Source: Acidobacteriota bacterium
Lineage (GTDB): Bacteria > Acidobacteriota > Vicinamibacteria > Vicinamibacterales > CAVVIG01
Assembly: GCA_018268955.1 (NCBI GenBank)
Contig: JAFDVO010000017.1
Coordinates: 173,890-237,889 of the forward strand
Length of the DNA: 64,000 nt
Direction: 5' to 3'
In this document: in pieces, positions 1-64,000 of the stretch
Layout: each line of letters begins with the position of its first letter
How positions within the stretch are numbered: the stretch's first letter is position 1
The notes under the pieces: generated by a model
Seen by the model: the letters and a program-made list of their open reading frames with translations, nothing else
Told to the model about the DNA's origin: nothing
The model's database searches: none
Made by a program: the position numbers and the translations under genes

Positions 1-977
1 TCCGCGTCGAGTGCCCGGATGGCGTCGAACAGTTCGCGGGCCCCCATCCCGGGATCGCGTCGACGTCCGTAGGCGCGGACCACCATCGCACCTGCGGCGA
101 GCGGCGCGGCAAACTCGCGCGCCAGCAGGTCGATGTCCTCCTCGGGCGCCAGCACGCCAACGCGACCGATGTGCCCAAGGCGTGCCCGCACCTCGTCGAT
201 GACGCGCGCACGGACCGCGTCGGCGGGGCCTTCGAACAGCGTCATGCGGGCATTCGGCGCGTAGTGCCGCAGCAGCTGGCCGGGGGACACCTGCGCGTCG
301 GCCTCCGCCACCACGTGCGAGGCGAGTCGCACATCGGGCAGCAGTGCGCGAAGCGCCTCGAGTGCCACGCCGCCGGGCCGCCGCACCACGGCCGGGGAGA
401 CGGTGAGGTCGAGCACTGTTGATTCGACGCCGATCTCGGTGCGGCCGCCGTCGATCACCACGTCGACCCGTCCATCGAGGTCAGCGAGCACGTGCGACGC
501 GGCGGTCGGACTTGGACGCGAGAAGCGGTTGGCGCTTGGCGCCGCCACGGGGCACCCGGCCGCAGCGATCAGCGCCCGCGCGACCGGGTGCGACGGCGCG
601 CGCACGGCGACGGTGTCCAACCCTGCCGTCACCTCTGGCGGTACCGATGCCTGCTTTGGGAGGATGAGCGTCAGCGGGCCGGGCCAGAACGCCTGGGCGA
701 GCCTCGGCAGGACGTCGGGCCAGGCGCGAACCAACGGCCGCACGTCCTCCAGACCCGGCACATGCACGATCAATGGGTCGGTCGAGGGGCGACCCTTGGC
801 TTCGAAGATTCCGCGCACCGCCGACGCATCGAGCGCGTTCGCTCCGAGGCCGTAGACCGTTTCAGTCGGAAAGGCCACGAGCCCGCCGGCACGCAGCACG
901 CGAGCCGCGTCCTGAATCACCTCAGGGTTCGGGTCCATGGGGTCAACGCGCAGCAGGCGGGTCTGGCGTGCGGGCAT
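1..977 (-). CDS. L-threonylcarbamoyladenylate synthase, Sua5 type (3' end beyond window)
   Basis: Sua5/YrdC/YciO enzymes make threonylcarbamoyl-AMP from threonine, bicarbonate and ATP, the first step of the t6A modification at tRNA position 37. Translating the minus strand from the ATG at 975-977 gives about 325 residues with no stop before the window edge. The N-terminal half shows the family marks: a PTETVYGLG stretch, KGRPSTDPLIVHV (the KGR..xPL.vH signature), a WPGPLT block, an APSANRFS block and a GVESTVLDL block. A C-terminal region beyond residue 200 indicates the two-domain Sua5 form, not short YrdC. It is divergent from the SIR2-TIR gene with only 67 nt between them. Few residues should be missing, because family members are about 320-350 residues long. 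Confidence 0.93.
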   Translation of the reverse strand, partial: MPARQTRLLRVDPMDPNPEVIQDAARVLRAGGLVAFPTETVYGLGANALDASAVRGIFEAKGRPSTDPLIVHVPGLEDVRPLVRAWPDVLPRLAQAFWPGPLTLILPKQASVPPEVTAGLDTVAVRAPSHPVARALIAAAGCPVAAPSANRFSRPSPTAASHVLADLDGRVDVVIDGGRTEIGVESTVLDLTVSPAVVRRPGGVALEALRALLPDVRLASHVVAEADAQVSPGQLLRHYAPNARMTLFEGPADAVRARVIDEVRARLGHIGRVGVLAPEEDIDLLAREFAAPLAAGAMVVRAYGRRRDPGMGARELFDAIRALDA

Positions 978-1044
978 CCCTTCATTGTGCACCGTCACAC
1001 CGGCGCGCAGCCGCGTGCATTCGCGCTAACATCCTCATCGCCGC

Positions 1045-2460
1045 ATGAGCCCGAGCCCTTCCAACGACCCAGAGGAATTCTGGGCGGACCTGATCCCGCT
1101 GGTGGCCGCACGCCAGGTCGTGCCGATCGTCGGGAGCGATCTGCTCACCGTCACCGTCGATGGCGTCGAGCGCCCGTTCTACCAGATCGTCGCCGAGCGG
1201 CTCCTGAAGCGCTACGGCATCGACGCCGCAGCAGCCAACGTGACCCTGCGGCCCCGACACGAGCTGAACGATGCAGTCTGCGCACTCGATCGGCTTGGCA
1301 AGCGTGCGAGCGCCGACAGCTACCTGCCGGTGTTCGAGGCCATCCGAGGCACGCTCGATGAACACCGCCATGCCGTCTCCGTCCCGCTCCGGCAACTCGC
1401 TGCGATCGACGACCTGCGGCTCTTCGTCACCACGTCGGTGGACGATGCCCTCGCGCAGGCGATCGATGCGGTGCGCTACCAGGGCCAGCCCAGGACCGAG
1501 CAGGTCGAATACGCACCGGACGGGTTGCCGAACGATCGGGTCACCGACATCGAGGAAGGGGAGAGCGAGGCCCGCACGGCCGTGCTCTACCTCTTTGGCA
1601 AGGCCGCGGTCTCGCCGGTCTTTGCCACGCATGACGAGGACATCCTCGAGTTCCTGCACGGCATCCAGGCGGGGCTCGGACGCATGCCCGCTCGCTTCTT
1701 CTCGGAGATCCGCAGCGCGAACCTCCTGCTCATCGGCTGTCACTTCCCGGACTGGCTGAGCCGCTTCCTCGTGCGCGTCGCGGCATCGAAGCGGCTGAGC
1801 GAGCAGCCGCGCCGCAAGGACTTCGTCATCGATCCCTCGCACGACGAGCCGGAGTTCGTGGTGTTCCTGACGACCTTCGCGCGCAACACGCGGATATCCG
1901 CATTGACCCCCTCAGCGTTCGTTGCCGAATTCCTCTCGCGGTGGAAGGCCACGCGTCCGCAGGTGGCGCCCGGCCCGGCCGCTCCGGCCGTGATGGTCAC
2001 GCCGCAGGGGCGTAAGCCGGCGGTGTTCATCAGCTACTCGCGCTCGGACCTCGGCCCCGCGCGCGCCCTGTTCGACGAGCTGCAGCGGCTGGCCGGCAAC
2101 GACGTCGCGTGGTTCGACAAGTCGGTGCTGGAGCCTGGCAACGAGTGGGAGCAGCGGATCCTCGACGGCATCAACAACTGCCAGCTGTTCCTGCCGGTCG
2201 TCTCCACGACCGAGGAACAACGGACCGAGGGCTTCTTCATCGCGGAATGGCGTGCGGCGCTCGAGCGCGCCCGCTCCATCGACGGCCGCGCCTTCATCGT
2301 GCCGATCTTCATCGACACGGATGCGGAGAAGAACCTCGCGCAGTATCCGCGGGCCCAGCGGATGTTCGGGCACCTCGACTACGGGTTCGCGCCTGGTGGC
2401 AAGCTGACGCCGCCGCTGGAGACGGCGCTCGTCCGCGCGCTGCGGGCGTTCAGGGGGTGA
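1045..2460 (+). CDS. SIR2-like domain / TIR domain protein
   Basis: 471 residues. Residues about 10-300 look like a SIR2_2-type Rossmann domain: a glycine turn at 26-34 (VPIVGSDLL), TTSVDD at 129-134, LYLFGK at 181-186, and a late LLLIGCHFPDWLSRF segment at 227-241 like the final strand/helix of this family. Residues about 323-460 are a TIR domain: FISYSR at 328-333, WFDK at 356-359, and a glutamate at 401 (AEWRAAL) where TIR NADases carry their catalytic Glu. The Asn of the usual TTN motif is Ser here, and the His of the usual HG motif is Phe. The SIR2 half may therefore be a binding, non-catalytic domain while TIR consumes NAD. No signal peptide or membrane segment is visible, so it should be cytoplasmic. 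It sits directly before the nSTAND-WD40 gene. The Shine-Dalgarno sequence before the ATG is poor. The role as a conflict effector is inferred. Confidence 0.85.
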   Translation: MSPSPSNDPEEFWADLIPLVAARQVVPIVGSDLLTVTVDGVERPFYQIVAERLLKRYGIDAAAANVTLRPRHELNDAVCALDRLGKRASADSYLPVFEAIRGTLDEHRHAVSVPLRQLAAIDDLRLFVTTSVDDALAQAIDAVRYQGQPRTEQVEYAPDGLPNDRVTDIEEGESEARTAVLYLFGKAAVSPVFATHDEDILEFLHGIQAGLGRMPARFFSEIRSANLLLIGCHFPDWLSRFLVRVAASKRLSEQPRRKDFVIDPSHDEPEFVVFLTTFARNTRISALTPSAFVAEFLSRWKATRPQVAPGPAAPAVMVTPQGRKPAVFISYSRSDLGPARALFDELQRLAGNDVAWFDKSVLEPGNEWEQRILDGINNCQLFLPVVSTTEEQRTEGFFIAEWRAALERARSIDGRAFIVPIFIDTDAEKNLAQYPRAQRMFGHLDYGFAPGGKLTPPLETALVRALRAFRG

Positions 2461-2462
2461 GC

Positions 2463-5186
2463 ATGGCCGACATTGCCGACACCTCCTACCGCCTCGATCG
2501 CGACAACCCCTGGCCCGGCCTCGCGTGGTTCGACGAGACGGCCGAGGAGTTCTTCAACGGACGCTCGCGCGAAATCGCGGAGCTGAAGCGGCTCGTCTCC
2601 GACGCTCCGCTCACCGTGCTGTTCGGCCGCTCGGGCCTTGGCAAGACCTCGCTCCTGAAAGCCGGTCTCTTCCCGGCCCTGCGCCGCGCGAACTTCCTGC
2701 CGGTCTACGTCCGCGTGCGCTACGGCCACGCCGGAGAGCTCGGTGCGCCTCCGCTCATCGAGCAGCTGTACTCGGCGCTGGTCGACGCGTGTCAGTCAGA
2801 GAAGGCCGGAGCCGACGCGCCGCCGCGGACGCCGGGCGACAGCCTGTGGGAGTACCTGCACCGGACCGACACGAAGATCTGGAGCCGCCAGAACCAGAAG
2901 CTGGTGCCGGTCTTCGTCCTCGACCAGTTCGAGGAGGTCTTCACGCTCGGGCAGACCGTCCCACTTGCCGTGCAGCGCCTGCGCGAGGACCTCGCGGACC
3001 TCGCCGAGAACCGCATTCCCGTCGCGACCGAGCGACGGCTTGCCGCGGACCCGGAGCTGGCCACCTCGTTCGCGCTGCGCAGCCAGCCGTACCGCGTGCT
3101 GATGTCGTTCCGCGAGGACTTCGCCACCGACTTCGAGCGGTGGCGCGAACTGCCGTCGCTGATGCGCAACCGGCTCCAGCTCCTGCCGATGACCGGCCGG
3201 CAGGCGTTCGACGCCATCCTCGGCTCAGCCTCGCACATCGTCGACGCGCCGACCGCCGCGCTGATCGTGCGCTTCGTGGCGTCCGAGAAGAAGTCGAATC
3301 CGCAGGAGGACACGGCGCTCGTCTCCCTCGACAGCCTGACGGTCGAGCCCGCGCTCCTGAGCCTTGTCTGCCGCGGGCTCAACGAGGGACGGAAGGAGCG
3401 GCGGGCGAAGGGCGGGGCCGATCGCATCGACATCGATCTGCTCTCCCAACTCGGGGCTGGCGTCGTCGATCGGCACTACAACGACAGCATGTCGGACCAG
3501 CCGGAGCGGGTCTCGCGCTTCATCGAGAACGAGCTCATCACGGAGAGCGGCTTCCGCAACCCCTGTGCCCAGGATGATGCGATGCGGGAGCCGTACAACG
3601 TGACGCTCGGCTCGTTGCAGGTGCTGGTGGATCGACGACTGCTGCGCTTCGAGCCCTCGCTTGGAGTCACACGCGTCGAGCTGATTCACGACCTGCTCGC
3701 GCCGACCGTCGTCAAGCACCGGGACGAGCGGCGCCGCTACGACCAGATGCGGCGCGTCAGCGAGGAGATGCGCCGGCAGGACGAGGCGCGCCGGGCGGCA
3801 GACGCAGCGCTCGATGCGCGGCGACGGTCCAAGATCGCGGCCACCGTCGCGGGCGGCGCCATCGTGGCGCTGCTCGCCGTGGGGGCACTCGCCTCGTATG
3901 CCTTCGTGCAGGCCCGCGCGGCCGAGCGTGCCCGGGCGGTGGCCAGCCAGGAGGCTCGCATCGCGAAGTCGCGTGAGCTGGCGTCCGCGGCGATGATCCG
4001 CCTCGACACCGAACCGGAACTGGCCGTGCGGCTCGCGGTGGAGGCGGGGCGCTTCGCGCAGACGCTGCAGGCCGAGTCGGCGCTTCGCCAGGCGCTCTTC
4101 CGCTGGCACGGCCACGCGGACGATCCGCTGCCACAGGCGCCCTCGTCTGCACCGATCCTGCACCTGCGCGGCGTACAAGGTGCCGAGCCGACAGACGATG
4201 TCATGAGCGTGGCGATCAGCCCGGACGGTCGCAGGCTGCTCGGCGTCGGGTGCGATCGCATCGCCCGCGTCTGGGAGGTGGTGTCCGGCCGACCAGTGTT
4301 CGCCCGCGAGCATCCATCGCCGCTCACCGCCGGCGCCTTCAGCGCCGATGGAACCCTGATGCTCACCGCGGGCGGCAACCCCTGCCTCACGCACCCCACG
4401 CGCGACGTGAACGACACGGACATCCGCGTGTGGGATGCGCGGACCGGCGACCTGCGTACGCGGCTGGTCGGTCCGCAGTTCCTGCTCGTTGGCGCGGCGT
4501 TCGATGCCACGGGCGCCCGCGTGTTCGGGGGCGGCCTTGATGGGCGGCTGCTGTCGTGGCGCATTGCGGACGGCGCGATGCACGTGGTCGGGGACCAGAC
4601 GAGCGGGCTGGAGCCGGCGATTATCCAGGCGGTCGAGCGGAGCCCGGACGGCCTCCACTTCGCGAGCGCCGCGCAGGACGGCACGGTCGCGATCTGGAAT
4701 GCGACCACCGGCGCGCGTGAGCGCACGCTCTCGCACGACTTCCGCGTGCTCGCGCTCGCCTACGGTGGCTCACCAGGCGGCGAGGCGCTGCTCGCCACGG
4801 TGGACGAGAACGGCGTCGCCAAGCTCTGGGACGCCGCCACCTACTCGCTGCGTCGCGAGCTGCGCACCTACACCGGTGCGCTGTACGCGGCGGCGCTCTC
4901 GCGCGACGGACGCTTCCTCGTCACGGCGGGCACGGAACTGGCGCTGTGGGAAACGCAGACCGGCGCGAAGATGCAGGTGATTGCGAGCCACGATCCGCTC
5001 TACGCCGTGGCGATGAGCGGCGATGGGCGCGCGATTGCCGCCGCGGGCCAGGGTGGGTTCCTGCAGATCTTCGACTGCGACATCTGCACCGGCTGGGACA
5101 ACCTGCTGGCGCTCGCCGAGAGCCGTCCGCCGCGCGACCTGACGGAACAGGAACGCAAGGAGCTGATCGAGGAAGAGAAACGCTGA
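2463..5186 (+). CDS. nSTAND1 NTPase with transmembrane segment and WD40 propeller
   Basis: 907 residues from the ATG at 2463. A GTG at 2457, overlapping the previous stop, is an equally possible start, and the reading frame stays open further upstream. The STAND NTPase domain shows Walker A GRSGLGKTS at 55-63 and Walker B LDQFEE at 153-158, matching the nSTAND1 family. A helical region leads to one membrane segment at about 457-483 (GGAIVALLAVGALASYAF). An alanine/arginine-rich linker (about 484-545) follows, then six or so WD40 blades at about 563-880 (repeated SPDG, VRVW/IRVWD-type strands). STAND proteins act as switchable oligomerising sensors; the propeller would be the sensing part. Immediate coupling to the SIR2-TIR gene suggests a sensor-effector pair. 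Similar nSTAND1-WD40 proteins occur in morphologically complex bacteria without a proven role, so a general signalling function remains possible. Confidence 0.88.
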   Translation: MADIADTSYRLDRDNPWPGLAWFDETAEEFFNGRSREIAELKRLVSDAPLTVLFGRSGLGKTSLLKAGLFPALRRANFLPVYVRVRYGHAGELGAPPLIEQLYSALVDACQSEKAGADAPPRTPGDSLWEYLHRTDTKIWSRQNQKLVPVFVLDQFEEVFTLGQTVPLAVQRLREDLADLAENRIPVATERRLAADPELATSFALRSQPYRVLMSFREDFATDFERWRELPSLMRNRLQLLPMTGRQAFDAILGSASHIVDAPTAALIVRFVASEKKSNPQEDTALVSLDSLTVEPALLSLVCRGLNEGRKERRAKGGADRIDIDLLSQLGAGVVDRHYNDSMSDQPERVSRFIENELITESGFRNPCAQDDAMREPYNVTLGSLQVLVDRRLLRFEPSLGVTRVELIHDLLAPTVVKHRDERRRYDQMRRVSEEMRRQDEARRAADAALDARRRSKIAATVAGGAIVALLAVGALASYAFVQARAAERARAVASQEARIAKSRELASAAMIRLDTEPELAVRLAVEAGRFAQTLQAESALRQALFRWHGHADDPLPQAPSSAPILHLRGVQGAEPTDDVMSVAISPDGRRLLGVGCDRIARVWEVVSGRPVFAREHPSPLTAGAFSADGTLMLTAGGNPCLTHPTRDVNDTDIRVWDARTGDLRTRLVGPQFLLVGAAFDATGARVFGGGLDGRLLSWRIADGAMHVVGDQTSGLEPAIIQAVERSPDGLHFASAAQDGTVAIWNATTGARERTLSHDFRVLALAYGGSPGGEALLATVDENGVAKLWDAATYSLRRELRTYTGALYAAALSRDGRFLVTAGTELALWETQTGAKMQVIASHDPLYAVAMSGDGRAIAAAGQGGFLQIFDCDICTGWDNLLALAESRPPRDLTEQERKELIEEEKR

Positions 5187-5201
5187 CCTGGCGGTTCCTT
5201 C

Positions 5202-7688
5202 TTATCCCTGCGCGACCCGTGTGAGCCGTGTCATCTGGTCGGCGAGATCCGAGACGCGGTACGGCTTCGGGAGGAGGCCCCGGGCGCCGAGCGAGATGAG
5301 CCCCTGCGCCTCCTCGTTGTCGCCGTAGCCTGAGCAGATCAGGATCGGCACCGACGGATCGATGTCCCGCATGGCCAGGAACGTGTCGCGGCCGTTCTTC
5401 CGCGGCATCCGCAGATCGAGCAGCACGCCGGTCAGGCTCGTGTGCCGCGCGCGGAAGATTTCCGTCGCTTCGTCGCCGTCGTTCGCCGTCAGCGTCCGGT
5501 AGCCGAGGCGGACCAGCGCAGTGCTGGCGAAGCGGCGCAGCAGCGGTTCGTCCTCGACGATGAGCACGAGTCCGGCGCCTGTGCCGTTTGGTGGGGGGAC
5601 CTCACGCATGGCCGGCGCGAGGATGCCTTTCGGCAGCAGCACGACGAACCTGGCGCCATGGCCCGGGGTGGACTGCACGTCGATGGCGCCACGGTAGAGG
5701 TGCACGATCCCGTAGACGGTCGACAGGCCGAGCCCCGTCCCCGGTGCCGCATCGTCCACCTTCGTGGTGAAGAACGGCTCGAAAATCCGCTGGCGCACCT
5801 CATCGGACATCCCGACGCCGGTGTCCTCCACGATCAGCTCGACGTACTCGCCCGGCGGAAGGTCCGGGTTCGGCGCCTGTGCGAACCTGGCGTCGCGCGT
5901 GCGGATGCAGAGCCTGCCTCCGTGTGGCATGGCGTCGTTGGCATTGATGCAGAGATTCACCATCAACTGGTTCATCTGTGCCGGGTCGGCGTCGACGAAC
6001 CATGTGGTGTCGAGATGCAGGTCCACCGAGAGCCCCTCGCCAAAGGTGGGCCTGAGCATCGCCAGGCTCTCGCGCACGATGGCGTTGAGATCCACCGCTT
6101 CCACGATGTTGCGTCCGCGGCGTCCGAAGGCGAGCAGCTTGCTGGTGAGTTCCGCCGAGCGTGACGCCGCCTGGATGATCGCCTCGAGGTCGTGGCGGCG
6201 TCCCGGATCCTCCTCCTGATGGAGGAGCAGGTCCGCGTAGCCCATGATCCCGGCGAGCATGTTGTTGAAGTCGTGGGCGACCCCGCCCGCCAGCCTGCCG
6301 AGGCTCTCCATCTTCTGCGCCTCGAAGAGCTGCAGCTCCATGCGCTCGCGTTCGGCGTCTGCGCGTTTGCGCTCCGTGATGTCCCGTCCGAAGACCGCGA
6401 TGCCCGTGACCCGTCCGTCGACCCGCACGGGGCTGAACGAATGCAGGAACACCTGATCCTGCCTGGGGATCGTGTACTCGATCGTGAACGGGCCCTCATC
6501 GAGCACACGATGGTAGAAGCCGCGCCATTCACCGGCAGCGGACACGGGCAGCAGCTCATCGAGCAGCATCCCGACGACAGGTGCCCGACGGAGGTGGAGC
6601 TGCGCCATCGCGGCGAACGACGCGTTGAAGAGGGTGAGGCGGAACTCGTCGGCGTCGACCAGCCAGATCGGATCGTCCGTGCTGTTCACGAGCGTTGAGA
6701 GCTGCGCGCGCGACTCCGCCACGGCATGTTGCGACTCGATCAGCTCCGTCACGTCGCGGGTGGTCATCAGCACGGCGCGTGTCGCGCCGTACTGCACGTA
6801 CGCCACCGAGGTCGAACCCCAGAAGACGCGACCCTCCTTGGATCGGAAGCGGCAGATGAACCCGCTCGCGGAACCGCCCCGGCTGAGCAGGGCATACATC
6901 CGCTGCCGATCCTCTTCGTCGACCCAGAGGCCGAGTTCCGCGCCGGTCCGACCGACCGCGGCGTCCCTCGTCCATCCGGTCAGCCGTGTGAAGCCGTCGT
7001 TGATATCGAGCAGCCCGCGCCCATGCGGTTCGAAGATGTAGAGCGCGTCGGGGCTCGACCGGAAGATCTCCGAGAACCGTTCCTCCGTTTCGGCGAGCGA
7101 CTTCAGCGCCACGCGCAGGCGTTCACGCTCGCGCCGGTAGCCGAGCGCCGCGAGCCTGATCACGAGCACGACCGAGAGGCCGCTGACGAGGATGCCGGTC
7201 AGCACGTCGACCGTGCGGTCGTGCGGCGAGGCGAACGGGGTGACGAGGTCCGGCCGCATCGTCTCGAGCACGACGAGACCCATCGCTTCGGCGAGCACCA
7301 GCAGCACCAGCACCCACATGCGACGGCCATCGAAGAGCAGGGCCGCGCAACAGACAGGAATGAAGAAGTAGAACGGGATGCTGCCGTCGGTGCCGGCGTT
7401 CGGGAACCAGGTCGCGCCGAGCAGGAGCAGCAGCGCGAGGATGAGGGCGGTCGGGTAGCGCCGCCCGCGCCGGGCGAGCAGCCAGAGGCCCATCGACGCG
7501 CCCCCGAAGCCGAGGCTCGCCGCGTTGACCGAGACCGGCAGCGCCTGAAGGGCGTTGACCGGGATGATGACAAGGAACGTGATGAGCGCGGATACCAGGC
7601 AGAGCGCTTCATAGACCCGCTCCCGGAGGTTGGGAGCATCCTCCAGCGCGAAGTAGGCGCCAAGGCGAGCAAGAAGGCTGGTCTGCAC
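5202..7688 (-). CDS. Hybrid sensor histidine kinase with membrane, PAS and receiver domains
   Basis: 828 residues from a GTG start. About six hydrophobic segments (residues 25-185) form a membrane region. Two PAS domains follow (about 205-315 and 330-440). The dimerisation/phosphoacceptor domain has VAHDFNNMLAGIMGYADLL, with the phosphorylated His at 472. The HATPase domain shows N (NANDAMPHGG), G1 (EDTGVGM) and G2 (GTGLGLSTVYGIV) boxes. The protein ends in a receiver domain with the phospho-acceptor Asp at 758 (VLLDLRMP) and the KPY loop. The HDFNN variant is common in hybrid kinases of soil bacteria that lack a cognate DNA-binding partner next door, and none is adjacent here. It is divergent from the CsgG-like gene. 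The signal is unknown. Confidence 0.95.
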   Translation of the reverse strand: MQTSLLARLGAYFALEDAPNLRERVYEALCLVSALITFLVIIPVNALQALPVSVNAASLGFGGASMGLWLLARRGRRYPTALILALLLLLGATWFPNAGTDGSIPFYFFIPVCCAALLFDGRRMWVLVLLVLAEAMGLVVLETMRPDLVTPFASPHDRTVDVLTGILVSGLSVVLVIRLAALGYRRERERLRVALKSLAETEERFSEIFRSSPDALYIFEPHGRGLLDINDGFTRLTGWTRDAAVGRTGAELGLWVDEEDRQRMYALLSRGGSASGFICRFRSKEGRVFWGSTSVAYVQYGATRAVLMTTRDVTELIESQHAVAESRAQLSTLVNSTDDPIWLVDADEFRLTLFNASFAAMAQLHLRRAPVVGMLLDELLPVSAAGEWRGFYHRVLDEGPFTIEYTIPRQDQVFLHSFSPVRVDGRVTGIAVFGRDITERKRADAERERMELQLFEAQKMESLGRLAGGVAHDFNNMLAGIMGYADLLLHQEEDPGRRHDLEAIIQAASRSAELTSKLLAFGRRGRNIVEAVDLNAIVRESLAMLRPTFGEGLSVDLHLDTTWFVDADPAQMNQLMVNLCINANDAMPHGGRLCIRTRDARFAQAPNPDLPPGEYVELIVEDTGVGMSDEVRQRIFEPFFTTKVDDAAPGTGLGLSTVYGIVHLYRGAIDVQSTPGHGARFVVLLPKGILAPAMREVPPPNGTGAGLVLIVEDEPLLRRFASTALVRLGYRTLTANDGDEATEIFRARHTSLTGVLLDLRMPRKNGRDTFLAMRDIDPSVPILICSGYGDNEEAQGLISLGARGLLPKPYRVSDLADQMTRLTRVAQG

Positions 7689-7807
7689 GCAGTGCTAGAG
7701 TGACTGTCAGTCTACGCTACAAGGACAGGGTGACAGAACTGTCGAGGTGCCCTACCGCCGCAACCGCGAGCGTCCGAGAAAGCGTTCGATCGGTGTGGCG
7801 CGGGCGT

Positions 7808-7837
7808 TTGACTCCGCAGCGGACCCGTTTTGATAAT
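7808..7837 (+). promoter_or_regulatory. Sigma-70 type promoter of the CsgG-like gene
   Basis: A -35 hexamer TTGACT (7808-7813) and a -10 hexamer GATAAT (7832-7837) are separated by 18 nt. This puts the transcription start near 7844, about 24 nt before the ATG at 7868, with GGAGG at 7858-7862 as ribosome binding site. This is the best canonical promoter I see in the window. Confidence 0.6.
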
Positions 7838-7867
7838 GGACCTATCTTTCGAAATCTGGAGGCAAGC

Positions 7868-8788
7868 ATGACCGTGCGTTTCCGGCGCTCCCTGACCACC
7901 GCGTGTCTGCTGGTGCTGATGGCGACGGCGCCCGCCTGGGCGCAGGGCAAGATCCGCATCGCCATCTGGGAGGTGGAGAACCACGCCGAAACGAGCTGGT
8001 GGTTCCACGGCCAGATGGGCGGCGCCGTCCGCAACCAGCTGGACACCGAGTTCTCGGAGAACCGCACCCTCAGCGACAAGTTCAGCATCATCGAACGCGA
8101 CAAGCTGAACCTGATCATGAAGGAGCAGGGGCTCGGCGCGTCGGGCGCGCTGGACCCGCAGACCGCCGCGAAGGTCGGCAAGATCCTCGGGGTCAAGTAC
8201 ATCCTCGTCGGCGGCATCGACAAGTTCAGCATCAACAACACCCGTGGCGCTGTCGCCAAGTTCGGCGGCGTCGGCGGCAACATGGTCACCGCAAACGCGG
8301 TCATCAACATCCGCGTCATCGACACGACGACGGCCGAGCGGATCGTCTCGCTGAGTGGTGAAGGGGACGTGCGCAAGGGCGGCGGCTTCTTCAAGGGCAA
8401 CAGCCTCAGCCGCGACGCCGAATGGGGCATCGCGGGCGAGACGCTGCAGAAGGCCACGAAGGCGACGGTGGAGAAGCTGGTCACCGGCGACTACCTGTCG
8501 CGTATCGGCGCAGCGGCGACCCCGGTCGGCGGCCTCGAAGGCAAGGTCATCAAGATCGAAGGCAACCGCGCGTGGATCAACCTCGGCTCCAACGCGGGGC
8601 TCAAGGTCGGCGACAAGTTCGCCTTCTTCAACGTCGGCGACGCGCTGATCGACCCCGATACGGGCGCGAAACTCGGCGCGGACGAGAAGCAGACCGGCAC
8701 CGGTTCGGTCGTCGAAGTGCAGGCGCAGTACGCCATCGTCTCGATGAACGGTACCGCGAAGGCGAAGGACACGGTCCGCAAGCAGTAG
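7868..8788 (+). CDS. CsgG-like secreted protein with FlgT-C-like C-terminal domain
   Basis: 306 residues. The start is the ATG at 7868, set by GGAGG 5 nt upstream and by a signal peptide (residues 1-23, ending AWAQG). The frame is open upstream but lacks coding features. Residues about 25-215 resemble the CsgG/curli assembly fold: an initial KIRIAIWEVEN strand, FSIIERDKLNLIMKEQGL, and KILGVKYILVGGID. Residues about 220-306 (GKVIKIEGNRAWINLG... GLKVGDKF) resemble the FlgT C-terminal domain. There is no lipobox cysteine, unlike E. coli CsgG, so a lipid-anchored secretion pore is not assured. No curlin gene is visible. The next gene begins 4 nt downstream, so the two are probably co-transcribed. 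A periplasmic or outer-membrane structural role is inferred. Confidence 0.83.
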   Translation: MTVRFRRSLTTACLLVLMATAPAWAQGKIRIAIWEVENHAETSWWFHGQMGGAVRNQLDTEFSENRTLSDKFSIIERDKLNLIMKEQGLGASGALDPQTAAKVGKILGVKYILVGGIDKFSINNTRGAVAKFGGVGGNMVTANAVINIRVIDTTTAERIVSLSGEGDVRKGGGFFKGNSLSRDAEWGIAGETLQKATKATVEKLVTGDYLSRIGAAATPVGGLEGKVIKIEGNRAWINLGSNAGLKVGDKFAFFNVGDALIDPDTGAKLGADEKQTGTGSVVEVQAQYAIVSMNGTAKAKDTVRKQ

Positions 8789-8792
8789 TCGG

Positions 8793-9854
8793 TTGACACG
8801 GCTGCGTCTCGAATTCACGGGCGGCCCCCGGCGCGGAGATGCCTCGGTCTTCTCTGCGTCGCGGGTCACCGTCGGGCGCAGCCGCTCGAACACCTTCGTC
8901 CTTCCCGAAACGCTCGCGCCTGCCGCGAGCGGCCGCCATGCCGAGTTCTCCCACGAGGACGGCGCGTGGTGGCTCTCCGACCTCGATTCGACCAACGGCA
9001 CCTTCGTCAACGGCCAACGCATCACCCGCACTCGGCTGACATCTGGCGATCGCATCGCGATCGGCGACGTGGAGTTCGCGGTCCAACTCGTCGATGTACG
9101 CCGGTGGTGGGCGATGCCGGCGACGTGGGCCGCTGTCGCGGCAGCGCTCGTGGTGATCGCTGCGGTGGCCTACGTGGTGAACGGGCGGATGCGGGCCGGG
9201 AATCCGCAGCACGTCGCAGACCTGGCGAGCCGGTCGGTCTACCTGGTCGCGGTCGAACACGCAGGGGGACGTCGCCTGGTCGGCACCGCGTTCGCCATAG
9301 ATGCGACGGGGACGCTCGCGACCAACGCGCATGTCGCGGCTGCCCTGGACATGGGCGGCGCCGACCCTTCCGACGGCGACCGGGCGATGGCCATCTTGTC
9401 GGATGCATTCGACGCACGCGAGATTGCGGCCGTTCGATTACATCCCGATTGGCGACCCGGCTCGGTGTCGCACGACGTGGCGGTGCTCGAGCTTCGTCAG
9501 CCGGTTTCGACCGTTCCACTCACGCTCGGAGCGACGAGTGACGTGCAGCAGCTGACGCGCGGGGTGCCGCTCACCACCTTTGGGTTTCCAGCGCTATCGA
9601 CCGACCCACTGCGCCCCCGTGGGCGACTGCTGACGGACGTGCTCTCCGATGTCCGTCTGCCGTACCTCGAAGTTGGCCTCGGCATCGCGCCAGGCACGAG
9701 CGGCAGCCCCATCTTCGACGCGAACGGCGTCGTCGTCGCGCTCGTCGTGTCGGGGGATTTCGTTCAGGGCCCGCCCGGACTCCCGCCGCACCCGAGCGGC
9801 ACGAACGTGAACTGGGCGATCAGCGTCGAGGAGCTGCGGCCGCTGCTCAGGTGA
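8793..9854 (+). CDS. FHA domain - transmembrane - trypsin-like serine protease
   Basis: 353 residues starting at a TTG codon 4 nt after the CsgG-like stop. Residues about 5-100 are an FHA phosphothreonine-binding domain: VTVGRS at 25-30, SGRHAEF at 46-52 and STNGTFVNG at 66-74. One membrane helix at about 110-130 follows. Residues about 140-353 form a chymotrypsin-fold protease with the triad His180 (TNAH), Asp228 (HDVAVLEL) and Ser303 (GTSGSP). The topology would place FHA in the cytoplasm and the protease in the periplasm, so phosphorylation inside could be linked to proteolysis outside. Several Ser/Thr kinases are encoded nearby (10-17 kb) and may supply the phosphothreonine ligand. That link is inference. 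Confidence 0.88.
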   Translation: MTRLRLEFTGGPRRGDASVFSASRVTVGRSRSNTFVLPETLAPAASGRHAEFSHEDGAWWLSDLDSTNGTFVNGQRITRTRLTSGDRIAIGDVEFAVQLVDVRRWWAMPATWAAVAAALVVIAAVAYVVNGRMRAGNPQHVADLASRSVYLVAVEHAGGRRLVGTAFAIDATGTLATNAHVAAALDMGGADPSDGDRAMAILSDAFDAREIAAVRLHPDWRPGSVSHDVAVLELRQPVSTVPLTLGATSDVQQLTRGVPLTTFGFPALSTDPLRPRGRLLTDVLSDVRLPYLEVGLGIAPGTSGSPIFDANGVVVALVVSGDFVQGPPGLPPHPSGTNVNWAISVEELRPLLR

Positions 9855-9964
9855 TTCAGGTAACGCAACAACGCAGGAACGCACAAACGCAGCACGCCGC
9901 TATGGCGTCATGCACAAACGCACGACGGGCGGGCAGGGCAGGTGGGGCAGGTGGGACTGTATTC

Positions 9965-9993
9965 GATCAGCGATTAGCCTTTAGCAATTCAGC
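9965..9993. repeat. Short intergenic repeat (GCGATTAGC unit)
   Basis: Gap between the FHA-protease and the Ser/Thr kinase (convergent). It contains GCGATTAGC and AGCAATTCA, which are the reverse complements of GCTAATCGC and TGAATTGCT in the tandem repeat at 49656-49735. The rest of this gap is G-rich low-complexity sequence. Confidence 0.55.
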
Positions 9994-10006
9994 CCTGTCT
10001 TGCCTC

Positions 10007-12175
10007 TCACCGCTGTTTGTCCCAGAAGGTGCGCACGCGGTCGAGGGTGTCGCCGGCGAGCAGGCGGGCATTCTCGTTCGCGCGTTCGCGGCCGACGTTG
10101 GCGTCGAACGAGAACGTGCGTCCTGAGGGCATCGGCACCGCGGCGCCCCTGGCCTGCCCTTCAACCTCCGCGGAGTAAGTGCGCGTGACGAACGTCGTGC
10201 CGAAGTCGCGTGTGGCGCGCTCCTCCACGACTTCGACCACGACGGCGAGCACCACGTCGGCGCGGCTGCCCGACGACGCTGGCAGCATGTGCTCGCGCGC
10301 GATTGCCTCGTTGAAGGCGCTCCGCATGGGCCCGCACACTTCACCAGGGCCGCTGCACTGGACGAACACCGATGGGTTCTCTGGCAGAGCCGCTGCCGGC
10401 GCCTGGGCCCGCGGCGCTGCTGCGGCCGCCTGCGACAGCGCGCCTGCCGGTTGCCCTGAGGCACCGACGGCGGACGCACCCGAAGCAGCCCCCGCAGGCA
10501 TACCGCTGCCGCGCGTCGTGAGGTTCGCGGCGGCGCTGCCCGAGCTGCTGCTGGCGGACGTTGTACCGCTCGCGCTGCGGCCGCCACTGCCGGCGCTTTG
10601 AGACGTCGCGGCCGACGCAGACGACGATTGTGCGACGGCGCTGCGGGAGACGTCACCGCCGCTGCTGGCCGTTGAGGGTGCGGCCAGGGCACCAGCGCCG
10701 GCCGAAGTGGACTCGGACGCTGCCCCCGGGACGGCCGATGGCTGTGCACCCGCGGCTGGCGCGGCTGGCCCGCCGTTCGCGGCAGGTGCACCGGATGCCG
10801 GGGTCGTGGCAGCGGGCGGCGGCTCGGTGCTCTGCGTCTGGCTGGTGTCTGCCACGGATGCGGCTGGGGATGTCGACGGTTGACGCAGTCCTCTCACGCC
10901 CACCGCGAGGAGAATCAGCGCCGCGACGGCGGCAAGCGGAATCCACAGCGGGTTCGACTTCTTCGGAGCCGCCGACTCCGTCGAGCGTGGGGGCGCCTGG
11001 ACCGTCGGCGAGGTTGCATGCGCTGGTGCGGTCGGCGGCGGCAGTGGTGGTGGAGGCGGTGCTGCCGACGCCGCAGGCACTGGAGCGCTCGACGGCACGG
11101 GAGCCGTCGCCGCGGTGACGGCGTGCGGCAGGGGCGGGACGTCCGTGGGCGTGCCGGTTGCGCGCCGCGGTGCCATGACGGTGGCGTCGCTTGCAGAGGG
11201 CGGCAGCGCCGTGGCTCCAACCGTCGTCGTGCCGACGCTGCTTCGTGCCTGCTCCAGTGCCGTGCAGAGTTCGTCCGCCGTCTGAAAGCGGTTCGCCGGA
11301 TCCTTCTCGAGGCAGCGCAGCGCGATCTGTTCCAGCGCTGGCGAGATTGGAAGATCGGGTCGACGCGCAGAGGGGGCGACGGGCGCCTCGTTCATCTGCT
11401 TCAGCAGCACGCCGGTGAGGGACGCGTCCGTGAAGGGCACCTCGCCCGTGAGCATCTCGTAGAGCACGATGCCGAGCGAGTAGATGTCCGAACGACCGTC
11501 GACCGCCTTGCCGAGCGCCTGCTCGGGCGACATGTACTGTGGTGTCCCGAGCGCGAAGCCGGTCATCGTCAACTGGGCCGCGCTGTCGTCGAAGGTCTTG
11601 GCGATGCCGAAATCCAGCAGCTTGGGCGTGATCGACCCGTCCGGGTCCACCGCCAGCATGATGTTGTGCGGCTTCAGGTCGCGGTGGATGACATGGTGCC
11701 GGTGCGCCCGCGCCAGCGCCGACGCAATCGGCTGCAGGATGGCGACGATGCGGTCGGGCGGCATCGGGCCTTCGCGCTGGATGATCTCGCGCAGGCTCGC
11801 GCCGTTGATGAACTCCATCACGAGGTAGAGCGTGCCCTCGCCGGTCTGGCCGAAGTCCGAGACCGACGCGATGTTCGGATGCCCGAGGTTCGAGGCGGCC
11901 CGCGCCTCACGCTGGAAGCGGGCGCCGATGTCCGGCGTCGTGACAAGCTCCTTGCGGATCAACTTGATCGCGACCGTCTTGTCCAGCATCACGTGCATGC
12001 CGCGATAGACCGACCCCATGCCCCCGGACGAGATGAAGGCATCGATCCGGTACTTGCCCTCGAGCATCGAGCCGATGTTCGGGTCGGTCGTATCGGCCGG
12101 CAGCGGCGTGCCGTCTTTCGGGCAGATGCGGAGAGCGGGGTCGTAGAAGATCTTGCACGTGGGACACAGGGCCAT
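10007..12175 (-). CDS. Transmembrane Ser/Thr protein kinase with zinc-ribbon-like N terminus and extracytoplasmic tail
   Basis: 722 residues. The protein opens with a short cysteine motif (C4, C7, C18; CPTC...CPKDG), as in many acidobacterial and myxobacterial kinases. The Hanks-type kinase domain at about 42-310 is intact: glycine loop SSGGMGSVY, catalytic Lys71, HRDLKPHN at 164-171, DFG at 188-190, and MSPEQ (APE equivalent). A proline/alanine-rich juxtamembrane stretch, one membrane helix at about 417-437, and a long Ser/Ala/Thr-rich low-complexity linker follow. The last about 125 residues form a compact folded-looking domain with CSGPGEVC. That domain would lie outside the membrane and could be the sensor; I do not recognise its family. 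It is monocistronic as far as I can see. Confidence 0.93.
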   Translation of the reverse strand: MALCPTCKIFYDPALRICPKDGTPLPADTTDPNIGSMLEGKYRIDAFISSGGMGSVYRGMHVMLDKTVAIKLIRKELVTTPDIGARFQREARAASNLGHPNIASVSDFGQTGEGTLYLVMEFINGASLREIIQREGPMPPDRIVAILQPIASALARAHRHHVIHRDLKPHNIMLAVDPDGSITPKLLDFGIAKTFDDSAAQLTMTGFALGTPQYMSPEQALGKAVDGRSDIYSLGIVLYEMLTGEVPFTDASLTGVLLKQMNEAPVAPSARRPDLPISPALEQIALRCLEKDPANRFQTADELCTALEQARSSVGTTTVGATALPPSASDATVMAPRRATGTPTDVPPLPHAVTAATAPVPSSAPVPAASAAPPPPPLPPPTAPAHATSPTVQAPPRSTESAAPKKSNPLWIPLAAVAALILLAVGVRGLRQPSTSPAASVADTSQTQSTEPPPAATTPASGAPAANGGPAAPAAGAQPSAVPGAASESTSAGAGALAAPSTASSGGDVSRSAVAQSSSASAATSQSAGSGGRSASGTTSASSSSGSAAANLTTRGSGMPAGAASGASAVGASGQPAGALSQAAAAAPRAQAPAAALPENPSVFVQCSGPGEVCGPMRSAFNEAIAREHMLPASSGSRADVVLAVVVEVVEERATRDFGTTFVTRTYSAEVEGQARGAAVPMPSGRTFSFDANVGRERANENARLLAGDTLDRVRTFWDKQR

Positions 12176-12386
12176 GATCGTGGGTCCTCGCGATCGGAAG
12201 CGGGAAGGCGTCCCGATCTTATACCCGTGGCCATTCGCAGCACGGGCTCAGGAGTTTTCTCGGACGCACGCGCGTTGTGATGGCCTGTCCGTGCGCGGAC
12301 ACCGGTGTCGGCGGGGCGTCAACCGCGGCCATGCGACGACGTGAAGCGGCAGGCCGGAGCGTGCGCGGTCTGCGGCGGTACTGGCA

Positions 12387-13217
12387 TTGCCTCAGCCGTT
12401 GCCGGACATGCAGCCCACATCACCGTCGAAGACCGTCGTGCCGTTACCTGCCTGGCGCGCTGAGCGGCGCGTCGCCCGCCGGCTCCAGCCGCACGAGGTG
12501 CCCTGGATTCGGCACGTTCGTCCGCTTGCGGGCGACACGGCCCGGCTGGTGAACATCTCGAGCGGTGGCATCCTGCTCGAGACGACCGCCCGCCTCCAGC
12601 CCGGTCGTCGGAGCACGATCTTGATCGTCGACGCGGAGAACCGCAGCATCCAGGCTGAGGCCGAAGTGGTCCGCACCGAGCTGGTGTCCGTCGGTCCCAA
12701 CGGCGAGCTGGTCTACCAGAGCGCGCTCCGCTTTCCAGAGGGGCTCGAACTCCCCGTGCAGATTGACAGCGACGTGCCCAGCGTGGCCGAGCCGCTCCCG
12801 CACTTCGTCTCGCGCATTGCGGGCCCGCTTTCCGGGGAGTGGCTCACGGCCGAGGGCGCCCGTTCCGCCACCCTCAGCAACCTGACGCAGACCGGCTGCT
12901 GCGTCCGGACCGACGAGGGCCTTGGACTCGATCAGTTCGCCATGATCCGGGTGCAGTTCGGTCCCGACCGCGCGCTGCTGCTCAGCGGAACGGTCGTGGC
13001 GGTCGACGAGGAGGTCGGCTGCCTGCTGCGGTTCGAGGATCTGAGTGCCTCGACGGCCGCCGCCCTGAAGGCGGAGTTGCTGACCCTGGCCGCGCAGGCG
13101 CCGCGTGACCTGACGGCAGTTTTCGGGGTGGGCACTGTGCGGGAATCGGAATCAGGCGACCGGGTCGTCGTCGAATGGCAGGCATCCGGACGAGAAGGCT
13201 CCGACCCCGCCGCCTGA
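12387..13217 (+). CDS. Tandem PilZ-domain protein
   Basis: 276 residues. The first PilZ-like domain (about 25-125) has an arginine-rich RRVARR motif upstream of NISSGG, matching the RxxxR and D/NxSxxG elements that bind cyclic di-GMP. The second (about 145-255) has NLTQTGCCV in the equivalent place but no clear RxxxR, so it may not bind nucleotide. No membrane segment or output domain is present, which suggests an adaptor. The ATG at 12411 is a possible later start. It lies between a Ser/Thr kinase and a small secreted protein transcribed toward it. Confidence 0.8.
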   Translation: MPQPLPDMQPTSPSKTVVPLPAWRAERRVARRLQPHEVPWIRHVRPLAGDTARLVNISSGGILLETTARLQPGRRSTILIVDAENRSIQAEAEVVRTELVSVGPNGELVYQSALRFPEGLELPVQIDSDVPSVAEPLPHFVSRIAGPLSGEWLTAEGARSATLSNLTQTGCCVRTDEGLGLDQFAMIRVQFGPDRALLLSGTVVAVDEEVGCLLRFEDLSASTAAALKAELLTLAAQAPRDLTAVFGVGTVRESESGDRVVVEWQASGREGSDPAA

Positions 13218-13222
13218 CTCCG

Positions 13223-13261
13223 GTCGTGCCGCGCTGACCAGGCACGGCAGCACGGCACGAC
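13223..13261. terminator. Hairpin between convergent genes
   Basis: The arms GTCGTGCCG (13223-13231) and CGGCACGAC (13253-13261) are perfect 9-nt inverted copies around a 21-nt loop. They sit in the 68-nt gap between the stops of the PilZ gene and the convergent secreted protein. There is no T tract, so intrinsic termination is uncertain. Confidence 0.45.
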
Positions 13262-13285
13262 AGCCGCGACCCACGGGGACGGCTC

Positions 13286-13672
13286 CTACGTCGTCCGCGG
13301 GTTGGCGCCCTTGCTCGCCTGCACCTTGAATGCCGGCGTTGTCTTGGTCGGCACCATCCCGGCGCCGCCGCGCACGTCGACACTCCCGATCTCCTTCACC
13401 GCCTCGGTGGTCGTGCCCATGTCGAAGACGGTGATGGTCATGCGTTGGCCGGCATCGTCATGCATGGTGGGGCGGAAACCGTACTCACGGCCGCCAACGG
13501 TCACGGTCACGAGGCCGCCTTCGAACGTGTTGAAGTGCTGGAGCTTGCCGTCGGGCAGCGCCACGGACATCGCGACGGCCGGGCTCGGGGGCTGGAACGC
13601 GTGAAGGGCTGCGGCGGAGACGCAGATGAAAAGCCCCGCCAGCAGCGCGAGCCGAACTGACAATCCGCGCAT
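13286..13672 (-). CDS. Small secreted protein of unknown function
   Basis: 128 residues from the ATG at 13670-13672, chosen because an AGGAGT ribosome binding site lies just upstream on this strand and the product opens with a signal peptide (about 1-25, AALLAGLF...AAALHAF). The frame is open further upstream but without coding character. The mature part (MSVALPDGKLQHFNTFEGGL, then VTVGGREYGFRPTM) reads like a small beta-rich domain. I recognise no family and no catalytic motif. It is divergent from the 89-residue gene at 13939 and convergent with PilZ. Confidence 0.65.
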   Translation of the reverse strand: MRGLSVRLALLAGLFICVSAAALHAFQPPSPAVAMSVALPDGKLQHFNTFEGGLVTVTVGGREYGFRPTMHDDAGQRMTITVFDMGTTTEAVKEIGSVDVRGGAGMVPTKTTPAFKVQASKGANPRTT

Positions 13673-13938
13673 ACGAGACTCCTTTCCGTTGGCCCATCGC
13701 ACGACAACGGCCATCCGCGCCGCTGTGGCGGTGGGGCGGGGTCGCTCTGGTGCAACCCTCTCCGATCGGATTGGACGTCGACATCGGCCGAACAGTTGCC
13801 CCGAGAAAAGCGTCCGACCCAGCTCGGCAGGCCTGCTGCTGAGCTGTGTGTGTCCGAAAAGAAGTATGCGCTTTTGTGCGCCGCGCCCGAAGGCCGGCGC
13901 TATAGTGGGGCCGTTCGGTTCCCACAGGAGGACGCGCC

Positions 13939-14208
13939 ATGCAGACCCCACGCGTTCGTCGCCCTCAGGACATCGTCAACCGGGTCAGGGGAGAATTCCT
14001 CGAGATGCCGGGACTGCGGCTCACGGAGAGTCAGGCGAGGCGGCTCTGGTCCCTCGAGGCACCGTTGTGTGCCGACGTGCTCCATGAACTTGTGGAATCC
14101 GGCTTCCTGCTGCAGACGCGAGACGGCGCCTTCGTCCGCGTCGACGTGGCACGTCCGCTCAAAGTAAGCCCCCGCGCTTCAGGCCACTCCAAGACGTCCG
14201 CCGCGTAG
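13939..14208 (+). CDS. Small winged-helix-like hypothetical protein
   Basis: 89 residues with a strong AGGAGG ribosome binding site at 13926-13931. A TATAGT hexamer at 13901-13906 may be the -10 element, without a convincing -35. The core FLEMPGLRLTESQARRLW ... VLHELVESGFLLQTRDGAFVR looks like a helix-turn-helix/winged-helix fragment. Short proteins with an EMPGLxLTxxQAxRL pattern recur in soil bacteria as unannotated hypotheticals. Its function is unknown; a role as a small transcription-linked adaptor is only a guess. It ends 19 nt before the convergent kinase gene. Confidence 0.7.
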   Translation: MQTPRVRRPQDIVNRVRGEFLEMPGLRLTESQARRLWSLEAPLCADVLHELVESGFLLQTRDGAFVRVDVARPLKVSPRASGHSKTSAA

Positions 14209-14227
14209 CGCCCGCAGCGTCGCGCGT

Positions 14228-16759
14228 TCAGAACGACGCGAGCGCTCGCTCCGCCTCGGCGATCTTTGCCGGGAGCGAAGTGAGCGCCTCGCGATCAGCC
14301 GGGCGGCTCGCCTGCCGCGCTTCGAGATCCGCGAACAGCGTCCGCGCACGCAGATACGCAGCCCGCGATTCGGTCCAGTGGCGACGTCGTGTCGCGGCAT
14401 CCAGCCCCGGGTTCGCCCCTTGCCGTGCGTGACACAGCCCGAGAACGTCCGCGCTGAGCGCCAGGTTGCGGACGAAGACCATGTTGGACGGATCTCCCGC
14501 GACGAGCCGCTCGAGCGCCTCGAGCCCCTGTGTCGCGATCGTCTCGCCATCGCGCGGGCGTCCTGCCCGTGCGAGCGCCTGCCCGAGGTTTGCGCGCACG
14601 ACGGCGAGGTCGAACTGCGCCTGCAGGTTCGTCGGGTCTGCGGACGCCACATCGCGACGAATCGCGGTCGCGTCCGAGAGTGTCTGCACGGCGCTCTCGT
14701 ACTCGCCAAGTTCCATGAGCACCTCGCCGAACCGGTTCTGGACGACGCTCATCTCGCGGCGGATGCGGGCGTTGTCCGGCTCAGCGTCAGCAATGGATCG
14801 CAGGAGCTCGATCGAGCGGCGGAACGAGCCGAGCCCCTCCTCACGGTTGTCCACGTAGGCTTCGCCAAGCTTCATCAACGCGATGGCGACGCGGCGCCGC
14901 GCCACGCGATCCTCGGGCTTCTCCCTCGAGGCCGCCTCCACCAGGGCCAGGGACCGCCGATACTGCTCCAGCGCCTCGCGCCGTGAGGCGTGCCGGTTGA
15001 GCCCGTCCCCAAGCGTCTCGTACGCGCGTGCGAGCTCGTTGCGTGCCGCCGCCGGTGCGGCAGGATCCTCAGCGACCTGTTCGAGGATCGCGAGGGATCG
15101 CTTGTACTGCGCCAGCGTGCCGGGCCCGTCACCCTTCACGTCGAGGACATCTCCAATCGACCGGTACGTGATGGCGAGTTCGATCTGCGCATCGAGTGCG
15201 CGCCCGGCGCTGCCAAGGGCATCCCGGATCGACAGCGCCTCCCTGTAACTGGCCAGCGCTCCCTCGGTGTCGCCCAGGTTCGGCCCGTACGGGTTGCCCT
15301 GGATGTCGCCGACCCGTTCGTACGCGGTCGCCAACTCACGTTGCAGCGTCGGATCGTCGTGCGATTCCTGTGCGAGTCCGTCCAGGTATTCCAGCGCGCG
15401 ACGTACCAGCAGTTCGCGCGTGGGCGTCGACCCCGCCAGGTTCTGCACCGAGTCGTTGATTTCGAAGAGCAGTGAGTTCGCCAGCCGGCGCACGTCTTCG
15501 AATCGGCGCTCGGCGCGAGCCTGCTGCCTGCGGGCTGCGCGGGCCGCCGTGGCGGTCGCGATGACGCCTCCGACGAGCGAGAGCACGACGATGACGGCTG
15601 CCGCCGCCGGCGCCTTGTGACGAGCGACGAACTTGCGGAGGCGATAGGCAGCCGAGTCGCCGCGGGCCACGACGGGCAGGCCGTCCAGGAAGCGACCGAT
15701 GTCGAGCGACAACTCCGCTGCGGAGGCGTAGCGACGCTGCGGGTCGCGATGCATCGCCGTCATCACGATCGTATCGATGTCCCCCGACAGGGCGCGTCGT
15801 CTGCGGTCGGTCCTGGCGACCCGCTCGCTCGGGCGCTGCACGGTGGTGTCGCAGATCGTCCGTTCCATCTCCGCTGGCGATCCGGACAACCGGTACGGCG
15901 CCACGCCCACGAGCAGGCGATAGAGGACGACGCCAAGCGAGTAGACGTCACTCGCCGTTGTCACCGGGAGGCCGCGCACCTGCTCGGGGCTCGCGTAGTC
16001 CGGCGTCATCACGGGCGCGATGGTCGAGGTGAGGTCGGCCACGACCGCGTTGTCGCCAAGGAGTTTCGCGATCCCGAAGTCGAGCAGCTTCGGATCGCCG
16101 TCCGCCGTCACCAGGATGTTGCCCGGCTTCAGGTCGCGATGCACGACGAGGTTCTGGTGCGCGTGATGGACGGCGCTGCAGATCTTCTGGAACAGTCGGA
16201 GCCGATCGTGCAGCGGCAGGGCCCGCGCGTCACAGTAGTCGATGAGCGGCACACCATCGACGTACTCCATGACGAGATACGCAGTGCCGTCCGACGTGGT
16301 GCCGCCGTCGAGGAGTTTCGCGATGTTCGGGTGATCGAGGCTCGCGAGGATCTGCCGTTCCGTGTGGAAGCGTTGCAACGCCGCGCGGCTCTCCATCGCA
16401 CGCCCGATCACCTTCACCGCGACCTGCTTGCGATACGTGTCGTCGGCGCGCGTCGCCAGGTAGACCGCACCCATGCCGCCGCGGCCGATCTCGCGTACGA
16501 CCGCGTACGGCCCGATGCGATAGCCCGCCTCGAGCACCCGGGTGGTGGGACGCAGGACGGCAAGCCCCGCTTCGAACACGGGCGCCTCGAGGAAACCGTC
16601 TGCGCGGGCGTGGGCGTCGATCAGCGCCTGCACTTCGGCGGCGAGCGTGTCGTCGCCGTCGCAGGCGCGTGCGACGAATGAGGCACGCTGGTCAATGGGC
16701 AGGTCCAGCGCGCGATCGAAGATCGCGTTGACCCGCGCCCAGCGTTCCTCAGTGGCCAT
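14228..16759 (-). CDS. Ser/Thr protein kinase with transmembrane helix and TPR domain
   Basis: 843 residues. The kinase domain (about 82-360) keeps GRGGMGAVYLA, the catalytic Lys in VAVKVIG, HRDLKPGN from His207, DFGIAK and a SPEQ motif. A membrane helix lies at about 380-404 (AAAAVIVVLSLVGGVIATA). From about 420 to 800 the protein is all helical with TPR-like repeats (YERVGDIQGN, YRSIGDVL, YETLGDGLN, LMKLGEAY units), typical of the kinase-TPR proteins found beside TIGR02999 sigma factors. Its start overlaps the sigma factor gene by 11 nt, so the two are translated from one message. The TPR part probably binds protein partners; the substrate is unknown. Confidence 0.95.
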   Translation of the reverse strand: MATEERWARVNAIFDRALDLPIDQRASFVARACDGDDTLAAEVQALIDAHARADGFLEAPVFEAGLAVLRPTTRVLEAGYRIGPYAVVREIGRGGMGAVYLATRADDTYRKQVAVKVIGRAMESRAALQRFHTERQILASLDHPNIAKLLDGGTTSDGTAYLVMEYVDGVPLIDYCDARALPLHDRLRLFQKICSAVHHAHQNLVVHRDLKPGNILVTADGDPKLLDFGIAKLLGDNAVVADLTSTIAPVMTPDYASPEQVRGLPVTTASDVYSLGVVLYRLLVGVAPYRLSGSPAEMERTICDTTVQRPSERVARTDRRRRALSGDIDTIVMTAMHRDPQRRYASAAELSLDIGRFLDGLPVVARGDSAAYRLRKFVARHKAPAAAAVIVVLSLVGGVIATATAARAARRQQARAERRFEDVRRLANSLLFEINDSVQNLAGSTPTRELLVRRALEYLDGLAQESHDDPTLQRELATAYERVGDIQGNPYGPNLGDTEGALASYREALSIRDALGSAGRALDAQIELAITYRSIGDVLDVKGDGPGTLAQYKRSLAILEQVAEDPAAPAAARNELARAYETLGDGLNRHASRREALEQYRRSLALVEAASREKPEDRVARRRVAIALMKLGEAYVDNREEGLGSFRRSIELLRSIADAEPDNARIRREMSVVQNRFGEVLMELGEYESAVQTLSDATAIRRDVASADPTNLQAQFDLAVVRANLGQALARAGRPRDGETIATQGLEALERLVAGDPSNMVFVRNLALSADVLGLCHARQGANPGLDAATRRRHWTESRAAYLRARTLFADLEARQASRPADREALTSLPAKIAEAERALASF

Positions 16760-17312
16760 CGCCGTTCATCGCGCGATAGAGCCAGGCGCGCGCCATCTCC
16801 CAGTCGCGCACGACGGTGTTGGTCGAGACCTTCAGGTAGCGCGCCGTCTCCTCGATCGTCATGCCCCCGAAGAAGCGCAGCTCCACGACGTGCGCCTTGC
16901 GTTCGTCGAACGAGGCGAGCCGTGTGAGCGCCTGATCCAGCGCGATCAGGTCAGGCCCGTGCTCGAGCGCCATCAGCGTTGCGTCCTCGATCGGCACACG
17001 CGCGAGGTCGCCACCTCGGCGCTCTGCGCCGCGTGAGCGCGCGTGGTCGATGAGGATATGGCGCATCACGGTCGCCGCGGCCGCGAAGAAGTGCAGGCGG
17101 TTCTCCGGAGGGCCCTGCCGCGATCCCATCAGGCGCAGGTAGGCCTCGTGCACCAGGGCGGTGGTCTGCAGCGTGTGGTCCGACCGCTCCCGGCGCATGT
17201 AGCTGGCGGCGATGTTCCGGAGCTCCTCGTAGACGACGGCGAACAACGCCTTGAACGCGTCGTCCTTGCCGGTCTGCCAGTCGTGCAGCAGCCGGGTGAT
17301 GTCAGACGGCAT
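16749..17312 (-). CDS. ECF-subfamily RNA polymerase sigma factor (TIGR02999 type)
   Basis: 187 residues from the ATG at 17310-17312; the in-frame upstream extension looks non-coding. It opens with DITRLLHDWQTGKDDAF, followed by YEELRNIAASYMRRER and DHTLQTTALVHEAYLRL, the sigma region 2 signature of this group. Region 4 is EERKAHVVELRFFGG-like (DERKAHVVELRFFGG), then MTIEETARYLKVSTNTV, the -35 recognition helix-turn-helix. No anti-sigma factor is adjacent. In this group the neighbouring TPR-kinase is thought to take the regulatory place, and here the kinase start overlaps the sigma stop by 11 nt. Confidence 0.93.
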   Translation of the reverse strand: MPSDITRLLHDWQTGKDDAFKALFAVVYEELRNIAASYMRRERSDHTLQTTALVHEAYLRLMGSRQGPPENRLHFFAAAATVMRHILIDHARSRGAERRGGDLARVPIEDATLMALEHGPDLIALDQALTRLASFDERKAHVVELRFFGGMTIEETARYLKVSTNTVVRDWEMARAWLYRAMNGDGH

Positions 17313-17663
17313 GGGCGAGGGCGGCGTGTGCGAACACCGATGAGCTGAACCCGCCGGCGTGCGACTCCCGCGCCGTTCCACGCGCGGTGGTCGGCACGTG
17401 CGTGCCGCGGCGTGAACGATTCGCAGGCGTGGGGTAAATCGCCGTCAGATTCCGCATGTCCGAGATAGGGAGAACCAGCGCCGTGACCACTCTCTCACGC
17501 CTTGCCGAAGCGCCGCAAAGTCTTCTGGGTGGAGGACTAAAGGCGTCGGTGGTGCGGTCGAGGTCGATCAGGTCACTGCGTGCCACTCAACTCAAATGCA
17601 TCGCAAAACATCGATTCAACGGGCGCGCGACGGTCGGATTGGAACTTGCCTGAGGCGGCCGTC
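17313..17663. other. 351-nt divergent intergenic region
   Basis: This region separates the sigma factor (leftward) from the PEP-CTERM gene that heads the giant-protein operon (rightward). It must hold both promoters, but I see no convincing hexamer pair. A perfect inverted repeat CGGCACG-TG-CGTGCCG lies at 17392-17407 and could be an operator for the sigma-kinase operon. A short AT-richer patch at 17580-17620 precedes the rightward operon. Confidence 0.4.
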
Positions 17664-18302
17664 ATGAAGCCCATCTTTCTCATGCTCTTCGTGTGTTCGC
17701 TCGCACTCGTTGCCACCCCACGCACCGCGCGCGCGTCGACGATCGTTGCCGACCTTCGATGGGAGCAGTTGTGTGACGACGCAGGCTGCACGTCGGGCCT
17801 CGACAACTTCACCCTCAGCATTCTCGATGCCGCCGCGGGCACGTTCTCGAACGTCGACCTGTTCCTGACATACGACGACGCCACCACCGGAGTGCTGCCG
17901 TTTCTCTGCGCCGACCCGGTCAACACCCCCTGCGCGCAGAGCACGCTGTCGGTCGTCGACCCGCCGGTGACGTGGGGGCCCTTGTCTGCGCCTCCGTTCG
18001 TGATGAAGGCCACGTTCAACGACCTCAACGCGATTGTGACGACCGTCCCTGGCACCCTGTCGTTCTTCGACATCGCCGAACTGATCGAGCCGAACGTCCG
18101 TCGCTGGTCTGATTTCAGCCAGGAGGACTGGTTCTCGGATGTGACATCGCTGCGTATTCAGTTCGACCCGCAGCAGACCGATCCGGGTCCCACGGATCCC
18201 GCTCCGGTTCCAGAGCCCGCATCGTTGACGTTGCTCGGCACCGGCCTCGTCTCCGTGCTGTATCGGCGCCGCCGGGCAGGCGGTCCAGCCTCCCGTTCCT
18301 GA
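17664..18302 (+). CDS. PEP-CTERM sorting domain protein
   Basis: 212 residues from the ATG at 17664, chosen for the signal peptide (residues 1-25, IFLMLFVCSLALVATP). The mature part is a beta-rich, Asp/Thr-rich domain with paired cysteines (CDDAGC) and no known catalytic motif. The C terminus has the sorting signal VPEPASLTLLGTGLVSVLYRRRR: the PEP motif, a hydrophobic helix and a basic tail, recognised by exosortase and usually linked to exopolysaccharide. No exosortase gene is in the window. It ends 6 nt before the 4587-residue gene and so probably heads that operon. Confidence 0.85.
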   Translation: MKPIFLMLFVCSLALVATPRTARASTIVADLRWEQLCDDAGCTSGLDNFTLSILDAAAGTFSNVDLFLTYDDATTGVLPFLCADPVNTPCAQSTLSVVDPPVTWGPLSAPPFVMKATFNDLNAIVTTVPGTLSFFDIAELIEPNVRRWSDFSQEDWFSDVTSLRIQFDPQQTDPGPTDPAPVPEPASLTLLGTGLVSVLYRRRRAGGPASRS

Positions 18303-18308
18303 CCATCC

Positions 18309-21300
18309 ATGGGGAACCTGCGTGTGACTCCGCTCGTGAGACGAATCAGCCCCGCTCTTGCTGCCGCCGCGGGCGTCGCGCTGTGCGCGATTGCCGTGCT
18401 GGCCGGTTCGCTCTCGTCGCTCTCACCGCAGGGAGCCTCCCCCGGCGTCGCCATCACCTTCGTCGGCACAGGCCTGAGCGCCACGGCCGGGCAGAACGAC
18501 GTCACGTTCAGAGCCGGCGGGAACGCCGTCACAGTGGCTGCCGCGAACAGCGCGGTCGTCGATGCGTCGAAAGGCACGCGCCGGTTGACGGTCACGGTAC
18601 CGGGCGGACTTCCCGTCGGTCCTGCCAGCATCGAGGTCCTGAACAAGGACACCGGTGAGATCAGTGGCGGCGTGACCATGGACGTGCTCGGCCTCGAGCT
18701 GCCGGGGACGCGGGACGTTGCGCCGGGAACGACGGCGTCCATTGTGATCGCCGGGCTCGGCGTGACGAAGTTCGACGCGCGAACGCGCGTGACGGTGGGA
18801 GCGGGTGTCACGGCGAGCGGGATGACCGTGCAGTCGCCCACGCAGTTGACGCTCAACGTGACGGCTGCCGCGTCTGCGGCCATCGGGCCCCGTACCATCA
18901 CGGTGCAGACCACCACGCAGACCATCACGCTGCCGAATGTGTTCCAGGTCCGCAATCCGGCCCCACCGAACCAGGCGCCGGTGGTGACGGCGTCGACGAC
19001 GACGCCGACGGTGACGCTGCCGAATGGCGCGTCGCTGAGCGGGACGGTGACGGACGACGGTCTGCCGACCGGCGCGACAGTCACGACGCAATGGACGCAG
19101 CTGAGCGGCCCGGGTGCGACGACCTTCGCGAACGCGGCGAGCGCGACGACGACGGCGACCTTCAGCGTGGCCGGCAGCTACGTGCTGCGGCTGACCGCGA
19201 GTGACACGGACAAGACCGCCTTCGCCGACGTGTCGATCACCGTGAACCCCGCCCCGCCGGTGAACCAGGCGCCGGTGGTGACGGCGTCGACGACTACGCC
19301 GACGGTGACGCTGCCGAATGGCGCGTCGCTCAGTGGGACGGTGACGGACGACGGTCTGCCGACCGGCGCGACGGTGACGACGCAGTGGACGCAGCTGAGC
19401 GGCCCGGGCACGACCACCTTCGCGAACGCCGCGAGCGCGACGACGACGGCGACCTTCAGCGTGGCCGGCAGCTACGTGCTGCGGCTGACCGCGAGTGACA
19501 CGGACAAGAGCGCCTTTACCGACGTGACGATCACGGTGAATCCGGCCCCGCCGGTGAACCAGGCGCCGGTGGTGACGGCGTCGACGACGACGCCGACAGT
19601 GACGCTGCCGAATGGCGCGTCGCTCACGGGCACGGTGACGGACGACGGTCTGCCGACCGGCGCGACGGTGACGACGCAGTGGACGCAGCTGAGCGGCCCG
19701 GGCACGACCACCTTCGCGAACGCGGCGAGCGCCACGACGACGGCGACCTTCAGCGTGGCCGGCAGTTACGTGCTGCGGCTGACCGTGAGTGACACGGACA
19801 AGACGGCCTTCGCGGACGTGTCGATCACCGTCAACCCCGCGGCATCAACCAACTCGGCACCCGTGGTCACCGCGTCCGCAACGTCGCCTGTCGTCCTGCC
19901 CGCCACGTCGATCCTCAACGGCCGCGTCCAGGACGACGGTCTGCCGTCCGGCGCCCAGGTGTCGAGCCAGTGGCAGAAGGTCAGCGGTCCGGGGCAGGCA
20001 ACGTTCGGAAGCGCATCCAGTGCGGCGACGACGGTCGCGTTCGATGCGCCAGGCACGTACGTGCTGCGGCTGACGGCCACTGACGGGGAGAAGTCCTCGT
20101 CGGCCGAACTTCAGGTGACCGCCTCCGCCGCGCCGGCCCCGGTGAACCTCGCTCCGGTGGTTGCGATCAACGCGCCCGGTACGACCACCTTGCCGGCGTC
20201 CGCGCACATCATTGCGATTCCAACAGACGATGGGTTGCCGCGCGGGAGCAGCGTGAGCGGGCAGTGGTCGTTCGTCAGCGGGCCCGGCACCGCGAGCTTC
20301 GCGAACGCACAGAACCTCGACACGACGGCGACCTTCAGCCAGCCCGGCACCTATGTGCTGCGGTTCACCGTCTCTGACGGTGAGCTCTCCGGTACCAATG
20401 ACGCGACGATCGTGGTCAAGCCGGCACCCGCGGTGAACCAGCGGCCCGCAGTGTCCGCTGGCGCCAACATGTCCACGATTCTTCCGAGCCCCCTGACGCT
20501 CGAAGGAACGGCGTCTGACGACGGCCTGCCTGGCCAGCCGCTGACGATTCAGTGGACCAAGGTGAGTGGGCCAGGCACGGTCACGTTCTCGCCGGCCGAC
20601 GCGCTGCATGCGACCGTGGCCTTCTCGCAGCCGGGCACCTACACACTCCGGCTGACCGGCAACGACGGCGAGCTCACGGCCAGCGACGACGTCGACATCG
20701 TCGCAACCGTGCCGGCGATCACGAACCTCGCGCCGAGCGTGGACGCGGGGGCCGACCAGACGATTGCGTCGGGTGCATCGGCCCTGCTGGCCGGCACGAC
20801 CTCGGACGACGGTCAGCCCGGGCCGATGTCGCTGGCGTGGACGAAGGTGAGCGGCCCCGGCACCGTGAGCTTCACGGCGCCGAGTGCCGCGTCGACACAG
20901 GCGACCTTCACCGCGCCCGGTGTCTACGTGCTGATGCTGAGCGCCTCGGATGGTCAGCTCACGACCACCGACGACGTCGCAGTGACGGTAACGGCGCCGA
21001 CGAGCACGGTCGACCGTGCACCGCCCGTGATTACGCTCAGTGCTCCGCGGTCGGCCTTGCCCGGCGCGACCGTGCGGGTCTACGCGCAGGCGAGCGACGA
21101 CATCGGCCTCGCTGGCGTGACGCTCGAGTTCGAGGGGCAGCCACCGGTCAGCCTGACCGGCGCACCGTTCGCAGCGTCGTTCAACGCGCCGCAGTTCGCT
21201 GCCCCAGGGCAGCAGTTCACGCTGCGTGGCACGGCCACGGACGCAGCGGGCAATGCGTCGCAGGCGACCGCCACGCTGACGATCTCGGCCACGCCCGACA

Positions 21301-24300
21301 CAACAGCCCCTGAGGTCTCGCTCAAGGCTCCAGCGGTCATCTCCCCAGGCAAGGCGCTCCGTCTGGTCGCGAAGGCGACAGATGACGCTGGCATCGCGAG
21401 CGTCGTCTTCAGCGTGGGCGGCGTGGATGTCGTCACCGATGACCAGTCGCCATATGAGGCGACGTACATCGTGCCCGCCGCCGCACCCGTCGGCACGCCG
21501 ATCACGGCCCGCGCCAGAGCCACGGATACCGGCGGCAACGCCGCCGACAGCACCGCGTCGGTCGACGTCATTGCTGCGACAACTCCGGTCCCGCCGCAGA
21601 TCACCCTGACGGTGCCCGCCACCGCGGCGCCGGGAGACGCGATCACGCTGCTGGCCGATGCCACCGACCTCGACGGCATCGCGCATGTGGTGTTCGCGCA
21701 GGGGTCGGCTGAACTGGCCACCGACGACTCGGGCCCCTTCTCGACGACGTTCACGATTCCTGCGTCCGCCGTGCCTGGCGATTCGATCGCGTTCACGGCG
21801 ACGGCAACCGACCTGACCGACACGAGCGCCACCGACACCAGGTCGGTTCAGATCGTGTCCCGCGGCGTACCGATCGAAGGGGTGCTCACCGGCGAGGTGT
21901 ACGACGACACCACCAGCTTGCCGATTGCGAACGCGTCGATCGCACTCACGGGCGCGGATGTCACCGGCGTGCCGTACTCGGCGACGGCGACCACGGACGC
22001 GCGCGGCCGCTTCGTGCTCACCGCCGTGGTCGGCACGGGCGTACTGCAGGTGCGCAAGACCGGGTGGACCGCTGTCGACCGCGCGGCCACCATCGTGGGC
22101 GGCGACGTGCGGACGATGTTCGATGCGCGGCTCTCCCCGCTCGGGCCGTCCACGCAGTCGCTGAGCAGCGCTGGCGGCGACCTGACGGCCGCGGGCAACA
22201 CGGCGAGCTTCGCGCCGGGCACCGTGCCCACGAGCCCCGTCCGCTTCACGCCGCTGACACCGCAGGGCCTCGCTGGGCTCCTGCCCACTGGCTGGACGCC
22301 CATCGGCGTCGCTGAGCTCTCTCCGCGTGACGCCACCCTCGGCGGCAGCGTGCTGCTGCAGATCAAACGGGCGAGCGGTGCGGGCGCTGTCGCACCGCAG
22401 TTGGTGCGCTGGGACGATCAGCAGTCGGCGTGGCGTCTGGTCGGTGCGGGGCAGAGCACGGCAGACGGCGCGTTCCTGCAGGCCAGCGTGGACCGCGCGG
22501 GGCAGTTCGCGTTCGTCGTTGCTGACGCGCAGCCGGTTGCGCCGCCGATGCCGTCCCCGAACGGGCTGCTTGCCGGTGTCGGCGCTGTCACGCTGCCGCA
22601 GACGTTGGCGACGACGATCACGCCGGCGCCGAAGGTCATCTTCTATCAACCGGGTGTCGGCTCTGATGTCCGCACGACCGTTCAGCCGGAGGGGGCGGTC
22701 AGCAGTGGCGCCACGGTTGCCGCGAGGCTGACGGAGGCGTATCGGTTCCATGGGAACGCGAGCGCCGCGCCCGAACCGATGGTGCAGGACCTCGTGCTGT
22801 TCCAGGAGGCTGGCGCGAGCGCGCCAGCGCTCGGCGGTGCGCTGCACGTCACCCCCTCGCTGACCTTCGAGGCGCTCACGCTGCAGCAGGGTGTGATCGG
22901 CATCGACGTGCTGGCCGACCTGCCGGCTGGCGGCGGCACGCTGGCGCGCGTGCAGGGCGGCGACTTCTCGACACCTGCCGGCCAGACGCTCACGATTCCG
23001 CCCGGTGCGATCCGCGACGGTGCGGTCGTCTCGGTCTCGTCGCTTGCCGTCGGGGACCTGGGCATCCAGTTGCCGCAGGGGATCGGCTACCTCGGTGGCG
23101 TCACGGTTTCGCTGTCGGAGCCTCTCACGCGGTCCGGCGTGTTCTCGATCCCAGCACCGCAGGGGATCACCAACGTGGATCGGATCCTCGTGGTCAAGGC
23201 GCAGGAACTCGGGGGGCAGACCCGGGCGGTCCTGGTCGGCGTCGCGCACGTGGCGGGTGACCGGCTCGTGTCCGACACGGTCATCAACACACGTGCGACG
23301 GCGCTCGAAGGTGTGCGTGGCGCCGGCCGCTACGCGTTCATCCAGGCGGACGGACCGATCGGGTTCGCCGGCGGCGTAGTGACCGGGCTCACCGATCAGC
23401 CGCTCGGCGGCGCGCTCGTGACGAGCGACACGTTTTTCGTCGCCTCCGTCTCCAACGCCGTGGGCGGGTATCTTGCGGCGGCACCCGCGTCGGCGGTCGT
23501 GTTCACCGCTGCGGACCTCACGCGCAACGACGCCGGAACACGGTCGGCGTACCTGGTTGCCGGTCAGGTGACGCCGCTGCCGCTGGCGCTCGCGGCCCAG
23601 GCGCCACGCGTGACCTCCGTCATGCCGACGAACGGATCCAAGAACGTCCCGCTTGCCGGGCCGATCGTCGTCACCTTCTCGGAGCCTGTCGACCCTGCCA
23701 CGGTCGTTGACGCCATTTCCCTGTCCGGCCCCGGTGGATCCGCCGTCCCGGTGACCCGCGCGCTGTCGCAGGGCAACACGATCCTGACGGTGCGGAGCGT
23801 CGAGCCGCTCGCGTCCAACGCCCACTACACGTTCACGCTGGCGACCACCATCACGGACCTGTCGGGGTACGCGCTTGCGTCGGCGCTGTCTGTGGCGTTC
23901 GACAGTCTCGACACTGCGCCGCCGCTCCCGCCGGCTGCCGGGACGCTGACCGCATCGCTGCCGAACGCGCAGGGTGCGTCGACGATCACTGGAGCGCAGG
24001 GGACTGCCGGCCCCACGGATCGCGTCTTCGTGGACAACCTGACCAGGCGGACGTCAGCGGTTGCACTCGTCCAGGCGAACGGCAGCTTCTCGACCACGAT
24101 TCTCGCTGGCATCAACGACATCCTGCAGATCCGCATCGTCGATGCGGCGGGCAACGAGACCAAGGCGCCGCTGCCCGCGTTCCGTCAGGTGAATGCCGAC
24201 GGGTCGGTGAGCCAGGCGGTGAGCGCGCAGGGCGGGGTTGTCGACGGCCCGAACGGCACGCAGGCGAAGATCAAGCCGGGCACCTTCCCGAGCGGGACGA

Positions 24301-27300
24301 TCGTCACGCTGAAGTATGTCGAGGCGAGTGCGTTCCCGGTGCAGCTGCGGCCGGAGGATACCGGCACCTTCACGCTCGACGGGGCGATCGACGTCGACTT
24401 CGGCGGCCAGACGCCGCAGCTCTACGTCGATCTCTCGCTTGCGCCGAAGGGAGGCGAAACCGAATCGACCCGCTGGATCGTCGTGGCCGCGGACGAGATC
24501 GGCGGTCAGCGCATGATGAATGCGATCGACACGGCAAAGTTCCGTGGCGGCCGGATCACCACCGCATCACCGCCGTGCCCCGGCGTGCAGGCCTCGAAGG
24601 TCTACGGCTTCGTCCGCTCGAACCAGGCGGTCGGTGTCAGCTATTCCAACGTGTTCGTCGGCGTCGGTCGCGGGCTGCTCCTTGGGCTCGCCTGGAACTA
24701 CACCGGCGGTCCATTCGGCCTCGCGCCGTACGGCGTGCACGCGGACCCGTTCTCGGACGCCGTCTGCTACCCGGTGCTCACCTCGAACGTCACGCTGTCG
24801 GCGAACGCGGTGCGCGTCAGCATCCCGGCCGACCTGCTGACCCCGGCCGACCGCCAGATCATCCTCAAGAACACGCGGCGTCCGTCGCTGACGCCGAACA
24901 AGGTGCCGCGCGACGTCACGGAGTTCACGTTCGACGTGGAGGGCGAGACCTCCGATTCCTTCCGGGTCGAAGCGAGCGGCGTGCGACCCGACGGCAGCGG
25001 GCAGGCGGCCACGCAGCTGCTCACGCAGGTCGGCGTGTCGTACCTCGCCCCCGGTCGCGTGCGGATCCGGATCAACCCGGACCCGATGGCGATCGCCGTC
25101 ACCTCCTTCGAGGTGCGGAACCTGACGAGGGACACGCGGACGGTCCAGACCCTGCCCGATGCGGAGCCGTTTGCGGCACCGGCGACCGGCGGCAACGGCG
25201 ATCCCTTCCAGGTCACCATCGTCGACGTCCTTGGGCGCACGCGTCAGCTGCCACAGCTGTATGCGGGCGACGACTCCCTCTATGGGGCCGGCAACCTCGT
25301 GCTCAAGGCCGTGCCGGGCTCCATCGACCCGACGCGTGAGGAACTCGACGCGGCCGGTGTCGGCGGTCCCGCGCGCACGGCCGTCTTCGTGTCCGACCTG
25401 ACCCAGCCCGGGGTGTTCCAGCCGATTCCCGCAGACAAGATCGTCAAGGGCGGCATCAAGGGCGTCGCGTTTGCCGGCGATCCGACGCACGACTACGCCA
25501 TTCTCGTGAAGTACGACAGCCGCGGCGATTACCTGCAGAAGCTGCCCCGGATCCAGATCGACGTGCGGAACGCGTCGACCGGCCAGGTGCTGAAGACGAT
25601 TCAGTCCTTCGCGCCGCCGCCAGACGAACCGCAGGGGCTGCCGGACATCACCGACGGCGACACGCGGCCGCCGTACGTCATCAGCGGCCCGACCCGCCTG
25701 AACAACTTCGATCCGTCCGGCACGCTCGTGTTCACCTTCAACGAGGCGATGAATCCGGACACGCTGAAGAGCGCCTTCGAGGTGAAGGACAGCGCCGGCC
25801 GCATCGTCGCCGGCGACGTGGTGGTCTCGGGTGACGACCGCGTCGTGCAGTTCGTGCCGAAGGCGGCCTTCAAGGTCGGCGAGCGCTACACCGTCCGCAT
25901 CAAGGGCTACAACCCGGCGAACGACCCGCCGCCTGCTGGCGAGGGCGGTGACGACATCGCGCGCGACCGGCGCGGGAATCCGCTGGCCGAGATCGCGCTC
26001 GTGATGAAGCCGTTCGTCCCGCAGAAGATCGGCAGCTTCCCGGAGAACGGCGCGGAGAACTACGGCCCGTACAAGGATGTGGTCATTGCGCCGCCTGCCC
26101 CGGCCGCCGTGAACCCCAACCCGAACGAGCCGGCGCCAGACCCGAACCCGTCGAACCAGGGCACGAACAGCAGCCGACCGGTGTACGTGACGACGGGGCA
26201 CGGCACCTTCAACCTGCTGTCCATCGAAAGTCGGGATCCCAAGCACCTCGCGCTCAAGACGCCGCAGGACGGGCCGAACAGCCGTCAGCAGGGGACCTTC
26301 ATTCGCAACGTGGCCTTCCAGAAGACCGGCGGTCTCGGGGGCTCCTCCGGCAGTTTCTCGGGTGACCTGGTCGTGACGACGACGTTCAACGCGAACGCCA
26401 GCCGACTCGATTGGTACGACGTCACGCGCAGGAACGACACCGACACGTTCGACCTGCTTGGCGGGAAGATTCTCACCGAGAATCCCGACCTCGCCGGATT
26501 CGGGAACCGCAACAACACGTTCTTCTCGGACAGCGCGCTTGCGAAAGGCGTGGGCATCCTGAGCGGGGCTTCTGGTGTCGTCGCCTACGCGGCGGTCGAA
26601 CGCGTGGGCGTCCTCTCCGCCGACCTCGGCAAGAACACGCCGCAGCGGCCGCAGATCAACCGGATCAAGGAGGGTCTCTACCCAGGCGACTTCATCGATC
26701 TCGCTGTCGCCGACGGAAGCATCTTCGCCGTCAGCCGCGCACAGCGTGAGCTGCACGTGCTGGATCCGGGCCTTGGCGCGCTGGCGGTGCTGCCCCTGCA
26801 GTTGAGTGGCCAGACCTTCCGTCCCACGAAGATCGAAGTTCGAACCGGGCTGCAGATCGACAAGAACCACGACGGGTTCATCCAGCCGGACGAGGTGTAC
26901 AGCTACGCCTTCATTGCCGCGGACCAGGCGATGGTGATGGTGGACGTGACCGATCCCAGAAGCCCGCGCGTGACCGGCGTGGTGCCGGTGCCGGGCACGG
27001 TGCGCGACATCGACGTGGACGCGGAGCGACGCCGAGTGTTCATCACCGCAAATGGGGCGCTGGTGAACGTGACGGAGAACGGCGCCACCCGCCAGGTGGA
27101 CGGCTACGTGGCGATGGTCGACGTGAGCGACCCGGATAGCGGTTCGCTCATCGACGTGGATCGCGACGGCCTGGACGACCGCGTCATCTGGCAGCAGGGG
27201 GCGTCTGGAGTCAACGGCATTCGCATCGACACGTTCCGCGGCGTGCTCTTCGTGGCGGGTGCGACGCTCGACACCTACGCGGTCTACGACCTGTGCTGCG

Positions 27301-30300
27301 ACCTCGGCGTCGACCTTGCGCCGAAGCCCACGGCGACCGTCACCGGCGATCGGCTGACGCTGATTCAGCTCGAGAAGAAGGCGGTGGCCCAAGGGCTCGC
27401 GCAGGGCATCGAGAAGTCGATTGCGCAGTGCGGCGTGCAGGCATCCGACATCAAGCTGCTCGACCTGGGCTCGGGGTCCTGCATCTGGAAGAGTGCGGAG
27501 GAGTGCGGGTCGGACTACAAGCCAGGCCTCGGCACTCACGATCTTGCCGTGTTCTTTGCGCACGACGCGCTGCTGGCCGATGCGCCGGGGAGTGACAGCG
27601 GCGCCTCCTGCACGGTGGGGAAGCTGTCCGCGGAGTTCATCGACCCGCGTACGGCGTTCGTGAAGGAGATCGACGTCGACGGCCTCAAGGTTCGTGTGCC
27701 GGGCATCACGTTCGCGGCGTATCACCTGAGCGAACTGCAGCTCGCGCAGTACAACATCCTGACGCGCGACACCACGATCCCCGGCCAGACACTGCCCGAC
27801 TACGGCATGGGCCGGCAGTCCCTGCTCATGAGCCATGTGCTTGGCGGCACGTGGGTCGACTTCGTGCCCGGGTACGGGGCCACGTTCGCCGGCCCGTCGC
27901 TCAACGGGGTCATGGCCAAGCTGCGGCAGACGCGCAACCTGACCGAACTCGAGGGGAACGAGGATGCGCGGCTCGCCAAGTACGCGCTCGCGAAGGGGCA
28001 GGTGTACGTCCGGATCCCAGGGGCGTCGTCCGAGACGTCCTACTTCAACAGCCTCTATTCGTCGCAGATCACTGCCGCTGCAGCCGCCGGCATCAAGGCG
28101 GCCCTCGGGGTCCTCGTCAACGACATCAACGGCCGCGAACGTCTCCTCGCGGTGTCGCTCGAAGCGGTGTCACCGCCGTCCCTCGACCATCCCGTGAAGA
28201 CCTTCGGGCAGGACGCCTGCCTGACCGAGGACCCGGCGCTCGACGCGAGCGAGTGGCCCGAAGTGGGGTGCACGTCGTTCGACCACTACGTGGCGTCGGT
28301 GGCTGCACGCACACGCCGCGCCTGGGGTGCGCACCCGTCGCTCAACGGCAGCGATCCCGGACGCCCCGAGCTGTTCACGGTCGATCGGGTACGGCAGGTC
28401 ATGCGGTTCTACCGAGTAGGGGCTGGCTTCGAGAGCATCCAATCGGAATCCGATGCCGATGCGTTCATCCGTGAGGTGCACCTGTTCGTCCAGTGGGCAC
28501 TCGATGCGACGCAGCCGCGCTACGACAACGTCCTCGACCAGATGGCGCGCGATGGCAACACGCAGCGGTTCCAACGCGTGCAGAACCGCGAGAACCTCGC
28601 GGGCGCCACGATCAAGGAACTCGGCCAGGCGTCGCTCAGCATCGTGCCGCACATCTACAACCGCGGCTTCAGCCGAGCGGACCAGGTGCAGCTCGACATG
28701 TATGTGACGCGTCCAGGCGAGTCGACTCCCGCGATCGCCGACACGTCTGTCACCGTGTCGGTGGACGGTGGAACCGAGAACTGGGCGGACTTCCGTCGCA
28801 ATCCCGATGGGACCCTGGTGCTCGATCAGAACAACGCCGCCCAGGCGCAGTTTTCACTCGGTCCCCTCAGCCAGACGGCATCTCCGGGCGTGCTCGGCTG
28901 GGTGGCCTTTGCGATCGACCTGCCCGCGAAGAAGCAGCGGGAGGCGAACCGCCAGAACAACGTCGGCGGCAGCTACTTCTACATGCTCGATGTCGGCCCG
29001 GCCGCGCAGCCGCCAGGGACCGGCGGTCGCGTGCCCTCTCCCGTCGGTGACGCCATCCTCACGGGCGACGACGACTGCAATCCGGATCCGGTGCTCGTCA
29101 TCACACAGGGGATCCGTCCGGCGGGGCAGACCACCGCGTTCCTGAGTCCGTATCGGCTGGAGGTCGGCCAGATCGCACACCTCGAAGTCGACGTAGTGAA
29201 CAAGGCGGACGTCGGCACGACCGTGACGCTCTGCAACACGCTGAACGGCCGCTGCGAGTCGCTGGGCACGATTCCCTCCCAGTCCAACGCTCACACGTCC
29301 ATCGCTGTTCCGACAAACGTTCCCGCGACCTACGACATCATCACGACCGCCTACTCGTCGGCAACCGGTGTCCAGCGGCAGTCGCCGTACCGGGTGACGA
29401 TTGCCTGTACGCCGTACGACATGGTGCCGCTCAGCCACGACAAGTCGGTGGCGTCGAGCGTGATGCGTCAGGGGACGTCGTACCGGTACTTCCAGGTTGT
29501 CAACCACCTGACCGGCAAGCCGGTCGTCGGCGCCACGATCAAGGTGAAGGTCACTGGCGACCGGCAGGGCACCGCGCAACTCACCACCGATGCGGACGGG
29601 TGGGTCGGCTCCTACAACGAAGCCGGGGTCTTCCGTCGGGGCGTTGCGATTCCGTTCTCGTTCGGCAGCGGCGGCCTGGAGGGCACCGCGAACGTGCGCG
29701 TGTCGCTCGACCGCGGCGACACCACGGAGTGCGGCGTCTACCAGGATTACACGCTCAGCTTCACCGAGCTGAAGACCACGCACACGATGAGCCTGGGCGG
29801 CGCGCTCGAAGCGGGCGGCCAGATCGCCCGTGGACAGCTGACGGTCGGTGGGAGCACGGGGCTGACCTTCGGCGTCACCCGGGTCGAGGACCGCAACGGC
29901 GTCCGCTTCTCCGACTTCACCCTCAGCCACACGCACAGCCTCGATGCCAGCCTGAAGGGCAAGCTGGTGGTCGAAGAGGGCCTGTCGCTCGGCGTCACGG
30001 CCGCCGTCACGACACCCGGTGCGGGCGGAGGGTTCGTGGGCAGCATCGCCGGTGCGGACTCGTACAGCTTCAACGACATCGAGCACCTGAACGAGGATGA
30101 CCTGCGCGGGATCACGGCGGTCCTCTTCGAAGCGGCGACAACAACGGTCCCCGGGCCGCTGACGCGCTTCGTCTCGGACCAGTTCCGGCGACAGTTCGCG
30201 CCACGGCTGCAGAAGACGAGCCGATCTCTCGGCCTGACGGTGGGTGTGGCTGGAGAGGCCTACGCGCTCGGGAGGCTCAAGCTCGGATTCACCAAGAACC

Positions 30301-32072
30301 AGGACATCCCGGACGGCACCGGCACGTCTGTCGTCGGAGCCGAGCTCACGGGGCCAGCGGCATCCGGCGTCGCCACCATCACCCTCTCTGGTGCGGCAAA
30401 CCGAGACAACACGTATACCGGCACATTCTCCGGGAACCTGACCGGGTCCGCCCGGGTGGGCATCAACGCCAGCCTCCGTGAGGCCAGCGACGCCGCCGCT
30501 CGCGAGGGTGGTGACCTGCTTCAGAAGAAGAACCTCTCGTTCACCTGGCTGAGCGACGCCCTGTTCGGGCCGGATGCTGCTGACGGCGGTTTGGGCACGA
30601 ACCTCGACCTGGCGGTGTCGGGCGCGCTCTCCATCACGACCCCCAACTTCGCCTCGCGCTTCGTGGGGACGCCGCCGCCCACCGACGCGAACAGCTTCCT
30701 CGCGCTGTCGACAAGTGCGAGCCTGTCGGAAGCCTTCGCGTTCGGGTTCCACGCGCTCGGGACGAACTACACCAACCGTGGCGCCGGGTCCCGTTTCAAC
30801 TACACCTTCACGACAACCAGCAAGGATGTCTACAAGGCGTACTTCACGAACGCGCCGCTGTCGCAGACGCTCCTTGCAGGCAACCAGCGCTTCGGTCTTC
30901 CCGAGGTGAGCCGGCTCGTGGGACCGCTCGAAGTCTCACAGCGCACGGTCCTGAATGCCGTCGGCTCCCTGATCGCGTACGGCCTCGGGTCCGGGCAGTT
31001 CGAGCAGACGGTCGATTACGGCAACGGCATCGACTTCCCCTTCGGATTCAATCTCGACGGCGTCGCTGCCGGCGTGGAAGGGGCAGCGACCGTCAAGACC
31101 AACCAGACCGCTTCGTATCCGGTGCGCCGCGGCGTCATGCGCAACGGCTACTTCTTCATCACCGAGGCATATCCGACGGGACTCGTCAACGCAGACGCGT
31201 GGGGAACGCTGCGGGACATTGCGCGCCGATATGCGGACCCCATCGTCAACACCTACGTCACGCGCGGACACGTCACGCCGGTGCCGGATGCGGGGTCGGT
31301 GGATGTCCCAGGCTCGTCGGGCCTCCGGGTCGCCAGCGCCGACGTGAACAGCATCGAGGCGGCCGCTGTGCCCTTCACATCCGTTCCCGGGCCGGCCGCA
31401 CCGACCCGGCCCGACCCCATGGGGCTGACAGGTGCTGCAGACGTTCCCCACTTCGGTGTCAACGGCTTCGTGCAGTACAGCTCGACACAGCCGACTCTCA
31501 CGTCCCCGGCGCACCTGACCATGTACTACACCGACGATCAGGTCTCGGCGCAGGACGAGCAGACGCTCGGCCTCTATCGCTGGGTCGACTCGGGCGGCAC
31601 AGGATCGTGGGTGCTGATCCCGAGCACGATCGATCGCACGGCCAACAGGGTCGAGGCGGACGTCACGGTCCTCGGCGCGTTCACCCTCGCGCCGCGCCTT
31701 CCCTCGGGCTCGATCGGATGGACGCTCGTCAGCGCTTCGCATGACACGTCGAACCCGAATGCGCCGGTGACGACCGCGATCGTCCAGAGCACGCCGATTC
31801 TCAACAACGACGGCACGAACGTCGGGGCAGGGCGGACCGTGACGGTGCGCAGCCTCGATGCCGCGACGATCTACGACGACGAGCCGAGCGACCTCGGCAC
31901 CGTCCTGACGCCGGACGCAGCCCCGCTCGTGGACGGCACACAGGTGGTCACCGACGCCAACGGGCGCGTGACACTGCAGATCCGGATCGATCGCGCCGTC
32001 GACTCGATCGGCCTCGAAGCCTTCACTGACATCGGCGTGGCGTCTGGCGTGACGACGGTGGTGCTGCCATGA
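18309..32072 (+). CDS. Giant secreted Ig/PKD-repeat surface protein (4587 residues)
   Basis: A probable signal peptide or anchor lies at 1-35; a GTG at 18324 with GGGGA before it is an alternative start. In order: two IPT/TIG-like domains (about 37-214), seven PKD-like repeats (221-899, three nearly identical), three bacterial Ig-like repeats (about 904-1186), a carboxypeptidase-regulatory-like domain (about 1187-1280), uncharacterised beta domains, SbsA-type Ig domains (about 1768-1865 and 2457-2570), an LVIVD-like propeller region (about 2628-2994) with an EF-hand-like DKNHDGFIQPDE, a helical insert (about 3270-3460), CARDB-like domains (about 3460-3690), a beta-rich region (about 3820-4300) and a final Ig-like domain. 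There is no PEP-CTERM, LPXTG or type 9 signal at the end. It overlaps the PPIase gene by ATGA. Probably a surface adhesin or scaffold; no enzyme motif seen. Confidence 0.85.
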   Translation: MGNLRVTPLVRRISPALAAAAGVALCAIAVLAGSLSSLSPQGASPGVAITFVGTGLSATAGQNDVTFRAGGNAVTVAAANSAVVDASKGTRRLTVTVPGGLPVGPASIEVLNKDTGEISGGVTMDVLGLELPGTRDVAPGTTASIVIAGLGVTKFDARTRVTVGAGVTASGMTVQSPTQLTLNVTAAASAAIGPRTITVQTTTQTITLPNVFQVRNPAPPNQAPVVTASTTTPTVTLPNGASLSGTVTDDGLPTGATVTTQWTQLSGPGATTFANAASATTTATFSVAGSYVLRLTASDTDKTAFADVSITVNPAPPVNQAPVVTASTTTPTVTLPNGASLSGTVTDDGLPTGATVTTQWTQLSGPGTTTFANAASATTTATFSVAGSYVLRLTASDTDKSAFTDVTITVNPAPPVNQAPVVTASTTTPTVTLPNGASLTGTVTDDGLPTGATVTTQWTQLSGPGTTTFANAASATTTATFSVAGSYVLRLTVSDTDKTAFADVSITVNPAASTNSAPVVTASATSPVVLPATSILNGRVQDDGLPSGAQVSSQWQKVSGPGQATFGSASSAATTVAFDAPGTYVLRLTATDGEKSSSAELQVTASAAPAPVNLAPVVAINAPGTTTLPASAHIIAIPTDDGLPRGSSVSGQWSFVSGPGTASFANAQNLDTTATFSQPGTYVLRFTVSDGELSGTNDATIVVKPAPAVNQRPAVSAGANMSTILPSPLTLEGTASDDGLPGQPLTIQWTKVSGPGTVTFSPADALHATVAFSQPGTYTLRLTGNDGELTASDDVDIVATVPAITNLAPSVDAGADQTIASGASALLAGTTSDDGQPGPMSLAWTKVSGPGTVSFTAPSAASTQATFTAPGVYVLMLSASDGQLTTTDDVAVTVTAPTSTVDRAPPVITLSAPRSALPGATVRVYAQASDDIGLAGVTLEFEGQPPVSLTGAPFAASFNAPQFAAPGQQFTLRGTATDAAGNASQATATLTISATPDTTAPEVSLKAPAVISPGKALRLVAKATDDAGIASVVFSVGGVDVVTDDQSPYEATYIVPAAAPVGTPITARARATDTGGNAADSTASVDVIAATTPVPPQITLTVPATAAPGDAITLLADATDLDGIAHVVFAQGSAELATDDSGPFSTTFTIPASAVPGDSIAFTATATDLTDTSATDTRSVQIVSRGVPIEGVLTGEVYDDTTSLPIANASIALTGADVTGVPYSATATTDARGRFVLTAVVGTGVLQVRKTGWTAVDRAATIVGGDVRTMFDARLSPLGPSTQSLSSAGGDLTAAGNTASFAPGTVPTSPVRFTPLTPQGLAGLLPTGWTPIGVAELSPRDATLGGSVLLQIKRASGAGAVAPQLVRWDDQQSAWRLVGAGQSTADGAFLQASVDRAGQFAFVVADAQPVAPPMPSPNGLLAGVGAVTLPQTLATTITPAPKVIFYQPGVGSDVRTTVQPEGAVSSGATVAARLTEAYRFHGNASAAPEPMVQDLVLFQEAGASAPALGGALHVTPSLTFEALTLQQGVIGIDVLADLPAGGGTLARVQGGDFSTPAGQTLTIPPGAIRDGAVVSVSSLAVGDLGIQLPQGIGYLGGVTVSLSEPLTRSGVFSIPAPQGITNVDRILVVKAQELGGQTRAVLVGVAHVAGDRLVSDTVINTRATALEGVRGAGRYAFIQADGPIGFAGGVVTGLTDQPLGGALVTSDTFFVASVSNAVGGYLAAAPASAVVFTAADLTRNDAGTRSAYLVAGQVTPLPLALAAQAPRVTSVMPTNGSKNVPLAGPIVVTFSEPVDPATVVDAISLSGPGGSAVPVTRALSQGNTILTVRSVEPLASNAHYTFTLATTITDLSGYALASALSVAFDSLDTAPPLPPAAGTLTASLPNAQGASTITGAQGTAGPTDRVFVDNLTRRTSAVALVQANGSFSTTILAGINDILQIRIVDAAGNETKAPLPAFRQVNADGSVSQAVSAQGGVVDGPNGTQAKIKPGTFPSGTIVTLKYVEASAFPVQLRPEDTGTFTLDGAIDVDFGGQTPQLYVDLSLAPKGGETESTRWIVVAADEIGGQRMMNAIDTAKFRGGRITTASPPCPGVQASKVYGFVRSNQAVGVSYSNVFVGVGRGLLLGLAWNYTGGPFGLAPYGVHADPFSDAVCYPVLTSNVTLSANAVRVSIPADLLTPADRQIILKNTRRPSLTPNKVPRDVTEFTFDVEGETSDSFRVEASGVRPDGSGQAATQLLTQVGVSYLAPGRVRIRINPDPMAIAVTSFEVRNLTRDTRTVQTLPDAEPFAAPATGGNGDPFQVTIVDVLGRTRQLPQLYAGDDSLYGAGNLVLKAVPGSIDPTREELDAAGVGGPARTAVFVSDLTQPGVFQPIPADKIVKGGIKGVAFAGDPTHDYAILVKYDSRGDYLQKLPRIQIDVRNASTGQVLKTIQSFAPPPDEPQGLPDITDGDTRPPYVISGPTRLNNFDPSGTLVFTFNEAMNPDTLKSAFEVKDSAGRIVAGDVVVSGDDRVVQFVPKAAFKVGERYTVRIKGYNPANDPPPAGEGGDDIARDRRGNPLAEIALVMKPFVPQKIGSFPENGAENYGPYKDVVIAPPAPAAVNPNPNEPAPDPNPSNQGTNSSRPVYVTTGHGTFNLLSIESRDPKHLALKTPQDGPNSRQQGTFIRNVAFQKTGGLGGSSGSFSGDLVVTTTFNANASRLDWYDVTRRNDTDTFDLLGGKILTENPDLAGFGNRNNTFFSDSALAKGVGILSGASGVVAYAAVERVGVLSADLGKNTPQRPQINRIKEGLYPGDFIDLAVADGSIFAVSRAQRELHVLDPGLGALAVLPLQLSGQTFRPTKIEVRTGLQIDKNHDGFIQPDEVYSYAFIAADQAMVMVDVTDPRSPRVTGVVPVPGTVRDIDVDAERRRVFITANGALVNVTENGATRQVDGYVAMVDVSDPDSGSLIDVDRDGLDDRVIWQQGASGVNGIRIDTFRGVLFVAGATLDTYAVYDLCCDLGVDLAPKPTATVTGDRLTLIQLEKKAVAQGLAQGIEKSIAQCGVQASDIKLLDLGSGSCIWKSAEECGSDYKPGLGTHDLAVFFAHDALLADAPGSDSGASCTVGKLSAEFIDPRTAFVKEIDVDGLKVRVPGITFAAYHLSELQLAQYNILTRDTTIPGQTLPDYGMGRQSLLMSHVLGGTWVDFVPGYGATFAGPSLNGVMAKLRQTRNLTELEGNEDARLAKYALAKGQVYVRIPGASSETSYFNSLYSSQITAAAAAGIKAALGVLVNDINGRERLLAVSLEAVSPPSLDHPVKTFGQDACLTEDPALDASEWPEVGCTSFDHYVASVAARTRRAWGAHPSLNGSDPGRPELFTVDRVRQVMRFYRVGAGFESIQSESDADAFIREVHLFVQWALDATQPRYDNVLDQMARDGNTQRFQRVQNRENLAGATIKELGQASLSIVPHIYNRGFSRADQVQLDMYVTRPGESTPAIADTSVTVSVDGGTENWADFRRNPDGTLVLDQNNAAQAQFSLGPLSQTASPGVLGWVAFAIDLPAKKQREANRQNNVGGSYFYMLDVGPAAQPPGTGGRVPSPVGDAILTGDDDCNPDPVLVITQGIRPAGQTTAFLSPYRLEVGQIAHLEVDVVNKADVGTTVTLCNTLNGRCESLGTIPSQSNAHTSIAVPTNVPATYDIITTAYSSATGVQRQSPYRVTIACTPYDMVPLSHDKSVASSVMRQGTSYRYFQVVNHLTGKPVVGATIKVKVTGDRQGTAQLTTDADGWVGSYNEAGVFRRGVAIPFSFGSGGLEGTANVRVSLDRGDTTECGVYQDYTLSFTELKTTHTMSLGGALEAGGQIARGQLTVGGSTGLTFGVTRVEDRNGVRFSDFTLSHTHSLDASLKGKLVVEEGLSLGVTAAVTTPGAGGGFVGSIAGADSYSFNDIEHLNEDDLRGITAVLFEAATTTVPGPLTRFVSDQFRRQFAPRLQKTSRSLGLTVGVAGEAYALGRLKLGFTKNQDIPDGTGTSVVGAELTGPAASGVATITLSGAANRDNTYTGTFSGNLTGSARVGINASLREASDAAAREGGDLLQKKNLSFTWLSDALFGPDAADGGLGTNLDLAVSGALSITTPNFASRFVGTPPPTDANSFLALSTSASLSEAFAFGFHALGTNYTNRGAGSRFNYTFTTTSKDVYKAYFTNAPLSQTLLAGNQRFGLPEVSRLVGPLEVSQRTVLNAVGSLIAYGLGSGQFEQTVDYGNGIDFPFGFNLDGVAAGVEGAATVKTNQTASYPVRRGVMRNGYFFITEAYPTGLVNADAWGTLRDIARRYADPIVNTYVTRGHVTPVPDAGSVDVPGSSGLRVASADVNSIEAAAVPFTSVPGPAAPTRPDPMGLTGAADVPHFGVNGFVQYSSTQPTLTSPAHLTMYYTDDQVSAQDEQTLGLYRWVDSGGTGSWVLIPSTIDRTANRVEADVTVLGAFTLAPRLPSGSIGWTLVSASHDTSNPNAPVTTAIVQSTPILNNDGTNVGAGRTVTVRSLDAATIYDDEPSDLGTVLTPDAAPLVDGTQVVTDANGRVTLQIRIDRAVDSIGLEAFTDIGVASGVTTVVLP
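18969..19850 (+). repeat. Three near-identical 294-bp tandem repeats (PKD domains)
   Basis: Units begin at 18969, 19263 and 19557, each starting AACCAGGCGCCGGTGGTGAC. They differ at only a handful of positions, some of them silent. Each encodes a 98-residue PKD-like domain (NQAPVVTASTTTPTVTLPNG, ending ITVNPAPP). Diverged copies follow at 19851 and 20145 with the same 294-nt spacing, then at 20436 (291) and 20724 (288). The first three look like recent duplications. Confidence 0.95.
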
Positions 32073-32914
32073 CACGCACGCGAGCCGTGAGGATGGCCAT
32101 CTGTGCGGCGGTGCTGACGACGCCGATTGTGCTCTCGGCACAGGGCGGCCCCGTGCTCGCACGCGCCGCGCTCGACGGCCGTCCGGTGTCGGTGACGACG
32201 GAGGACGTGAAGCTCGAGGTCCTGCTGCTCCGCCGGGCGGGCAACGCCGCAGCCTACGCATCCGTCGACAGCCTGGAACCGGTCCTCAGCCGCGTGCTCA
32301 CCCGAAAGCTGCTCGCCGCAGAGGCCGCGCGCCAGCACATCGACCGCGATCCGATGGTGACGACCTACATGGTCCGTTCGTCGGATGCCGCGCTCGTGGA
32401 CTCGCTGACTGGACGCGTGGGCGCCGCGGTCGACACGAGCGAGGCGGCCGTGAAGACGTTCTTCGAGGCGCACGCCGATCAGTTCCGGTCAGCCCCTCGC
32501 CGCAAGGTCCGCCATATCGTGGTGCCCACAGAGGCCGACGCCAAAGCGGCCCGCGAGGCTATTGCGGGGGGCGCCACCTTCGAGACGGTCGCCCGCGCAC
32601 GCAATACGGACAAGACACGCGAGAGCGGTGGCGACCTCGGCTGGTTCGCACAGGGCTCGATGGTGAAGGCGTTCGACGACGTGGTGTTCGCGGCGGAGAA
32701 GGGTGCCGTCGCCGGCCCGGTCCAGACCGCGATGGGCTGGCACCTCGTGCTGGTCGAGGATGTGGATGCCGGCAGCCTCCCGCCGCTCCCGCTCGTACGA
32801 GACAAGGTGATCGAGGCGATGCGTCAGGACGCGATGGCGCAGCTGACCAAGCGGCTCGTCGACGAAGCCAAACCGGTAATCGACCGCGCCGCGCTCGAGG
32901 AGCTGCTCAAGTGA
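32069..32914 (+). CDS. Parvulin-type (PpiC) peptidyl-prolyl isomerase, secreted
   Basis: 281 residues. A signal peptide lies at about 1-24 (AICAAVLTTPIVLSAQ). A SurA/PrsA-like helical N-terminal segment (about 30-140) precedes the parvulin domain at about 145-250: RKVRHIVV, then ATFETVAR, ESGGDLGWFAQGSMVKAF, GPVQTAMGWHLVLVEDV. These match the PpiC family core, including the GG(D/E)LGW signature and the terminal GWH strand. It catalyses proline isomerisation in the envelope. Its start overlaps the stop of the 4587-residue gene (ATGA), and its stop overlaps the GTG start of the 5578-residue gene (GTGA). This strongly suggests a dedicated folding factor for the two giants. Confidence 0.92.
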   Translation: MTRTRAVRMAICAAVLTTPIVLSAQGGPVLARAALDGRPVSVTTEDVKLEVLLLRRAGNAAAYASVDSLEPVLSRVLTRKLLAAEAARQHIDRDPMVTTYMVRSSDAALVDSLTGRVGAAVDTSEAAVKTFFEAHADQFRSAPRRKVRHIVVPTEADAKAAREAIAGGATFETVARARNTDKTRESGGDLGWFAQGSMVKAFDDVVFAAEKGAVAGPVQTAMGWHLVLVEDVDAGSLPPLPLVRDKVIEAMRQDAMAQLTKRLVDEAKPVIDRAALEELLK

Positions 32915-35900
32915 CCCGCCACGCGACCCGCCGACCCGCCCTGCTCAGCGTCGTTGCTGCGTTGATGGCCGTCCTCGCGAGCGCGCTGCTCACGCCCGCG
33001 GCTGCCTCCGCGCAGGGACGCGTGCTCGGCCGCGAGGAAATCCTCCTTTACGGCATCGGCCTCAAGGTCGACCCGGCCACGCAGACGGTGCCGAAGAACT
33101 TCGCCACCATCGTCTCGACGTATCTGCAGGCACCGACGCTGCCGCCCGAGACGCCGGCCTTTGCGCCCGATGCCGAAGTCCGCGCCACGCTGCGCGGGCC
33201 CAGCTTCCCGGCGCCAATCGAGCTGGTCGCCAAGCCGAACAGCCCGTTCAACATCCCGGTGTTGACGGTCCCAGGCACGCACACGCTCGAGAACATTCGC
33301 CTGGTCAGCAATGGGGACGTGCTTCTCTACGGGAGCCCGGAAACCGCGCGCATCGACGTCATCGAGAAGCTGCTCGTCACGACGGTGACGACCCGCGCGC
33401 TGACGGCTGACGAGATCCGCGAGAAGGGGATCGTCTACGACCGCTCGAACTTCCAGGCGTACAACTTCACTGCCGCCTTCGCCGTCGACAACAGCTCGAA
33501 CATCAACATCTCGTTCCCGGTGCTGCTGCCGACCATCCCGCAGGTCGGCGACGTCAACCCGAACGCCGCGGATCTGAAGACAATCGACGCCCCGCAGCTC
33601 CAGAGCCTGAAGACGCTCGTTCCGGACACGCTGCAGATTCAGGCACGTATCCCCAACCTGAGCGTCGTCGGCTTCACGCTGACGCTGGACCAGAAGACCG
33701 GCAGCCAGGACTTCTACGTTCCACCGATTCCCGGCGTCATCGTCATCCCCGGCGACATTGGCTTCCTGAACCAGTACTTCAGCGTGATGCTGATGGTGGC
33801 CAACGTCGCGCCGACCGGTTCGAACCTCGTCGTGAGTGAGCTCACGGCCAGCATCGTCCTGCCTCCCGGCAAGGACAACGTTGTCGGGTCCGATGACGAC
33901 CCGCTGGCGATGGCGACCCGCGCGAGCGGCGCGTTCCCCAGGGTGGTGGCGGTGACGCAGCCCGGCCCCGATGGGAAGCTGGGCACCGGTGATGACGTCA
34001 CCACGCTGGGACCGGGAGAGACCGGCAACGCTGAGTACCTGGTCGAAGGGCGCCGCGAAGGCACGCACGTCGTGGAGATGGAGCTCTCAGGCACCCTCAA
34101 CGGACTGCCGGTGGGCCCGGTGCCGATCCGCGGACGCGCGGCGGGCGCCGTGCTGGTGCGCAACCCGACCTTCACGCTGACGTTCACGCACCCAGAGATC
34201 GTGAATGCCGGCGAGCCGTACACGCTCGACGTCACGGTGACGAACACGTCCGAGTCGCCGGCGAACGTGGTGAGCCTCAACCTGTTCCCCGCGAACATCA
34301 CCGGGGCACGGCTGGACGACGACTCGTCGAAAGGCGTGGACTCGATCGCGCCTGGCGATTCGAAGACGGTGTCGTTCCGCCTGATCTCGAACCGGACCGG
34401 GAAGGTGACGGCGGCAACGCTCGACTCCGATGAGCAGGTGCAAGGACGCTTCGTGCTCAAGAGCGCTGTGGGCGAACTCGGTGTGCCGCTCTCGCCCGAC
34501 TCGTTCATCCTGCCAGTCGAAGCGAACGCCCTGTCGGCGTCGGTCCGCAGCACGGCCGTCGACCTGATGGCACGCGCGTGGGCGGTCGCCACCGCACCTC
34601 CCGCTGCCGTCCCGAAGGACCTGACGCGCTTCTCGAAGCAGATCGTCCTCGATCGCGGCGCCGAGACAGCGGAAGCAGGGCTGCGCGTGTCGCTCGGCGA
34701 ATCGAACGCGAGCGCCTCCGCGTCACTGCTGTTCGACTTCCTCGGTTCCGAATACCCGCTCCTGGCGTCGAAGGTGCCAGCAGGCGATACGTCAGGGCTC
34801 CTCGCGCTGCTGCAGCGCGACCTGCAGGGCTTCGACCTCGTGCGTCGCCGGTCCGTCCGCGGCGACCTGTTCGCCAGCGCCGTCGCGGGTGAACTGCTGC
34901 CGGCGGTCCAGGGCGGACCGTCCGCATTCCACAGCTCGTTCGCGCAGCAGATGACATCCCGACCCGGGCACGTGTCGGTCCTCATCAGCGGTACGTCTGG
35001 TGCGCCGCTCGGATACGACGCAGTGATCGTCGACGCATCCGGCCGCCGGCTGGGCGGGCTCGAGAGCGGGAAGGTGGTCAAGGAGATTCCGTTCGGCGAC
35101 GCGCTGCCGTTCACCGACGCTGCCGGCACTCCAGTCGCGACGCTTCTCGTGATTGCCGTGCCGAATCCCGGCACCTACACGCTGCAGGTGCTGCCGCGTT
35201 CAGGGATCGACCCCGCGTCACCGTTCGACCTGAGCGTCGTGCTGCCAGATGCCAGCGGGAAGCTGCAGTTCACCTCGCTGACAGGCGTCCTCCCGACCGA
35301 GGGGTTCGCACTCACCAACGGCGCGGGCGATCCTGGCTTCCAGTACACGCTGAAGCGCGACGCGACCGGAGGCGCCGTGCGGGCCGCCACGCTGTCCGCA
35401 GTTGCCGACCCGCCACCATCGATCGTCGCGGTCCGCCAGCTCGCGTCGGCCGACATGGTCGGCTGCCCGCTCGAACCCGAGAAGACCTACTCCGCCGGTC
35501 GTGTCGTCGCGGTGCTGTTCAGCGAGGCGGTGACTGCGGCCAGCGTCCAGGACAAGGCCGCCGCTGAAGCCATCAGCGCCTTCACGGCGCAGAACAACCG
35601 GGTCGTCGGCGTGGCGCTCCAGCCAGGCTCGCGTATCGCGTACGTTGCGCTGCGGTCGCCCGTGGGCCCCTTCGAAGCGCGAACGATGACGATCGAGGGC
35701 GTGCAGGACCTGAACGGCAACACCCTGGCGACACAGACGCTGCCGATCCAGACGACGGTCGGCACGTCGGCCGGACTGGTGTACGGCCGCGTGATCCGCT
35801 CCGACGGTCTGCCGGCGGCGTTTGCGACCGTCCGGATGTTCTACGAGTTCAACTGCATGGACGGCGCGAGTGCTGTGGGCGTGGCCGAGCAGCGCGCCGA

Positions 35901-38900
35901 CGCGAGCGGCAACTACCAGTTCGACTACGTGCTGCGCGCGCCAGCCATGAACGTGAAGCTGGTGGCGCTGGATGAGGAGAGCGGCGACGCGCGACCGGTC
36001 CGGTTCGTCCTTGCCCGCGACAACCAGCGGATGAACGTCGACGTCGTGTTCATCGGCCGCGGTGGCATCACGGGCCGCGTCTACGCCGAAGACGGGCGCA
36101 CGCTCCTGCCCGGCACGGCGCTGCGTGCCACGAGCACCACCGACCAGAGCCAGTACGCGGCGACGACCGATGCGAACGGTCGCTATACGTTCTCCGCCGT
36201 CCCGGTCGGCAACGTCCTCATCGAAGCCGTGAACGTCGAGCGGGTCGCCTCGGTGTTCGTCAGCGAGACCGTACCGTTCGCCGGAGCGGTCGTGACGCGC
36301 GACCTCACGCTGCTCGACGTCTCGCCCGCCTCGCCGATTACGCGTGGTTCGATCACCGGACGCGTGGTCCGCGCCGACGGCGTCACCGGCGTGGCGAACC
36401 TGCCGGTCATTGCGTACTACACGACACGATCCCAGGCCGGCGTGCCATGCGCACCGCCGCCCGGCGGTACGCAGGAACCGGCTGAGTGCGCCATCGACGT
36501 GGTCTCCACGGACGCGCAGGGGCGCTTCGTGCTGAACGGCCTGCCCTCCGGCTCGATTCGACTCAACACGTTCGACCAGACCTACCTGCAGGAGGGGACG
36601 GTCCGGGTCAGCCTGCAGCCGAACCAGACGCTGGACGTCTCGGTCCTCCTCGGCGGCGGCTACGGCGCGGTTCACGGTGTCGTCCTCGACGCGTCGCGAC
36701 GTCCTGTGCCGGATGCCGTCATCGGCGGCGGCGCCACGCTCGTCAACGCGGGGCCGGACGGCAGCTTCACGCTGACCGACATCCCGGTCGGGCGCACGAG
36801 GCTCGTGGCGGTCAGCAATGCGCTGCAGTCGCAGGGCGAGGCCTCCGTCGACATCGTGCAGAACGGCGAGACGGTCAACACGACCATCGTGCTGGATCCG
36901 ATCGGCTCGGTCGCCGGCATCGTCCGTGACCACGACGGCGTCCCGCAGGCCGGCATCAAGGTGTGGGTCTTCCGGGACTGCTACGACGAGCAACTGCAGC
37001 CGAGCATCTGCATCAACGGCCAGGCGACAAGCGATGCGCAGGGCGCGTATCGGATCGACAAGCTCGGGATCGGCCAATACACGCTGTCGGCATTCCGTGC
37101 CGACCTGAAGGACGGCAACGTCTTCCCGATCGCGATCAGGTACGAGCGTCAGGTCCTGGTCAGCGACATCACGTTCCGCGGCGGCACCGGCACCGTGACC
37201 GGCCGGGTGCTCCGCGCCAACAGCTGCCCGACGCCGCCGTGCGCCGATACTCCGTTGCCCGCACGCGTCTCGATCTCGGGCGATCGGCTCGTCGTCGCGG
37301 GCGGCCGTATCGGCGTGAAGTTCGAGTACGTCCAGAACTTCGAGGTGGTCGATAACGACCCGACGACGGGCGAGTACCACTTCAAGAGCGGCGTCTTCAC
37401 CGGGCCGTTCACCCTCCGCGCCGCGGGGCAGTTCAGCCCTGAGCCTGTGGCGGCCGAAGGCACAATGCCCGGGCCCGGGCAGACGGTGACGGTGGACCTG
37501 CGCCTTCAGCCCACGAGCCGGCTCACCGGCACCGTGTTCGAGGCGGATGGCTTCACGCCGGTCACCAACCGCCAGGTCGCGCTCAAGTTCCAGTCGAACG
37601 CGGTCGTCGTCATCTGCCATGACGATGAGCAGACGGGCGATTCGGAGTGCCAGTCGATTCCGCAGGGCATCCAGGAAGCGTTTGCTGCGACCGATGCGAA
37701 CGGGCAGTTCACCTTCCCGCTGGTGAACGCGGGTCCGTTCACCATCACGGCCACTGACGCGACCACCGGACAGGTGGCCTCGATCAAGGGCACCGTGCGG
37801 CCGGGCGACACGGTCGACCTTCCGGTGCGCCTGCTGGCGCGTGCGCCCGTGACCGTGCGCGTGTTCCGCAGCAACGGGACGACCCCGGTGCTCAACGCGA
37901 ACGTCACGGTGCAGGGGCTCGATTACCCGCGCGATACCCGCAATGGCATCGCGACCAACGGCACCATTCAGTTCCAGGGGGGCGACGCGGTTGCCGAGGG
38001 GCAGTTCGTCGTCACCGCGATGGACGCGAACGGTTTCGCGGGCCGGAAGGCCGGCCGCGTCACGCCGACCGGCGGGCCGGTGACCGTCGACGTGTTCCTC
38101 TTCGATGCGACCGGGACCGTGAACGGTCAGGTGGTGAAGGCAGACGGCAACGGTGCGTTGGTGCCGACGCCGAACGCAGAGGTGATCCTCTCGAACGCCT
38201 CGGGTCCGCTGGCCTATGCGCTCACTGACGCGCAGGGCGGTTTCTCCATTCCGTTGGTGCCCACTGGCCCCTTCACGATCGAGTCGTTCGATCCGGTGAC
38301 TGCGGCTCGCGGTCGGGCAGACGGCACGGTGCTCGGCGGTCCACAGCCGGTGTCGGTGACGGTCACGCTCGAGTCGCTCGGGTCGATCCGCGGTGTGGTC
38401 GTGCAGTCCGGATCGCGCGCACCGCTCAAGGGGTGGACCGTGCAGCTGTCACAGACGAGTGTGACCGGCCGCTCGCTTCCAGACCAGATCGCCCAGACCG
38501 GCGTCGACGGCAGCTTCGCGTTCCCGGGGGCAACCGTCGGGTCGTTCTCTCTCCGGGCGAGCCGCCGCGACGTCGTGGGCAGCGCCACCGCAAGCGGGCA
38601 GCTCTCGAGAGGCGGCCAGCTCGTCGACGTGCCAATGGTCGTCGACATCGTTCGGCGTGTCACCGGCACGGTGCAGGGCATCGTGCTGAACCCGCAGGGG
38701 TCGCCCGCGCCGAACGCGCAGGTGGAGGTGTGCCCCTCGGGTGAGGCGTGCAAGGGCGCCGTCGCCGGTGCTGACGGTCGATTCTCGGTTGGCGATCTGC
38801 CGCTCGGCCGGTTCACCGTGCGCGCGAGTGCGCAGGTGACGGGCAACCCGAGCGTCGGCACCACCGGCGGGTCGCTGCTGTTCGAAGGCGACACGGCCAA

Positions 38901-41900
38901 CGTCACGATCACGCTTCTCGGCCTGAGCTCCGTCCAGGGCACCGTCTACCAGATCGTGAACGGCGCACGCGTGCCGGCGCCGAACGCGACCGTGCGGCTC
39001 TCCGGGCAGCCCGGCAGCGGCTGCCCCTCCTACTGCCAGCAGGGAACCGACGGAAACGGGCAGTTCACGTTCATCAACGTTCCAGCCCAGACCTTCACCG
39101 TGACCGCCTCCAGCCTGACCGGCCAGCAGGGGTCGGTTGGCGACGTGCTCGTGCCCGGGCAGGCACGGAGCGGCCTCGAGATCGTGCTCGCGCCCGCCGT
39201 GAACGTGGCGGGCCGCGCGCTGGTCGGAAGCGCTCCCGCCCGAGGCGTCATCGCCGATCTGTCGGTCAACAACGGCCACCTCTTCGCCGAGACGGCGGAA
39301 GACGGCACCTTCTCCTTCGACGGCATTGGGGCAGGCGCGTACACGCTACGGCTCCAGGATCCTGTCGGCGGCGGCCTCGCCAGGCGGACCGGGACCGTGA
39401 ACCTCACCGGGCCGGTCGTGCTCGGCGACATCACGCTCGACGACGCGGCGCCAGCGGTCGCTTCGAGCGAGCCGGCCAACGGTGCGCTGAACGTCGGCCG
39501 TACGCCCACCCTGACCGTGACCTTCACCGAGCCGCTCGACGCGACGACGGTGAATGCCACCACGGTGACGCTGGTGGGGCCGTCCGGGCCCGTGTCAGGG
39601 CAGGTCGATTCGCAGACCAACGACACCGTTGTCCGCTTCCGGCTGTTGCCCGGCGTGCAACTCGCTGATCAGGCACGCTACACCCTGCGTGTCACAGGCG
39701 TTCAGGATCGCGTCGGCCGCCCGCTCGCCGCTGACTACATCGCGACCTTCACGACGGTCGACATCACGCCGCCAGCGGTGGCAGAGACGACGCCCATGTT
39801 CTCGGCGACCGGTGTGTCGGTCGACGCGGTCGTCCGCGTCCGGTTCTCCGAGATCGTCGACCCCTCGAAGTTCGTCGGCGCCCCGGTGACGCTCACGGGC
39901 CCGCAGGGTCCGGTGGCGGGACGTACGGACTTCCTCTTCAGCAACAGCGTCGTCGTCTTCACGCCGAATGTCCCGCTCGCGGATACGGCGCACTACACCG
40001 TGACTGTGCAGCGGCCCACCGATCGTGCGGGCCTGCGTGCGGCAGCCGACACGACGTTCGCGTTCGACACGACCGACCGGACGCCACCGGTCATCCTGTC
40101 GCTCACGCTCGACGGAACCGGGACAGTCGTCCAGAACACGACCGCGCGCGTCCGTGCCACCGTCGCCGAAACCGACATCGCCGTCGTCGACTTCTTCCTG
40201 AACGACACGTTCGCGTTTGCCGCGCGCACGACGCCCTTCACGATGGACTTCAAGGCGCTCGCCTCGCTGGCGGACGCGAATGGCGGCCGGATCAAGGTGT
40301 CGGCGATTGCGACCGACACGTCGGGGAACCGTGGCGTCGTCCCGGTCCAGGCCTTCCTCACGGTCGTTGCCGATCAGCCACCGTCCATTGCCATCACGCA
40401 GCCGCTGGGCACGTTGACGCCGGCTCCAGGAGAGCGGGTCAGCGTCACGGTCCGCGCCACGGACGATGTGGGTGTCGACCAGATCAGCTACTCGGCTCGC
40501 GGCAGCTTCGTCATCGACGCGGCGAGCGTGCCGGTCTCGCCGGCTTCGACGGACCGCACCCAGACCTTCGCGTTCAACGTGCCGGCCGATGCCGTACCCG
40601 GGTCACTCGTCACCATTCAGGCGACGGCACGCGACACGGCCGCCCAGTCCACGGCGGCCGCGGCCATCGCGCTGCGGGTGCGTGACAGCATCGCGCCGAC
40701 CATCCAGATCACCGGCCTGTCCTCTGGCCAGCGCGTCGCACCAGGCACTCGCGTCACGGCGGTGGTCTCCGCGTCGGACACGAGCGGCATCGGTCGCATC
40801 GGCTTCGCCGTCAGCGGCGTGACCGTGTCGAGCGAGGAGCGGCTGGTCAGCCCGGCGCAGAGTCCGGTCGTCACGTCGTTCGAGTTCACCGTCCCCGCGA
40901 ACGCCTCATCGTCTGACCGCGTCTTCGTCGACGCCTTTGCGATTGACGGTGCCGGCAATCGTGGCGACGCCGCTCGGCTGATCGTCCCGGTGGCCGATCG
41001 CCAGGCGCCGACGGTCACGCTGCGGACCAGCAGCGGGTCGCCGTCGATGACACCAGGCGCGAACGTGCAGGTCATCGCGCAGGCGACCGACGACCTCGCG
41101 GTGACCAGCATCCAGCTCACCGTGGCTGGCGCCTTCGATTTCACCGAGACCAGGACCATCGCGGTGCCCGCCGCGGACGTCTCGGCCACGTTCAGCCTGG
41201 CCGTGCCGGGCACCGTCCAGGCCGGCAGCACCGCCACGGTGACCGCTCGCGCTACCGACGCCACCGGAAACGTCAGCACGCCGGTGTCGCTGACGCTGAC
41301 GGCCCAGAACACGACGACGGTCTCGCTGCCGTCTTCCGTGCTGCTGCGTGCGGGTGACGACGCCGAGATGACTGTCACGCTCGGGACTCCGGCACCAGCA
41401 GGTGGCCTGCGCGTGGACCTCACGTCGAGAAACACCGGCATCGCCACCGTGCCGTCGTCGGTGACCTTCGCCCAGGGCGAGACGACGAGGTCGGTGACCG
41501 TGCACGCCGTCGCGGGCGGGTCGACGCAGATCGATGCGGCCGTTGGTGGCGTGGTGTCGGCGACGACGACCGTCACGGTGAGCGGCGGCGTGGTTCGCGG
41601 GGACGTTACGACCGCGGGCCCGAACGGGTTCGTGCCGGTCGCTGGCGCGCAGGTGACCGTCTTCCATAGCGGCACGCCGATCGTGACGACCACCGACGCG
41701 CAGGGCCGCTTCGTCGTGGAAGGGGTCCAGGGCTGGGGCTACACCGGTCGGGGCTTCTCCGTGACGGCGAGTGACGGCTCCAGGCTGGACGCGGAAAGCT
41801 TCGAACTCGACACAGCTGGTGGGTCGGCGACGGTGAGCCTGAACCTGCTCGACATGGGGCTCATCAAGGGCTCGGTCCTGCAGCCCGACGTGCAGACGCC

Positions 41901-44900
41901 GGCGGGTGCTGGCGCCCGAGTGGATCTGTTCGAGGCCGCATCGCCGAACGTCGTGATCGCCACGACCTTCACCGATGAGAGCGGCGCCTATCAGTTCCCG
42001 CTCGTCGCTCCCGGCCCGTACACGGTCGAAGCGTCGGACGCGAACGGCAATCGTGGCCGTGCGTCGGCACAGGTGACGAGCGGCCTGGAGAGCGTCGTGC
42101 CTGTGGTCTACCTCGGTCGCAGCACGGTGATCGTGCGCGTGCTGAACGGTGTCGGTGCGACGGTCGGCGGCGCGCAGGTGCAACTGCAGTCGAGCAGCCT
42201 GTTCGGCAGCGCGGCGGCACGGACCGCTACGACCAACGCCACCGGTGAAGTGTCGTTCCCCGACGTGTTCGTCGGGTCGGTGTCGGCGACGGCGACGGAT
42301 CCGTTCACCCTCCAGGGTGGCTCGGCTGCCGGTCAGGTCACGACGGCTGGCCAGAGCGTCACGCTGACGGTCCAGTTCGCGCAGTACGGCAACCTCACCG
42401 GCACGATCCGTCGTCGAGACGGCGTGACGCCGGCGCCAGGCGCACAGGTGACCGTCGACGTGGCGGGCCGCGGCCGGTTCAACGCGACGACGGACGGCAC
42501 CGGCGTCTACCGATTCGAGTTCCTGCCGTTTGCGCCGTTCACGATTACCGTGTTCGATCCGTCCACGCGCGGACGTGCGATCGACTCCGGAACGTTCGGC
42601 ACCAGCGGCGAGACCGTGACCCGTAACGAGATCCTGCTGCCGCAGGGGGCGCTCCTCGTGACCGTCGTCGACGCGGATGGCGCTCCGGTTAATGGCGCGA
42701 CGGTCAGCGCGACCACGCAGAGCAATGGCCTCACCGATGCCCTGCAGGGCGCGACCGGTGTCGTGAACGGAAATGGCGGGCAGGTGCTGCTGGACCGACT
42801 GCTTGCGGGCTCGTTCACCGTCCAGGTGAGTGCGCTTGGCCTCAACGGGTCCGCGTCGGGCGTGCTCGCGGCCGACGAGGTCCGCGGTGTCACGGTGCAG
42901 CTCGAAGCCCGCGCCACGATTGCTGGCAGCGTCTTTGAGCCGGACGGCGCCACGCCAGCGGTCGGCTTCGTGCGCGTCTACAACACGGTGAACTACCAGT
43001 CCGTGAATGCGACGCTCCAGGGCGGGAGCTTCAGCGTGCCGAACCTGCGGCTCGGCACCTACCGCGTCGAGGCCTACGACGCCGCAAACCGGCTGCGCGC
43101 GATCGCCGAGTCCGTGGCGCTCACGGGCAACGCGCAGACCCAGCAGGTGACGCTGACCTTCATCGGCCTCGGCACGGTGCAGGGGCGCGTGCTGCACCCG
43201 AGCGGTGGTGACGTCGGCAACCTCACCGTGAACCTGCGAAGCCTCAACCCGCAGTTCGGTGGCTACGCGAGTGCCCAGACCGATGCGGCGGGCAACTACA
43301 GCATCGGCGGCATCCCGGTGGGCGCGGTGGCGGTGTCGTCGAGCAAGCCGGCGGAGCAACTGCTCGGCGAGGCGAGCGGCGCGATCACCCAGGACGCCCA
43401 GATCATCACGCTCGACATCCTGCTCGAAGCGAACGCGGTTGCACTGCCGACGACGCTGAACGACGTGCAGGACTCGCAGTACGGCGTCGGCCAGAACGCC
43501 GGCCTCATCGGCGGTACCGGGTCGGTGTTCACGCGCGGTGGTGAGACGCTCACGCTGTCGTCCAACGGCACGAGCACCGCCTTCACGGGCGCCTCGTTCG
43601 GCACGCGCGAGGACGCGGGGCGCGAGATCGCCGTGCGCCAGTCGGGGCTCTTCGGCCTCAACGTCACGCGCAAGGTATTCGTGCCGCAGACCGGCTACTT
43701 CGCGCGCTACCTCGAAATCCTGCAGAACCCGACGGCTGCGCCGGTCACCGTTGACGTGAACCTCACATCGAAGCCCTACGGCCAGCGTGAGCCGTTCTGC
43801 TGTCTCTACAATGAGAACCAATACTGGGTCGCCGCAACGTCAAGTGGAGACACCACGATTGATGTGGCCGCACCCGGAAGCGCCGACAGGTGGCTGTCGC
43901 TCGGCGTGCGCACGCAGGACGCGTACTACGACTACTACAGCTCCGGCGTGCCACTCGGCTTCGCGTTCAGCGGGCCGGGTGCCGCGACGCCAGTGTCGAC
44001 GGCGAGCTTCGCCGTCGAGCAGAGCGTGCCGGTGCTGCGGTACGGCTGGAACAGCGTGACGGTCCCGGCGAACGGAACGATCGCGCTGATGCACTTCGTC
44101 TCGGAGCAGGCGAGCGTGGACGCGGCCACGGCGTCTGCGGAGCGGCTGGCGCAACTTCCACCCGAGGCGCTCGACGGCCTCAGTGCGGCCGAGATTGCCG
44201 CAATCGCGAACTTCGCGGTGCCGGCCAACGGCGTCAGCGCGGTCGCGCCGATGCCGGGCGTGAACGGAGCGGTCAGCGGGCGCGTGGTCGAGGGCGATGG
44301 GCTCACGCCTGTGGCCGGCGCCGAGGTGACGTTCCGGAGCGCGAACCGCATCCTGGCGCGCATCCGGAAGGCGACGAGCAACGCGAGCGGGCAGTTCTCG
44401 TTCAGCGGCGGGACCGGTGCGCCGGTGCCGCTCGACGGCTTCACGCTCTCGGCGAAGTACCCGAACACGCAGTACACCTTCTCGCCGACGATCACCGCCG
44501 CGTTGTCCAATGCGCAGGCGTCGTTGACACGCGACGTGCCGTTCTCGACCAGCGGCATCCTCAAGGGGATCGTGCGCCGCCAGAACGGCCAGCCGGTCGC
44601 TGGTGCTCGCGTGGAGAACGTGTACTTCTCGACCGTGACGACCGGGGCTGACGGACGGTACTTCTTCGGCGGTGTGCCGGCCGGGACGCCTACGCTGCGC
44701 GGCACGGTCGATCATCCGCAGGGCACGGCGCTCAACATCCTGCCGCAGACGGTGGCGCTCGCTGCCGGCCAGGTGCGCGACGACGTGCTGCTGGTCGAGC
44801 CGACTGGTGCAGTGACCGGCACGGTGCGCGACGCGGATGGCAACATCCAGATCGGCCGTCCGATCACGCTCACGGCCACCTCCTTCTCCCGCTACACGAC

Positions 44901-47900
44901 CAGTGACAGCGCGGGTCGCTTCACCTTCAGTGACGTGCCCGTGGGCACCTTCTCCGTGAGCAGCAGCGACCCGGTGAGCGGCTTCCCATCGACCCGGTCG
45001 GTGGCCGTGGCAGCTGACCAGACCGCGGACGGCAGTCTCGCCTATGCAGGCAAGGCGGCGCTCACGGTGACGGTCACGCGTGCGACCGGCGCGCCGATCC
45101 AGGGCATGTCGGTCACCATCTCGGCACCGAACGTCAACACGCAGACGCTGTCGACGAACGCGAGCGGCGTGGCCGGTCCGTTCAACGGGTTGCCGATCGG
45201 ACTCACCTACACGGTTACCGCCGCGCACCCTGGCAACGCCGGCGTGATCAGGCGCTCCGCCTCCCTGCCGCTGACGACGGCGACGGCCAGCACGACGCTG
45301 ACACTGCCGGCGTTCGGCACCGTGAGCGCGACGATTACGCGACCGAACGGGACGTTGCCGGGGAACGGCGTGAATGCTTACCTCGAGAACGTGCCTGGGA
45401 GCAGCCCGTCGCTCTACACCTACGGCACGACCGACGCCACGAGCCAGATCTCGTTCGGTGTCGTCCCGGCCGGCACGCCGTTCCGCATCCGCGCCTACCG
45501 GCCGCCCGCCTATCAGGGACAGCCGAGCTACTCACTGCTCACCGGTCCGTTCTCGATTGCGACGGACGGCCAGGCCCTCGCCGTGACCGCACGCACGCCG
45601 GCGCTTGCCTCGGTGCAGGTGACCGTCCAGAACAGCGCCGGCACACCGATCACCAACGCCCGGGTGGACGAGAAGGACGTGTACACGGGGAACTTCCAGA
45701 ACCGCGGCGTGACCGACGCGAACGGCAGGCTGACGGTGGCCGAAGTGCCAGAAGGTGCCTTCCAGGTGCGCGCGTATCAGCCAGGAAGCAACGTGAACGT
45801 GCTCGAACTGGCTGCCGGCGACGTGGTCGCGGCGAATGACGGCACGATTGTGCCGATCGTCGTGGCGGCTCGCAGCTACAGCGTGACCGTCTCCGGCACG
45901 ATCACCGAGCACGACGGCGCGACGCCCCTCGGCAACGTCTACCTGCGACTCCTCCGAGGCGTGGACGGGGCAGAGGTGTCGCGTGCGTGCAACGGCGACC
46001 CGTACTACTGCTACACGAACAGCACGGCCGGCTCGCGAGGCGCCTTCAGCTTCGCGGCAGTCACCAGCACCGCCGCGGGCCTCGTGCTCGAGATCACGTC
46101 GCCTGCCGACTACACGAAGTACCTCGTCCCGATTGCACCGAACGCGGACGGCCCGGTGACGGTGAACTACGCGCTGCCGGTCTACACCGTGGCGATCCAG
46201 GGGCATGTGTACGCTGCGGATGGCACGACGCCGGTGCCGGGCGGCGTCGTCTATCCGTACACGTTCACCAACCGCGGTGGGTTCGGCACGTTCGTGGATC
46301 CGGACGGCTCGTTCCGGATCCCCTCGTCGGTGTATCCGGTCGACGGTGTCCGGCTGGAGTTCAACCTGACCGGCCTCGACGGCGGCAGGTTCAGCGTCAA
46401 CACCGTCCCGTTCACGCAGTCCGGGCAGACGGTCTCCACGGACATCGTCCTGCCCACCGGCACCGTCAGCACCGTGCAGGGCACGGTGGTGGCCGGTGAT
46501 GGGTCGACGCCGCTCGACAGCAGTCGGGTCGTGTTCAACTTCGGGACCGGGTCCTGTGCGACCGGCGACAACTGCTCGGTGACGACCGACGCGCAGGGCC
46601 GCTTCTCGTACCTGGCGGTGCTGCCCACCGACGGCCAGTTCACCGCGCGGGCACACAGCCCGAAGACCTACGCAATCGAGACGAGCCAGGCTGGAACGGC
46701 GGCCTCGCAGGGCGCCGTGGTGAACATCGGGGCACTCACGCTTCCGATCTCCGTGCTGTCCGGCTTCGCAACCAACGGCACGACCCAGCCGGTGCAGGAC
46801 CTGGCGGTCTTCGTTCGGGACCAGGCGAACGTGACGACATGGGCGGACCGCTCCTCTGCGGGCACGTTCACGTTCTACGAACTGCCGGCGGGGGACTACC
46901 AGCTGACGGCGCAGAACACGGAGGCGGCCACCGAGGCCACCCTGCCCGTGGCCATGCCGACTGCGACGAGTGTGGTGGCCGGTGTGCAAGTGCAGTTGCC
47001 GATCGTCTCGACGGTGACCGTCACCGTCGACGGCGTCGACGGCTGGACGACCGATCAGGCGAGCGTGGCGCTCGTGCGGCCGGCCGGCACATTCGAACGG
47101 GTGCTGAGCGGGTCCAACATCGGCTTCGGTCGGTACCAGTTCGGATCCGTGCCGATCGGCGATTACCAGGTCCAGGTGGCGCTCGAGGTGTGCGACGCGG
47201 ACAACAACTGCGAGATCCGATATGCGGCCGCGTCCGCCACCGTGGTCGACGAGACGCCGGTCGACGTGCACCTCTCGTTCGCGACCTCCGCGCAGGCGGT
47301 CGTCTCGGTGCAGGATGGCTTCTCGCAGCCCATCGCGTCCGCTCTGGTACATGTGGCGGTGCAGTCGCTGGCCGCCACGGGGCCGCTGGGATCGTACGCG
47401 CGGGAGTTCGACCTCACGACTGACGCCCAGGGCTCGTTCGTGCTGCCGTACCTGCCGGACGGCCTGTTCACGGTGCGCGTGAGCGACGTGGACCATGGAA
47501 CTGGTGCGGCCACTACCACCGCCTCGTCTGCCACTCCTGCCGTCGTCGAAGTGCAGCTTGGCGGACATGCGTTCGCGCTCGCACCGAACAACGGGTACTG
47601 GCTGGAGGGTGGAGGCACGCGGGATCGCAACTACGTTGTGAACGGCCGCGGGACGATCGTCGACACCTATCGTTGGGACGGCACCTCAGTCCTGGAGCAG
47701 GGAGCGTTCTACCGCGCGATGGACCTGTGGGTCGGCGGCAACGCGCTCTGCTGCCCGATCAGCGGGACCTACTCCGCCGATCGGAATGAGCTGTCGATCG
47801 GGCCGGCTGCACCGGCGTCGGTCCCAGGGCTCGTCGCCACCAGGCGGCTTCGCATCCTGCAGGCGGGCGACGTCGTCCGCGTGCTCGACACCTTCTCGAA

Positions 47901-49647
47901 CACCACCTCGCGACCGATTCAGATCGCGGCAACCTACGAGACGCAGCCGAACAAGAGCGGCGTGGTCGTGAGCGACGTGGAGCCCTCGGTCGCGACCGGC
48001 GGATACATCGTGCGGCGCGATGACAACGGGCAGGCATCCGCGTTCGGGGTCGTGTTCGCAGGCGTGAACGCGCCGATTGCGCCGACCCTGGCGACGTCCA
48101 GCGGCGGCGCCGCCTTCTCCGCGTTCGCGCTCGGAGCCGGGGTCACGTCGATGCCGGTGACCCTCACGGTGCCGGCCGGACAGAGCGTGGCGTTGCTGAG
48201 CTACGTGGTGGTCCAGGGCCCCACCGCACAGGCTGCTGTCACGAGTAATGCCGAAGCGATCGCCGCAGGCCCGACGGCGGATCTCCTGGCCGGCCTGACG
48301 CGGGACGACATCCTCCGGATCGTCAACTTCAGGCTGACCGCACCACCGCCGGGTCCCGCAACCGTGCGGGTCGCGGTGCTCGGACGCGATGGCATGCAGA
48401 CAACCGGTGTGCGCGTGGCGCTCACCGGCAGCAACGGCAGCGCCATCCAGGAGCCGTATACCGACGTGAACGGCTGGTTCGAGTTCGGGAATCTGGTTCC
48501 GGCGGCGTACGTGGTGCAGGCGAGCGTCGAGGAATGCGATGACAACGGCTGCCGGACCTACTCGACCGACCGGCCGATCACTGCCAGCGCCGATTCGTCG
48601 CAGGATGTCGTCCTCTCCCTGGCCTCGCTCGGTCGCACGACGATTCAGGTGCTGGACGACGCCGAGCCGGCGCAGCCGCTCGCGAACGAGTACGTCGAGG
48701 TCGAACTCCAGCCAATGGTCGGCGGGCCGCTCGAGAGCGGGGCGGTGCGTGCGCTCTCGGTGACGCTCGACGAGAATGGCGCGTTTTCCGTCACGGACCT
48801 GCCGCCCGGCGCCTTCGTCGTGCACGTCTACAGCCCCACACGTGACCTGCACGGGAGTGCGGTTGGCACAGCAACGAAGTTCGCCGCAACCACGACGACC
48901 GTGCCGCTCTCATCGTCCGTCATGGGGCTGACGAATTCCGGCATGCTCGTGTCCGCCGCTGGCGGGTTCTTCTACGGCCTCGACGCAGTCGGCGTCAGCA
49001 ACGGCTACCAGTTCGACGGCAACTCCCTGCTGCACGGCGATCCCCTGTCGAAGGATGGCGCGCTGTCGACCGGCACGACCGCGATCTGCTGCGCGTTCAC
49101 GTCGACCGACACCGGAGCGGGCTGGCTCTTCTCGCCGGTGCCGGTGCCGTCCACCGTGGGCGTCGTGATGACGCGGCGGATGGCGATCACCGAGGGTGGC
49201 GGGGCCATGCGGTACTACGACGTCTACACCAACACGTCGACGTTCACCCAGCAGGTGCCGGTCACGATGGTCACCATGCCGAACAGGAGCACGGCAACGG
49301 TGCTCGACATGCCGGTGTCGCCGACGACCGGCGGGTACTTCGTCAGGGCCGACCCACAGGGAGACGCGCTCACGTTCGCATCCATCTACGCCGGGGCCGC
49401 TACGACGCAGCCGTTCGACGTGGTCATCAGCGACAACCCTGACACGATCGCGGTGACGACGATGCTCCAGCTTGCGCCGGGCCAGAGGGCGGCGCTCCTG
49501 CACTACGTGCTGCTGCGCTCGCCGGAGGAAGGGGCAGGGGCGGTGACGGCTGCGGACGCGCTCGCCTCGCTCAGCGACTCGAGCGCGCTGGTCGGACTGA
49601 CTTCAGAAGAACGCGCGCTGATCGTCAACTTCAACGCGCAGCTATAG
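32911..49647 (+). CDS. Giant secreted carboxypeptidase-regulatory repeat protein (5578 residues)
   Basis: GTG start overlapping the PPIase stop. A signal peptide lies at 1-35 (ALLTPAAASAQG). After a unique N-terminal beta domain (about 36-260) come a CARDB-like domain (about 420-535), an SbsA-type Ig domain (about 850-950), and a run of carboxypeptidase-regulatory-like domains (GxVxxxDGxP...Txx[DA]xGxFxFxxVPxGxYxV pattern). By eye there are about 34 of these, in blocks at 954-2180, 2890-3510 and 3780-4880, plus two more near 5150-5325. Between 2180 and 2890 lie two more SbsA Ig domains and Ig-like repeats. Three copies of a separate 244-260-residue module occur at 3510-3768, 4881-5140 and 5331-5574, the last ending the protein. 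No catalytic motif or sorting signal is visible. The regulatory-domain fold is a stable beta sandwich, so a long extracellular fibre or stalk is the simplest reading. Confidence 0.85.
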   Translation: MTRHATRRPALLSVVAALMAVLASALLTPAAASAQGRVLGREEILLYGIGLKVDPATQTVPKNFATIVSTYLQAPTLPPETPAFAPDAEVRATLRGPSFPAPIELVAKPNSPFNIPVLTVPGTHTLENIRLVSNGDVLLYGSPETARIDVIEKLLVTTVTTRALTADEIREKGIVYDRSNFQAYNFTAAFAVDNSSNINISFPVLLPTIPQVGDVNPNAADLKTIDAPQLQSLKTLVPDTLQIQARIPNLSVVGFTLTLDQKTGSQDFYVPPIPGVIVIPGDIGFLNQYFSVMLMVANVAPTGSNLVVSELTASIVLPPGKDNVVGSDDDPLAMATRASGAFPRVVAVTQPGPDGKLGTGDDVTTLGPGETGNAEYLVEGRREGTHVVEMELSGTLNGLPVGPVPIRGRAAGAVLVRNPTFTLTFTHPEIVNAGEPYTLDVTVTNTSESPANVVSLNLFPANITGARLDDDSSKGVDSIAPGDSKTVSFRLISNRTGKVTAATLDSDEQVQGRFVLKSAVGELGVPLSPDSFILPVEANALSASVRSTAVDLMARAWAVATAPPAAVPKDLTRFSKQIVLDRGAETAEAGLRVSLGESNASASASLLFDFLGSEYPLLASKVPAGDTSGLLALLQRDLQGFDLVRRRSVRGDLFASAVAGELLPAVQGGPSAFHSSFAQQMTSRPGHVSVLISGTSGAPLGYDAVIVDASGRRLGGLESGKVVKEIPFGDALPFTDAAGTPVATLLVIAVPNPGTYTLQVLPRSGIDPASPFDLSVVLPDASGKLQFTSLTGVLPTEGFALTNGAGDPGFQYTLKRDATGGAVRAATLSAVADPPPSIVAVRQLASADMVGCPLEPEKTYSAGRVVAVLFSEAVTAASVQDKAAAEAISAFTAQNNRVVGVALQPGSRIAYVALRSPVGPFEARTMTIEGVQDLNGNTLATQTLPIQTTVGTSAGLVYGRVIRSDGLPAAFATVRMFYEFNCMDGASAVGVAEQRADASGNYQFDYVLRAPAMNVKLVALDEESGDARPVRFVLARDNQRMNVDVVFIGRGGITGRVYAEDGRTLLPGTALRATSTTDQSQYAATTDANGRYTFSAVPVGNVLIEAVNVERVASVFVSETVPFAGAVVTRDLTLLDVSPASPITRGSITGRVVRADGVTGVANLPVIAYYTTRSQAGVPCAPPPGGTQEPAECAIDVVSTDAQGRFVLNGLPSGSIRLNTFDQTYLQEGTVRVSLQPNQTLDVSVLLGGGYGAVHGVVLDASRRPVPDAVIGGGATLVNAGPDGSFTLTDIPVGRTRLVAVSNALQSQGEASVDIVQNGETVNTTIVLDPIGSVAGIVRDHDGVPQAGIKVWVFRDCYDEQLQPSICINGQATSDAQGAYRIDKLGIGQYTLSAFRADLKDGNVFPIAIRYERQVLVSDITFRGGTGTVTGRVLRANSCPTPPCADTPLPARVSISGDRLVVAGGRIGVKFEYVQNFEVVDNDPTTGEYHFKSGVFTGPFTLRAAGQFSPEPVAAEGTMPGPGQTVTVDLRLQPTSRLTGTVFEADGFTPVTNRQVALKFQSNAVVVICHDDEQTGDSECQSIPQGIQEAFAATDANGQFTFPLVNAGPFTITATDATTGQVASIKGTVRPGDTVDLPVRLLARAPVTVRVFRSNGTTPVLNANVTVQGLDYPRDTRNGIATNGTIQFQGGDAVAEGQFVVTAMDANGFAGRKAGRVTPTGGPVTVDVFLFDATGTVNGQVVKADGNGALVPTPNAEVILSNASGPLAYALTDAQGGFSIPLVPTGPFTIESFDPVTAARGRADGTVLGGPQPVSVTVTLESLGSIRGVVVQSGSRAPLKGWTVQLSQTSVTGRSLPDQIAQTGVDGSFAFPGATVGSFSLRASRRDVVGSATASGQLSRGGQLVDVPMVVDIVRRVTGTVQGIVLNPQGSPAPNAQVEVCPSGEACKGAVAGADGRFSVGDLPLGRFTVRASAQVTGNPSVGTTGGSLLFEGDTANVTITLLGLSSVQGTVYQIVNGARVPAPNATVRLSGQPGSGCPSYCQQGTDGNGQFTFINVPAQTFTVTASSLTGQQGSVGDVLVPGQARSGLEIVLAPAVNVAGRALVGSAPARGVIADLSVNNGHLFAETAEDGTFSFDGIGAGAYTLRLQDPVGGGLARRTGTVNLTGPVVLGDITLDDAAPAVASSEPANGALNVGRTPTLTVTFTEPLDATTVNATTVTLVGPSGPVSGQVDSQTNDTVVRFRLLPGVQLADQARYTLRVTGVQDRVGRPLAADYIATFTTVDITPPAVAETTPMFSATGVSVDAVVRVRFSEIVDPSKFVGAPVTLTGPQGPVAGRTDFLFSNSVVVFTPNVPLADTAHYTVTVQRPTDRAGLRAAADTTFAFDTTDRTPPVILSLTLDGTGTVVQNTTARVRATVAETDIAVVDFFLNDTFAFAARTTPFTMDFKALASLADANGGRIKVSAIATDTSGNRGVVPVQAFLTVVADQPPSIAITQPLGTLTPAPGERVSVTVRATDDVGVDQISYSARGSFVIDAASVPVSPASTDRTQTFAFNVPADAVPGSLVTIQATARDTAAQSTAAAAIALRVRDSIAPTIQITGLSSGQRVAPGTRVTAVVSASDTSGIGRIGFAVSGVTVSSEERLVSPAQSPVVTSFEFTVPANASSSDRVFVDAFAIDGAGNRGDAARLIVPVADRQAPTVTLRTSSGSPSMTPGANVQVIAQATDDLAVTSIQLTVAGAFDFTETRTIAVPAADVSATFSLAVPGTVQAGSTATVTARATDATGNVSTPVSLTLTAQNTTTVSLPSSVLLRAGDDAEMTVTLGTPAPAGGLRVDLTSRNTGIATVPSSVTFAQGETTRSVTVHAVAGGSTQIDAAVGGVVSATTTVTVSGGVVRGDVTTAGPNGFVPVAGAQVTVFHSGTPIVTTTDAQGRFVVEGVQGWGYTGRGFSVTASDGSRLDAESFELDTAGGSATVSLNLLDMGLIKGSVLQPDVQTPAGAGARVDLFEAASPNVVIATTFTDESGAYQFPLVAPGPYTVEASDANGNRGRASAQVTSGLESVVPVVYLGRSTVIVRVLNGVGATVGGAQVQLQSSSLFGSAAARTATTNATGEVSFPDVFVGSVSATATDPFTLQGGSAAGQVTTAGQSVTLTVQFAQYGNLTGTIRRRDGVTPAPGAQVTVDVAGRGRFNATTDGTGVYRFEFLPFAPFTITVFDPSTRGRAIDSGTFGTSGETVTRNEILLPQGALLVTVVDADGAPVNGATVSATTQSNGLTDALQGATGVVNGNGGQVLLDRLLAGSFTVQVSALGLNGSASGVLAADEVRGVTVQLEARATIAGSVFEPDGATPAVGFVRVYNTVNYQSVNATLQGGSFSVPNLRLGTYRVEAYDAANRLRAIAESVALTGNAQTQQVTLTFIGLGTVQGRVLHPSGGDVGNLTVNLRSLNPQFGGYASAQTDAAGNYSIGGIPVGAVAVSSSKPAEQLLGEASGAITQDAQIITLDILLEANAVALPTTLNDVQDSQYGVGQNAGLIGGTGSVFTRGGETLTLSSNGTSTAFTGASFGTREDAGREIAVRQSGLFGLNVTRKVFVPQTGYFARYLEILQNPTAAPVTVDVNLTSKPYGQREPFCCLYNENQYWVAATSSGDTTIDVAAPGSADRWLSLGVRTQDAYYDYYSSGVPLGFAFSGPGAATPVSTASFAVEQSVPVLRYGWNSVTVPANGTIALMHFVSEQASVDAATASAERLAQLPPEALDGLSAAEIAAIANFAVPANGVSAVAPMPGVNGAVSGRVVEGDGLTPVAGAEVTFRSANRILARIRKATSNASGQFSFSGGTGAPVPLDGFTLSAKYPNTQYTFSPTITAALSNAQASLTRDVPFSTSGILKGIVRRQNGQPVAGARVENVYFSTVTTGADGRYFFGGVPAGTPTLRGTVDHPQGTALNILPQTVALAAGQVRDDVLLVEPTGAVTGTVRDADGNIQIGRPITLTATSFSRYTTSDSAGRFTFSDVPVGTFSVSSSDPVSGFPSTRSVAVAADQTADGSLAYAGKAALTVTVTRATGAPIQGMSVTISAPNVNTQTLSTNASGVAGPFNGLPIGLTYTVTAAHPGNAGVIRRSASLPLTTATASTTLTLPAFGTVSATITRPNGTLPGNGVNAYLENVPGSSPSLYTYGTTDATSQISFGVVPAGTPFRIRAYRPPAYQGQPSYSLLTGPFSIATDGQALAVTARTPALASVQVTVQNSAGTPITNARVDEKDVYTGNFQNRGVTDANGRLTVAEVPEGAFQVRAYQPGSNVNVLELAAGDVVAANDGTIVPIVVAARSYSVTVSGTITEHDGATPLGNVYLRLLRGVDGAEVSRACNGDPYYCYTNSTAGSRGAFSFAAVTSTAAGLVLEITSPADYTKYLVPIAPNADGPVTVNYALPVYTVAIQGHVYAADGTTPVPGGVVYPYTFTNRGGFGTFVDPDGSFRIPSSVYPVDGVRLEFNLTGLDGGRFSVNTVPFTQSGQTVSTDIVLPTGTVSTVQGTVVAGDGSTPLDSSRVVFNFGTGSCATGDNCSVTTDAQGRFSYLAVLPTDGQFTARAHSPKTYAIETSQAGTAASQGAVVNIGALTLPISVLSGFATNGTTQPVQDLAVFVRDQANVTTWADRSSAGTFTFYELPAGDYQLTAQNTEAATEATLPVAMPTATSVVAGVQVQLPIVSTVTVTVDGVDGWTTDQASVALVRPAGTFERVLSGSNIGFGRYQFGSVPIGDYQVQVALEVCDADNNCEIRYAAASATVVDETPVDVHLSFATSAQAVVSVQDGFSQPIASALVHVAVQSLAATGPLGSYAREFDLTTDAQGSFVLPYLPDGLFTVRVSDVDHGTGAATTTASSATPAVVEVQLGGHAFALAPNNGYWLEGGGTRDRNYVVNGRGTIVDTYRWDGTSVLEQGAFYRAMDLWVGGNALCCPISGTYSADRNELSIGPAAPASVPGLVATRRLRILQAGDVVRVLDTFSNTTSRPIQIAATYETQPNKSGVVVSDVEPSVATGGYIVRRDDNGQASAFGVVFAGVNAPIAPTLATSSGGAAFSAFALGAGVTSMPVTLTVPAGQSVALLSYVVVQGPTAQAAVTSNAEAIAAGPTADLLAGLTRDDILRIVNFRLTAPPPGPATVRVAVLGRDGMQTTGVRVALTGSNGSAIQEPYTDVNGWFEFGNLVPAAYVVQASVEECDDNGCRTYSTDRPITASADSSQDVVLSLASLGRTTIQVLDDAEPAQPLANEYVEVELQPMVGGPLESGAVRALSVTLDENGAFSVTDLPPGAFVVHVYSPTRDLHGSAVGTATKFAATTTTVPLSSSVMGLTNSGMLVSAAGGFFYGLDAVGVSNGYQFDGNSLLHGDPLSKDGALSTGTTAICCAFTSTDTGAGWLFSPVPVPSTVGVVMTRRMAITEGGGAMRYYDVYTNTSTFTQQVPVTMVTMPNRSTATVLDMPVSPTTGGYFVRADPQGDALTFASIYAGAATTQPFDVVISDNPDTIAVTTMLQLAPGQRAALLHYVLLRSPEEGAGAVTAADALASLSDSSALVGLTSEERALIVNFNAQL
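43438..44214 (+). other. Repeated beta-rich module, copy 1 (in the 5578-residue protein)
   Basis: Residues 3510-3768. Core features shared with copies 2 and 3: a TRK/TRR strand followed by a G..R.L[ED]..[LFY].N segment (here NVTRKVF ... YFARYLEILQNP), a hydrophobic ALMHFVSEQA strand, and a terminal LDGLSAAEIAAIANF helix. A vicinal cysteine pair is at 3630-3631, but after the TRK strand, unlike in the other copies. Confidence 0.7.
47551..48330 (+). other. Repeated beta-rich module, copy 2
   Basis: Residues 4881-5140. It contains a vicinal Cys pair at 4947-4948 (ALCCP), then ATRRLRIL ... VVRVLDTFSNT, GGYIVRRDDNGQA, ALLSYVVVQGP and the terminal LAGLTRDDILRIVNF helix. It aligns best with copy 3. 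Confidence 0.75.
48901..49632 (+). other. Repeated beta-rich module, copy 3 (C terminus of the giant)
   Basis: Residues 5331-5574. It contains a Cys pair at 5393-5394 (AICCA), MTRRMAI ... AMRYYDVYTNT, GGYFVRADPQGDA, ALLHYVLLRSP and the terminal LVGLTSEERALIVNF helix, four residues from the end of the protein. Confidence 0.75.
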
Positions 49648-49655
49648 GGAATTGC

Positions 49656-49735
49656 TAATCGCCAAGCGCTAATCGCTAATCGGTAATCGGTAATCGCTAA
49701 TCGTTGAATTGCTAATCGCTGATTGGCAATTAGCA
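49656..49735. repeat. Degenerate 7-nt tandem repeat (TAATCGS)n
   Basis: Just after the giant gene stop. Units TAATCGC/TAATCGG/TAATCGT stand at 49656, 49670, 49677, 49684, 49691, 49698 and 49713, with degenerate units between. It is markedly AT-richer than its surroundings. The same unit appears inverted at 9965-9993. It could also act as a transcript end, but no clear stem with T tract is present. Confidence 0.85.
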
Positions 49736-49756
49736 GTGCTGTGCAGGGAGAGCGTG

Positions 49757-50266
49757 ATGCGGGAGACAGGGCTGAAGACCTTCATGTTGGCGCTGATCCT
49801 TGGCGTCGTGGCCGCGGGCGGCCGTGCAGCCGCGGCAGCGAAGCCGGCGCTGCCGGCCAGCGTCGTGCAGACGGTCGACGGTGTGCCAGTGGCCTTAAAC
49901 GACGGCGTCGTCGACGGCCAATGGCTGGTGCTGTACGTGGTGCCCGACTCGCCACCGTCGGTCAGGCTTCTGGACGCGCTGCGCACGTGGCAGGTGCCCG
50001 CGCTCGATCGCGTCCTGGTCGTCGTTGGCGGCCCGGCGGCGCCAGCAGCCACGTTCGCCAGGGCACAGCAGCAGCGGGGACTGGACACGGTCCGGTGGCG
50101 GCTCGACGGTGATCGCGCCGCATGGACCGACCTCGCCGCGTCGGGTGTGCCGACGCTGTTCGGGGTCCGTGCGGGTGTGCTCGAGTGGAGGCTCGCCGGC
50201 GTGCTCAACGATCCGTCGGCGCTGCAGTCGGTGGTCGCGTCCTGGCTGTCGACGACGGCCCCCTGA
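49757..50266 (+). CDS. Secreted thioredoxin-fold protein lacking the CxxC motif
   Basis: 169 residues from the ATG at 49757. A signal peptide lies at about 1-27 (TFMLALILGVVAAGGRAAAA). The fold is thioredoxin-like: a WLVLYVVPDSPPS strand-helix start where redoxins have WCxxC, a VLVVVGG strand, and SGVPTLFGV with the typical cis-proline before a strand, then a final helix. There is no cysteine in the active-site position, so it cannot be a disulfide oxidoreductase. It may be a binding or chaperone-like relative. It follows the giant operon after a 109-nt repeat-bearing gap, so co-transcription is possible but unproven. Confidence 0.65.
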   Translation: MRETGLKTFMLALILGVVAAGGRAAAAAKPALPASVVQTVDGVPVALNDGVVDGQWLVLYVVPDSPPSVRLLDALRTWQVPALDRVLVVVGGPAAPAATFARAQQQRGLDTVRWRLDGDRAAWTDLAASGVPTLFGVRAGVLEWRLAGVLNDPSALQSVVASWLSTTAP

Positions 50267-50413
50267 GACCCGCGGGACGACAGGCAGCCGCTCCTCGACG
50301 ACCTCCAGTCCAACGCCGGGAAGGCGGCACCGCCCGACCGATGCTCCATGCCGCGGCGCGCCACGCCGCTCCTCTCCAATGGGCGGCGATTTGCAGCGTC
50401 TCTTCGCAGGTTC

Positions 50414-52033
50414 ATGGCCCGTCGCCTTGCGATTCTGCTTGTTGCGTGTGCGGCCGCGGCGCTGCCCGGTTCAGCACAGCCGCCGTCACTGAGCCAGGCT
50501 GTCGAGCGTGCGGCAGCCTCGCAACCAGACACGCTCGCGATCTACAGGGTGATCGGCTTCGCGCCGCTGTGGGTCACCGCCGGCGGACGCGCCACTCCCG
50601 CCGCTGCTGACGCGCTCTCGATCCTCTCCTCGGCAGAGGACGACGGGCTGGAGCCGCGCGAGTACGCAGCGGCGTCGCTGCGCGAACGCAGCGAGCGGCT
50701 GACGACGGCAACCTCGGCTGAAGCCGCAGCCTTCGACGTGAGCCTCAGCGCAGCGCTGCTGCACTACCTGCAGGACGTGCACGTGGGCCGCATCGACCCA
50801 CGCTCGATTGGGTTCACCCTCAATGTGCCACGCGACGGACACGATTTCGCCGCAGTGGTCAGGAATAGCGCACTGTCCGGCACGGTGCGCGACACGGTTG
50901 AGGAGTGGCGGCCGCGAGGCCCGCAGTATCCGGCGCTCGCCGCGGCGCTTCGCCGCTATAGGGTGCTCGCGCGGGAGGACCAGTCGCTCTCACTGGGGCT
51001 CGCGAAGGCGGTGAAGCCTGGCGACATCTGCGACGTACTGCCGGCGCTGCGCGCGCGGCTGATCCTGCTTGGCGACGCGCCAGCATCGCTGCCGCTGGAC
51101 GGCAACACGTACGGCGGTCCCATCGTCGACGCGGTGAAGCACTTCCAGCGACGCCACGCGGTCGATGCCGACGGCGTGCTCGGGCGCCAGACGGTCCAGC
51201 AGCTGGAGACCCCGCTCGCGACGCGCGTGCGTCAGCTCGAACTCGCAATGGAGCGGATGCGGTGGCTGCCGCATGAGAGCGATGCGCGCCTCATCCTGGT
51301 GAACATCCCGATGTTCCGCCTCCTCGCATGGGACAGCGTGCCGCCGAGTGGACCGCCAACGTTCACGACCGCGACCGTGGTCGGACGGGCCATCGCGACG
51401 CAGACGCCCGTGTTTGCGGCCACGTTGACGGAGATCATCTTCCGTCCGTACTGGAACGTGCCGACGTCCATCGTGCGGAAGGAAATCCTGCCACGGCTGC
51501 CCCGGGATCCGGGCTACCTTGTGCGCGAGCAGATGGAACTGGTGGCGGGGCAGGGCGATCGCTCGCCGGTCGTGCCGACCACCCCAGAGAACCTGGCGAA
51601 GCTGCGAACGGGGGCTGTCCGCCTGCGGCAGCGCCCCGGCCCGAAGAACTCGCTCGGGCTGATCAAGTTCTCCTTCCCGAACGAGCACGACGTGTACATG
51701 CACGCCACGCCGGCGCAGGCGCTGTTCGCGCGCGGGCGACGGGACTTCAGCCACGGATGCGTCCGGCTTCAGGACCCGGTGGGCCTGGCGGAGTGGGTGC
51801 TCCGGCCGCAGGAGCACTGGTCGCGCGAGGAGATCGAAGAACGGATGCGTGCGCCGGAAAGCTCTCGCCTCCCGGTGCGGCCAGCCATCAACGTGGTGCT
51901 CTATTACGCCACGGCCGCGGTCGTGGAATCAGGCGACGTCGCCTTCGCGGACGACATCTACCGCCACGACGCGCGGCTCGAACAGGCGCTGGACGAACGT
52001 GCCCTGGCCGGCCAGGGCGGAGAGGAGCGCTGA
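50414..52033 (+). CDS. L,D-transpeptidase, YcbB (LdtD) type
   Basis: 539 residues from the ATG at 50414, chosen so that the product begins with its signal peptide (ARRLAILLVACAAAALPGSA). An ATG at 50348 gives a 22-residue extension. Layout as in YcbB: an N-terminal scaffold domain, a peptidoglycan-binding domain at about 215-285 (GPIVDAVKHFQRRHAVDADG), then the YkuD catalytic domain with RQRPGPKNSLGLIKF, VYMHATPA and the catalytic motif SHGCVR (His447, Cys449). It forms 3-3 cross-links between meso-DAP residues in the periplasm. It is convergent with the YcbK-type gene 4 nt away; ycbB and ycbK are also neighbours in E. coli. Confidence 0.93.
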   Translation: MARRLAILLVACAAAALPGSAQPPSLSQAVERAAASQPDTLAIYRVIGFAPLWVTAGGRATPAAADALSILSSAEDDGLEPREYAAASLRERSERLTTATSAEAAAFDVSLSAALLHYLQDVHVGRIDPRSIGFTLNVPRDGHDFAAVVRNSALSGTVRDTVEEWRPRGPQYPALAAALRRYRVLAREDQSLSLGLAKAVKPGDICDVLPALRARLILLGDAPASLPLDGNTYGGPIVDAVKHFQRRHAVDADGVLGRQTVQQLETPLATRVRQLELAMERMRWLPHESDARLILVNIPMFRLLAWDSVPPSGPPTFTTATVVGRAIATQTPVFAATLTEIIFRPYWNVPTSIVRKEILPRLPRDPGYLVREQMELVAGQGDRSPVVPTTPENLAKLRTGAVRLRQRPGPKNSLGLIKFSFPNEHDVYMHATPAQALFARGRRDFSHGCVRLQDPVGLAEWVLRPQEHWSREEIEERMRAPESSRLPVRPAINVVLYYATAAVVESGDVAFADDIYRHDARLEQALDERALAGQGGEER

Positions 52034-52037
52034 CCGG

Positions 52038-52604
52038 CTACCAGTGCCGCACGCGTCCGGTGTCCACATGGACGAAATCGGACGCAGGGTAGAAGCCGAC
52101 GCCACCACGCTGCGCCTCCAGTGCGGCATTCCTCAGCTTCGGCAGCGGGACATCAGCCAGGCGGATGTCGATGGCCTGTCCTTTCATGTGCAGCGAGCCG
52201 GCAGCAACCCCTTCGGAGTGACGACGCAGCATGTCGTTCGTCTTGGGTGACCGGTAGCCCGAGATCACCTGGAACGGCTTCGACGACCCCGTCAACCCGT
52301 TGAGCGAGTGGAGCAGGTCCAGCAGGCCGGGGTCGATGACGTGTTCATCACCGGTCCGGAAGTCCCGGAGGAAGTGGTTCACGGTCTGCAGCGCGTCGGG
52401 CAGGTACTCACCGGCGGTGAAGTACTCGACGTTCAGGTGCTCGCCCGTGTGCGTGTGGGCGAAGGTCAGCGCCCGCGTCGCCATGGACGCCGCGGGGGAA
52501 GCCGGCGACCACGCCTCCGCAAACGCCGACGGGGCGAGAGCGACGAGTGGAACACCAGCGGCGAGGGTGGAGAGGAACGAGCGGCGGGACAGCATGCGGC
52601 TCAT
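52038..52604 (-). CDS. DUF882 / YcbK-type M15-like peptidase, Tat exported
   Basis: 188 residues from the ATG at 52602-52604. It begins with a twin-arginine signal (MLSRRSFLSTLAAGVPLVAL). The core has the metallopeptidase M15-like ligands: ISGYRSP, then SLHMKGQAIDIR (His and Asp ligands) and DFVHVDTG (final His). This matches the DUF882/YcbK family, related to D-Ala-D-Ala carboxypeptidases and murein endopeptidases such as MepK, which cleaves the 3-3 cross-links that L,D-transpeptidases make. A frame extension to 52790 is open but non-coding in character. Confidence 0.9.
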   Translation of the reverse strand: MSRMLSRRSFLSTLAAGVPLVALAPSAFAEAWSPASPAASMATRALTFAHTHTGEHLNVEYFTAGEYLPDALQTVNHFLRDFRTGDEHVIDPGLLDLLHSLNGLTGSSKPFQVISGYRSPKTNDMLRRHSEGVAAGSLHMKGQAIDIRLADVPLPKLRNAALEAQRGGVGFYPASDFVHVDTGRVRHW

Positions 52605-52643
52605 ATGGTGCGGGTTCGATTGTAAGCGGATGAGCCCGAAAAG

Positions 52644-52663
52644 CATGCCGGAAAATCGGCATG
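52644..52663. promoter_or_regulatory. Inverted repeat in the DUF882 / stress-protein divergent region
   Basis: CATGCCG (52644-52650) and CGGCATG (52657-52663) are perfect 7-nt arms around a 6-nt AT-rich spacer, lying between two divergent starts. It is a possible operator. I cannot name a cognate regulator. Confidence 0.35.
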
Positions 52664-52770
52664 ATTTGAACTCAACCTTGTGATCGCGCCAGCGGCGTAA
52701 AGGAAATGGCGTGATTCCCGAGAGTCGGCGCCGAGCAGGGAACTTGCACCCGTGCTGACGGGAGGTGCGT

Positions 52771-53670
52771 ATGTTGGAGATTCGCCGCATCCTCTGTCCC
52801 GTGGACTTCTCTGACGCCTCGCAGCACGCGCTCGATCACGCGGTGATGATCGCGGGCTGGTATCGGGCGCGGATTACTGCCTTGCACGTGCGTCATCCCG
52901 CCTTCCTGGTGGAACCGCCCATCCTGTTCACCGACATGGGCGGAGGCGGTCCGGCGGCGACCCTCGAGGACGCGGAGACCCGGCTCCATCATTGGCTGGC
53001 GCCGGTGCGCGCGGCCGGGGTCTCGTGCGAGGTGATGGCGGTCGACGGCAACACGCCGGCGGCGCGCATTGTCGAAGTGGCGGGCCGGCTGGAAGCTGAC
53101 CTGATCGTGCTCGGCACACACGGGCGGAGCGGGTTCGAGCGCCTGCTGCTCGGGTCGGTCACCGAGAAGGTGGTGCGGACCGCCAGGTGCCCGGTGATCA
53201 CCGTGCCGCCGCCGAGTGTCGCCACCTCGAAGCTGCCCTTCAAGCGGGTGCTGTGCGCGGTGGACTTCTCCGAGCCGTCGATGGCTGCGCTGCAGTATGC
53301 GCTGTCGCTCGCCAAGGAGTCCGATTCCGCCATCACCCTGCTCCACGTCCTGGAGTTCCCGCGCGAAGAGCAAGTGGATATCACGCTGCCCTTCGACATG
53401 GGCGCCTATCGCGCAGCGGTGCAGGCGGACGCAACCAGGCGGCTGGCCGACCTGCTCACGGACGATGTCCGGACCTGGGCCCGTCCACACACGAGGCTTG
53501 CCTACGGCCGTCCGTACGAGCAGATCATCGAGACTGCAGCCGACGAACGGGCTGACCTGATCGTTCTCGGCGTTCATGGCCGGAACGTCATGGACCTGAT
53601 GCTGTTCGGGTCCACGACGAATCAGGTTATTCGCCGCGCGACGTGCCCGGTGCTGACCCTGGTGCGCTGA
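52771..53670 (+). CDS. Tandem universal stress protein (UspA x2)
   Basis: 299 residues from the ATG at 52771 with GGGAGG five nt upstream; a GTG at 52765 is in frame but lies on the ribosome binding site. There are two UspA domains (about 3-148 and 152-299). Each keeps the ATP-binding pattern G-x2-G-x9-G-S/T: GTHGRSGFERLLLGS in the first and GVHGRNVMDLMLFGS in the second. Both domains start with the usual ILCPVDFS / VLCAVDFS strand. These proteins help survival under stress and often respond to anoxia or starvation; no such signal can be read from the sequence. Confidence 0.95.
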   Translation: MLEIRRILCPVDFSDASQHALDHAVMIAGWYRARITALHVRHPAFLVEPPILFTDMGGGGPAATLEDAETRLHHWLAPVRAAGVSCEVMAVDGNTPAARIVEVAGRLEADLIVLGTHGRSGFERLLLGSVTEKVVRTARCPVITVPPPSVATSKLPFKRVLCAVDFSEPSMAALQYALSLAKESDSAITLLHVLEFPREEQVDITLPFDMGAYRAAVQADATRRLADLLTDDVRTWARPHTRLAYGRPYEQIIETAADERADLIVLGVHGRNVMDLMLFGSTTNQVIRRATCPVLTLVR

Positions 53671-53700
53671 CGCATCCCCGGCTGAACCGCCCTCCCCGAG

Positions 53701-53722
53701 AAGCCGGCCGTCCGGCCGGCTT
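53701..53722 (+). terminator. Terminator-like hairpin after the universal stress protein
   Basis: The arms AAGCCGGCC (53701-53709) and GGCCGGCTT (53714-53722) are perfect inverted copies around the loop GTCC. It sits 31 nt after the stop codon. The stem is strong, but no run of T follows. Confidence 0.55.
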
Positions 53723-53781
53723 CGCACGCCCGCTGTGTCTGCCGTGATGGCATCCCTGCTGACGCATTCCCGTCGGCGTAC

Positions 53782-53803
53782 GCCGGTACTTCGGAGTACC
53801 GGC
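53782..53803. other. Perfect hairpin GCCGGTACT / AGTACCGGC
   Basis: 9-nt arms (53782-53790 and 53795-53803) with a TCGG loop, in the gap before the YbaK-like gene. It may be a second terminator arm or a small structured leader. The 298-nt gap 53671-53968 holds nothing else I can support. Confidence 0.45.
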
Positions 53804-53968
53804 AGTTGCGAGTGCAGGGACTATCGAAAAACCTGAGACGACCGAAGCGCGGCAGAGGCAGGTACCTTGCAGCATCCTCCGTATCGTCGAATGGGTCTGG
53901 CGTTGTACCGGCAGTGACACCGGTCGGTTGTGCGCCACGCGACGGCCATCGGATCAAGGAGGCGGGCA

Positions 53969-54445
53969 ATGGCAGTCACGGAACTCGTCCAGGAGTATCT
54001 CAGGCAGTCCAACGTCGCGTACAGCGTGTTCCCGCATGTGCCCGCGTACTCCGCACAGGAGGAGGCCGCGGTCACGCACATCTCCGGCCGCGACTGGGCG
54101 AAGCCGGTCGTGTTCTTCGCTGATGGTGAGCCGGTGATGGCAGTTGTTCCCGCCGACCTCGTCATCGACGTCGAGCGGTTGCTGCTGTTGACCGGGGCGG
54201 AGCGCATCCGTCTCGCCACCGAAGAGGAACTGGCCGCGTTGTATCCCGACTGCGAACCAGGTGCGATGCCGCCCCTCGGTCCGCTGTACAACCAGTCCGT
54301 GTTCGTCGACGTCAACCTCGCCGCACAGCCGCAGATCGTCTTCAACGGCGGCACGCACGGGGATGCAGTGTGCATGCGGTATGACGACTTCGCCGCGCTC
54401 GCGCAGCCGGTGGTCGGCAGCTTCGCCACGAGGGCGGTGTTCTAG
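53969..54445 (+). CDS. YbaK/prolyl-tRNA editing-domain protein (aminoacyl-tRNA deacylase family)
   Basis: 158 residues from the ATG at 53969, with AAGGAGG at 53957-53963. The pattern fits the YbaK/aaRS-associated fold: an N-terminal VQEYLRQSNVAYSVFPHVP segment, AQEEAAVTHISGRDWAKPVVF (where the family carries the substrate-loop Lys), VVPADLVIDVERL, and near the end PQIVFNGGTHGDAVCMRYDDF (the family G-x-H strand). Members hydrolyse mischarged tRNAs such as Ala-tRNA(Pro) or Cys-tRNA(Pro). The exact substrate cannot be told. It is monocistronic and convergent with the cytochrome gene. Confidence 0.82.
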   Translation: MAVTELVQEYLRQSNVAYSVFPHVPAYSAQEEAAVTHISGRDWAKPVVFFADGEPVMAVVPADLVIDVERLLLLTGAERIRLATEEELAALYPDCEPGAMPPLGPLYNQSVFVDVNLAAQPQIVFNGGTHGDAVCMRYDDFAALAQPVVGSFATRAVF

Positions 54446-54492
54446 GGCGCGACCTGCGCGCGTGGCAGCTCGATGCGCTGCAGGGCGCTCGT

Positions 54493-54582
54493 GAAATGCC
54501 GGAATGCAACAATGCCGGAATGCAGACGCTCGGATCACGGCGCCGTGCATTTCGGCATTTCTGCATTACTGCATTTGTTGCC
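54493..54582. repeat. Inverted AATGCCGGAATGCA repeats between convergent genes
   Basis: Two direct copies of AATGCCGGAATGCA (starting 54495 and 54511) are followed by an inverted cluster of TGCATT / CGGCATT units (about 54546-54579). The sequence can fold back on itself, so it may end transcription from both sides. The roughly 7-nt phrasing resembles the repeats at 49656-49735, with a different unit. Confidence 0.7.
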
Positions 54583-55580
54583 TACTGCGCCACTGCTATG
54601 CGCTTGGGGTAATACACCGCATCCGGCGGGAGCGGGTCGACGAGGTAGTCCTTGTCCTTGAAGGGGAACGCGGGCCGCGGCTTCGACGTGATGAAGGCGG
54701 CGAGGTTCAGGGCGTCCTGATCCGTCATGTTGCCGGGATCGAGGTAGGGCATCGTGTACCTGATGATCCCGGCAAGCGTGTAGACGCGTGCCGCACCGGC
54801 GCCATCGTTCCACGAGTTCGGTCCCCACAGCGGCCCTGGCTTCTTGTCGCCCACGTAAACCCCCTGCCCGTCGGGTCCGTGGCATGACGCGCAGCGTTCC
54901 GCGTAGATGGCTTCACCCTTCCCGGCGTCCAGCGTGTCGACCGGTACCAGCGATGGCTGCGGGATGGTGTTCTGGCCCCGCCACTTCGGGCTCTTGCCGA
55001 TCTCGTTCCCCCGGGAAATCCAGTTGAGATAGGCCGCCAGGGCGAGAACCTCGCGGGAGGTTGGCGTTGGCAGGGTGTCCGCCGCGGCGACGATGGCCGT
55101 GCCGTTCGCATCGGACTGGAGCATCCCGGTCGCGTTCTCGCTCCGAAGGAAGCAGTCGACGATGCGGTCGTTGAGGCTGATTAGCCGGCCGGCGCGCCGG
55201 TTGTACTCGGGGAAGACGCCGGAGATGGCCACCAGCGGCATGGCGCGTTCGCGCTGCCCCCCATTCAGGTGGCAGTTGTTGCACGACATGCCACCGGGCA
55301 CGAAGCGCGAAGCCTCGGCCGGTGTGTTCGTGAACAGCCGATAGCCCAGCTGGATTTCCTTCGAGAGCTTCGACTGGTCGAGGCTCTTGTCGGTCAACGG
55401 GTTCTGCGGGAAGTCCCACGCGGTGACCATGGTCATCTTCGCGGGAATGAGCGGTCCGGAGAGCGCGTACCGGAGCTTCGGCGGACCGTCGGGCGGGGTC
55501 TTCGACGCCGCGGGTTTGGAGCAGGCGGCGGCGACGCTGATGGCGAGCGCTGCGGCGACAAGGCGCAGGGGGCTATGCAT
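54582..55580 (-). CDS. Diheme c-type cytochrome lipoprotein, TsdA (thiosulfate dehydrogenase)-like
   Basis: 332 residues from the ATG at 55578-55580. A lipoprotein signal ends in VAAAC (Cys20). There are two heme-binding motifs, CNNCH at 100-104 and CASCHG from 230. The stretch between them, RLISLNDRIVDCFLRSENATG followed by LALAAYLNWIS, matches the TsdA-family signature (sle.RI..C..RS..G and Y..W). TsdA enzymes oxidise thiosulfate to tetrathionate in the periplasm or run the reverse reaction. It is divergent from the DsrE-like gene, which supports a sulfur role. It could also be a generic diheme cytochrome accepting electrons from another donor. Confidence 0.85.
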   Translation of the reverse strand: MHSPLRLVAAALAISVAAACSKPAASKTPPDGPPKLRYALSGPLIPAKMTMVTAWDFPQNPLTDKSLDQSKLSKEIQLGYRLFTNTPAEASRFVPGGMSCNNCHLNGGQRERAMPLVAISGVFPEYNRRAGRLISLNDRIVDCFLRSENATGMLQSDANGTAIVAAADTLPTPTSREVLALAAYLNWISRGNEIGKSPKWRGQNTIPQPSLVPVDTLDAGKGEAIYAERCASCHGPDGQGVYVGDKKPGPLWGPNSWNDGAGAARVYTLAGIIRYTMPYLDPGNMTDQDALNLAAFITSKPRPAFPFKDKDYLVDPLPPDAVYYPKRIAVAQ

Positions 55581-55652
55581 GGACGGATGACCGCTGGACG
55601 GGGTAGTGTAACGGTACTTCCGGCCGTTCGTCAGCCGAGTGAGGACATTCCC

Positions 55653-56366
55653 ATGATGCAGGACACAGCACGCGGACCGCTGGCTCGTCGTTCGTTTCTG
55701 TCGCGACTCCTGGCCGGCGCCGGGGCCTTCGGGGCTGCCTTCGGCGCGACGACCGCCGCGGAGGCCCAGGCCACACCACCGGCCGGCGCGTTCCAGCCGG
55801 CCCGCCACCCTGAGGACGACTGGTTCGAGCAGACCACGGGGAAGCATCGCTTCTTCTACGACACCACCACCGCCGACGCGTTCGCCCAGGCGCTGTTCTT
55901 CGCGCGCAACTTCTTCGTGGCCAACGCCAGCGGCTACAAGTTAGCCGATGCGGACCTCGCCCAGATCATCTGCCTGCGTCACGAATCGACGTCGTTCGCC
56001 TTCACCGACGCGATGTGGGCGAAGTACGGGGCGGCCCTGTCCGAGCGCGCCGCGAACTTCGTCGACCCGAAGTCCAAGCAGGTGCCGACCACGAACATCA
56101 TGATGGTTGGTGGTTACGGGGAGCTGATGCGGAACGTCAACGTCACGATCGACCAGATGGCGAAGCGCGGCGTGCGCTTCGCGGTCTGTGCGATGGCAAC
56201 GCGGGCGGCGGCGCAGCTGGCCGCCCAGAAGACCGGTGGGAACGTCGACGCGATCTACAAGGAGCTGACGGAGAACCTGATCCCCAATGGACACATGGTC
56301 CCGGCAGGTATCGTGGCGGTGAACCGCGCGCAGGAGCGCGGATACACCTTCTCCTACGTGGTGTAG
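55653..56366 (+). CDS. Tat-exported DsrE/F-like protein
   Basis: 237 residues from the ATG at 55653 (a second ATG follows at once). The twin-arginine signal is ARRSFLSRLLAGAGAFGAAFG (Arg12-Arg13). The mature domain resembles the DsrE/DsrF/YchN fold: a FARNFFVANASGYKL helix, LAQIICLRH strand, then MAKRGVRFAVCAMATRA, with Cys179 where sulfur-carrying family members have their conserved Cys, and an AGIVAVNRAQERGYTF end. DsrE-like proteins bind or pass persulfide sulfur. An exported version suggests work on periplasmic sulfur compounds. It lies 14 nt before the DUF442-like gene and is divergent from the TsdA-like cytochrome. Confidence 0.8.
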   Translation: MMQDTARGPLARRSFLSRLLAGAGAFGAAFGATTAAEAQATPPAGAFQPARHPEDDWFEQTTGKHRFFYDTTTADAFAQALFFARNFFVANASGYKLADADLAQIICLRHESTSFAFTDAMWAKYGAALSERAANFVDPKSKQVPTTNIMMVGGYGELMRNVNVTIDQMAKRGVRFAVCAMATRAAAQLAAQKTGGNVDAIYKELTENLIPNGHMVPAGIVAVNRAQERGYTFSYVV

Positions 56367-56380
56367 GCAAGGAGCAGCGT

Positions 56381-56914
56381 ATGCGCAGGTATTTCGGTGT
56401 GGCCGCCCTGGTTGCCCTGCTGGCGACCGGCAGTGCCTTCGGCCAGACGGTCACCAAGCCGGTCGTCCCCGGCGTGACCAACTTCTCACGGCTCGAGTCG
56501 ACGATCGCGTGTGCCGGAGCGACGACCCCCGCCGGCGTCGCCGAGCTGAAGAAGCTGGGTTACAGGACGGTCATCAACCTCCGGCAGGCGAGCGAGCCTG
56601 GCGCGGACGTCGAGGCGGAAGAGGCCGCGGCCAAGGCGGCAGGTGTCAAGTACGTGCACCTGCCCGTGAACGGCGCGTCCCCGGATCCAGCGATGGTCGA
56701 CCAGTTCCTCGCGGCGGTCGGCGACCCGGCGAACCAGCCGGTGTTCGTGCACTGCGCGAGCGGCCAGCGGGCGTCCGCGTTCTGGATGATCAAGCGGCTC
56801 GTCGTCGACGGGTGGGATGCCGAGAAGGCGGGCACCGAAGCGGCGGCGCTCGGGCTGACGAGCCCCGCGCTGAAGACCTTCGCGCTCAACTACGCCGCGT
56901 CACACAAGAAGTAG
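56381..56914 (+). CDS. Exported DUF442-type phosphatase / rhodanese-like protein
   Basis: 177 residues from the ATG at 56381 with AAGGAGC upstream. A signal peptide lies at 1-21 (VAALVALLATGSAFG). The domain has the DUF442 layout: TPAGVAELKKLGYRTVINLR, then YVHLPVNG and VFVHCASGQRASAFWMIKR. The anion loop is Cys125-x4-Arg130, shorter than the Cys-x5-Arg of classic tyrosine phosphatases and like the CRSGTR loop of DUF442 domains. DUF442 is fused to persulfide dioxygenase in Blh proteins, so sulfur transfer or sensing is as likely as phosphatase activity. The flanking DsrE-like and TsdA-like genes favour the sulfur reading. Confidence 0.82.
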   Translation: MRRYFGVAALVALLATGSAFGQTVTKPVVPGVTNFSRLESTIACAGATTPAGVAELKKLGYRTVINLRQASEPGADVEAEEAAAKAAGVKYVHLPVNGASPDPAMVDQFLAAVGDPANQPVFVHCASGQRASAFWMIKRLVVDGWDAEKAGTEAAALGLTSPALKTFALNYAASHKK

Positions 56915-56979
56915 CCGACAGCAGATAGGTCGACGCCACATCCGTGGCGTCGACCCCGATCCGCGCAAGCCCCCCGGCC

Positions 56980-58206
56980 TTACGCGAACGTCGCCTCCGA
57001 CCCTCCGGCATGCACGTAGGCGTCCTCGCCGTGCATCGCCACGTCCAGCCCCACCGACTGATCCTCGTCCTCCGCTCGCAGCGGGAACACCAGGTTCACC
57101 AGCTTCAGCAGCACGAAACTCATGACGGCCGAGAAGACCCAGGCGACGGCGACCGCCACAGCCTGCGTGACGAGCTGGCCCGGGTTGCCGAAGAGGAGGC
57201 CGTCGGCGACGCCATTCATCGCCTTCTGCGCGAACACGCCCGTGAGCAGGGCGCCGAACGTGCCGCCGACGCCATGGGCGGCGACGACGTCGAGCGAGTC
57301 GTCGAGGTTCGTCTTGGCGCGCCAGAGCAGGCCGAAGTAGCTCGGGAAGGCGGCCAACGCGCCGAGGGCAATCGCGCTCATCGGCCCGACGAAGCCGGCA
57401 GCCGGCGTGATCGCGACGAGTCCCACCACGATGGCGGTCGCGGCGCCGACGGCTGTCGTCTTCTGCAGGCGGATCATGTCGAGGAGCGCCCAGACGACGA
57501 GCGTCCCGGCGGGGGCCAGCATCGTCGTCGTGAAGGCGAGCGCGGCGATGTTGTTGGCGGCGAGCGCGCTGCCCGCGTTGAAGCCGAACCACCCGAACCA
57601 GAGGAGCCCCGTCCCGAGCAGCGTGAACGGCACGTTGTGCGGCGCGAGCGCCACCTTCTTGTAGTCACGGCGCGGACCGATGACGATCGCCGCCACCAGG
57701 GCGGCGGCGGCCGCGTTGACGTGCACGACGGTGCCGCCCGCGAAGTCGAGCGCACCCATGTCAGCGAGGAACCCGCCGCCCCAGACCCAGTGCGCCACCG
57801 GGACATAGACGACGAGCGACCACAGCGTGATGAAGGCGACGTACGCCGGGAACCGCATGCGCTCCACGATCGAACCGGAGATCAGCGCTGCGGTGATGAT
57901 GCAGAACGTGCCCTGGTAGGACATGAACAGCAGGTGGGGAATCGTGCCCTTGGCCTCGAGGCCCACGCCCCGCAAGAACGCGTTGGCGGCTGTGCCGATG
58001 AAGTTGTTGCCTTCCGTGAAGGCGAGCGAGTAGCCGATCACGGCCCAGAGCACGCCCACGAACCCCAATGAGATGAAACTCATCATCATCGTGTTCAGGG
58101 CGTTCTTGGACCGGACGAGCCCTCCGTAGAAGAAGGCGAGCGCTGGCGTCATCAGCAGCACCAGCGCAGTCGAAATCAGCATCCAGGACGTATCCGCAGC
58201 GTTCAT
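56980..58206 (-). CDS. amtB: Ammonium transporter AmtB
   Basis: 408 residues from the ATG at 58204-58206 (a GTG two codons upstream lies too near the GAGG ribosome binding site). Eleven membrane segments are expected. Family marks include TPALAFFYGGLVRSKN near the start, SYQGTFCIITAALISG, HWVWGGG, the DFAGGTVVHVNA motif with the first pore His, and GGTFGALLTGVF with the second (AAHGVGGTFG). It imports NH4+/NH3 in nitrogen limitation and is blocked by un-uridylylated P-II protein. The P-II and GlnD genes lie 5 kb downstream on the opposite strand, so glnK-amtB operon structure is not kept here. Confidence 0.96.
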   Translation of the reverse strand: MNAADTSWMLISTALVLLMTPALAFFYGGLVRSKNALNTMMMSFISLGFVGVLWAVIGYSLAFTEGNNFIGTAANAFLRGVGLEAKGTIPHLLFMSYQGTFCIITAALISGSIVERMRFPAYVAFITLWSLVVYVPVAHWVWGGGFLADMGALDFAGGTVVHVNAAAAALVAAIVIGPRRDYKKVALAPHNVPFTLLGTGLLWFGWFGFNAGSALAANNIAALAFTTTMLAPAGTLVVWALLDMIRLQKTTAVGAATAIVVGLVAITPAAGFVGPMSAIALGALAAFPSYFGLLWRAKTNLDDSLDVVAAHGVGGTFGALLTGVFAQKAMNGVADGLLFGNPGQLVTQAVAVAVAWVFSAVMSFVLLKLVNLVFPLRAEDEDQSVGLDVAMHGEDAYVHAGGSEATFA

Positions 58207-58387
58207 GCTCACACCTCGTGTCTGCGTGGCGGCAGGGGCCGCCCGCGACGGGGGCGATCCGCTCAGGTCAGCGGTATCGGGTCTGCGGACAGAGTGGCAA
58301 GCAGGGGGCCACGGCTGATGCGCCGTGCGATTCCCGTAAACGCCTGACTGGACGCACGTTGATGATCCCGGCGCAACCCGGGACCCG

Positions 58388-58403
58388 CCGACAGAAGTGT
58401 CGG
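58388..58403. promoter_or_regulatory. Palindromic site A, CCGACA-N4-TGTCGG
   Basis: A perfect 6+6 inverted repeat with spacer GAAG, 182 nt upstream of the amtB start. Confidence 0.55.
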
Positions 58404-58651
58404 TTCGCCTCGCAGGTCAGACATCAGCGTAGCCAGCCCATGAACTTCCTTACGGAAAACGGAGCGTGTGGGTGCGCCGGGGGCGCGGCGTGCACGGACC
58501 TGGCGGAACGTGTGTGACGCACGGGACCCCGCGTCAGGCCCGGCGTTCTCGGCCATCGACCGTCCACGCGCCGAGCCCGAGACGTGGCCACTGTTTTTTC
58601 AGGGATTGATCAGGCGGAACCACAGCAACTTTGTTGGGATCGCTGCCGTAG

Positions 58652-58667
58652 CCTACAGAAGTGTCCG
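58652..58667. promoter_or_regulatory. Palindromic site B, CCTACA-N4-TGTCCG
   Basis: Matches site A at 14 of 16 positions, including the same GAAG spacer. It directly abuts the possible -35 hexamer (58668) of the rightward gene, a position typical of activators. Confidence 0.45.
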
Positions 58668-58719
58668 TTGAGCGCGGTGCGCGAGTCCGTCGATAAGGTT
58701 GGGTTTCTCCCAATGAAAA

Positions 58720-58731
58720 CGACACTTGTCG
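58720..58731. promoter_or_regulatory. Palindromic half-spaced site C, CGACA-CT-TGTCG
   Basis: Same arms as site A with a 2-nt spacer, downstream of the possible promoter of the rightward gene. Confidence 0.35.
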
Positions 58732-58840
58732 GCCTTGTGGCGGATTGTGGCGAGGTGGCGATTCGGTTGCACCCGGCCCAGTCGTCGCTGCAGTCCGTCC
58801 GGGACTGCAGGTGGCATGCACTCACTCACGAGGAGGGAAC

Positions 58841-59608
58841 GTGATTCACGGTTCATATGGTCGTGTGGCCTGCGGCGTCGCCGCGCTCGCACTGGTCCCC
58901 GCTCTGGCGCACGCGACACCGAGCACCACGTACTGGGCACCGTCGGTGGCCACGTGCCAGGCCAAGGGGGTCCCGCACATCACGTACGACACGTACTATG
59001 GGCGGAAGGGCGGTTACCCGATCGATACCGGCTTGACGATCGGCGTCCTGCCGGGCGACAAGATCCAGGCGGAAGTCGGCTACGATCTGCTGCTGCCGGG
59101 CAACAACCCCACGCAGTTCTACTTGAACGGGAAGGTGTGCCTCACCGAGAACTCGCTGGGGAAAGGGGCGCCCGGCATTGGCGCGGGCATCGCCAACGTC
59201 GGTTTCGTCAACGGCACCAAGTACAACCTGCTCTACGTCGTCGCCCAGAAGTCACTGCCAATCGGTGGGTACATCTCGGGCGGGATCTATCACGGCCTGA
59301 GTGACTCGCTGTTCGTGAGCAGCGCAGGGGCGCCGGCACGCAACGGCGCGCTTGTCGGGTGGGCGTCGCCGGACATCAAGGTCGGACTGACGGGGCTCGA
59401 CAAGATTGTCGTCGCCGCAGACGTCCAGACCGGCAAGAATGGGTTCGGCGCCGGCGGGGCCGGGCTCACGTTCTACTTCAACAACTATGTGGATCTGATC
59501 GTCGGACCGGTCTTCTTCTTCGACAAGGCCCTCCAGCCCGGAGGCCAGAGCATGATGTGGACGACGCAGATCGACGTCGACATCCCGCTCGGACGGAAGA
59601 AGCCGTAA
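58841..59608 (+). CDS. Predicted outer-membrane beta-barrel-like protein
   Basis: 255 residues from a GTG at 58841 with a strong AGGAGG four nt upstream; this start also gives a clean signal peptide (VACGVAALALVPALAHA). The mature protein is made of alternating strands (GLTIGVLPGDKIQAEVGYDL, YNLLYVVAQ, GYISGGIYHG, GLTFYFNNYVDLIVGPVFFF) and ends in a strand, IDVDIPLG, as barrels often do. I recognise no named family. It is 61 nt from the next predicted outer-membrane gene and divergent from amtB, so a role in nitrogen-compound uptake is possible but unproven. Confidence 0.7.
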   Translation: MIHGSYGRVACGVAALALVPALAHATPSTTYWAPSVATCQAKGVPHITYDTYYGRKGGYPIDTGLTIGVLPGDKIQAEVGYDLLLPGNNPTQFYLNGKVCLTENSLGKGAPGIGAGIANVGFVNGTKYNLLYVVAQKSLPIGGYISGGIYHGLSDSLFVSSAGAPARNGALVGWASPDIKVGLTGLDKIVVAADVQTGKNGFGAGGAGLTFYFNNYVDLIVGPVFFFDKALQPGGQSMMWTTQIDVDIPLGRKKP

Positions 59609-59669
59609 GCGACACGACCGCCCCGCTCGGCGCTCCGCGCCGGGCGGCGGCGCGACCGAGAGGTACACG

Positions 59670-60542
59670 ATGACGGCAGTCTGCTGGCGCCGCGTGACAC
59701 GCGGCTTGGGAATCCTGGTGGGTACCGCGCTGTGCCTGCAGGCGGTGGTCGGCACGGCGTTCGCGCAGGGCGGCAGCGGCGGTCCGAATCAGGGCGCGAT
59801 CTCGTTCAAAGGCGGCGTCGACGTACCGAGCGTGTACGTGTTTCGCGGCATCGTCCGGGAGCAGGACCCGCAGTTCACCATGCAGCCGTGGGGAGAACTC
59901 GGCTTTGCGCTGCGCTCGGGCGGGAACGGCGCGATGCGCGACGTGAAGGTCAGCGTCGGTGTCTGGAACAGCCTGCAGACCGGCTCGTCCGGCAGCAACG
60001 GTTTCAGCCAGCGGCTGCACTATGAAGAGGACTTCTACAGCGTGCTCTCGCTGGGCCTCGCGGGGCGGTTTACCCTTGCGGCGGCCTTCACGGCCTACAC
60101 GAGCCCGAACGTCATGTTCGACACGGTGAAGGAAGCCAGCGTGCGCCTCTCTCACGAGAGCTGGCTTCGTCCCTACGGACTCGCGGCATTCGACATCGGC
60201 AAGGACGGGTTCGACCTTGGCCGCAGGAAGGGCACGTACGTGGAAGTCGGTGTCGCGCCGTCGCACGCACTCGGGCGCCTCACGCTCGCCGTGCCGGCGC
60301 GGCTTGGCGTGAGCGGCAAGGACTACTACGAGCACCCCATCACGGGGGTGGACCACCGATTCGGCTTCGCCGAGGTCGGCGGCATTGCGACCTGGCCCCT
60401 CAACGCGGCGGGCGGTCGGTTCGGCTCGTGGGATCTGCATGGCGGGGCTCGCGTGCTGGCGCTCGGCGACACGACGAAGTTCCTGAACGACGGAAAGGGC
60501 ACGAAGGTCGTGATGACGGCCGGCCTCGGGGTCCGCTACTGA
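59670..60542 (+). CDS. Outer-membrane protein, TorF / Gcw_chp-like porin
   Basis: 290 residues. A signal peptide lies at about 1-32 (ILVGTALCLQAVVGTAFAQG). The stretch VDVPSVYVFRGIVREQDPQF fits the TorF/Gcw_chp opening (nYvfRGis...d..P), followed by QPWGELGFAL and repeated strands, ending in GLGVRY with a terminal aromatic residue as in outer-membrane barrels. The family is loosely linked to nitrogen metabolism genes in proteobacteria, which agrees with its place between amtB and glnD. It is probably in one operon with the preceding barrel gene. Confidence 0.72.
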   Translation: MTAVCWRRVTRGLGILVGTALCLQAVVGTAFAQGGSGGPNQGAISFKGGVDVPSVYVFRGIVREQDPQFTMQPWGELGFALRSGGNGAMRDVKVSVGVWNSLQTGSSGSNGFSQRLHYEEDFYSVLSLGLAGRFTLAAAFTAYTSPNVMFDTVKEASVRLSHESWLRPYGLAAFDIGKDGFDLGRRKGTYVEVGVAPSHALGRLTLAVPARLGVSGKDYYEHPITGVDHRFGFAEVGGIATWPLNAAGGRFGSWDLHGGARVLALGDTTKFLNDGKGTKVVMTAGLGVRY

Positions 60543-60603
60543 CGGGGCGTCATCGGCCTGGCGATGCCGTTTCGTACGCTTATGTCGGCGGTCTCATGAA
60601 GAC

Positions 60604-60617
60604 CGACACATTTGTCG
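60604..60617. promoter_or_regulatory. Palindromic site D, CGACA-N4-TGTCG upstream of glnD
   Basis: Arms 60604-60608 and 60613-60617, spacer CATT; with flanks it reads CCGACA-N4-TGTCGT. It overlaps a larger imperfect hairpin (TGTCGG upstream near 60585, pairing with ACCGACA). It lies about 120 nt before the glnD start. Confidence 0.5.
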
Positions 60618-60738
60618 TAGGCCGTGCTGGCGCCACGGCGCTGGCCCTTGCGCGTTTTTCTAGGGAAATCCCTCATGCCGCACCCGCACAGGTCTTGCGC
60701 GAGCGGTGTCGGATTTGCTGAAGTGGAAGCAGCACCAC

Positions 60739-63279
60739 ATGTCCCATGACCTCCCGCTCGCACGCGACGGCGCGCATCACGATGCGCGCCTGGCTCGCGC
60801 CGCCCGTCTCGAGGCGGCGCGCGGCGAACTGCGGGAGGCGTCCGCCCGCGGCGAGGGCGGCCGGCATGCGATGCGGCAGTACTCGCATCGCATGGACGCG
60901 CTCATCCAGCAGCTGTATGCCGACGCGGGGCCGCTGACCCAGTCGGTCGCCGTGTTCGCCCTGGGAGGCTACGGCCGGCGGGAACTGTGCCTGCACTCGG
61001 ACGTCGACGTGCTGATCCTGTTTGCCGGGACGATCGGCCGCGACGACGAACGGTTCCTGCACGCCTTCCTCAACCCGCTCTGGGACCTGGGCCTCACCAT
61101 CGGCCATCACGTGCGGGAGGTGGCCGAAGGCGGTGGCCTCGAGTCGGACAACTCCGAGTTTCTCCTTGCGCTGACCGACGCGCGTCCCGTCGTTGGCGAC
61201 GCGACGCTGCTCGACGAGTTCCTCGACGCGGCGAACCTGCCGCGCACGCACGCGCGGACGCTCGATGCCCTCAAGGGGCTCATCGCCGAGCGGCACGCCA
61301 AGTTCAACGACACGCTCTACCAGCTCGAGCCGGACGTGAAGGACTCGCCCGGCGGGCTGCGCGACCTGTTCGGGGCGCACACCATTGCCAAGCTGACGGA
61401 CCCGGCGCTGCTCGCGAATGGCGGCGCAGGTCCCAGGGCGATGGACGATGCGGAGGAGTTCCTGCTGCGAGTGCGCTCGGTGCTGCACCTCGACACCGGA
61501 CGGCACCACAACGTGCTCAGCCACGAACTGCAGGAGCGGGTGGCCGAGCGTCTCGGCTACACCGGCGCGACACCGAGCCAGCGCGTGGAGCGGCTCATGG
61601 GCGACTACTTCCGGCACGCGCGCGTGATCGACAGGTCGCTGCGATTCGCGCTGAAAGCCGCGCCCGCGCCAATTGGTGAAAACCTCGTGCGCGGCGCGGA
61701 CGGGATCCGCTTCGTTGACGCCCGAGAAGCCTCGGAACGGCCCGAGACATGGCTGGGCGCCTTTCAGGCCGCACTGGATGCTGCGTGCCCCGTGTCGGAT
61801 GACGCGCTCGGCACCATCGGGCAGAACGCCGGGCGCTTCGCCGCGGAGGCCTTCTTCCCGTCAGCCGGGCACCGCGATGCGCTGCTGCGATTCCTCAGGC
61901 TGCGCCCCGGCCTGTATGCGCGGCTCTCCGAGATGCACGAGTGCGGGCTGCTCGGCCAGATGTTCCCGGAGTTCAAGGCGATCAACTGCCGCGTCGTGCG
62001 GGACTTCTACCACAAGTACACCGTCGACGAGCACACGCTGCTGACGATCCGGAACCTGGAACGGCTGCTGGATCATCCGCCGCGCGATCGCGAGCGGTTC
62101 GCGAGGCTCCTCAGTGAGCTGAAGGCGTCCGAGCTGCTGGTGCTCTCCCTCATCTATCACGATGTCGGGAAGTGGACCGACGAGGACCACACGCTCGAAA
62201 GCGCCCGCATGGCGCACCAGATGTTCGATCGGCTCGCCCTGTCCGACGAGCAGCGCGCCGAAGTGGACTTCCTGGTCCGCGAGCACATTCGCATGTCCCT
62301 GGTCGCGTTCCGTCGCGATACGGAGGACCCGGAAATCGTCCGCCAGTTCGCCCAGTTCATCGGCGTCGAGGAGCGGCTGAAGATGCTGTGCCTCATGACC
62401 CTGGCCGACGTCGAGGCGGTGAGCCGCGAAACGCTGACGCCCTGGAAGGAGGAGCTGCTCTGGCGCCTCTACGTCGATACCTACAACCACCTCACGCTGA
62501 CCTACGGCGACGAGGTAATCGACCGCGAGCAGTCGCAGCACTCGGCGCTGCTGGCGCAGTTGCCGCCAGACCTCTCGGCGGACGAGGTGTCGGCGTTCCT
62601 CGAGGGGCTGCCGCGCCGTTACATGCAGCTGTTCTCGCATGAGGCGGTCTACAAGCACGTGCGCCTGGCGCGTGACCTCGCGCCGGACGCCGTCCAGGCC
62701 TGGCTCGACAAGGTCGACTCGGGCTGGGAACTGACAGTGCTGACGCACGACCGGCCCTTCCTCTTCTCGAACATCTCGGGTGTCCTCTCCTCATACGGCA
62801 TGGACATCCTCCGCGGCTTCGCCTTCACCAAGCCGAACGGCCTCATCGTCGACCTGTTTCACTTCACGGATGACGAACGCTTCCTCGAGCTGAACGCGGA
62901 GGGCGAGGCGGAGCTGCTCAAGACCCTTGGCGAGGTGGTGCTCGGGCAGAAGGAGATCGCGGCCACATTGCGCGGTCGCGAGCAGGGCGCGTTCCGGCGC
63001 AAGCTCCCGGGCTTCGCCCCGGTCGTGCACTGCGACAACGATTCGTCCCGGCGCTACACGATCGTGGAGATCGTGGCCGAGGACGCGCTCGGCCTGCTCT
63101 ATCGGGTCAGCCGGGCGATGTCGGATTCCGGATGTGACGTCGACCTGGTGCTCATTGCCACCGAGGGGCGGCGCGCCATCGACGTGTTCCATCTCACTCG
63201 GGACGGCCGGAAGCTGACGCTCGAGGAGCAGGCTGACGTGACGACTAACCTTCAACGCGTTCTGGAGGGACGCTCATGA
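60739..63279 (+). CDS. glnD: [Protein-PII] uridylyltransferase / uridylyl-removing enzyme GlnD
   Basis: 846 residues from the ATG at 60739 (a GTG at 60706 would add 11). The nucleotidyltransferase motif GGYGRRELCLHSDVDVLIL lies at 76-94 with its metal-binding aspartates. VKDSPGGLRDL follows, the GlnD-specific linker domain. The HD hydrolase part has DEHTLLTIRNLERL and IYHDVGKW (His474-Asp475). Two C-terminal ACT domains (about 668-750 and 773-846) bind glutamine. The enzyme uridylylates P-II under nitrogen limitation and removes UMP when glutamine is high. It overlaps glnB by ATGA. Confidence 0.97.
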   Translation: MSHDLPLARDGAHHDARLARAARLEAARGELREASARGEGGRHAMRQYSHRMDALIQQLYADAGPLTQSVAVFALGGYGRRELCLHSDVDVLILFAGTIGRDDERFLHAFLNPLWDLGLTIGHHVREVAEGGGLESDNSEFLLALTDARPVVGDATLLDEFLDAANLPRTHARTLDALKGLIAERHAKFNDTLYQLEPDVKDSPGGLRDLFGAHTIAKLTDPALLANGGAGPRAMDDAEEFLLRVRSVLHLDTGRHHNVLSHELQERVAERLGYTGATPSQRVERLMGDYFRHARVIDRSLRFALKAAPAPIGENLVRGADGIRFVDAREASERPETWLGAFQAALDAACPVSDDALGTIGQNAGRFAAEAFFPSAGHRDALLRFLRLRPGLYARLSEMHECGLLGQMFPEFKAINCRVVRDFYHKYTVDEHTLLTIRNLERLLDHPPRDRERFARLLSELKASELLVLSLIYHDVGKWTDEDHTLESARMAHQMFDRLALSDEQRAEVDFLVREHIRMSLVAFRRDTEDPEIVRQFAQFIGVEERLKMLCLMTLADVEAVSRETLTPWKEELLWRLYVDTYNHLTLTYGDEVIDREQSQHSALLAQLPPDLSADEVSAFLEGLPRRYMQLFSHEAVYKHVRLARDLAPDAVQAWLDKVDSGWELTVLTHDRPFLFSNISGVLSSYGMDILRGFAFTKPNGLIVDLFHFTDDERFLELNAEGEAELLKTLGEVVLGQKEIAATLRGREQGAFRRKLPGFAPVVHCDNDSSRRYTIVEIVAEDALGLLYRVSRAMSDSGCDVDLVLIATEGRRAIDVFHLTRDGRKLTLEEQADVTTNLQRVLEGRS

Positions 63280-63605
63280 AACTGATCAAGGCGATTGTTC
63301 GACCCAACAAGGTAGATGAAGTGAAGGCTGCGCTGGAGAAGATCCAGATCTCCGGCATGACGGTGACCGAGGTGCGCGGCCACGGGAAGCAGAAGGGGCA
63401 CACCGCGATCTACCGCGGCCAGGAGTACAACGTGAGCCTCCTCCCCAAGATGGAAATCGAGGTCGTGGTGCCAGACTCGATGGCGGACGATGCGATCAAG
63501 GCGATCATTGCCTCGGCGCGGACGGGGGAGATCGGCGACGGCCGTGTCTTCGTCATCCCCGTGCTGGAGAGCTACAAGATCCGGACGGGCGAGCGGGAGA
63601 GCTAG
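63276..63605 (+). CDS. glnB: Nitrogen regulatory protein P-II
   Basis: 109 residues, start overlapping the glnD stop by 4 nt. It opens MKLIKAIVRPNKVDEVKAAL. The T-loop is GQEYNVSLLPK with Tyr51, the residue that GlnD uridylylates, and the C-terminal signature region TGEIGDGRVFVIPV is intact. P-II trimers sense ATP/ADP and 2-oxoglutarate and control AmtB, GlnD targets and others. The GlnD-GlnB coupling implies enzyme and substrate are made together. I cannot tell GlnB from GlnK by sequence alone. Confidence 0.97.
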   Translation: MKLIKAIVRPNKVDEVKAALEKIQISGMTVTEVRGHGKQKGHTAIYRGQEYNVSLLPKMEIEVVVPDSMADDAIKAIIASARTGEIGDGRVFVIPVLESYKIRTGERES

Positions 63606-63610
63606 GGCCG

Positions 63611-63629
63611 GATCTCGGAACGCGAGATC
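63611..63629 (+). terminator. Hairpin after glnB
   Basis: Arms GATCTCG (63611-63617) and CGAGATC (63623-63629) with loop GAACG, six nt after the glnB stop. No T tract. The rest of the gap to 63737 holds degenerate GGAAGTCGGAAG-like short repeats and an inverted CTCCGACTTC copy near 63682. Confidence 0.45.
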
Positions 63630-63737
63630 AGCGTTCGGAGGTCAGCACTCGGGAGTCGGAAGTTCGGAGGAGCGTGCGTGGTCTCCGACTTCTGGCTTCG
63701 GCAACCGACGCGGTGTGGTGATGGCGGGACGAACGCG

Positions 63738-64000
63738 TCACTGCGCCGCAGGCGGCCTGATGTCCTTGATGATGAACACCTTCTCGCCGGGGCGCATCAG
63801 CCCCAGTTCGCCGCGGCCGAGTTCCTCGATCGCGGCCGGGTCGTTCGTCAGCCGATCGATTTCCTCTCGAAGGCGCGCATTCGTGGCCTTCTGCTGCGCC
63901 AGTGCGGCGGTCGCCGCCTCGAACTCATCACGCGCGCGCAGCATCGCCAGCAGCCCACGCTCTCCCACGACCGCGTCGACGATCGTGGCGCCCGCGAAGA
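63738..64000 (-). CDS. FtsB/DivIC-type septum formation initiator (5' end beyond window)
   Basis: The minus strand is open from the stop at 63738 to the window edge, so the start is missing. Visible residues run from FAGATIVDAVVGERGLL through a coiled-coil stretch (RARDEFEAATAALAQQKATN, LREEIDRLTND) to a C-terminal IEELGRGELGLMRPGEKVFII. The membrane helix end, short coiled coil and the ARxELGLxxPGEKVF motif are those of FtsB/DivIC, which joins FtsL and FtsQ in the division complex. It is convergent with glnB. Confidence 0.88.
   Translation of the reverse strand, partial: FAGATIVDAVVGERGLLAMLRARDEFEAATAALAQQKATNARLREEIDRLTNDPAAIEELGRGELGLMRPGEKVFIIKDIRPPAAQ

Follow-up and report, generated by a model that had tools for sequence, protein, structure and literature searches.

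The 64-kb window analysed here (the whole stretch of DNA, from an Acidobacteriota bacterium) carries a cassette built around two genes for giant proteins, giant1 and giant2, which recur side by side in related loci, co-occur among genomes, yield congruent trees and differ between loci in the C-terminal module that giant1 bears. On balance, we favour the reading that this conserved, co-evolving cassette encodes one large extracytoplasmic assembly: a secreted pair of giants with exchangeable cargo, folding helpers and a small exosortase-sorted protein. The parts are of known kinds and the combination appears to be undescribed, as a sequence-only reading of the window had held: in searchable open-access papers we found no description of a PEP-CTERM, isomerase and Ig system, of a giant CarboxypepD-repeat system or of similar combinations.

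Layout of the cassette

Four plus-strand ORFs, encoding a small PEP-CTERM protein, giant1, a parvulin and giant2, were confirmed (Table 1). The stop codon of the PEP-CTERM gene is followed by a 6-nt gap before giant1, and the giant1/parvulin and parvulin/giant2 junctions are 4-nt overlaps (ATGA and GTGA), in agreement with the coordinates and junctions of the sequence-only reading. Overlaps of stop and start codons do not entail the strict stoichiometry that it deduced from this layout, and this claim is withdrawn; that reading also missed the conserved thioredoxin-like gene downstream and the frequent sigma/kinase or CHAT regulator upstream. That giant1 and giant2 are real coding sequences is not in doubt, since both align over their full length to relatives.

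The small protein has a C-terminal PEP motif, a hydrophobic stretch and a basic tail, with PF07589 matching residues 209–232 of the 240-aa ORF (28.9 bits against a cut-off of 20.7, E 1e-6). The rotamase domain of the parvulin exceeds the cut-offs of PF13145, PF13616 and PF00639 (E 2e-21). The thioredoxin-like protein, for which NCBIfam holds no family, has lost the CXXC motif (SPPS instead) and has no Pfam match; its G049 homologue matches AhpC-TSA (E 8e-7).

Around the cassette, some ten copies of AATCGCT lie at 49650–49720, between giant2 and the thioredoxin-like gene, and the cassette is adjoined by a gene for an L,D-transpeptidase with scaffold and peptidoglycan-binding domains (50348–52033), for which BLAST found no counterpart in the first six relative loci. 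A CsgG-like protein, an FHA-trypsin-like protein, a second Ser/Thr kinase and a PilZ protein are encoded nearby (7700–13217), and at 1045–5186 a TIR-domain gene overlaps an nSTAND1-WD40 gene, an arrangement that looks like a pair for conflict or signalling. Near the cassette there is no gene for an outer-membrane export route, and the GC bears no mark of recent import.

Table 1. Features of the cassette and its flanks in the window (residue ranges are approximate)
Feature	Position	Strand	Basis
Ser/Thr protein kinase with TPRs, divergent, candidate regulator	14228..16759	-	PF00069 (E 5e-48), TPR
ECF sigma factor, divergent, candidate regulator	16749..17381	-	PF07638 (E 1e-54)
Small PEP-CTERM protein	17664..18302	+	PF07589; ATG inside the listed 17580 GTG ORF
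giant1, 4587 aa	18309..32072	+	ORF, Pfam, alignment to relatives
giant1 stalk: 3 PKD units of 294 bp, 93% identical, K319L-like PKD	18968..19840	+	TRF, Pfam
giant1 conserved platform, residues 1190-2090	21876..24578	+	common to all giant1 variants compared
giant1 predicted beta-propeller, residues 2622-3004	26172..27320	+	AlphaFold model, VIA-align
giant1 helical region with conserved cysteines, residues 3015-3441	27351..28631	+	alignment A3, AlphaFold model
Parvulin-type peptidyl-prolyl isomerase, 281 aa	32069..32914	+	PF13145/PF00639
giant2, 5578 aa	32911..49647	+	ORF, Pfam, alignment to relatives
giant2 N-terminal conserved head, residues 37-560	33019..34590	+	conserved; without Pfam or NCBIfam family
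Thioredoxin-like secreted protein	49754..50266	+	homologues 3' of giant2 in 13 other loci

Domains and modules of the two giants

As judged by Pfam, giant1 of the window contains PKD repeats, Big_5 and Big_7, and giant2 at least 22 CarboxypepD_reg stretches and Big_5. The PKD, Ig and carboxypeptidase-regulatory domains named by the sequence-only reading were thus recovered; the IPT domains were not (no Pfam match to IPT/TIG in giant1 at E≤0.1), and CARDB stays sub-threshold in giant2 (20.9 against 22.7 bits). Neither window giant has a Pfam match to a TPS, autotransporter or RTX family or a recognised enzyme domain, and the earlier claim that the giants lack an enzyme holds for this pair; for the family it fails, as giant1 relatives bear a subtilase or a phosphodiesterase.

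Across loci, sequence comparison shows giant1 to be modular: the Ig/PKD stalk varies, a platform of about 900 aa is conserved, and the C-terminal part is exchangeable. We read the near-identical PKD units of the window stalk as a sign that its length changed recently. The window and most main-type loci have a C-terminal part made up of a predicted beta-propeller and a helical region with conserved cysteines, and this window-type C-terminus shows about 30% conservation from phylum to phylum. The sequence-only reading had called part of it LVIVD-like; Pfam gives no such match, and the AlphaFold model of the region (mean pLDDT 70) suggests a propeller, aligning by VIA-align to the archaeal YVTN surface-layer propeller 1l0q with Z 25.9 and rmsd 2.6 over 270 residues. 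The helical region had no fold match among the matches listed, which the propeller filled. PDB sequence searches with the C-terminal part and profile A3 returned nothing credible, and NCBIfam has no family for the platform or the C-terminal part. Membership of the stalk in HypBA2 or M36 was rejected, the NCBIfam matches covering repeat parts only and lying far below the cut-offs.

The same platform carries other C-termini elsewhere: a subtilase (S8) with an intact D/H/S triad (D2893, H2934 and the Ser of GTSYSSP) in G031:C1, a phosphodiesterase domain (PF01663) in G064, and DUF6531 with RHS_repeat in G417, G541 and the Verrucomicrobia MAG; in G497, a long ORF overlapping giant1 carries DUF6531 and RHS repeats. 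The C-terminus of giant1 in G021:C415 resembles, by eye, a lamin-tail domain. The subtilase-bearing relative (L150, G031:C1:61156-75330) is preceded by a PEP-CTERM gene, with a CHAT protein upstream.

giant2 aligns over its full length to nine relatives at 37–49% identity (giant1 28–36% in this comparison), and its N-terminal 900 aa are 53–63% identical in five relatives. Neither Pfam nor NCBIfam has a family for the giant2 head, and a PDB sequence search with the N-terminal profile gave nothing credible. We set aside a functional reading of the head model (pLDDT 63, pTM 0.52), the matches being generic Ig-sandwiches of the transglutaminase/integrin type (Z up to 11.2, rmsd 12).

Distribution, gene order and joint inheritance

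The profile of the giant2 N-terminus (A1) matches the isolate Geobacter argillaceus and Desulfuromonadaceae, Nitrospirae, Caldilineaceae, Elusimicrobia, Verrucomicrobia and Terriglobia MAGs; this search was pattern-based, so the relatives found are a lower bound. The head occurs in 40 of 396 genomes of the phylum and in 9 of 141 of the Geobacter order. Within its own lineage the cassette is patchy, being absent from a genome of the same genus and from most of the family.

giant1 lies beside giant2 across Acidobacteriota and in Geobacter argillaceus, the Desulfuromonadaceae MAG and the Verrucomicrobia MAG, the two being neighbours in almost every relative with a contig of sufficient length to judge: in 12 main-type loci and most distant-type loci, with G629 as a 13th main-type locus where giant1 is split over two frames. 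The full order of PEP-CTERM protein, giant1, parvulin and giant2 is found in Geobacter argillaceus and the Desulfuromonadaceae MAG, bearing out the synteny that the sequence-only reading had predicted. The genome of the window itself holds a second pair, a non-sister copy on contig C4, in which giant1 (about 4.6–4.7 k residues) overlaps giant2 (5.7 k) by 4 nt and a thioredoxin-like gene follows; 4-nt overlaps recur among the relative loci. There are exceptions: no giant1 was found in the 9–13 kb or more read either side of giant2 in G063, the platform of G599 lies about 15 kb from giant2, and in the Nitrospirae and Caldilineaceae MAGs giant1 pieces are on contigs other than that of giant2.

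Main-type loci follow the order [regulator] - (PEP-CTERM) - giant1 - (parvulin) - giant2 - thioredoxin-like. In the distant type giant2 precedes giant1, sometimes with one small gene between them (for an OmpA-domain protein in G237 and a thioredoxin-like protein in G050). A PF07638 sigma gene accompanies the cassette in four loci (the window, G021:C147, G031:C9 and G190:C1), a kinase in three (the window, G021:C147 at 44% identity, and G031:C9) and a CHAT-TPR protein in two. In G105:C220 (L155, 3–3308), a giant1-like frame lies past the thioredoxin-like gene on the same strand, possibly reflecting tandem cassettes.

BLAST with the body of the window PEP-CTERM protein found no homologue elsewhere and missed the slot, as the bodies of these proteins are dissimilar; PEP-CTERM proteins are similar only at their ends (PMC12188702). 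An HMM of the tag, applied to the C-termini of 13,286 ORFs from 47 loci (1.73 Mb), matched six clearly (the window, Geobacter, Desulfuromonadaceae, Nitrospirae, G031:C9 and G031:C1). Each of the six ends 3 to 104 nt before a giant1 frame on the same strand, and these loci contain no further PEP-CTERM gene elsewhere. The 12 seeds include five of the six matched tails, the Nitrospirae tail not being a seed; seed tails came from a motif search of upstream regions, those of G031:C1 and the window from Pfam. As six loci have a PEP-CTERM gene in this position, the idea of a chance neighbour was dropped. All four PEP-bearing genomes tested encode an exosortase (the window's own, with PF09721 at G000:C27, E 5e-77; G031; Geobacter; Desulfuromonadaceae); G105, G629 and G064 lack one, and no PEP-CTERM gene was found in their cassettes either.

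In the window, G052, G021:C147, Geobacter and Desulfuromonadaceae a parvulin gene separates giant1 from giant2, and in G105:C671 and C220 one precedes giant2, which makes seven loci in two phyla; the gene is absent from the second pair on C4, G049, G021:C73, G021:C415, G031:C9, G190 and others. Since roughly half of the main-type loci lack a parvulin gene and roughly half a PEP-CTERM gene, the steady core is giant1, giant2 and the thioredoxin-like gene. The latter is found in 14 loci including the window, eight of them with CXXC, and the losses fall partly by clade (window, G052 and G190; Desulfuromonadota).

Counting strong matches of the main type in 193 genomes of the class, we found both giants in eight, only giant2 in one (at a contig end), only giant1 in none and neither in 184 (Fisher p 2e-13). 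Tree distances of the giant1 and giant2 cores correlate over 17 pairs (Mantel r 0.88, p 1e-4) and over the ten pairs within the class (r 0.86, p 1e-4). Seven of 14 splits are common to both trees, and wherever the two conflict, at least one of them gives only weak support. Since joint transfer would also be expected to produce the co-occurrence and the Mantel correlations, we take these as evidence of a unit of inheritance. It is accordingly conceivable, if rather improbable, that giant1 and giant2 are two independent large surface proteins with no common structure, kept together only by horizontal transfer as a block, in keeping with the patchy distribution and the close relatives in other phyla. 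Such transfer fits poorly with the change from giant1-first to giant2-first between the main and distant types, in which adjacency is nevertheless kept and which argues for function, with the recurring 4-nt overlaps, and with the return of PEP-CTERM and foldase genes to fixed slots.

A proposed two-giant assembly

In the assembly that we favour, all cassette proteins would be exported by Sec, as signal-peptide-like N-termini (by eye) suggest, and the parvulin and thioredoxin-like protein, where present, would help to fold the giants in the periplasm. giant2 would be the dedicated partner of giant1, most simply binding the platform and forming a long scaffold of a head of about 525 aa followed by more than 20 carboxypeptidase-regulatory-like beta-sandwiches, and the C-terminal cargo of giant1 would be displayed on the assembly. 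Where present, the exosortase-processed PEP-CTERM protein may tether the assembly to the outer surface or to exopolysaccharide; in other bacteria, exosortase and PEP-CTERM proteins make the attachment of exopolysaccharide to the cell surface more stable (PMC12188702). Switching the cassette on may fall to the neighbouring sigma factor and kinase, or to the CHAT protein. We infer contact between the giants and a place at the cell surface; the assembly probably serves to build matrix or to make contact with other cells.

The sequence-only reading had taken the products for partners of one system. Adjacency, co-occurrence, congruent trees and fixed slots speak for this, but the composition that it gave was incomplete: the thioredoxin-like gene had been left out, whereas parvulin and PEP-CTERM are not part of the steady core. 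Points against the assembly are the absence of parvulin and of PEP-CTERM, each from about half of the main-type loci, where tethering and folding would have to proceed by other routes, the want of a nearby gene for an outer-membrane export route, the missing CXXC of the window thioredoxin-like protein, the non-adjacent giants of G063 and G599, and the middling confidence of the AlphaFold models.

Among known systems, exosortase/PEP-CTERM sorting likewise combines a small tripartite PEP-CTERM protein of divergent body with an exosortase in the genome; unlike in the systems at exopolysaccharide loci (PMC12188702), the PEP-CTERM gene here has a fixed slot before a giant. Giant multi-Ig adhesins such as the 7651-aa Mobiluncus adhesin (PMC10619420) share the thousands of beta-sandwich residues and the inferred surface role, whereas here two co-evolving giants come with foldases in the cassette and with exchangeable enzymatic or RHS modules. 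Bacterial teneurin-like (RHS/YD-repeat) proteins (PMC6425310) resemble giant1 in great length, Ig/CARDB/CarboxypepD-type upstream repeats, a swappable C-terminus, a beta-propeller (predicted in giant1) and perhaps a TTR-like start of the conserved part (in giant1, PF13715 matches the platform start at residues 1193–1263 below cut-off, E 0.0016). The giant1 relatives with RHS repeats on the same platform match this published bacterial class; giant1 of the window, in contrast, lacks YD repeats (PF05593), and giant2-type partners, PEP-CTERM, parvulin and thioredoxin-like genes are not mentioned in the consulted passages of that paper.

This likeness raises the possibility, which we consider unlikely, of contact-dependent delivery of the teneurin-like/RHS polymorphic kind, giant1 delivering its swapped C-terminal payload and giant2 serving as filament or receptor-binding partner. 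Payload exchange behind a constant platform and the DUF6531 and RHS repeats of distant giant1 proteins and of the overlapping G497 ORF would suit delivery, as would the delivery role suggested for teneurin-like proteins of Acidobacteria, Deltaproteobacteria and Verrucomicrobia with the same kind of upstream repeats (PMC6425310). However, the RHS repeat is absent from window giant1 and its whole genome, no immunity-gene-like neighbour was recognised, and the window-type C-terminus is conserved between phyla, unlike a fast-diversifying toxin tip; delivery weighs above all for the RHS versions of giant1. A secreted degradative complex with the giants as a scaffold for enzymes is very improbable, for although the G031:C1 subtilase and the G064 phosphodiesterase would suit it, we recognised no enzyme domain in either window giant or in the C-terminal parts of giant1 scanned from the C4 pair, Geobacter, Desulfuromonadaceae and G190.

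Going beyond the single assembly, we tentatively suggest a so far undescribed class of two-giant surface machines, found in five or more phyla, whose constant giant1 platform and giant2 scaffold would present a propeller, protease, phosphodiesterase or RHS shell, with their own folding factors and an exosortase-sorted anchor; RHS-bearing teneurin-like proteins would then be one cargo version with an undescribed giant partner. Giant bacterial proteins are usually handled singly and labelled ‘Ig-like surface protein’. Once more than 10,000 residues are seen as a conserved, co-evolving pair with helpers, it becomes possible to propose and test a partner, the accompanying helpers and a likely route of tethering, and the RHS/teneurin-like link supplies those orphan proteins with a candidate partner. 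Direct tests are possible in the cultured isolate Geobacter argillaceus, which has the same four-gene order.

Follow-up and report, generated by a model that had tools for sequence, protein, structure and literature searches.

A parvulin encoded between two giant proteins: a candidate client-linked, optional foldase of a bacterial gene cassette

Main finding

The stretch of 64,000 nucleotides analysed here (the window) encodes a parvulin-type peptidyl-prolyl isomerase between two giant proteins, and the same order of genes, giant1-parvulin-giant2, recurs at five other loci in two phyla. Within the genomes searched, this parvulin subfamily is linked exclusively to giant2, but the link runs one way only, as the giants persist without the parvulin. 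Sequence, structural model and analogy make it somewhat probable that the parvulin is an exported, client-linked and optional periplasmic foldase of the giant-pair cassette, as NifM is to NifH. The observed basis of this reading is the gene order, homology, the monophyly of the subfamily among the sampled parvulins, the active-site residues, the linkage to giant2 and the frequent absence of the gene.

Gene organisation of the cassette

Giant1 (18309..32072, plus strand) comprises 4587 aa with PKD repeats, Big_5 and Big_7 and, judged by eye, has an apparent signal peptide. It is followed on the same strand by the genes of the parvulin (32069..32914; 281 aa) and giant2 (32911..49647; 5578 aa), the latter with a GTG start, many CarboxypepD_reg repeats and Big_5. 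An exported-looking, thioredoxin-fold-like protein of 169 aa is encoded further downstream (49757..50266, plus strand). The conserved N-terminal region of giant2 (33013..34710, plus strand) served as the family marker for alignments. Giant1 is homologous across approximately 4000 aa in two other genomes (G052 and G021), and the N-terminal ~570 aa of giant2 are strongly conserved. A weak model of this giant2 region (mean pLDDT 66.8) consists mostly of strands, and a fold search with it retrieved loosely matching structures, macroglobulins and complement proteins among them, with TM of 0.20 or less by query length among the 50 matches listed of 1544.

The two 4-nt overlaps noticed in the preliminary description are indeed present: ATGA (32069-32072) forms the end of giant1, and GTGA (32911-32914) the start of giant2. 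They are no peculiarity of the parvulin, because the junctions of the trio are 4-nt overlaps at some places and small gaps at others, and six of the nine close parvulin-free loci have an in-frame giant2 start codon allowing a potential 4-nt overlap with giant1 (start codons in this comparison were read mechanically).

The parvulin protein

The assignment as a peptidyl-prolyl isomerase was confirmed, and the parvulin type established, by matches to PF13145 (77.4 bits), PF13616 (68.0 bits) and PF00639 (66.3 bits), all above the curated cut-offs. The protein fell below the NCBIfam whole-protein cut-offs for PrsA (NF002846, 62 vs 361 bits), NF008054, presumably PpiD (71 vs 493 bits), SurA (36 vs 394 bits) and NifM (56 vs 168 bits). 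Its N-terminus, read by eye, is hydrophobic and resembles a signal peptide, with no lipobox evident by eye. The AlphaFold model (mean pLDDT 86.7) contains N-terminal helices, the parvulin domain and a long C-terminal helix. PEB4 (3rfw) was the top match of this model in Foldseek (E 7.3e-16), with a modest whole-chain TM of 0.42/0.46, as well as the top sequence match among solved structures (3.1e-23). Judged by sequence and model, the open reading frame is a real, exported-looking parvulin of 281 aa resembling PEB4 and SurA.

Seventeen alignment columns are invariant across the seven cassette parvulins, including H149, D181, F202, G223 and H225, and M198 is present in six of the seven. We take H149, D181, F202, H225 and M198 to be the active-site residues of a parvulin, an assignment partly backed by published work on NifM.

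Distribution of the cassette parvulin

The arrangement exceeds chance, since the trio of the window recurs at five other loci and parvulin-giant2 at a sixth, G074:C671, where the contig begins inside the parvulin gene and giant1 is out of sight. The seven parvulin-giant2 loci are thus the window, G021:C147, G052:C13, G074:C671, G074:C220, G665:C3 and G516:C30, the last from Desulfuromonadaceae STB_15. The giant2 family as such spans three phyla, the trio two.

A parvulin profile applied to 162 genomes of the order, with the best 15 candidates per genome scored, gave five matches at 205-468 bits, three of which had built the profile; all five adjoin giant2, and the next best match reached 108 bits. 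When a wider profile was used to score all candidates of 12 genomes, the seven cassette parvulins reached 361-395 bits and all others at most 218. The remaining two cassette parvulins also adjoin giants, and their host genomes, searched as a whole, yielded no further member; no cassette-type parvulin was found away from giant2 in the genomes searched. In phylogenetic trees the seven cassette parvulins formed one side of a branch against 40 sampled other parvulins (99/97) and against 25 others (99/99). A plasmid search with the parvulin returned 36 records, all below 60% identity.

The parvulin could instead be a general envelope chaperone, in the role of SurA or PEB4, that rides the giant operon and has mainly other exported proteins as clients. 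The nearest solved structures, those of the SurA-like chaperones PEB4 and HP_0175, are in line with this, and PEB4 is described as acting on several outer-membrane proteins (PMC9820271). However, the genome of the window has further parvulins, including two read from open frames (686 and 359 aa), the genomes searched have the subfamily nowhere but next to giant2, and it is absent from four genomes rated 95-100% complete (G049, G031, G159 and G051), so a general chaperone appears rather unlikely.

Giant pairs without the parvulin

Upstream sequence is available for 16 close giant2 loci; seven of these carry the parvulin, and in the other nine giant1 directly precedes giant2. The parvulin was seen at none of 35 more distant loci. 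The preliminary description had asked whether homologous giants always carry an adjacent parvulin. They do not, as it is absent at 9 of the 16 close loci, and giants in general therefore do not require it. Giant operons of relatives that lack the isomerase with no effect on surface proteins were what that description had named as speaking against its proposal; as far as gene content goes, this pattern exists, and one of the nine is a second pair inside the window's own genome. Profile searches at E 1e-3 in the open reading frames of the fetched stretches gave no parvulin fused into the giants at parvulin-free loci.

Proline richness had been offered as the reason why the giants would be substrates. 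Giants of more than 2000 aa contain 5.7-7.4% proline, compared with 5.8% in 11 other open reading frames of the window, a slight excess most evident in giant1. Giants that have the parvulin match those lacking it in proline content, both for giant1 (Mann-Whitney p 0.56, 5 vs 8) and for giant2 (p 0.89, 6 vs 7), and proline richness, being independent of the presence of the parvulin, was rejected as the reason for the enzyme. The simple view that giants need the isomerase because they are proline-rich is corrected by these data. Nor was any parvulin-linked block found in the aligned giants (13 giant1 and 13 giant2); one column of giant1 and none of giant2 was diagnostic for the parvulin, and random labels yield as many. 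The idea of a dedicated periplasmic foldase is therefore retained in part: the apparent signal peptide, the kept active-site residues and the exclusive position beside giant2 in the genomes searched argue for it, while the frequent lack of the parvulin at giant loci and the failure of the proline argument tell against it.

Monophyly of the parvulin-bearing giants was rejected (p-AU 1.9e-64), and a wider tree with long branches scatters them too. Since these giants are not one clade, a single gain early in the giant-pair lineage with repeated later loss would be the simplest history; the best giant tree with one gain has six losses (counted by hand from the tree). Distances of the parvulin and of the giant2 N-terminus show no clear congruence (Mantel r 0.25, a value reached by 914 of 5040 permutations), and the parvulin evolves 3.6 times faster, so that it may have moved independently or be under relaxed constraint. 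The scattered absence, the faster change and the lack of a parvulin signature in the giants would all suit a decaying relic or hitch-hiker of the ancestral cassette, dispensable, held by operon structure and lost neutrally. The retention of H149, D181, F202, G223 and H225 in all seven copies, despite 27-40% identity of the others to the window copy, speaks instead for an active site under purifying selection, and we regard a relic as distinctly unlikely.

Whole-genome searches of G049, G031, G159, G051 and G735, whose pairs are parvulin-free, revealed no cassette-type parvulin, with best scores of 118-130 bits in the first four; the best parvulin match of G735 had 214 bits and was located on a different contig, outside the cassette clade. 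Service in trans to giants from several loci, by which parvulin-free loci would not be independent of the parvulin, might be suggested by the window genome, G021 and G074, each holding pairs with and without it, but is weakened by these five draft genomes and seems very unlikely.

The thioredoxin-fold-like companion

The thioredoxin-fold-like gene lies 3' of giant2 at 12 of 13 loci (the window and 11 others) and is a steadier companion of the cassette than the parvulin, one that the preliminary description does not mention. Five copies, including that of the window, lack CxxC; the window copy has no Pfam match, and of four homologues scanned only that of G049 reached the AhpC-TSA cut-off. No clear relation between the presence of CxxC and the cysteine density of the giants was seen by eye at 10 loci. 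The protein may act as a further helper of the cassette, one more constant than the parvulin. Tentatively, and with some doubt, the cassette might carry a small evolvable helper set, a near-constant thioredoxin-fold-like protein plus an optional parvulin, each repeatedly lost or disarmed whereas the giant pair of 10,000 residues has been kept.

Possible role of the parvulin

If the parvulin is a client-linked foldase, giant1, parvulin and giant2 would be translated from a single mRNA, and the exported parvulin may bind the emerging giants with its helical N-terminal domain and its C-terminal helix, accelerating prolyl isomerisation or averting aggregation of the long rows of Ig-like and transthyretin-like domains in these proteins on their way to the surface. 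After loss of the parvulin, the giants would fold with housekeeping parvulins or uncatalysed. The folding and export of 5000-residue proteins in bacteria are poorly known. In this cassette one particular parvulin subfamily goes together with particular giant clients, and the paired loci with and without it make client dependence on a foldase directly testable; if the proposal is true, the paralogous pairs of the window genome are a natural experiment that asks under which conditions a giant secreted protein requires a foldase of its own.

Comparison with known systems

As in the cassette, consecutive giant genes are found in Apilactobacillus kunkeei, where Giant1-5 are extracellular proteins of 3000-8000 aa (PMC12863079); a word search of the main text of that paper gave no occurrence of PrsA, foldase, chaperone or isomerase. 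Among the titles and abstract openings surveyed, with incomplete journal coverage, no published description of a giant1-parvulin-giant2 cassette was recognised.

PEB4 is reported to affect several outer-membrane proteins (PMC9820271), whereas the cassette parvulin was seen only in giant cassettes. Like PEB4 and HP_0175, single-domain periplasmic proteins of Campylobacter and Helicobacter, the cassette parvulin is predicted to have an N-terminal helical part, one parvulin domain and a C-terminal helix, at a whole-chain TM to PEB4 too modest to establish the same domain arrangement.

PrtM is a PrsA-like parvulin and a lipoprotein of Gram-positive bacteria, and differs in the latter respect from the cassette parvulin with no lipobox evident by eye. 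PrtM serves the maturation of PrtP, a surface proteinase of lactococci, and, in a likeness to the cassette parvulin, is usually encoded together with one surface client (PMC2827410).

By analogy, the cassette parvulin would follow the known client-linked parvulin pattern, that of NifM and NifH. The client of NifM is cytoplasmic, while the cassette parvulin, unlike NifM, looks exported and scores 56 bits against the NifM cut-off of 168. Substitutions at the conserved G213, H215 and L217 of NifM are described as abolishing its function (PMC12691677), and G213 and H215 are matched by motif to G223 and H225 of the parvulin. According to the same source, NifH homologues of bacteria without NifM are NifM-independent, and dependence of NifH on NifM is not transferred by simple fragment swaps (PMC12691677). 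NifM would resemble the cassette parvulin in being a client-linked parvulin that is dispensable for homologous clients elsewhere.

Gene, overlaps and surroundings

The 281-aa parvulin ORF was confirmed at 32069-32914 (+). As the preliminary description had it, the gene is wedged between two giants by 4-nt overlaps, sharing ATGA (32069-32072) with giant1 (18309-32072, 4587 aa) and GTGA (32911-32914) with giant2 (32911-49647, 5578 aa). A domain profile places the parvulin domain at residues 124-245. The source genome comprises 4.77 Mb, with a completeness rating of 99.5%. Elsewhere in the window (1045-5186, +), a gene for a TIR_2 protein, with a SIR2_2 match below cut-off, is followed by one for an nSTAND1-WD40 protein; the two may form a defence or signalling pair.

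A parvulin subfamily tied to giant2

The parvulin is linked to the giants in one direction: parvulin implies giant2, not the reverse. A first profile, built from three parvulins of giant1-parvulin-giant2 trios, was searched against 162 genomes of the order, the best 15 candidates per genome being scored. Some parvulin was present at E 1e-15 or better in 152 genomes, while only 5 places reached 205-468 bits (the next, 108), all 5 immediately upstream of giant2; three of them built the profile and score high by construction, the two in genome G074 being independent. Two further trios (G516 and G665) came from the class of G516, Desulfuromonadaceae STB_15. With a 7-row profile and every candidate in 12 genomes scored, the 7 members gave 361-395 bits and no other match exceeded 218 bits. 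In a tree, the 7 cassette parvulins lie on one side of a branch (support 99/97) from 40 others, a sample from these groups in which the Desulfuromonadia genomes that hold the trios are also represented by full-length parvulins. The suggestion that the isomerase is dedicated to the giants is plausibly right, in that its subfamily was found only before giant2 in the genomes searched, although giants also exist without it.

Giants with and without the parvulin

Within the order, 15 of 162 genomes match the profile of the giant2 N-terminal region, as do 43/396 in the phylum sample, 15/277 in the class of G516 and 7/245 in the phylum of a Nitrospirae MAG. Scores per matched position marked nineteen loci as close; the upstream sequence was too short in three of them (G074:C93, G115:C210, G517:C123), which were left out. 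Seven of the remaining 16 carry the parvulin (the window, G021:C147, G052:C13, G074:C671, whose contig begins within the parvulin gene, G074:C220, G665:C3 and G516:C30). In the other nine, giant1 lies directly upstream of giant2 (G000:C4, G031:C9, G074:C509, G049:C5, G021:C73, G021:C415, G159:C1, G735:C3 and L046, apparently G051:C222), and a 4-nt overlap between the giants is possible in six. The expectation that giants always carry an adjacent parvulin does not hold: G000:C4 is a second pair in the window's own genome, joined by a GTGA overlap. At G735:C3 (L176), two overlapping frames hold the giant1 homologue, reflecting a frameshift or assembly error.

The parvulin profile had no match in the upstream sequence fetched for 35 more distant loci, of which G166, G263, G588, G028 and G193 have <3.3 kb upstream and G463 a masked upstream stretch. 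The loci fetched were part of all giant2 matches, with 20 taken from the phylum search and 15 from the two other searches. At three distant loci lacking the parvulin (L189, L184, L188), other small genes separate giant1-like and giant2-like genes; by eye, some of their products look exported, with Ig-like or transthyretin-like stretches.

A thioredoxin-like companion

An exported-looking, thioredoxin-fold-like protein of 169 aa, absent from the preliminary description, is encoded at 49757-50266 (+), 109 nt past the giant2 stop. Ten tandem copies of AATCGCT (49650-49720) lie between the two genes. Of 13 loci checked, 12 (the window among them) have a homologue 3' of giant2, whether or not the parvulin is present; the gap is ~1.4 kb at G021:C415, and no homologue was found at G665. 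Across the 162 genomes of the order, its profile found 17 places in 9 genomes, all nine with giant2; 13 places are 3' of a giant2 match on the same contig and strand, and 4 are on contigs without such a match. Eight of the 396 phylum-sample genomes match: five of the order, G461, where giant2 is on a different contig, and G238 and G387, low-scoring and without a giant2 match in that search. From this co-occurrence, giant1, giant2 and the thioredoxin-like gene, in that order, make up the steadier cassette, and the parvulin is an optional insert in it. One such parvulin-free cassette, with CxxC kept, occupies 35846-72599 of G000:C4 (L075, L191).

Among four copies scanned, only that of G049 exceeded the Pfam AhpC-TSA cut-off, the G000:C4 copy matching weakly and those of the window and G516 having no Pfam match; the thioredoxin fold is thus shown for G049 and, by sequence homology, probably shared by the rest. 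CxxC occurs in 7/12 copies and is missing from those of the window, G052, G159, G516 and G735.

History of the parvulin

In a midpoint-rooted tree of giant2 N-terminal regions (16 close loci: 7 with the parvulin, 8 lacking it and 1 of unknown state), the loci that carry it are spread over the tree. The best tree has 5 changes in parvulin presence, well-supported branches forcing at least 3, and a single clade of parvulin-bearing giants was rejected (p-AU 1.9e-64). Because the parvulins themselves are monophyletic, the simplest history is a single gain with repeated later losses; given one gain, 6 losses are counted on the best tree, in which several nodes are weak and the root is placed at the midpoint. 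The parvulin may also have been exchanged between cassettes: its distances correlate weakly with those of giant2 (r 0.25, matched by 914/5040 permutations), and it changes at ~3.6 times the rate of the giant2 N-terminal region.

Proline and candidate substrates

Proline richness of the giants, proposed as the reason for the isomerase, fails as an explanation. In chains >2000 aa, proline makes up 6.5-7.4% of giant1 and 5.7-7.0% of giant2, only slightly above the 5.8% of 11 other window ORFs, and loci with and without the parvulin did not differ (p 0.56 for giant1, 0.89 for giant2; some chains partial). No block of 13 aligned giant1 and 13 giant2 proteins was tied to parvulin presence; diagnostic columns numbered 1 and 0, respectively, with random-label means of 0.4 and 0.5.

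The enzyme and known parvulins

The AlphaFold model (7 input sequences, mean pLDDT 86.7, residues 1-24 <50) predicts N-terminal helices, then the parvulin domain and, at the C-terminus, a long helix. PEB4 (3rfw) is the nearest solved protein by both sequence and fold, HP_0175, PrsA and SurA being among the next-closest, although whole-chain TM-scores are modest. None of the NCBIfam cut-offs was reached for the 9 models matched, PrsA, SurA and NifM (the parvulin helper of nitrogenase NifH) included. Seventeen columns are invariant in the 7 cassette parvulins, among them H149, D181, F202, G223 and H225, presumably active-site positions. The fold of the enzyme is ordinary; its partnership is unusual, specific and optional.

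NifM altered at G213, H215 and L217 is reported to lose function (PMC12691677); its G-x-H is equated here with G223/H225 by motif only. In the NifM work, NifH of strains without nifM also has the supposed substrate proline, and simple fragment substitutions left the NifM dependence unaltered (PMC12691677), a situation similar to that of the giants for a different parvulin.
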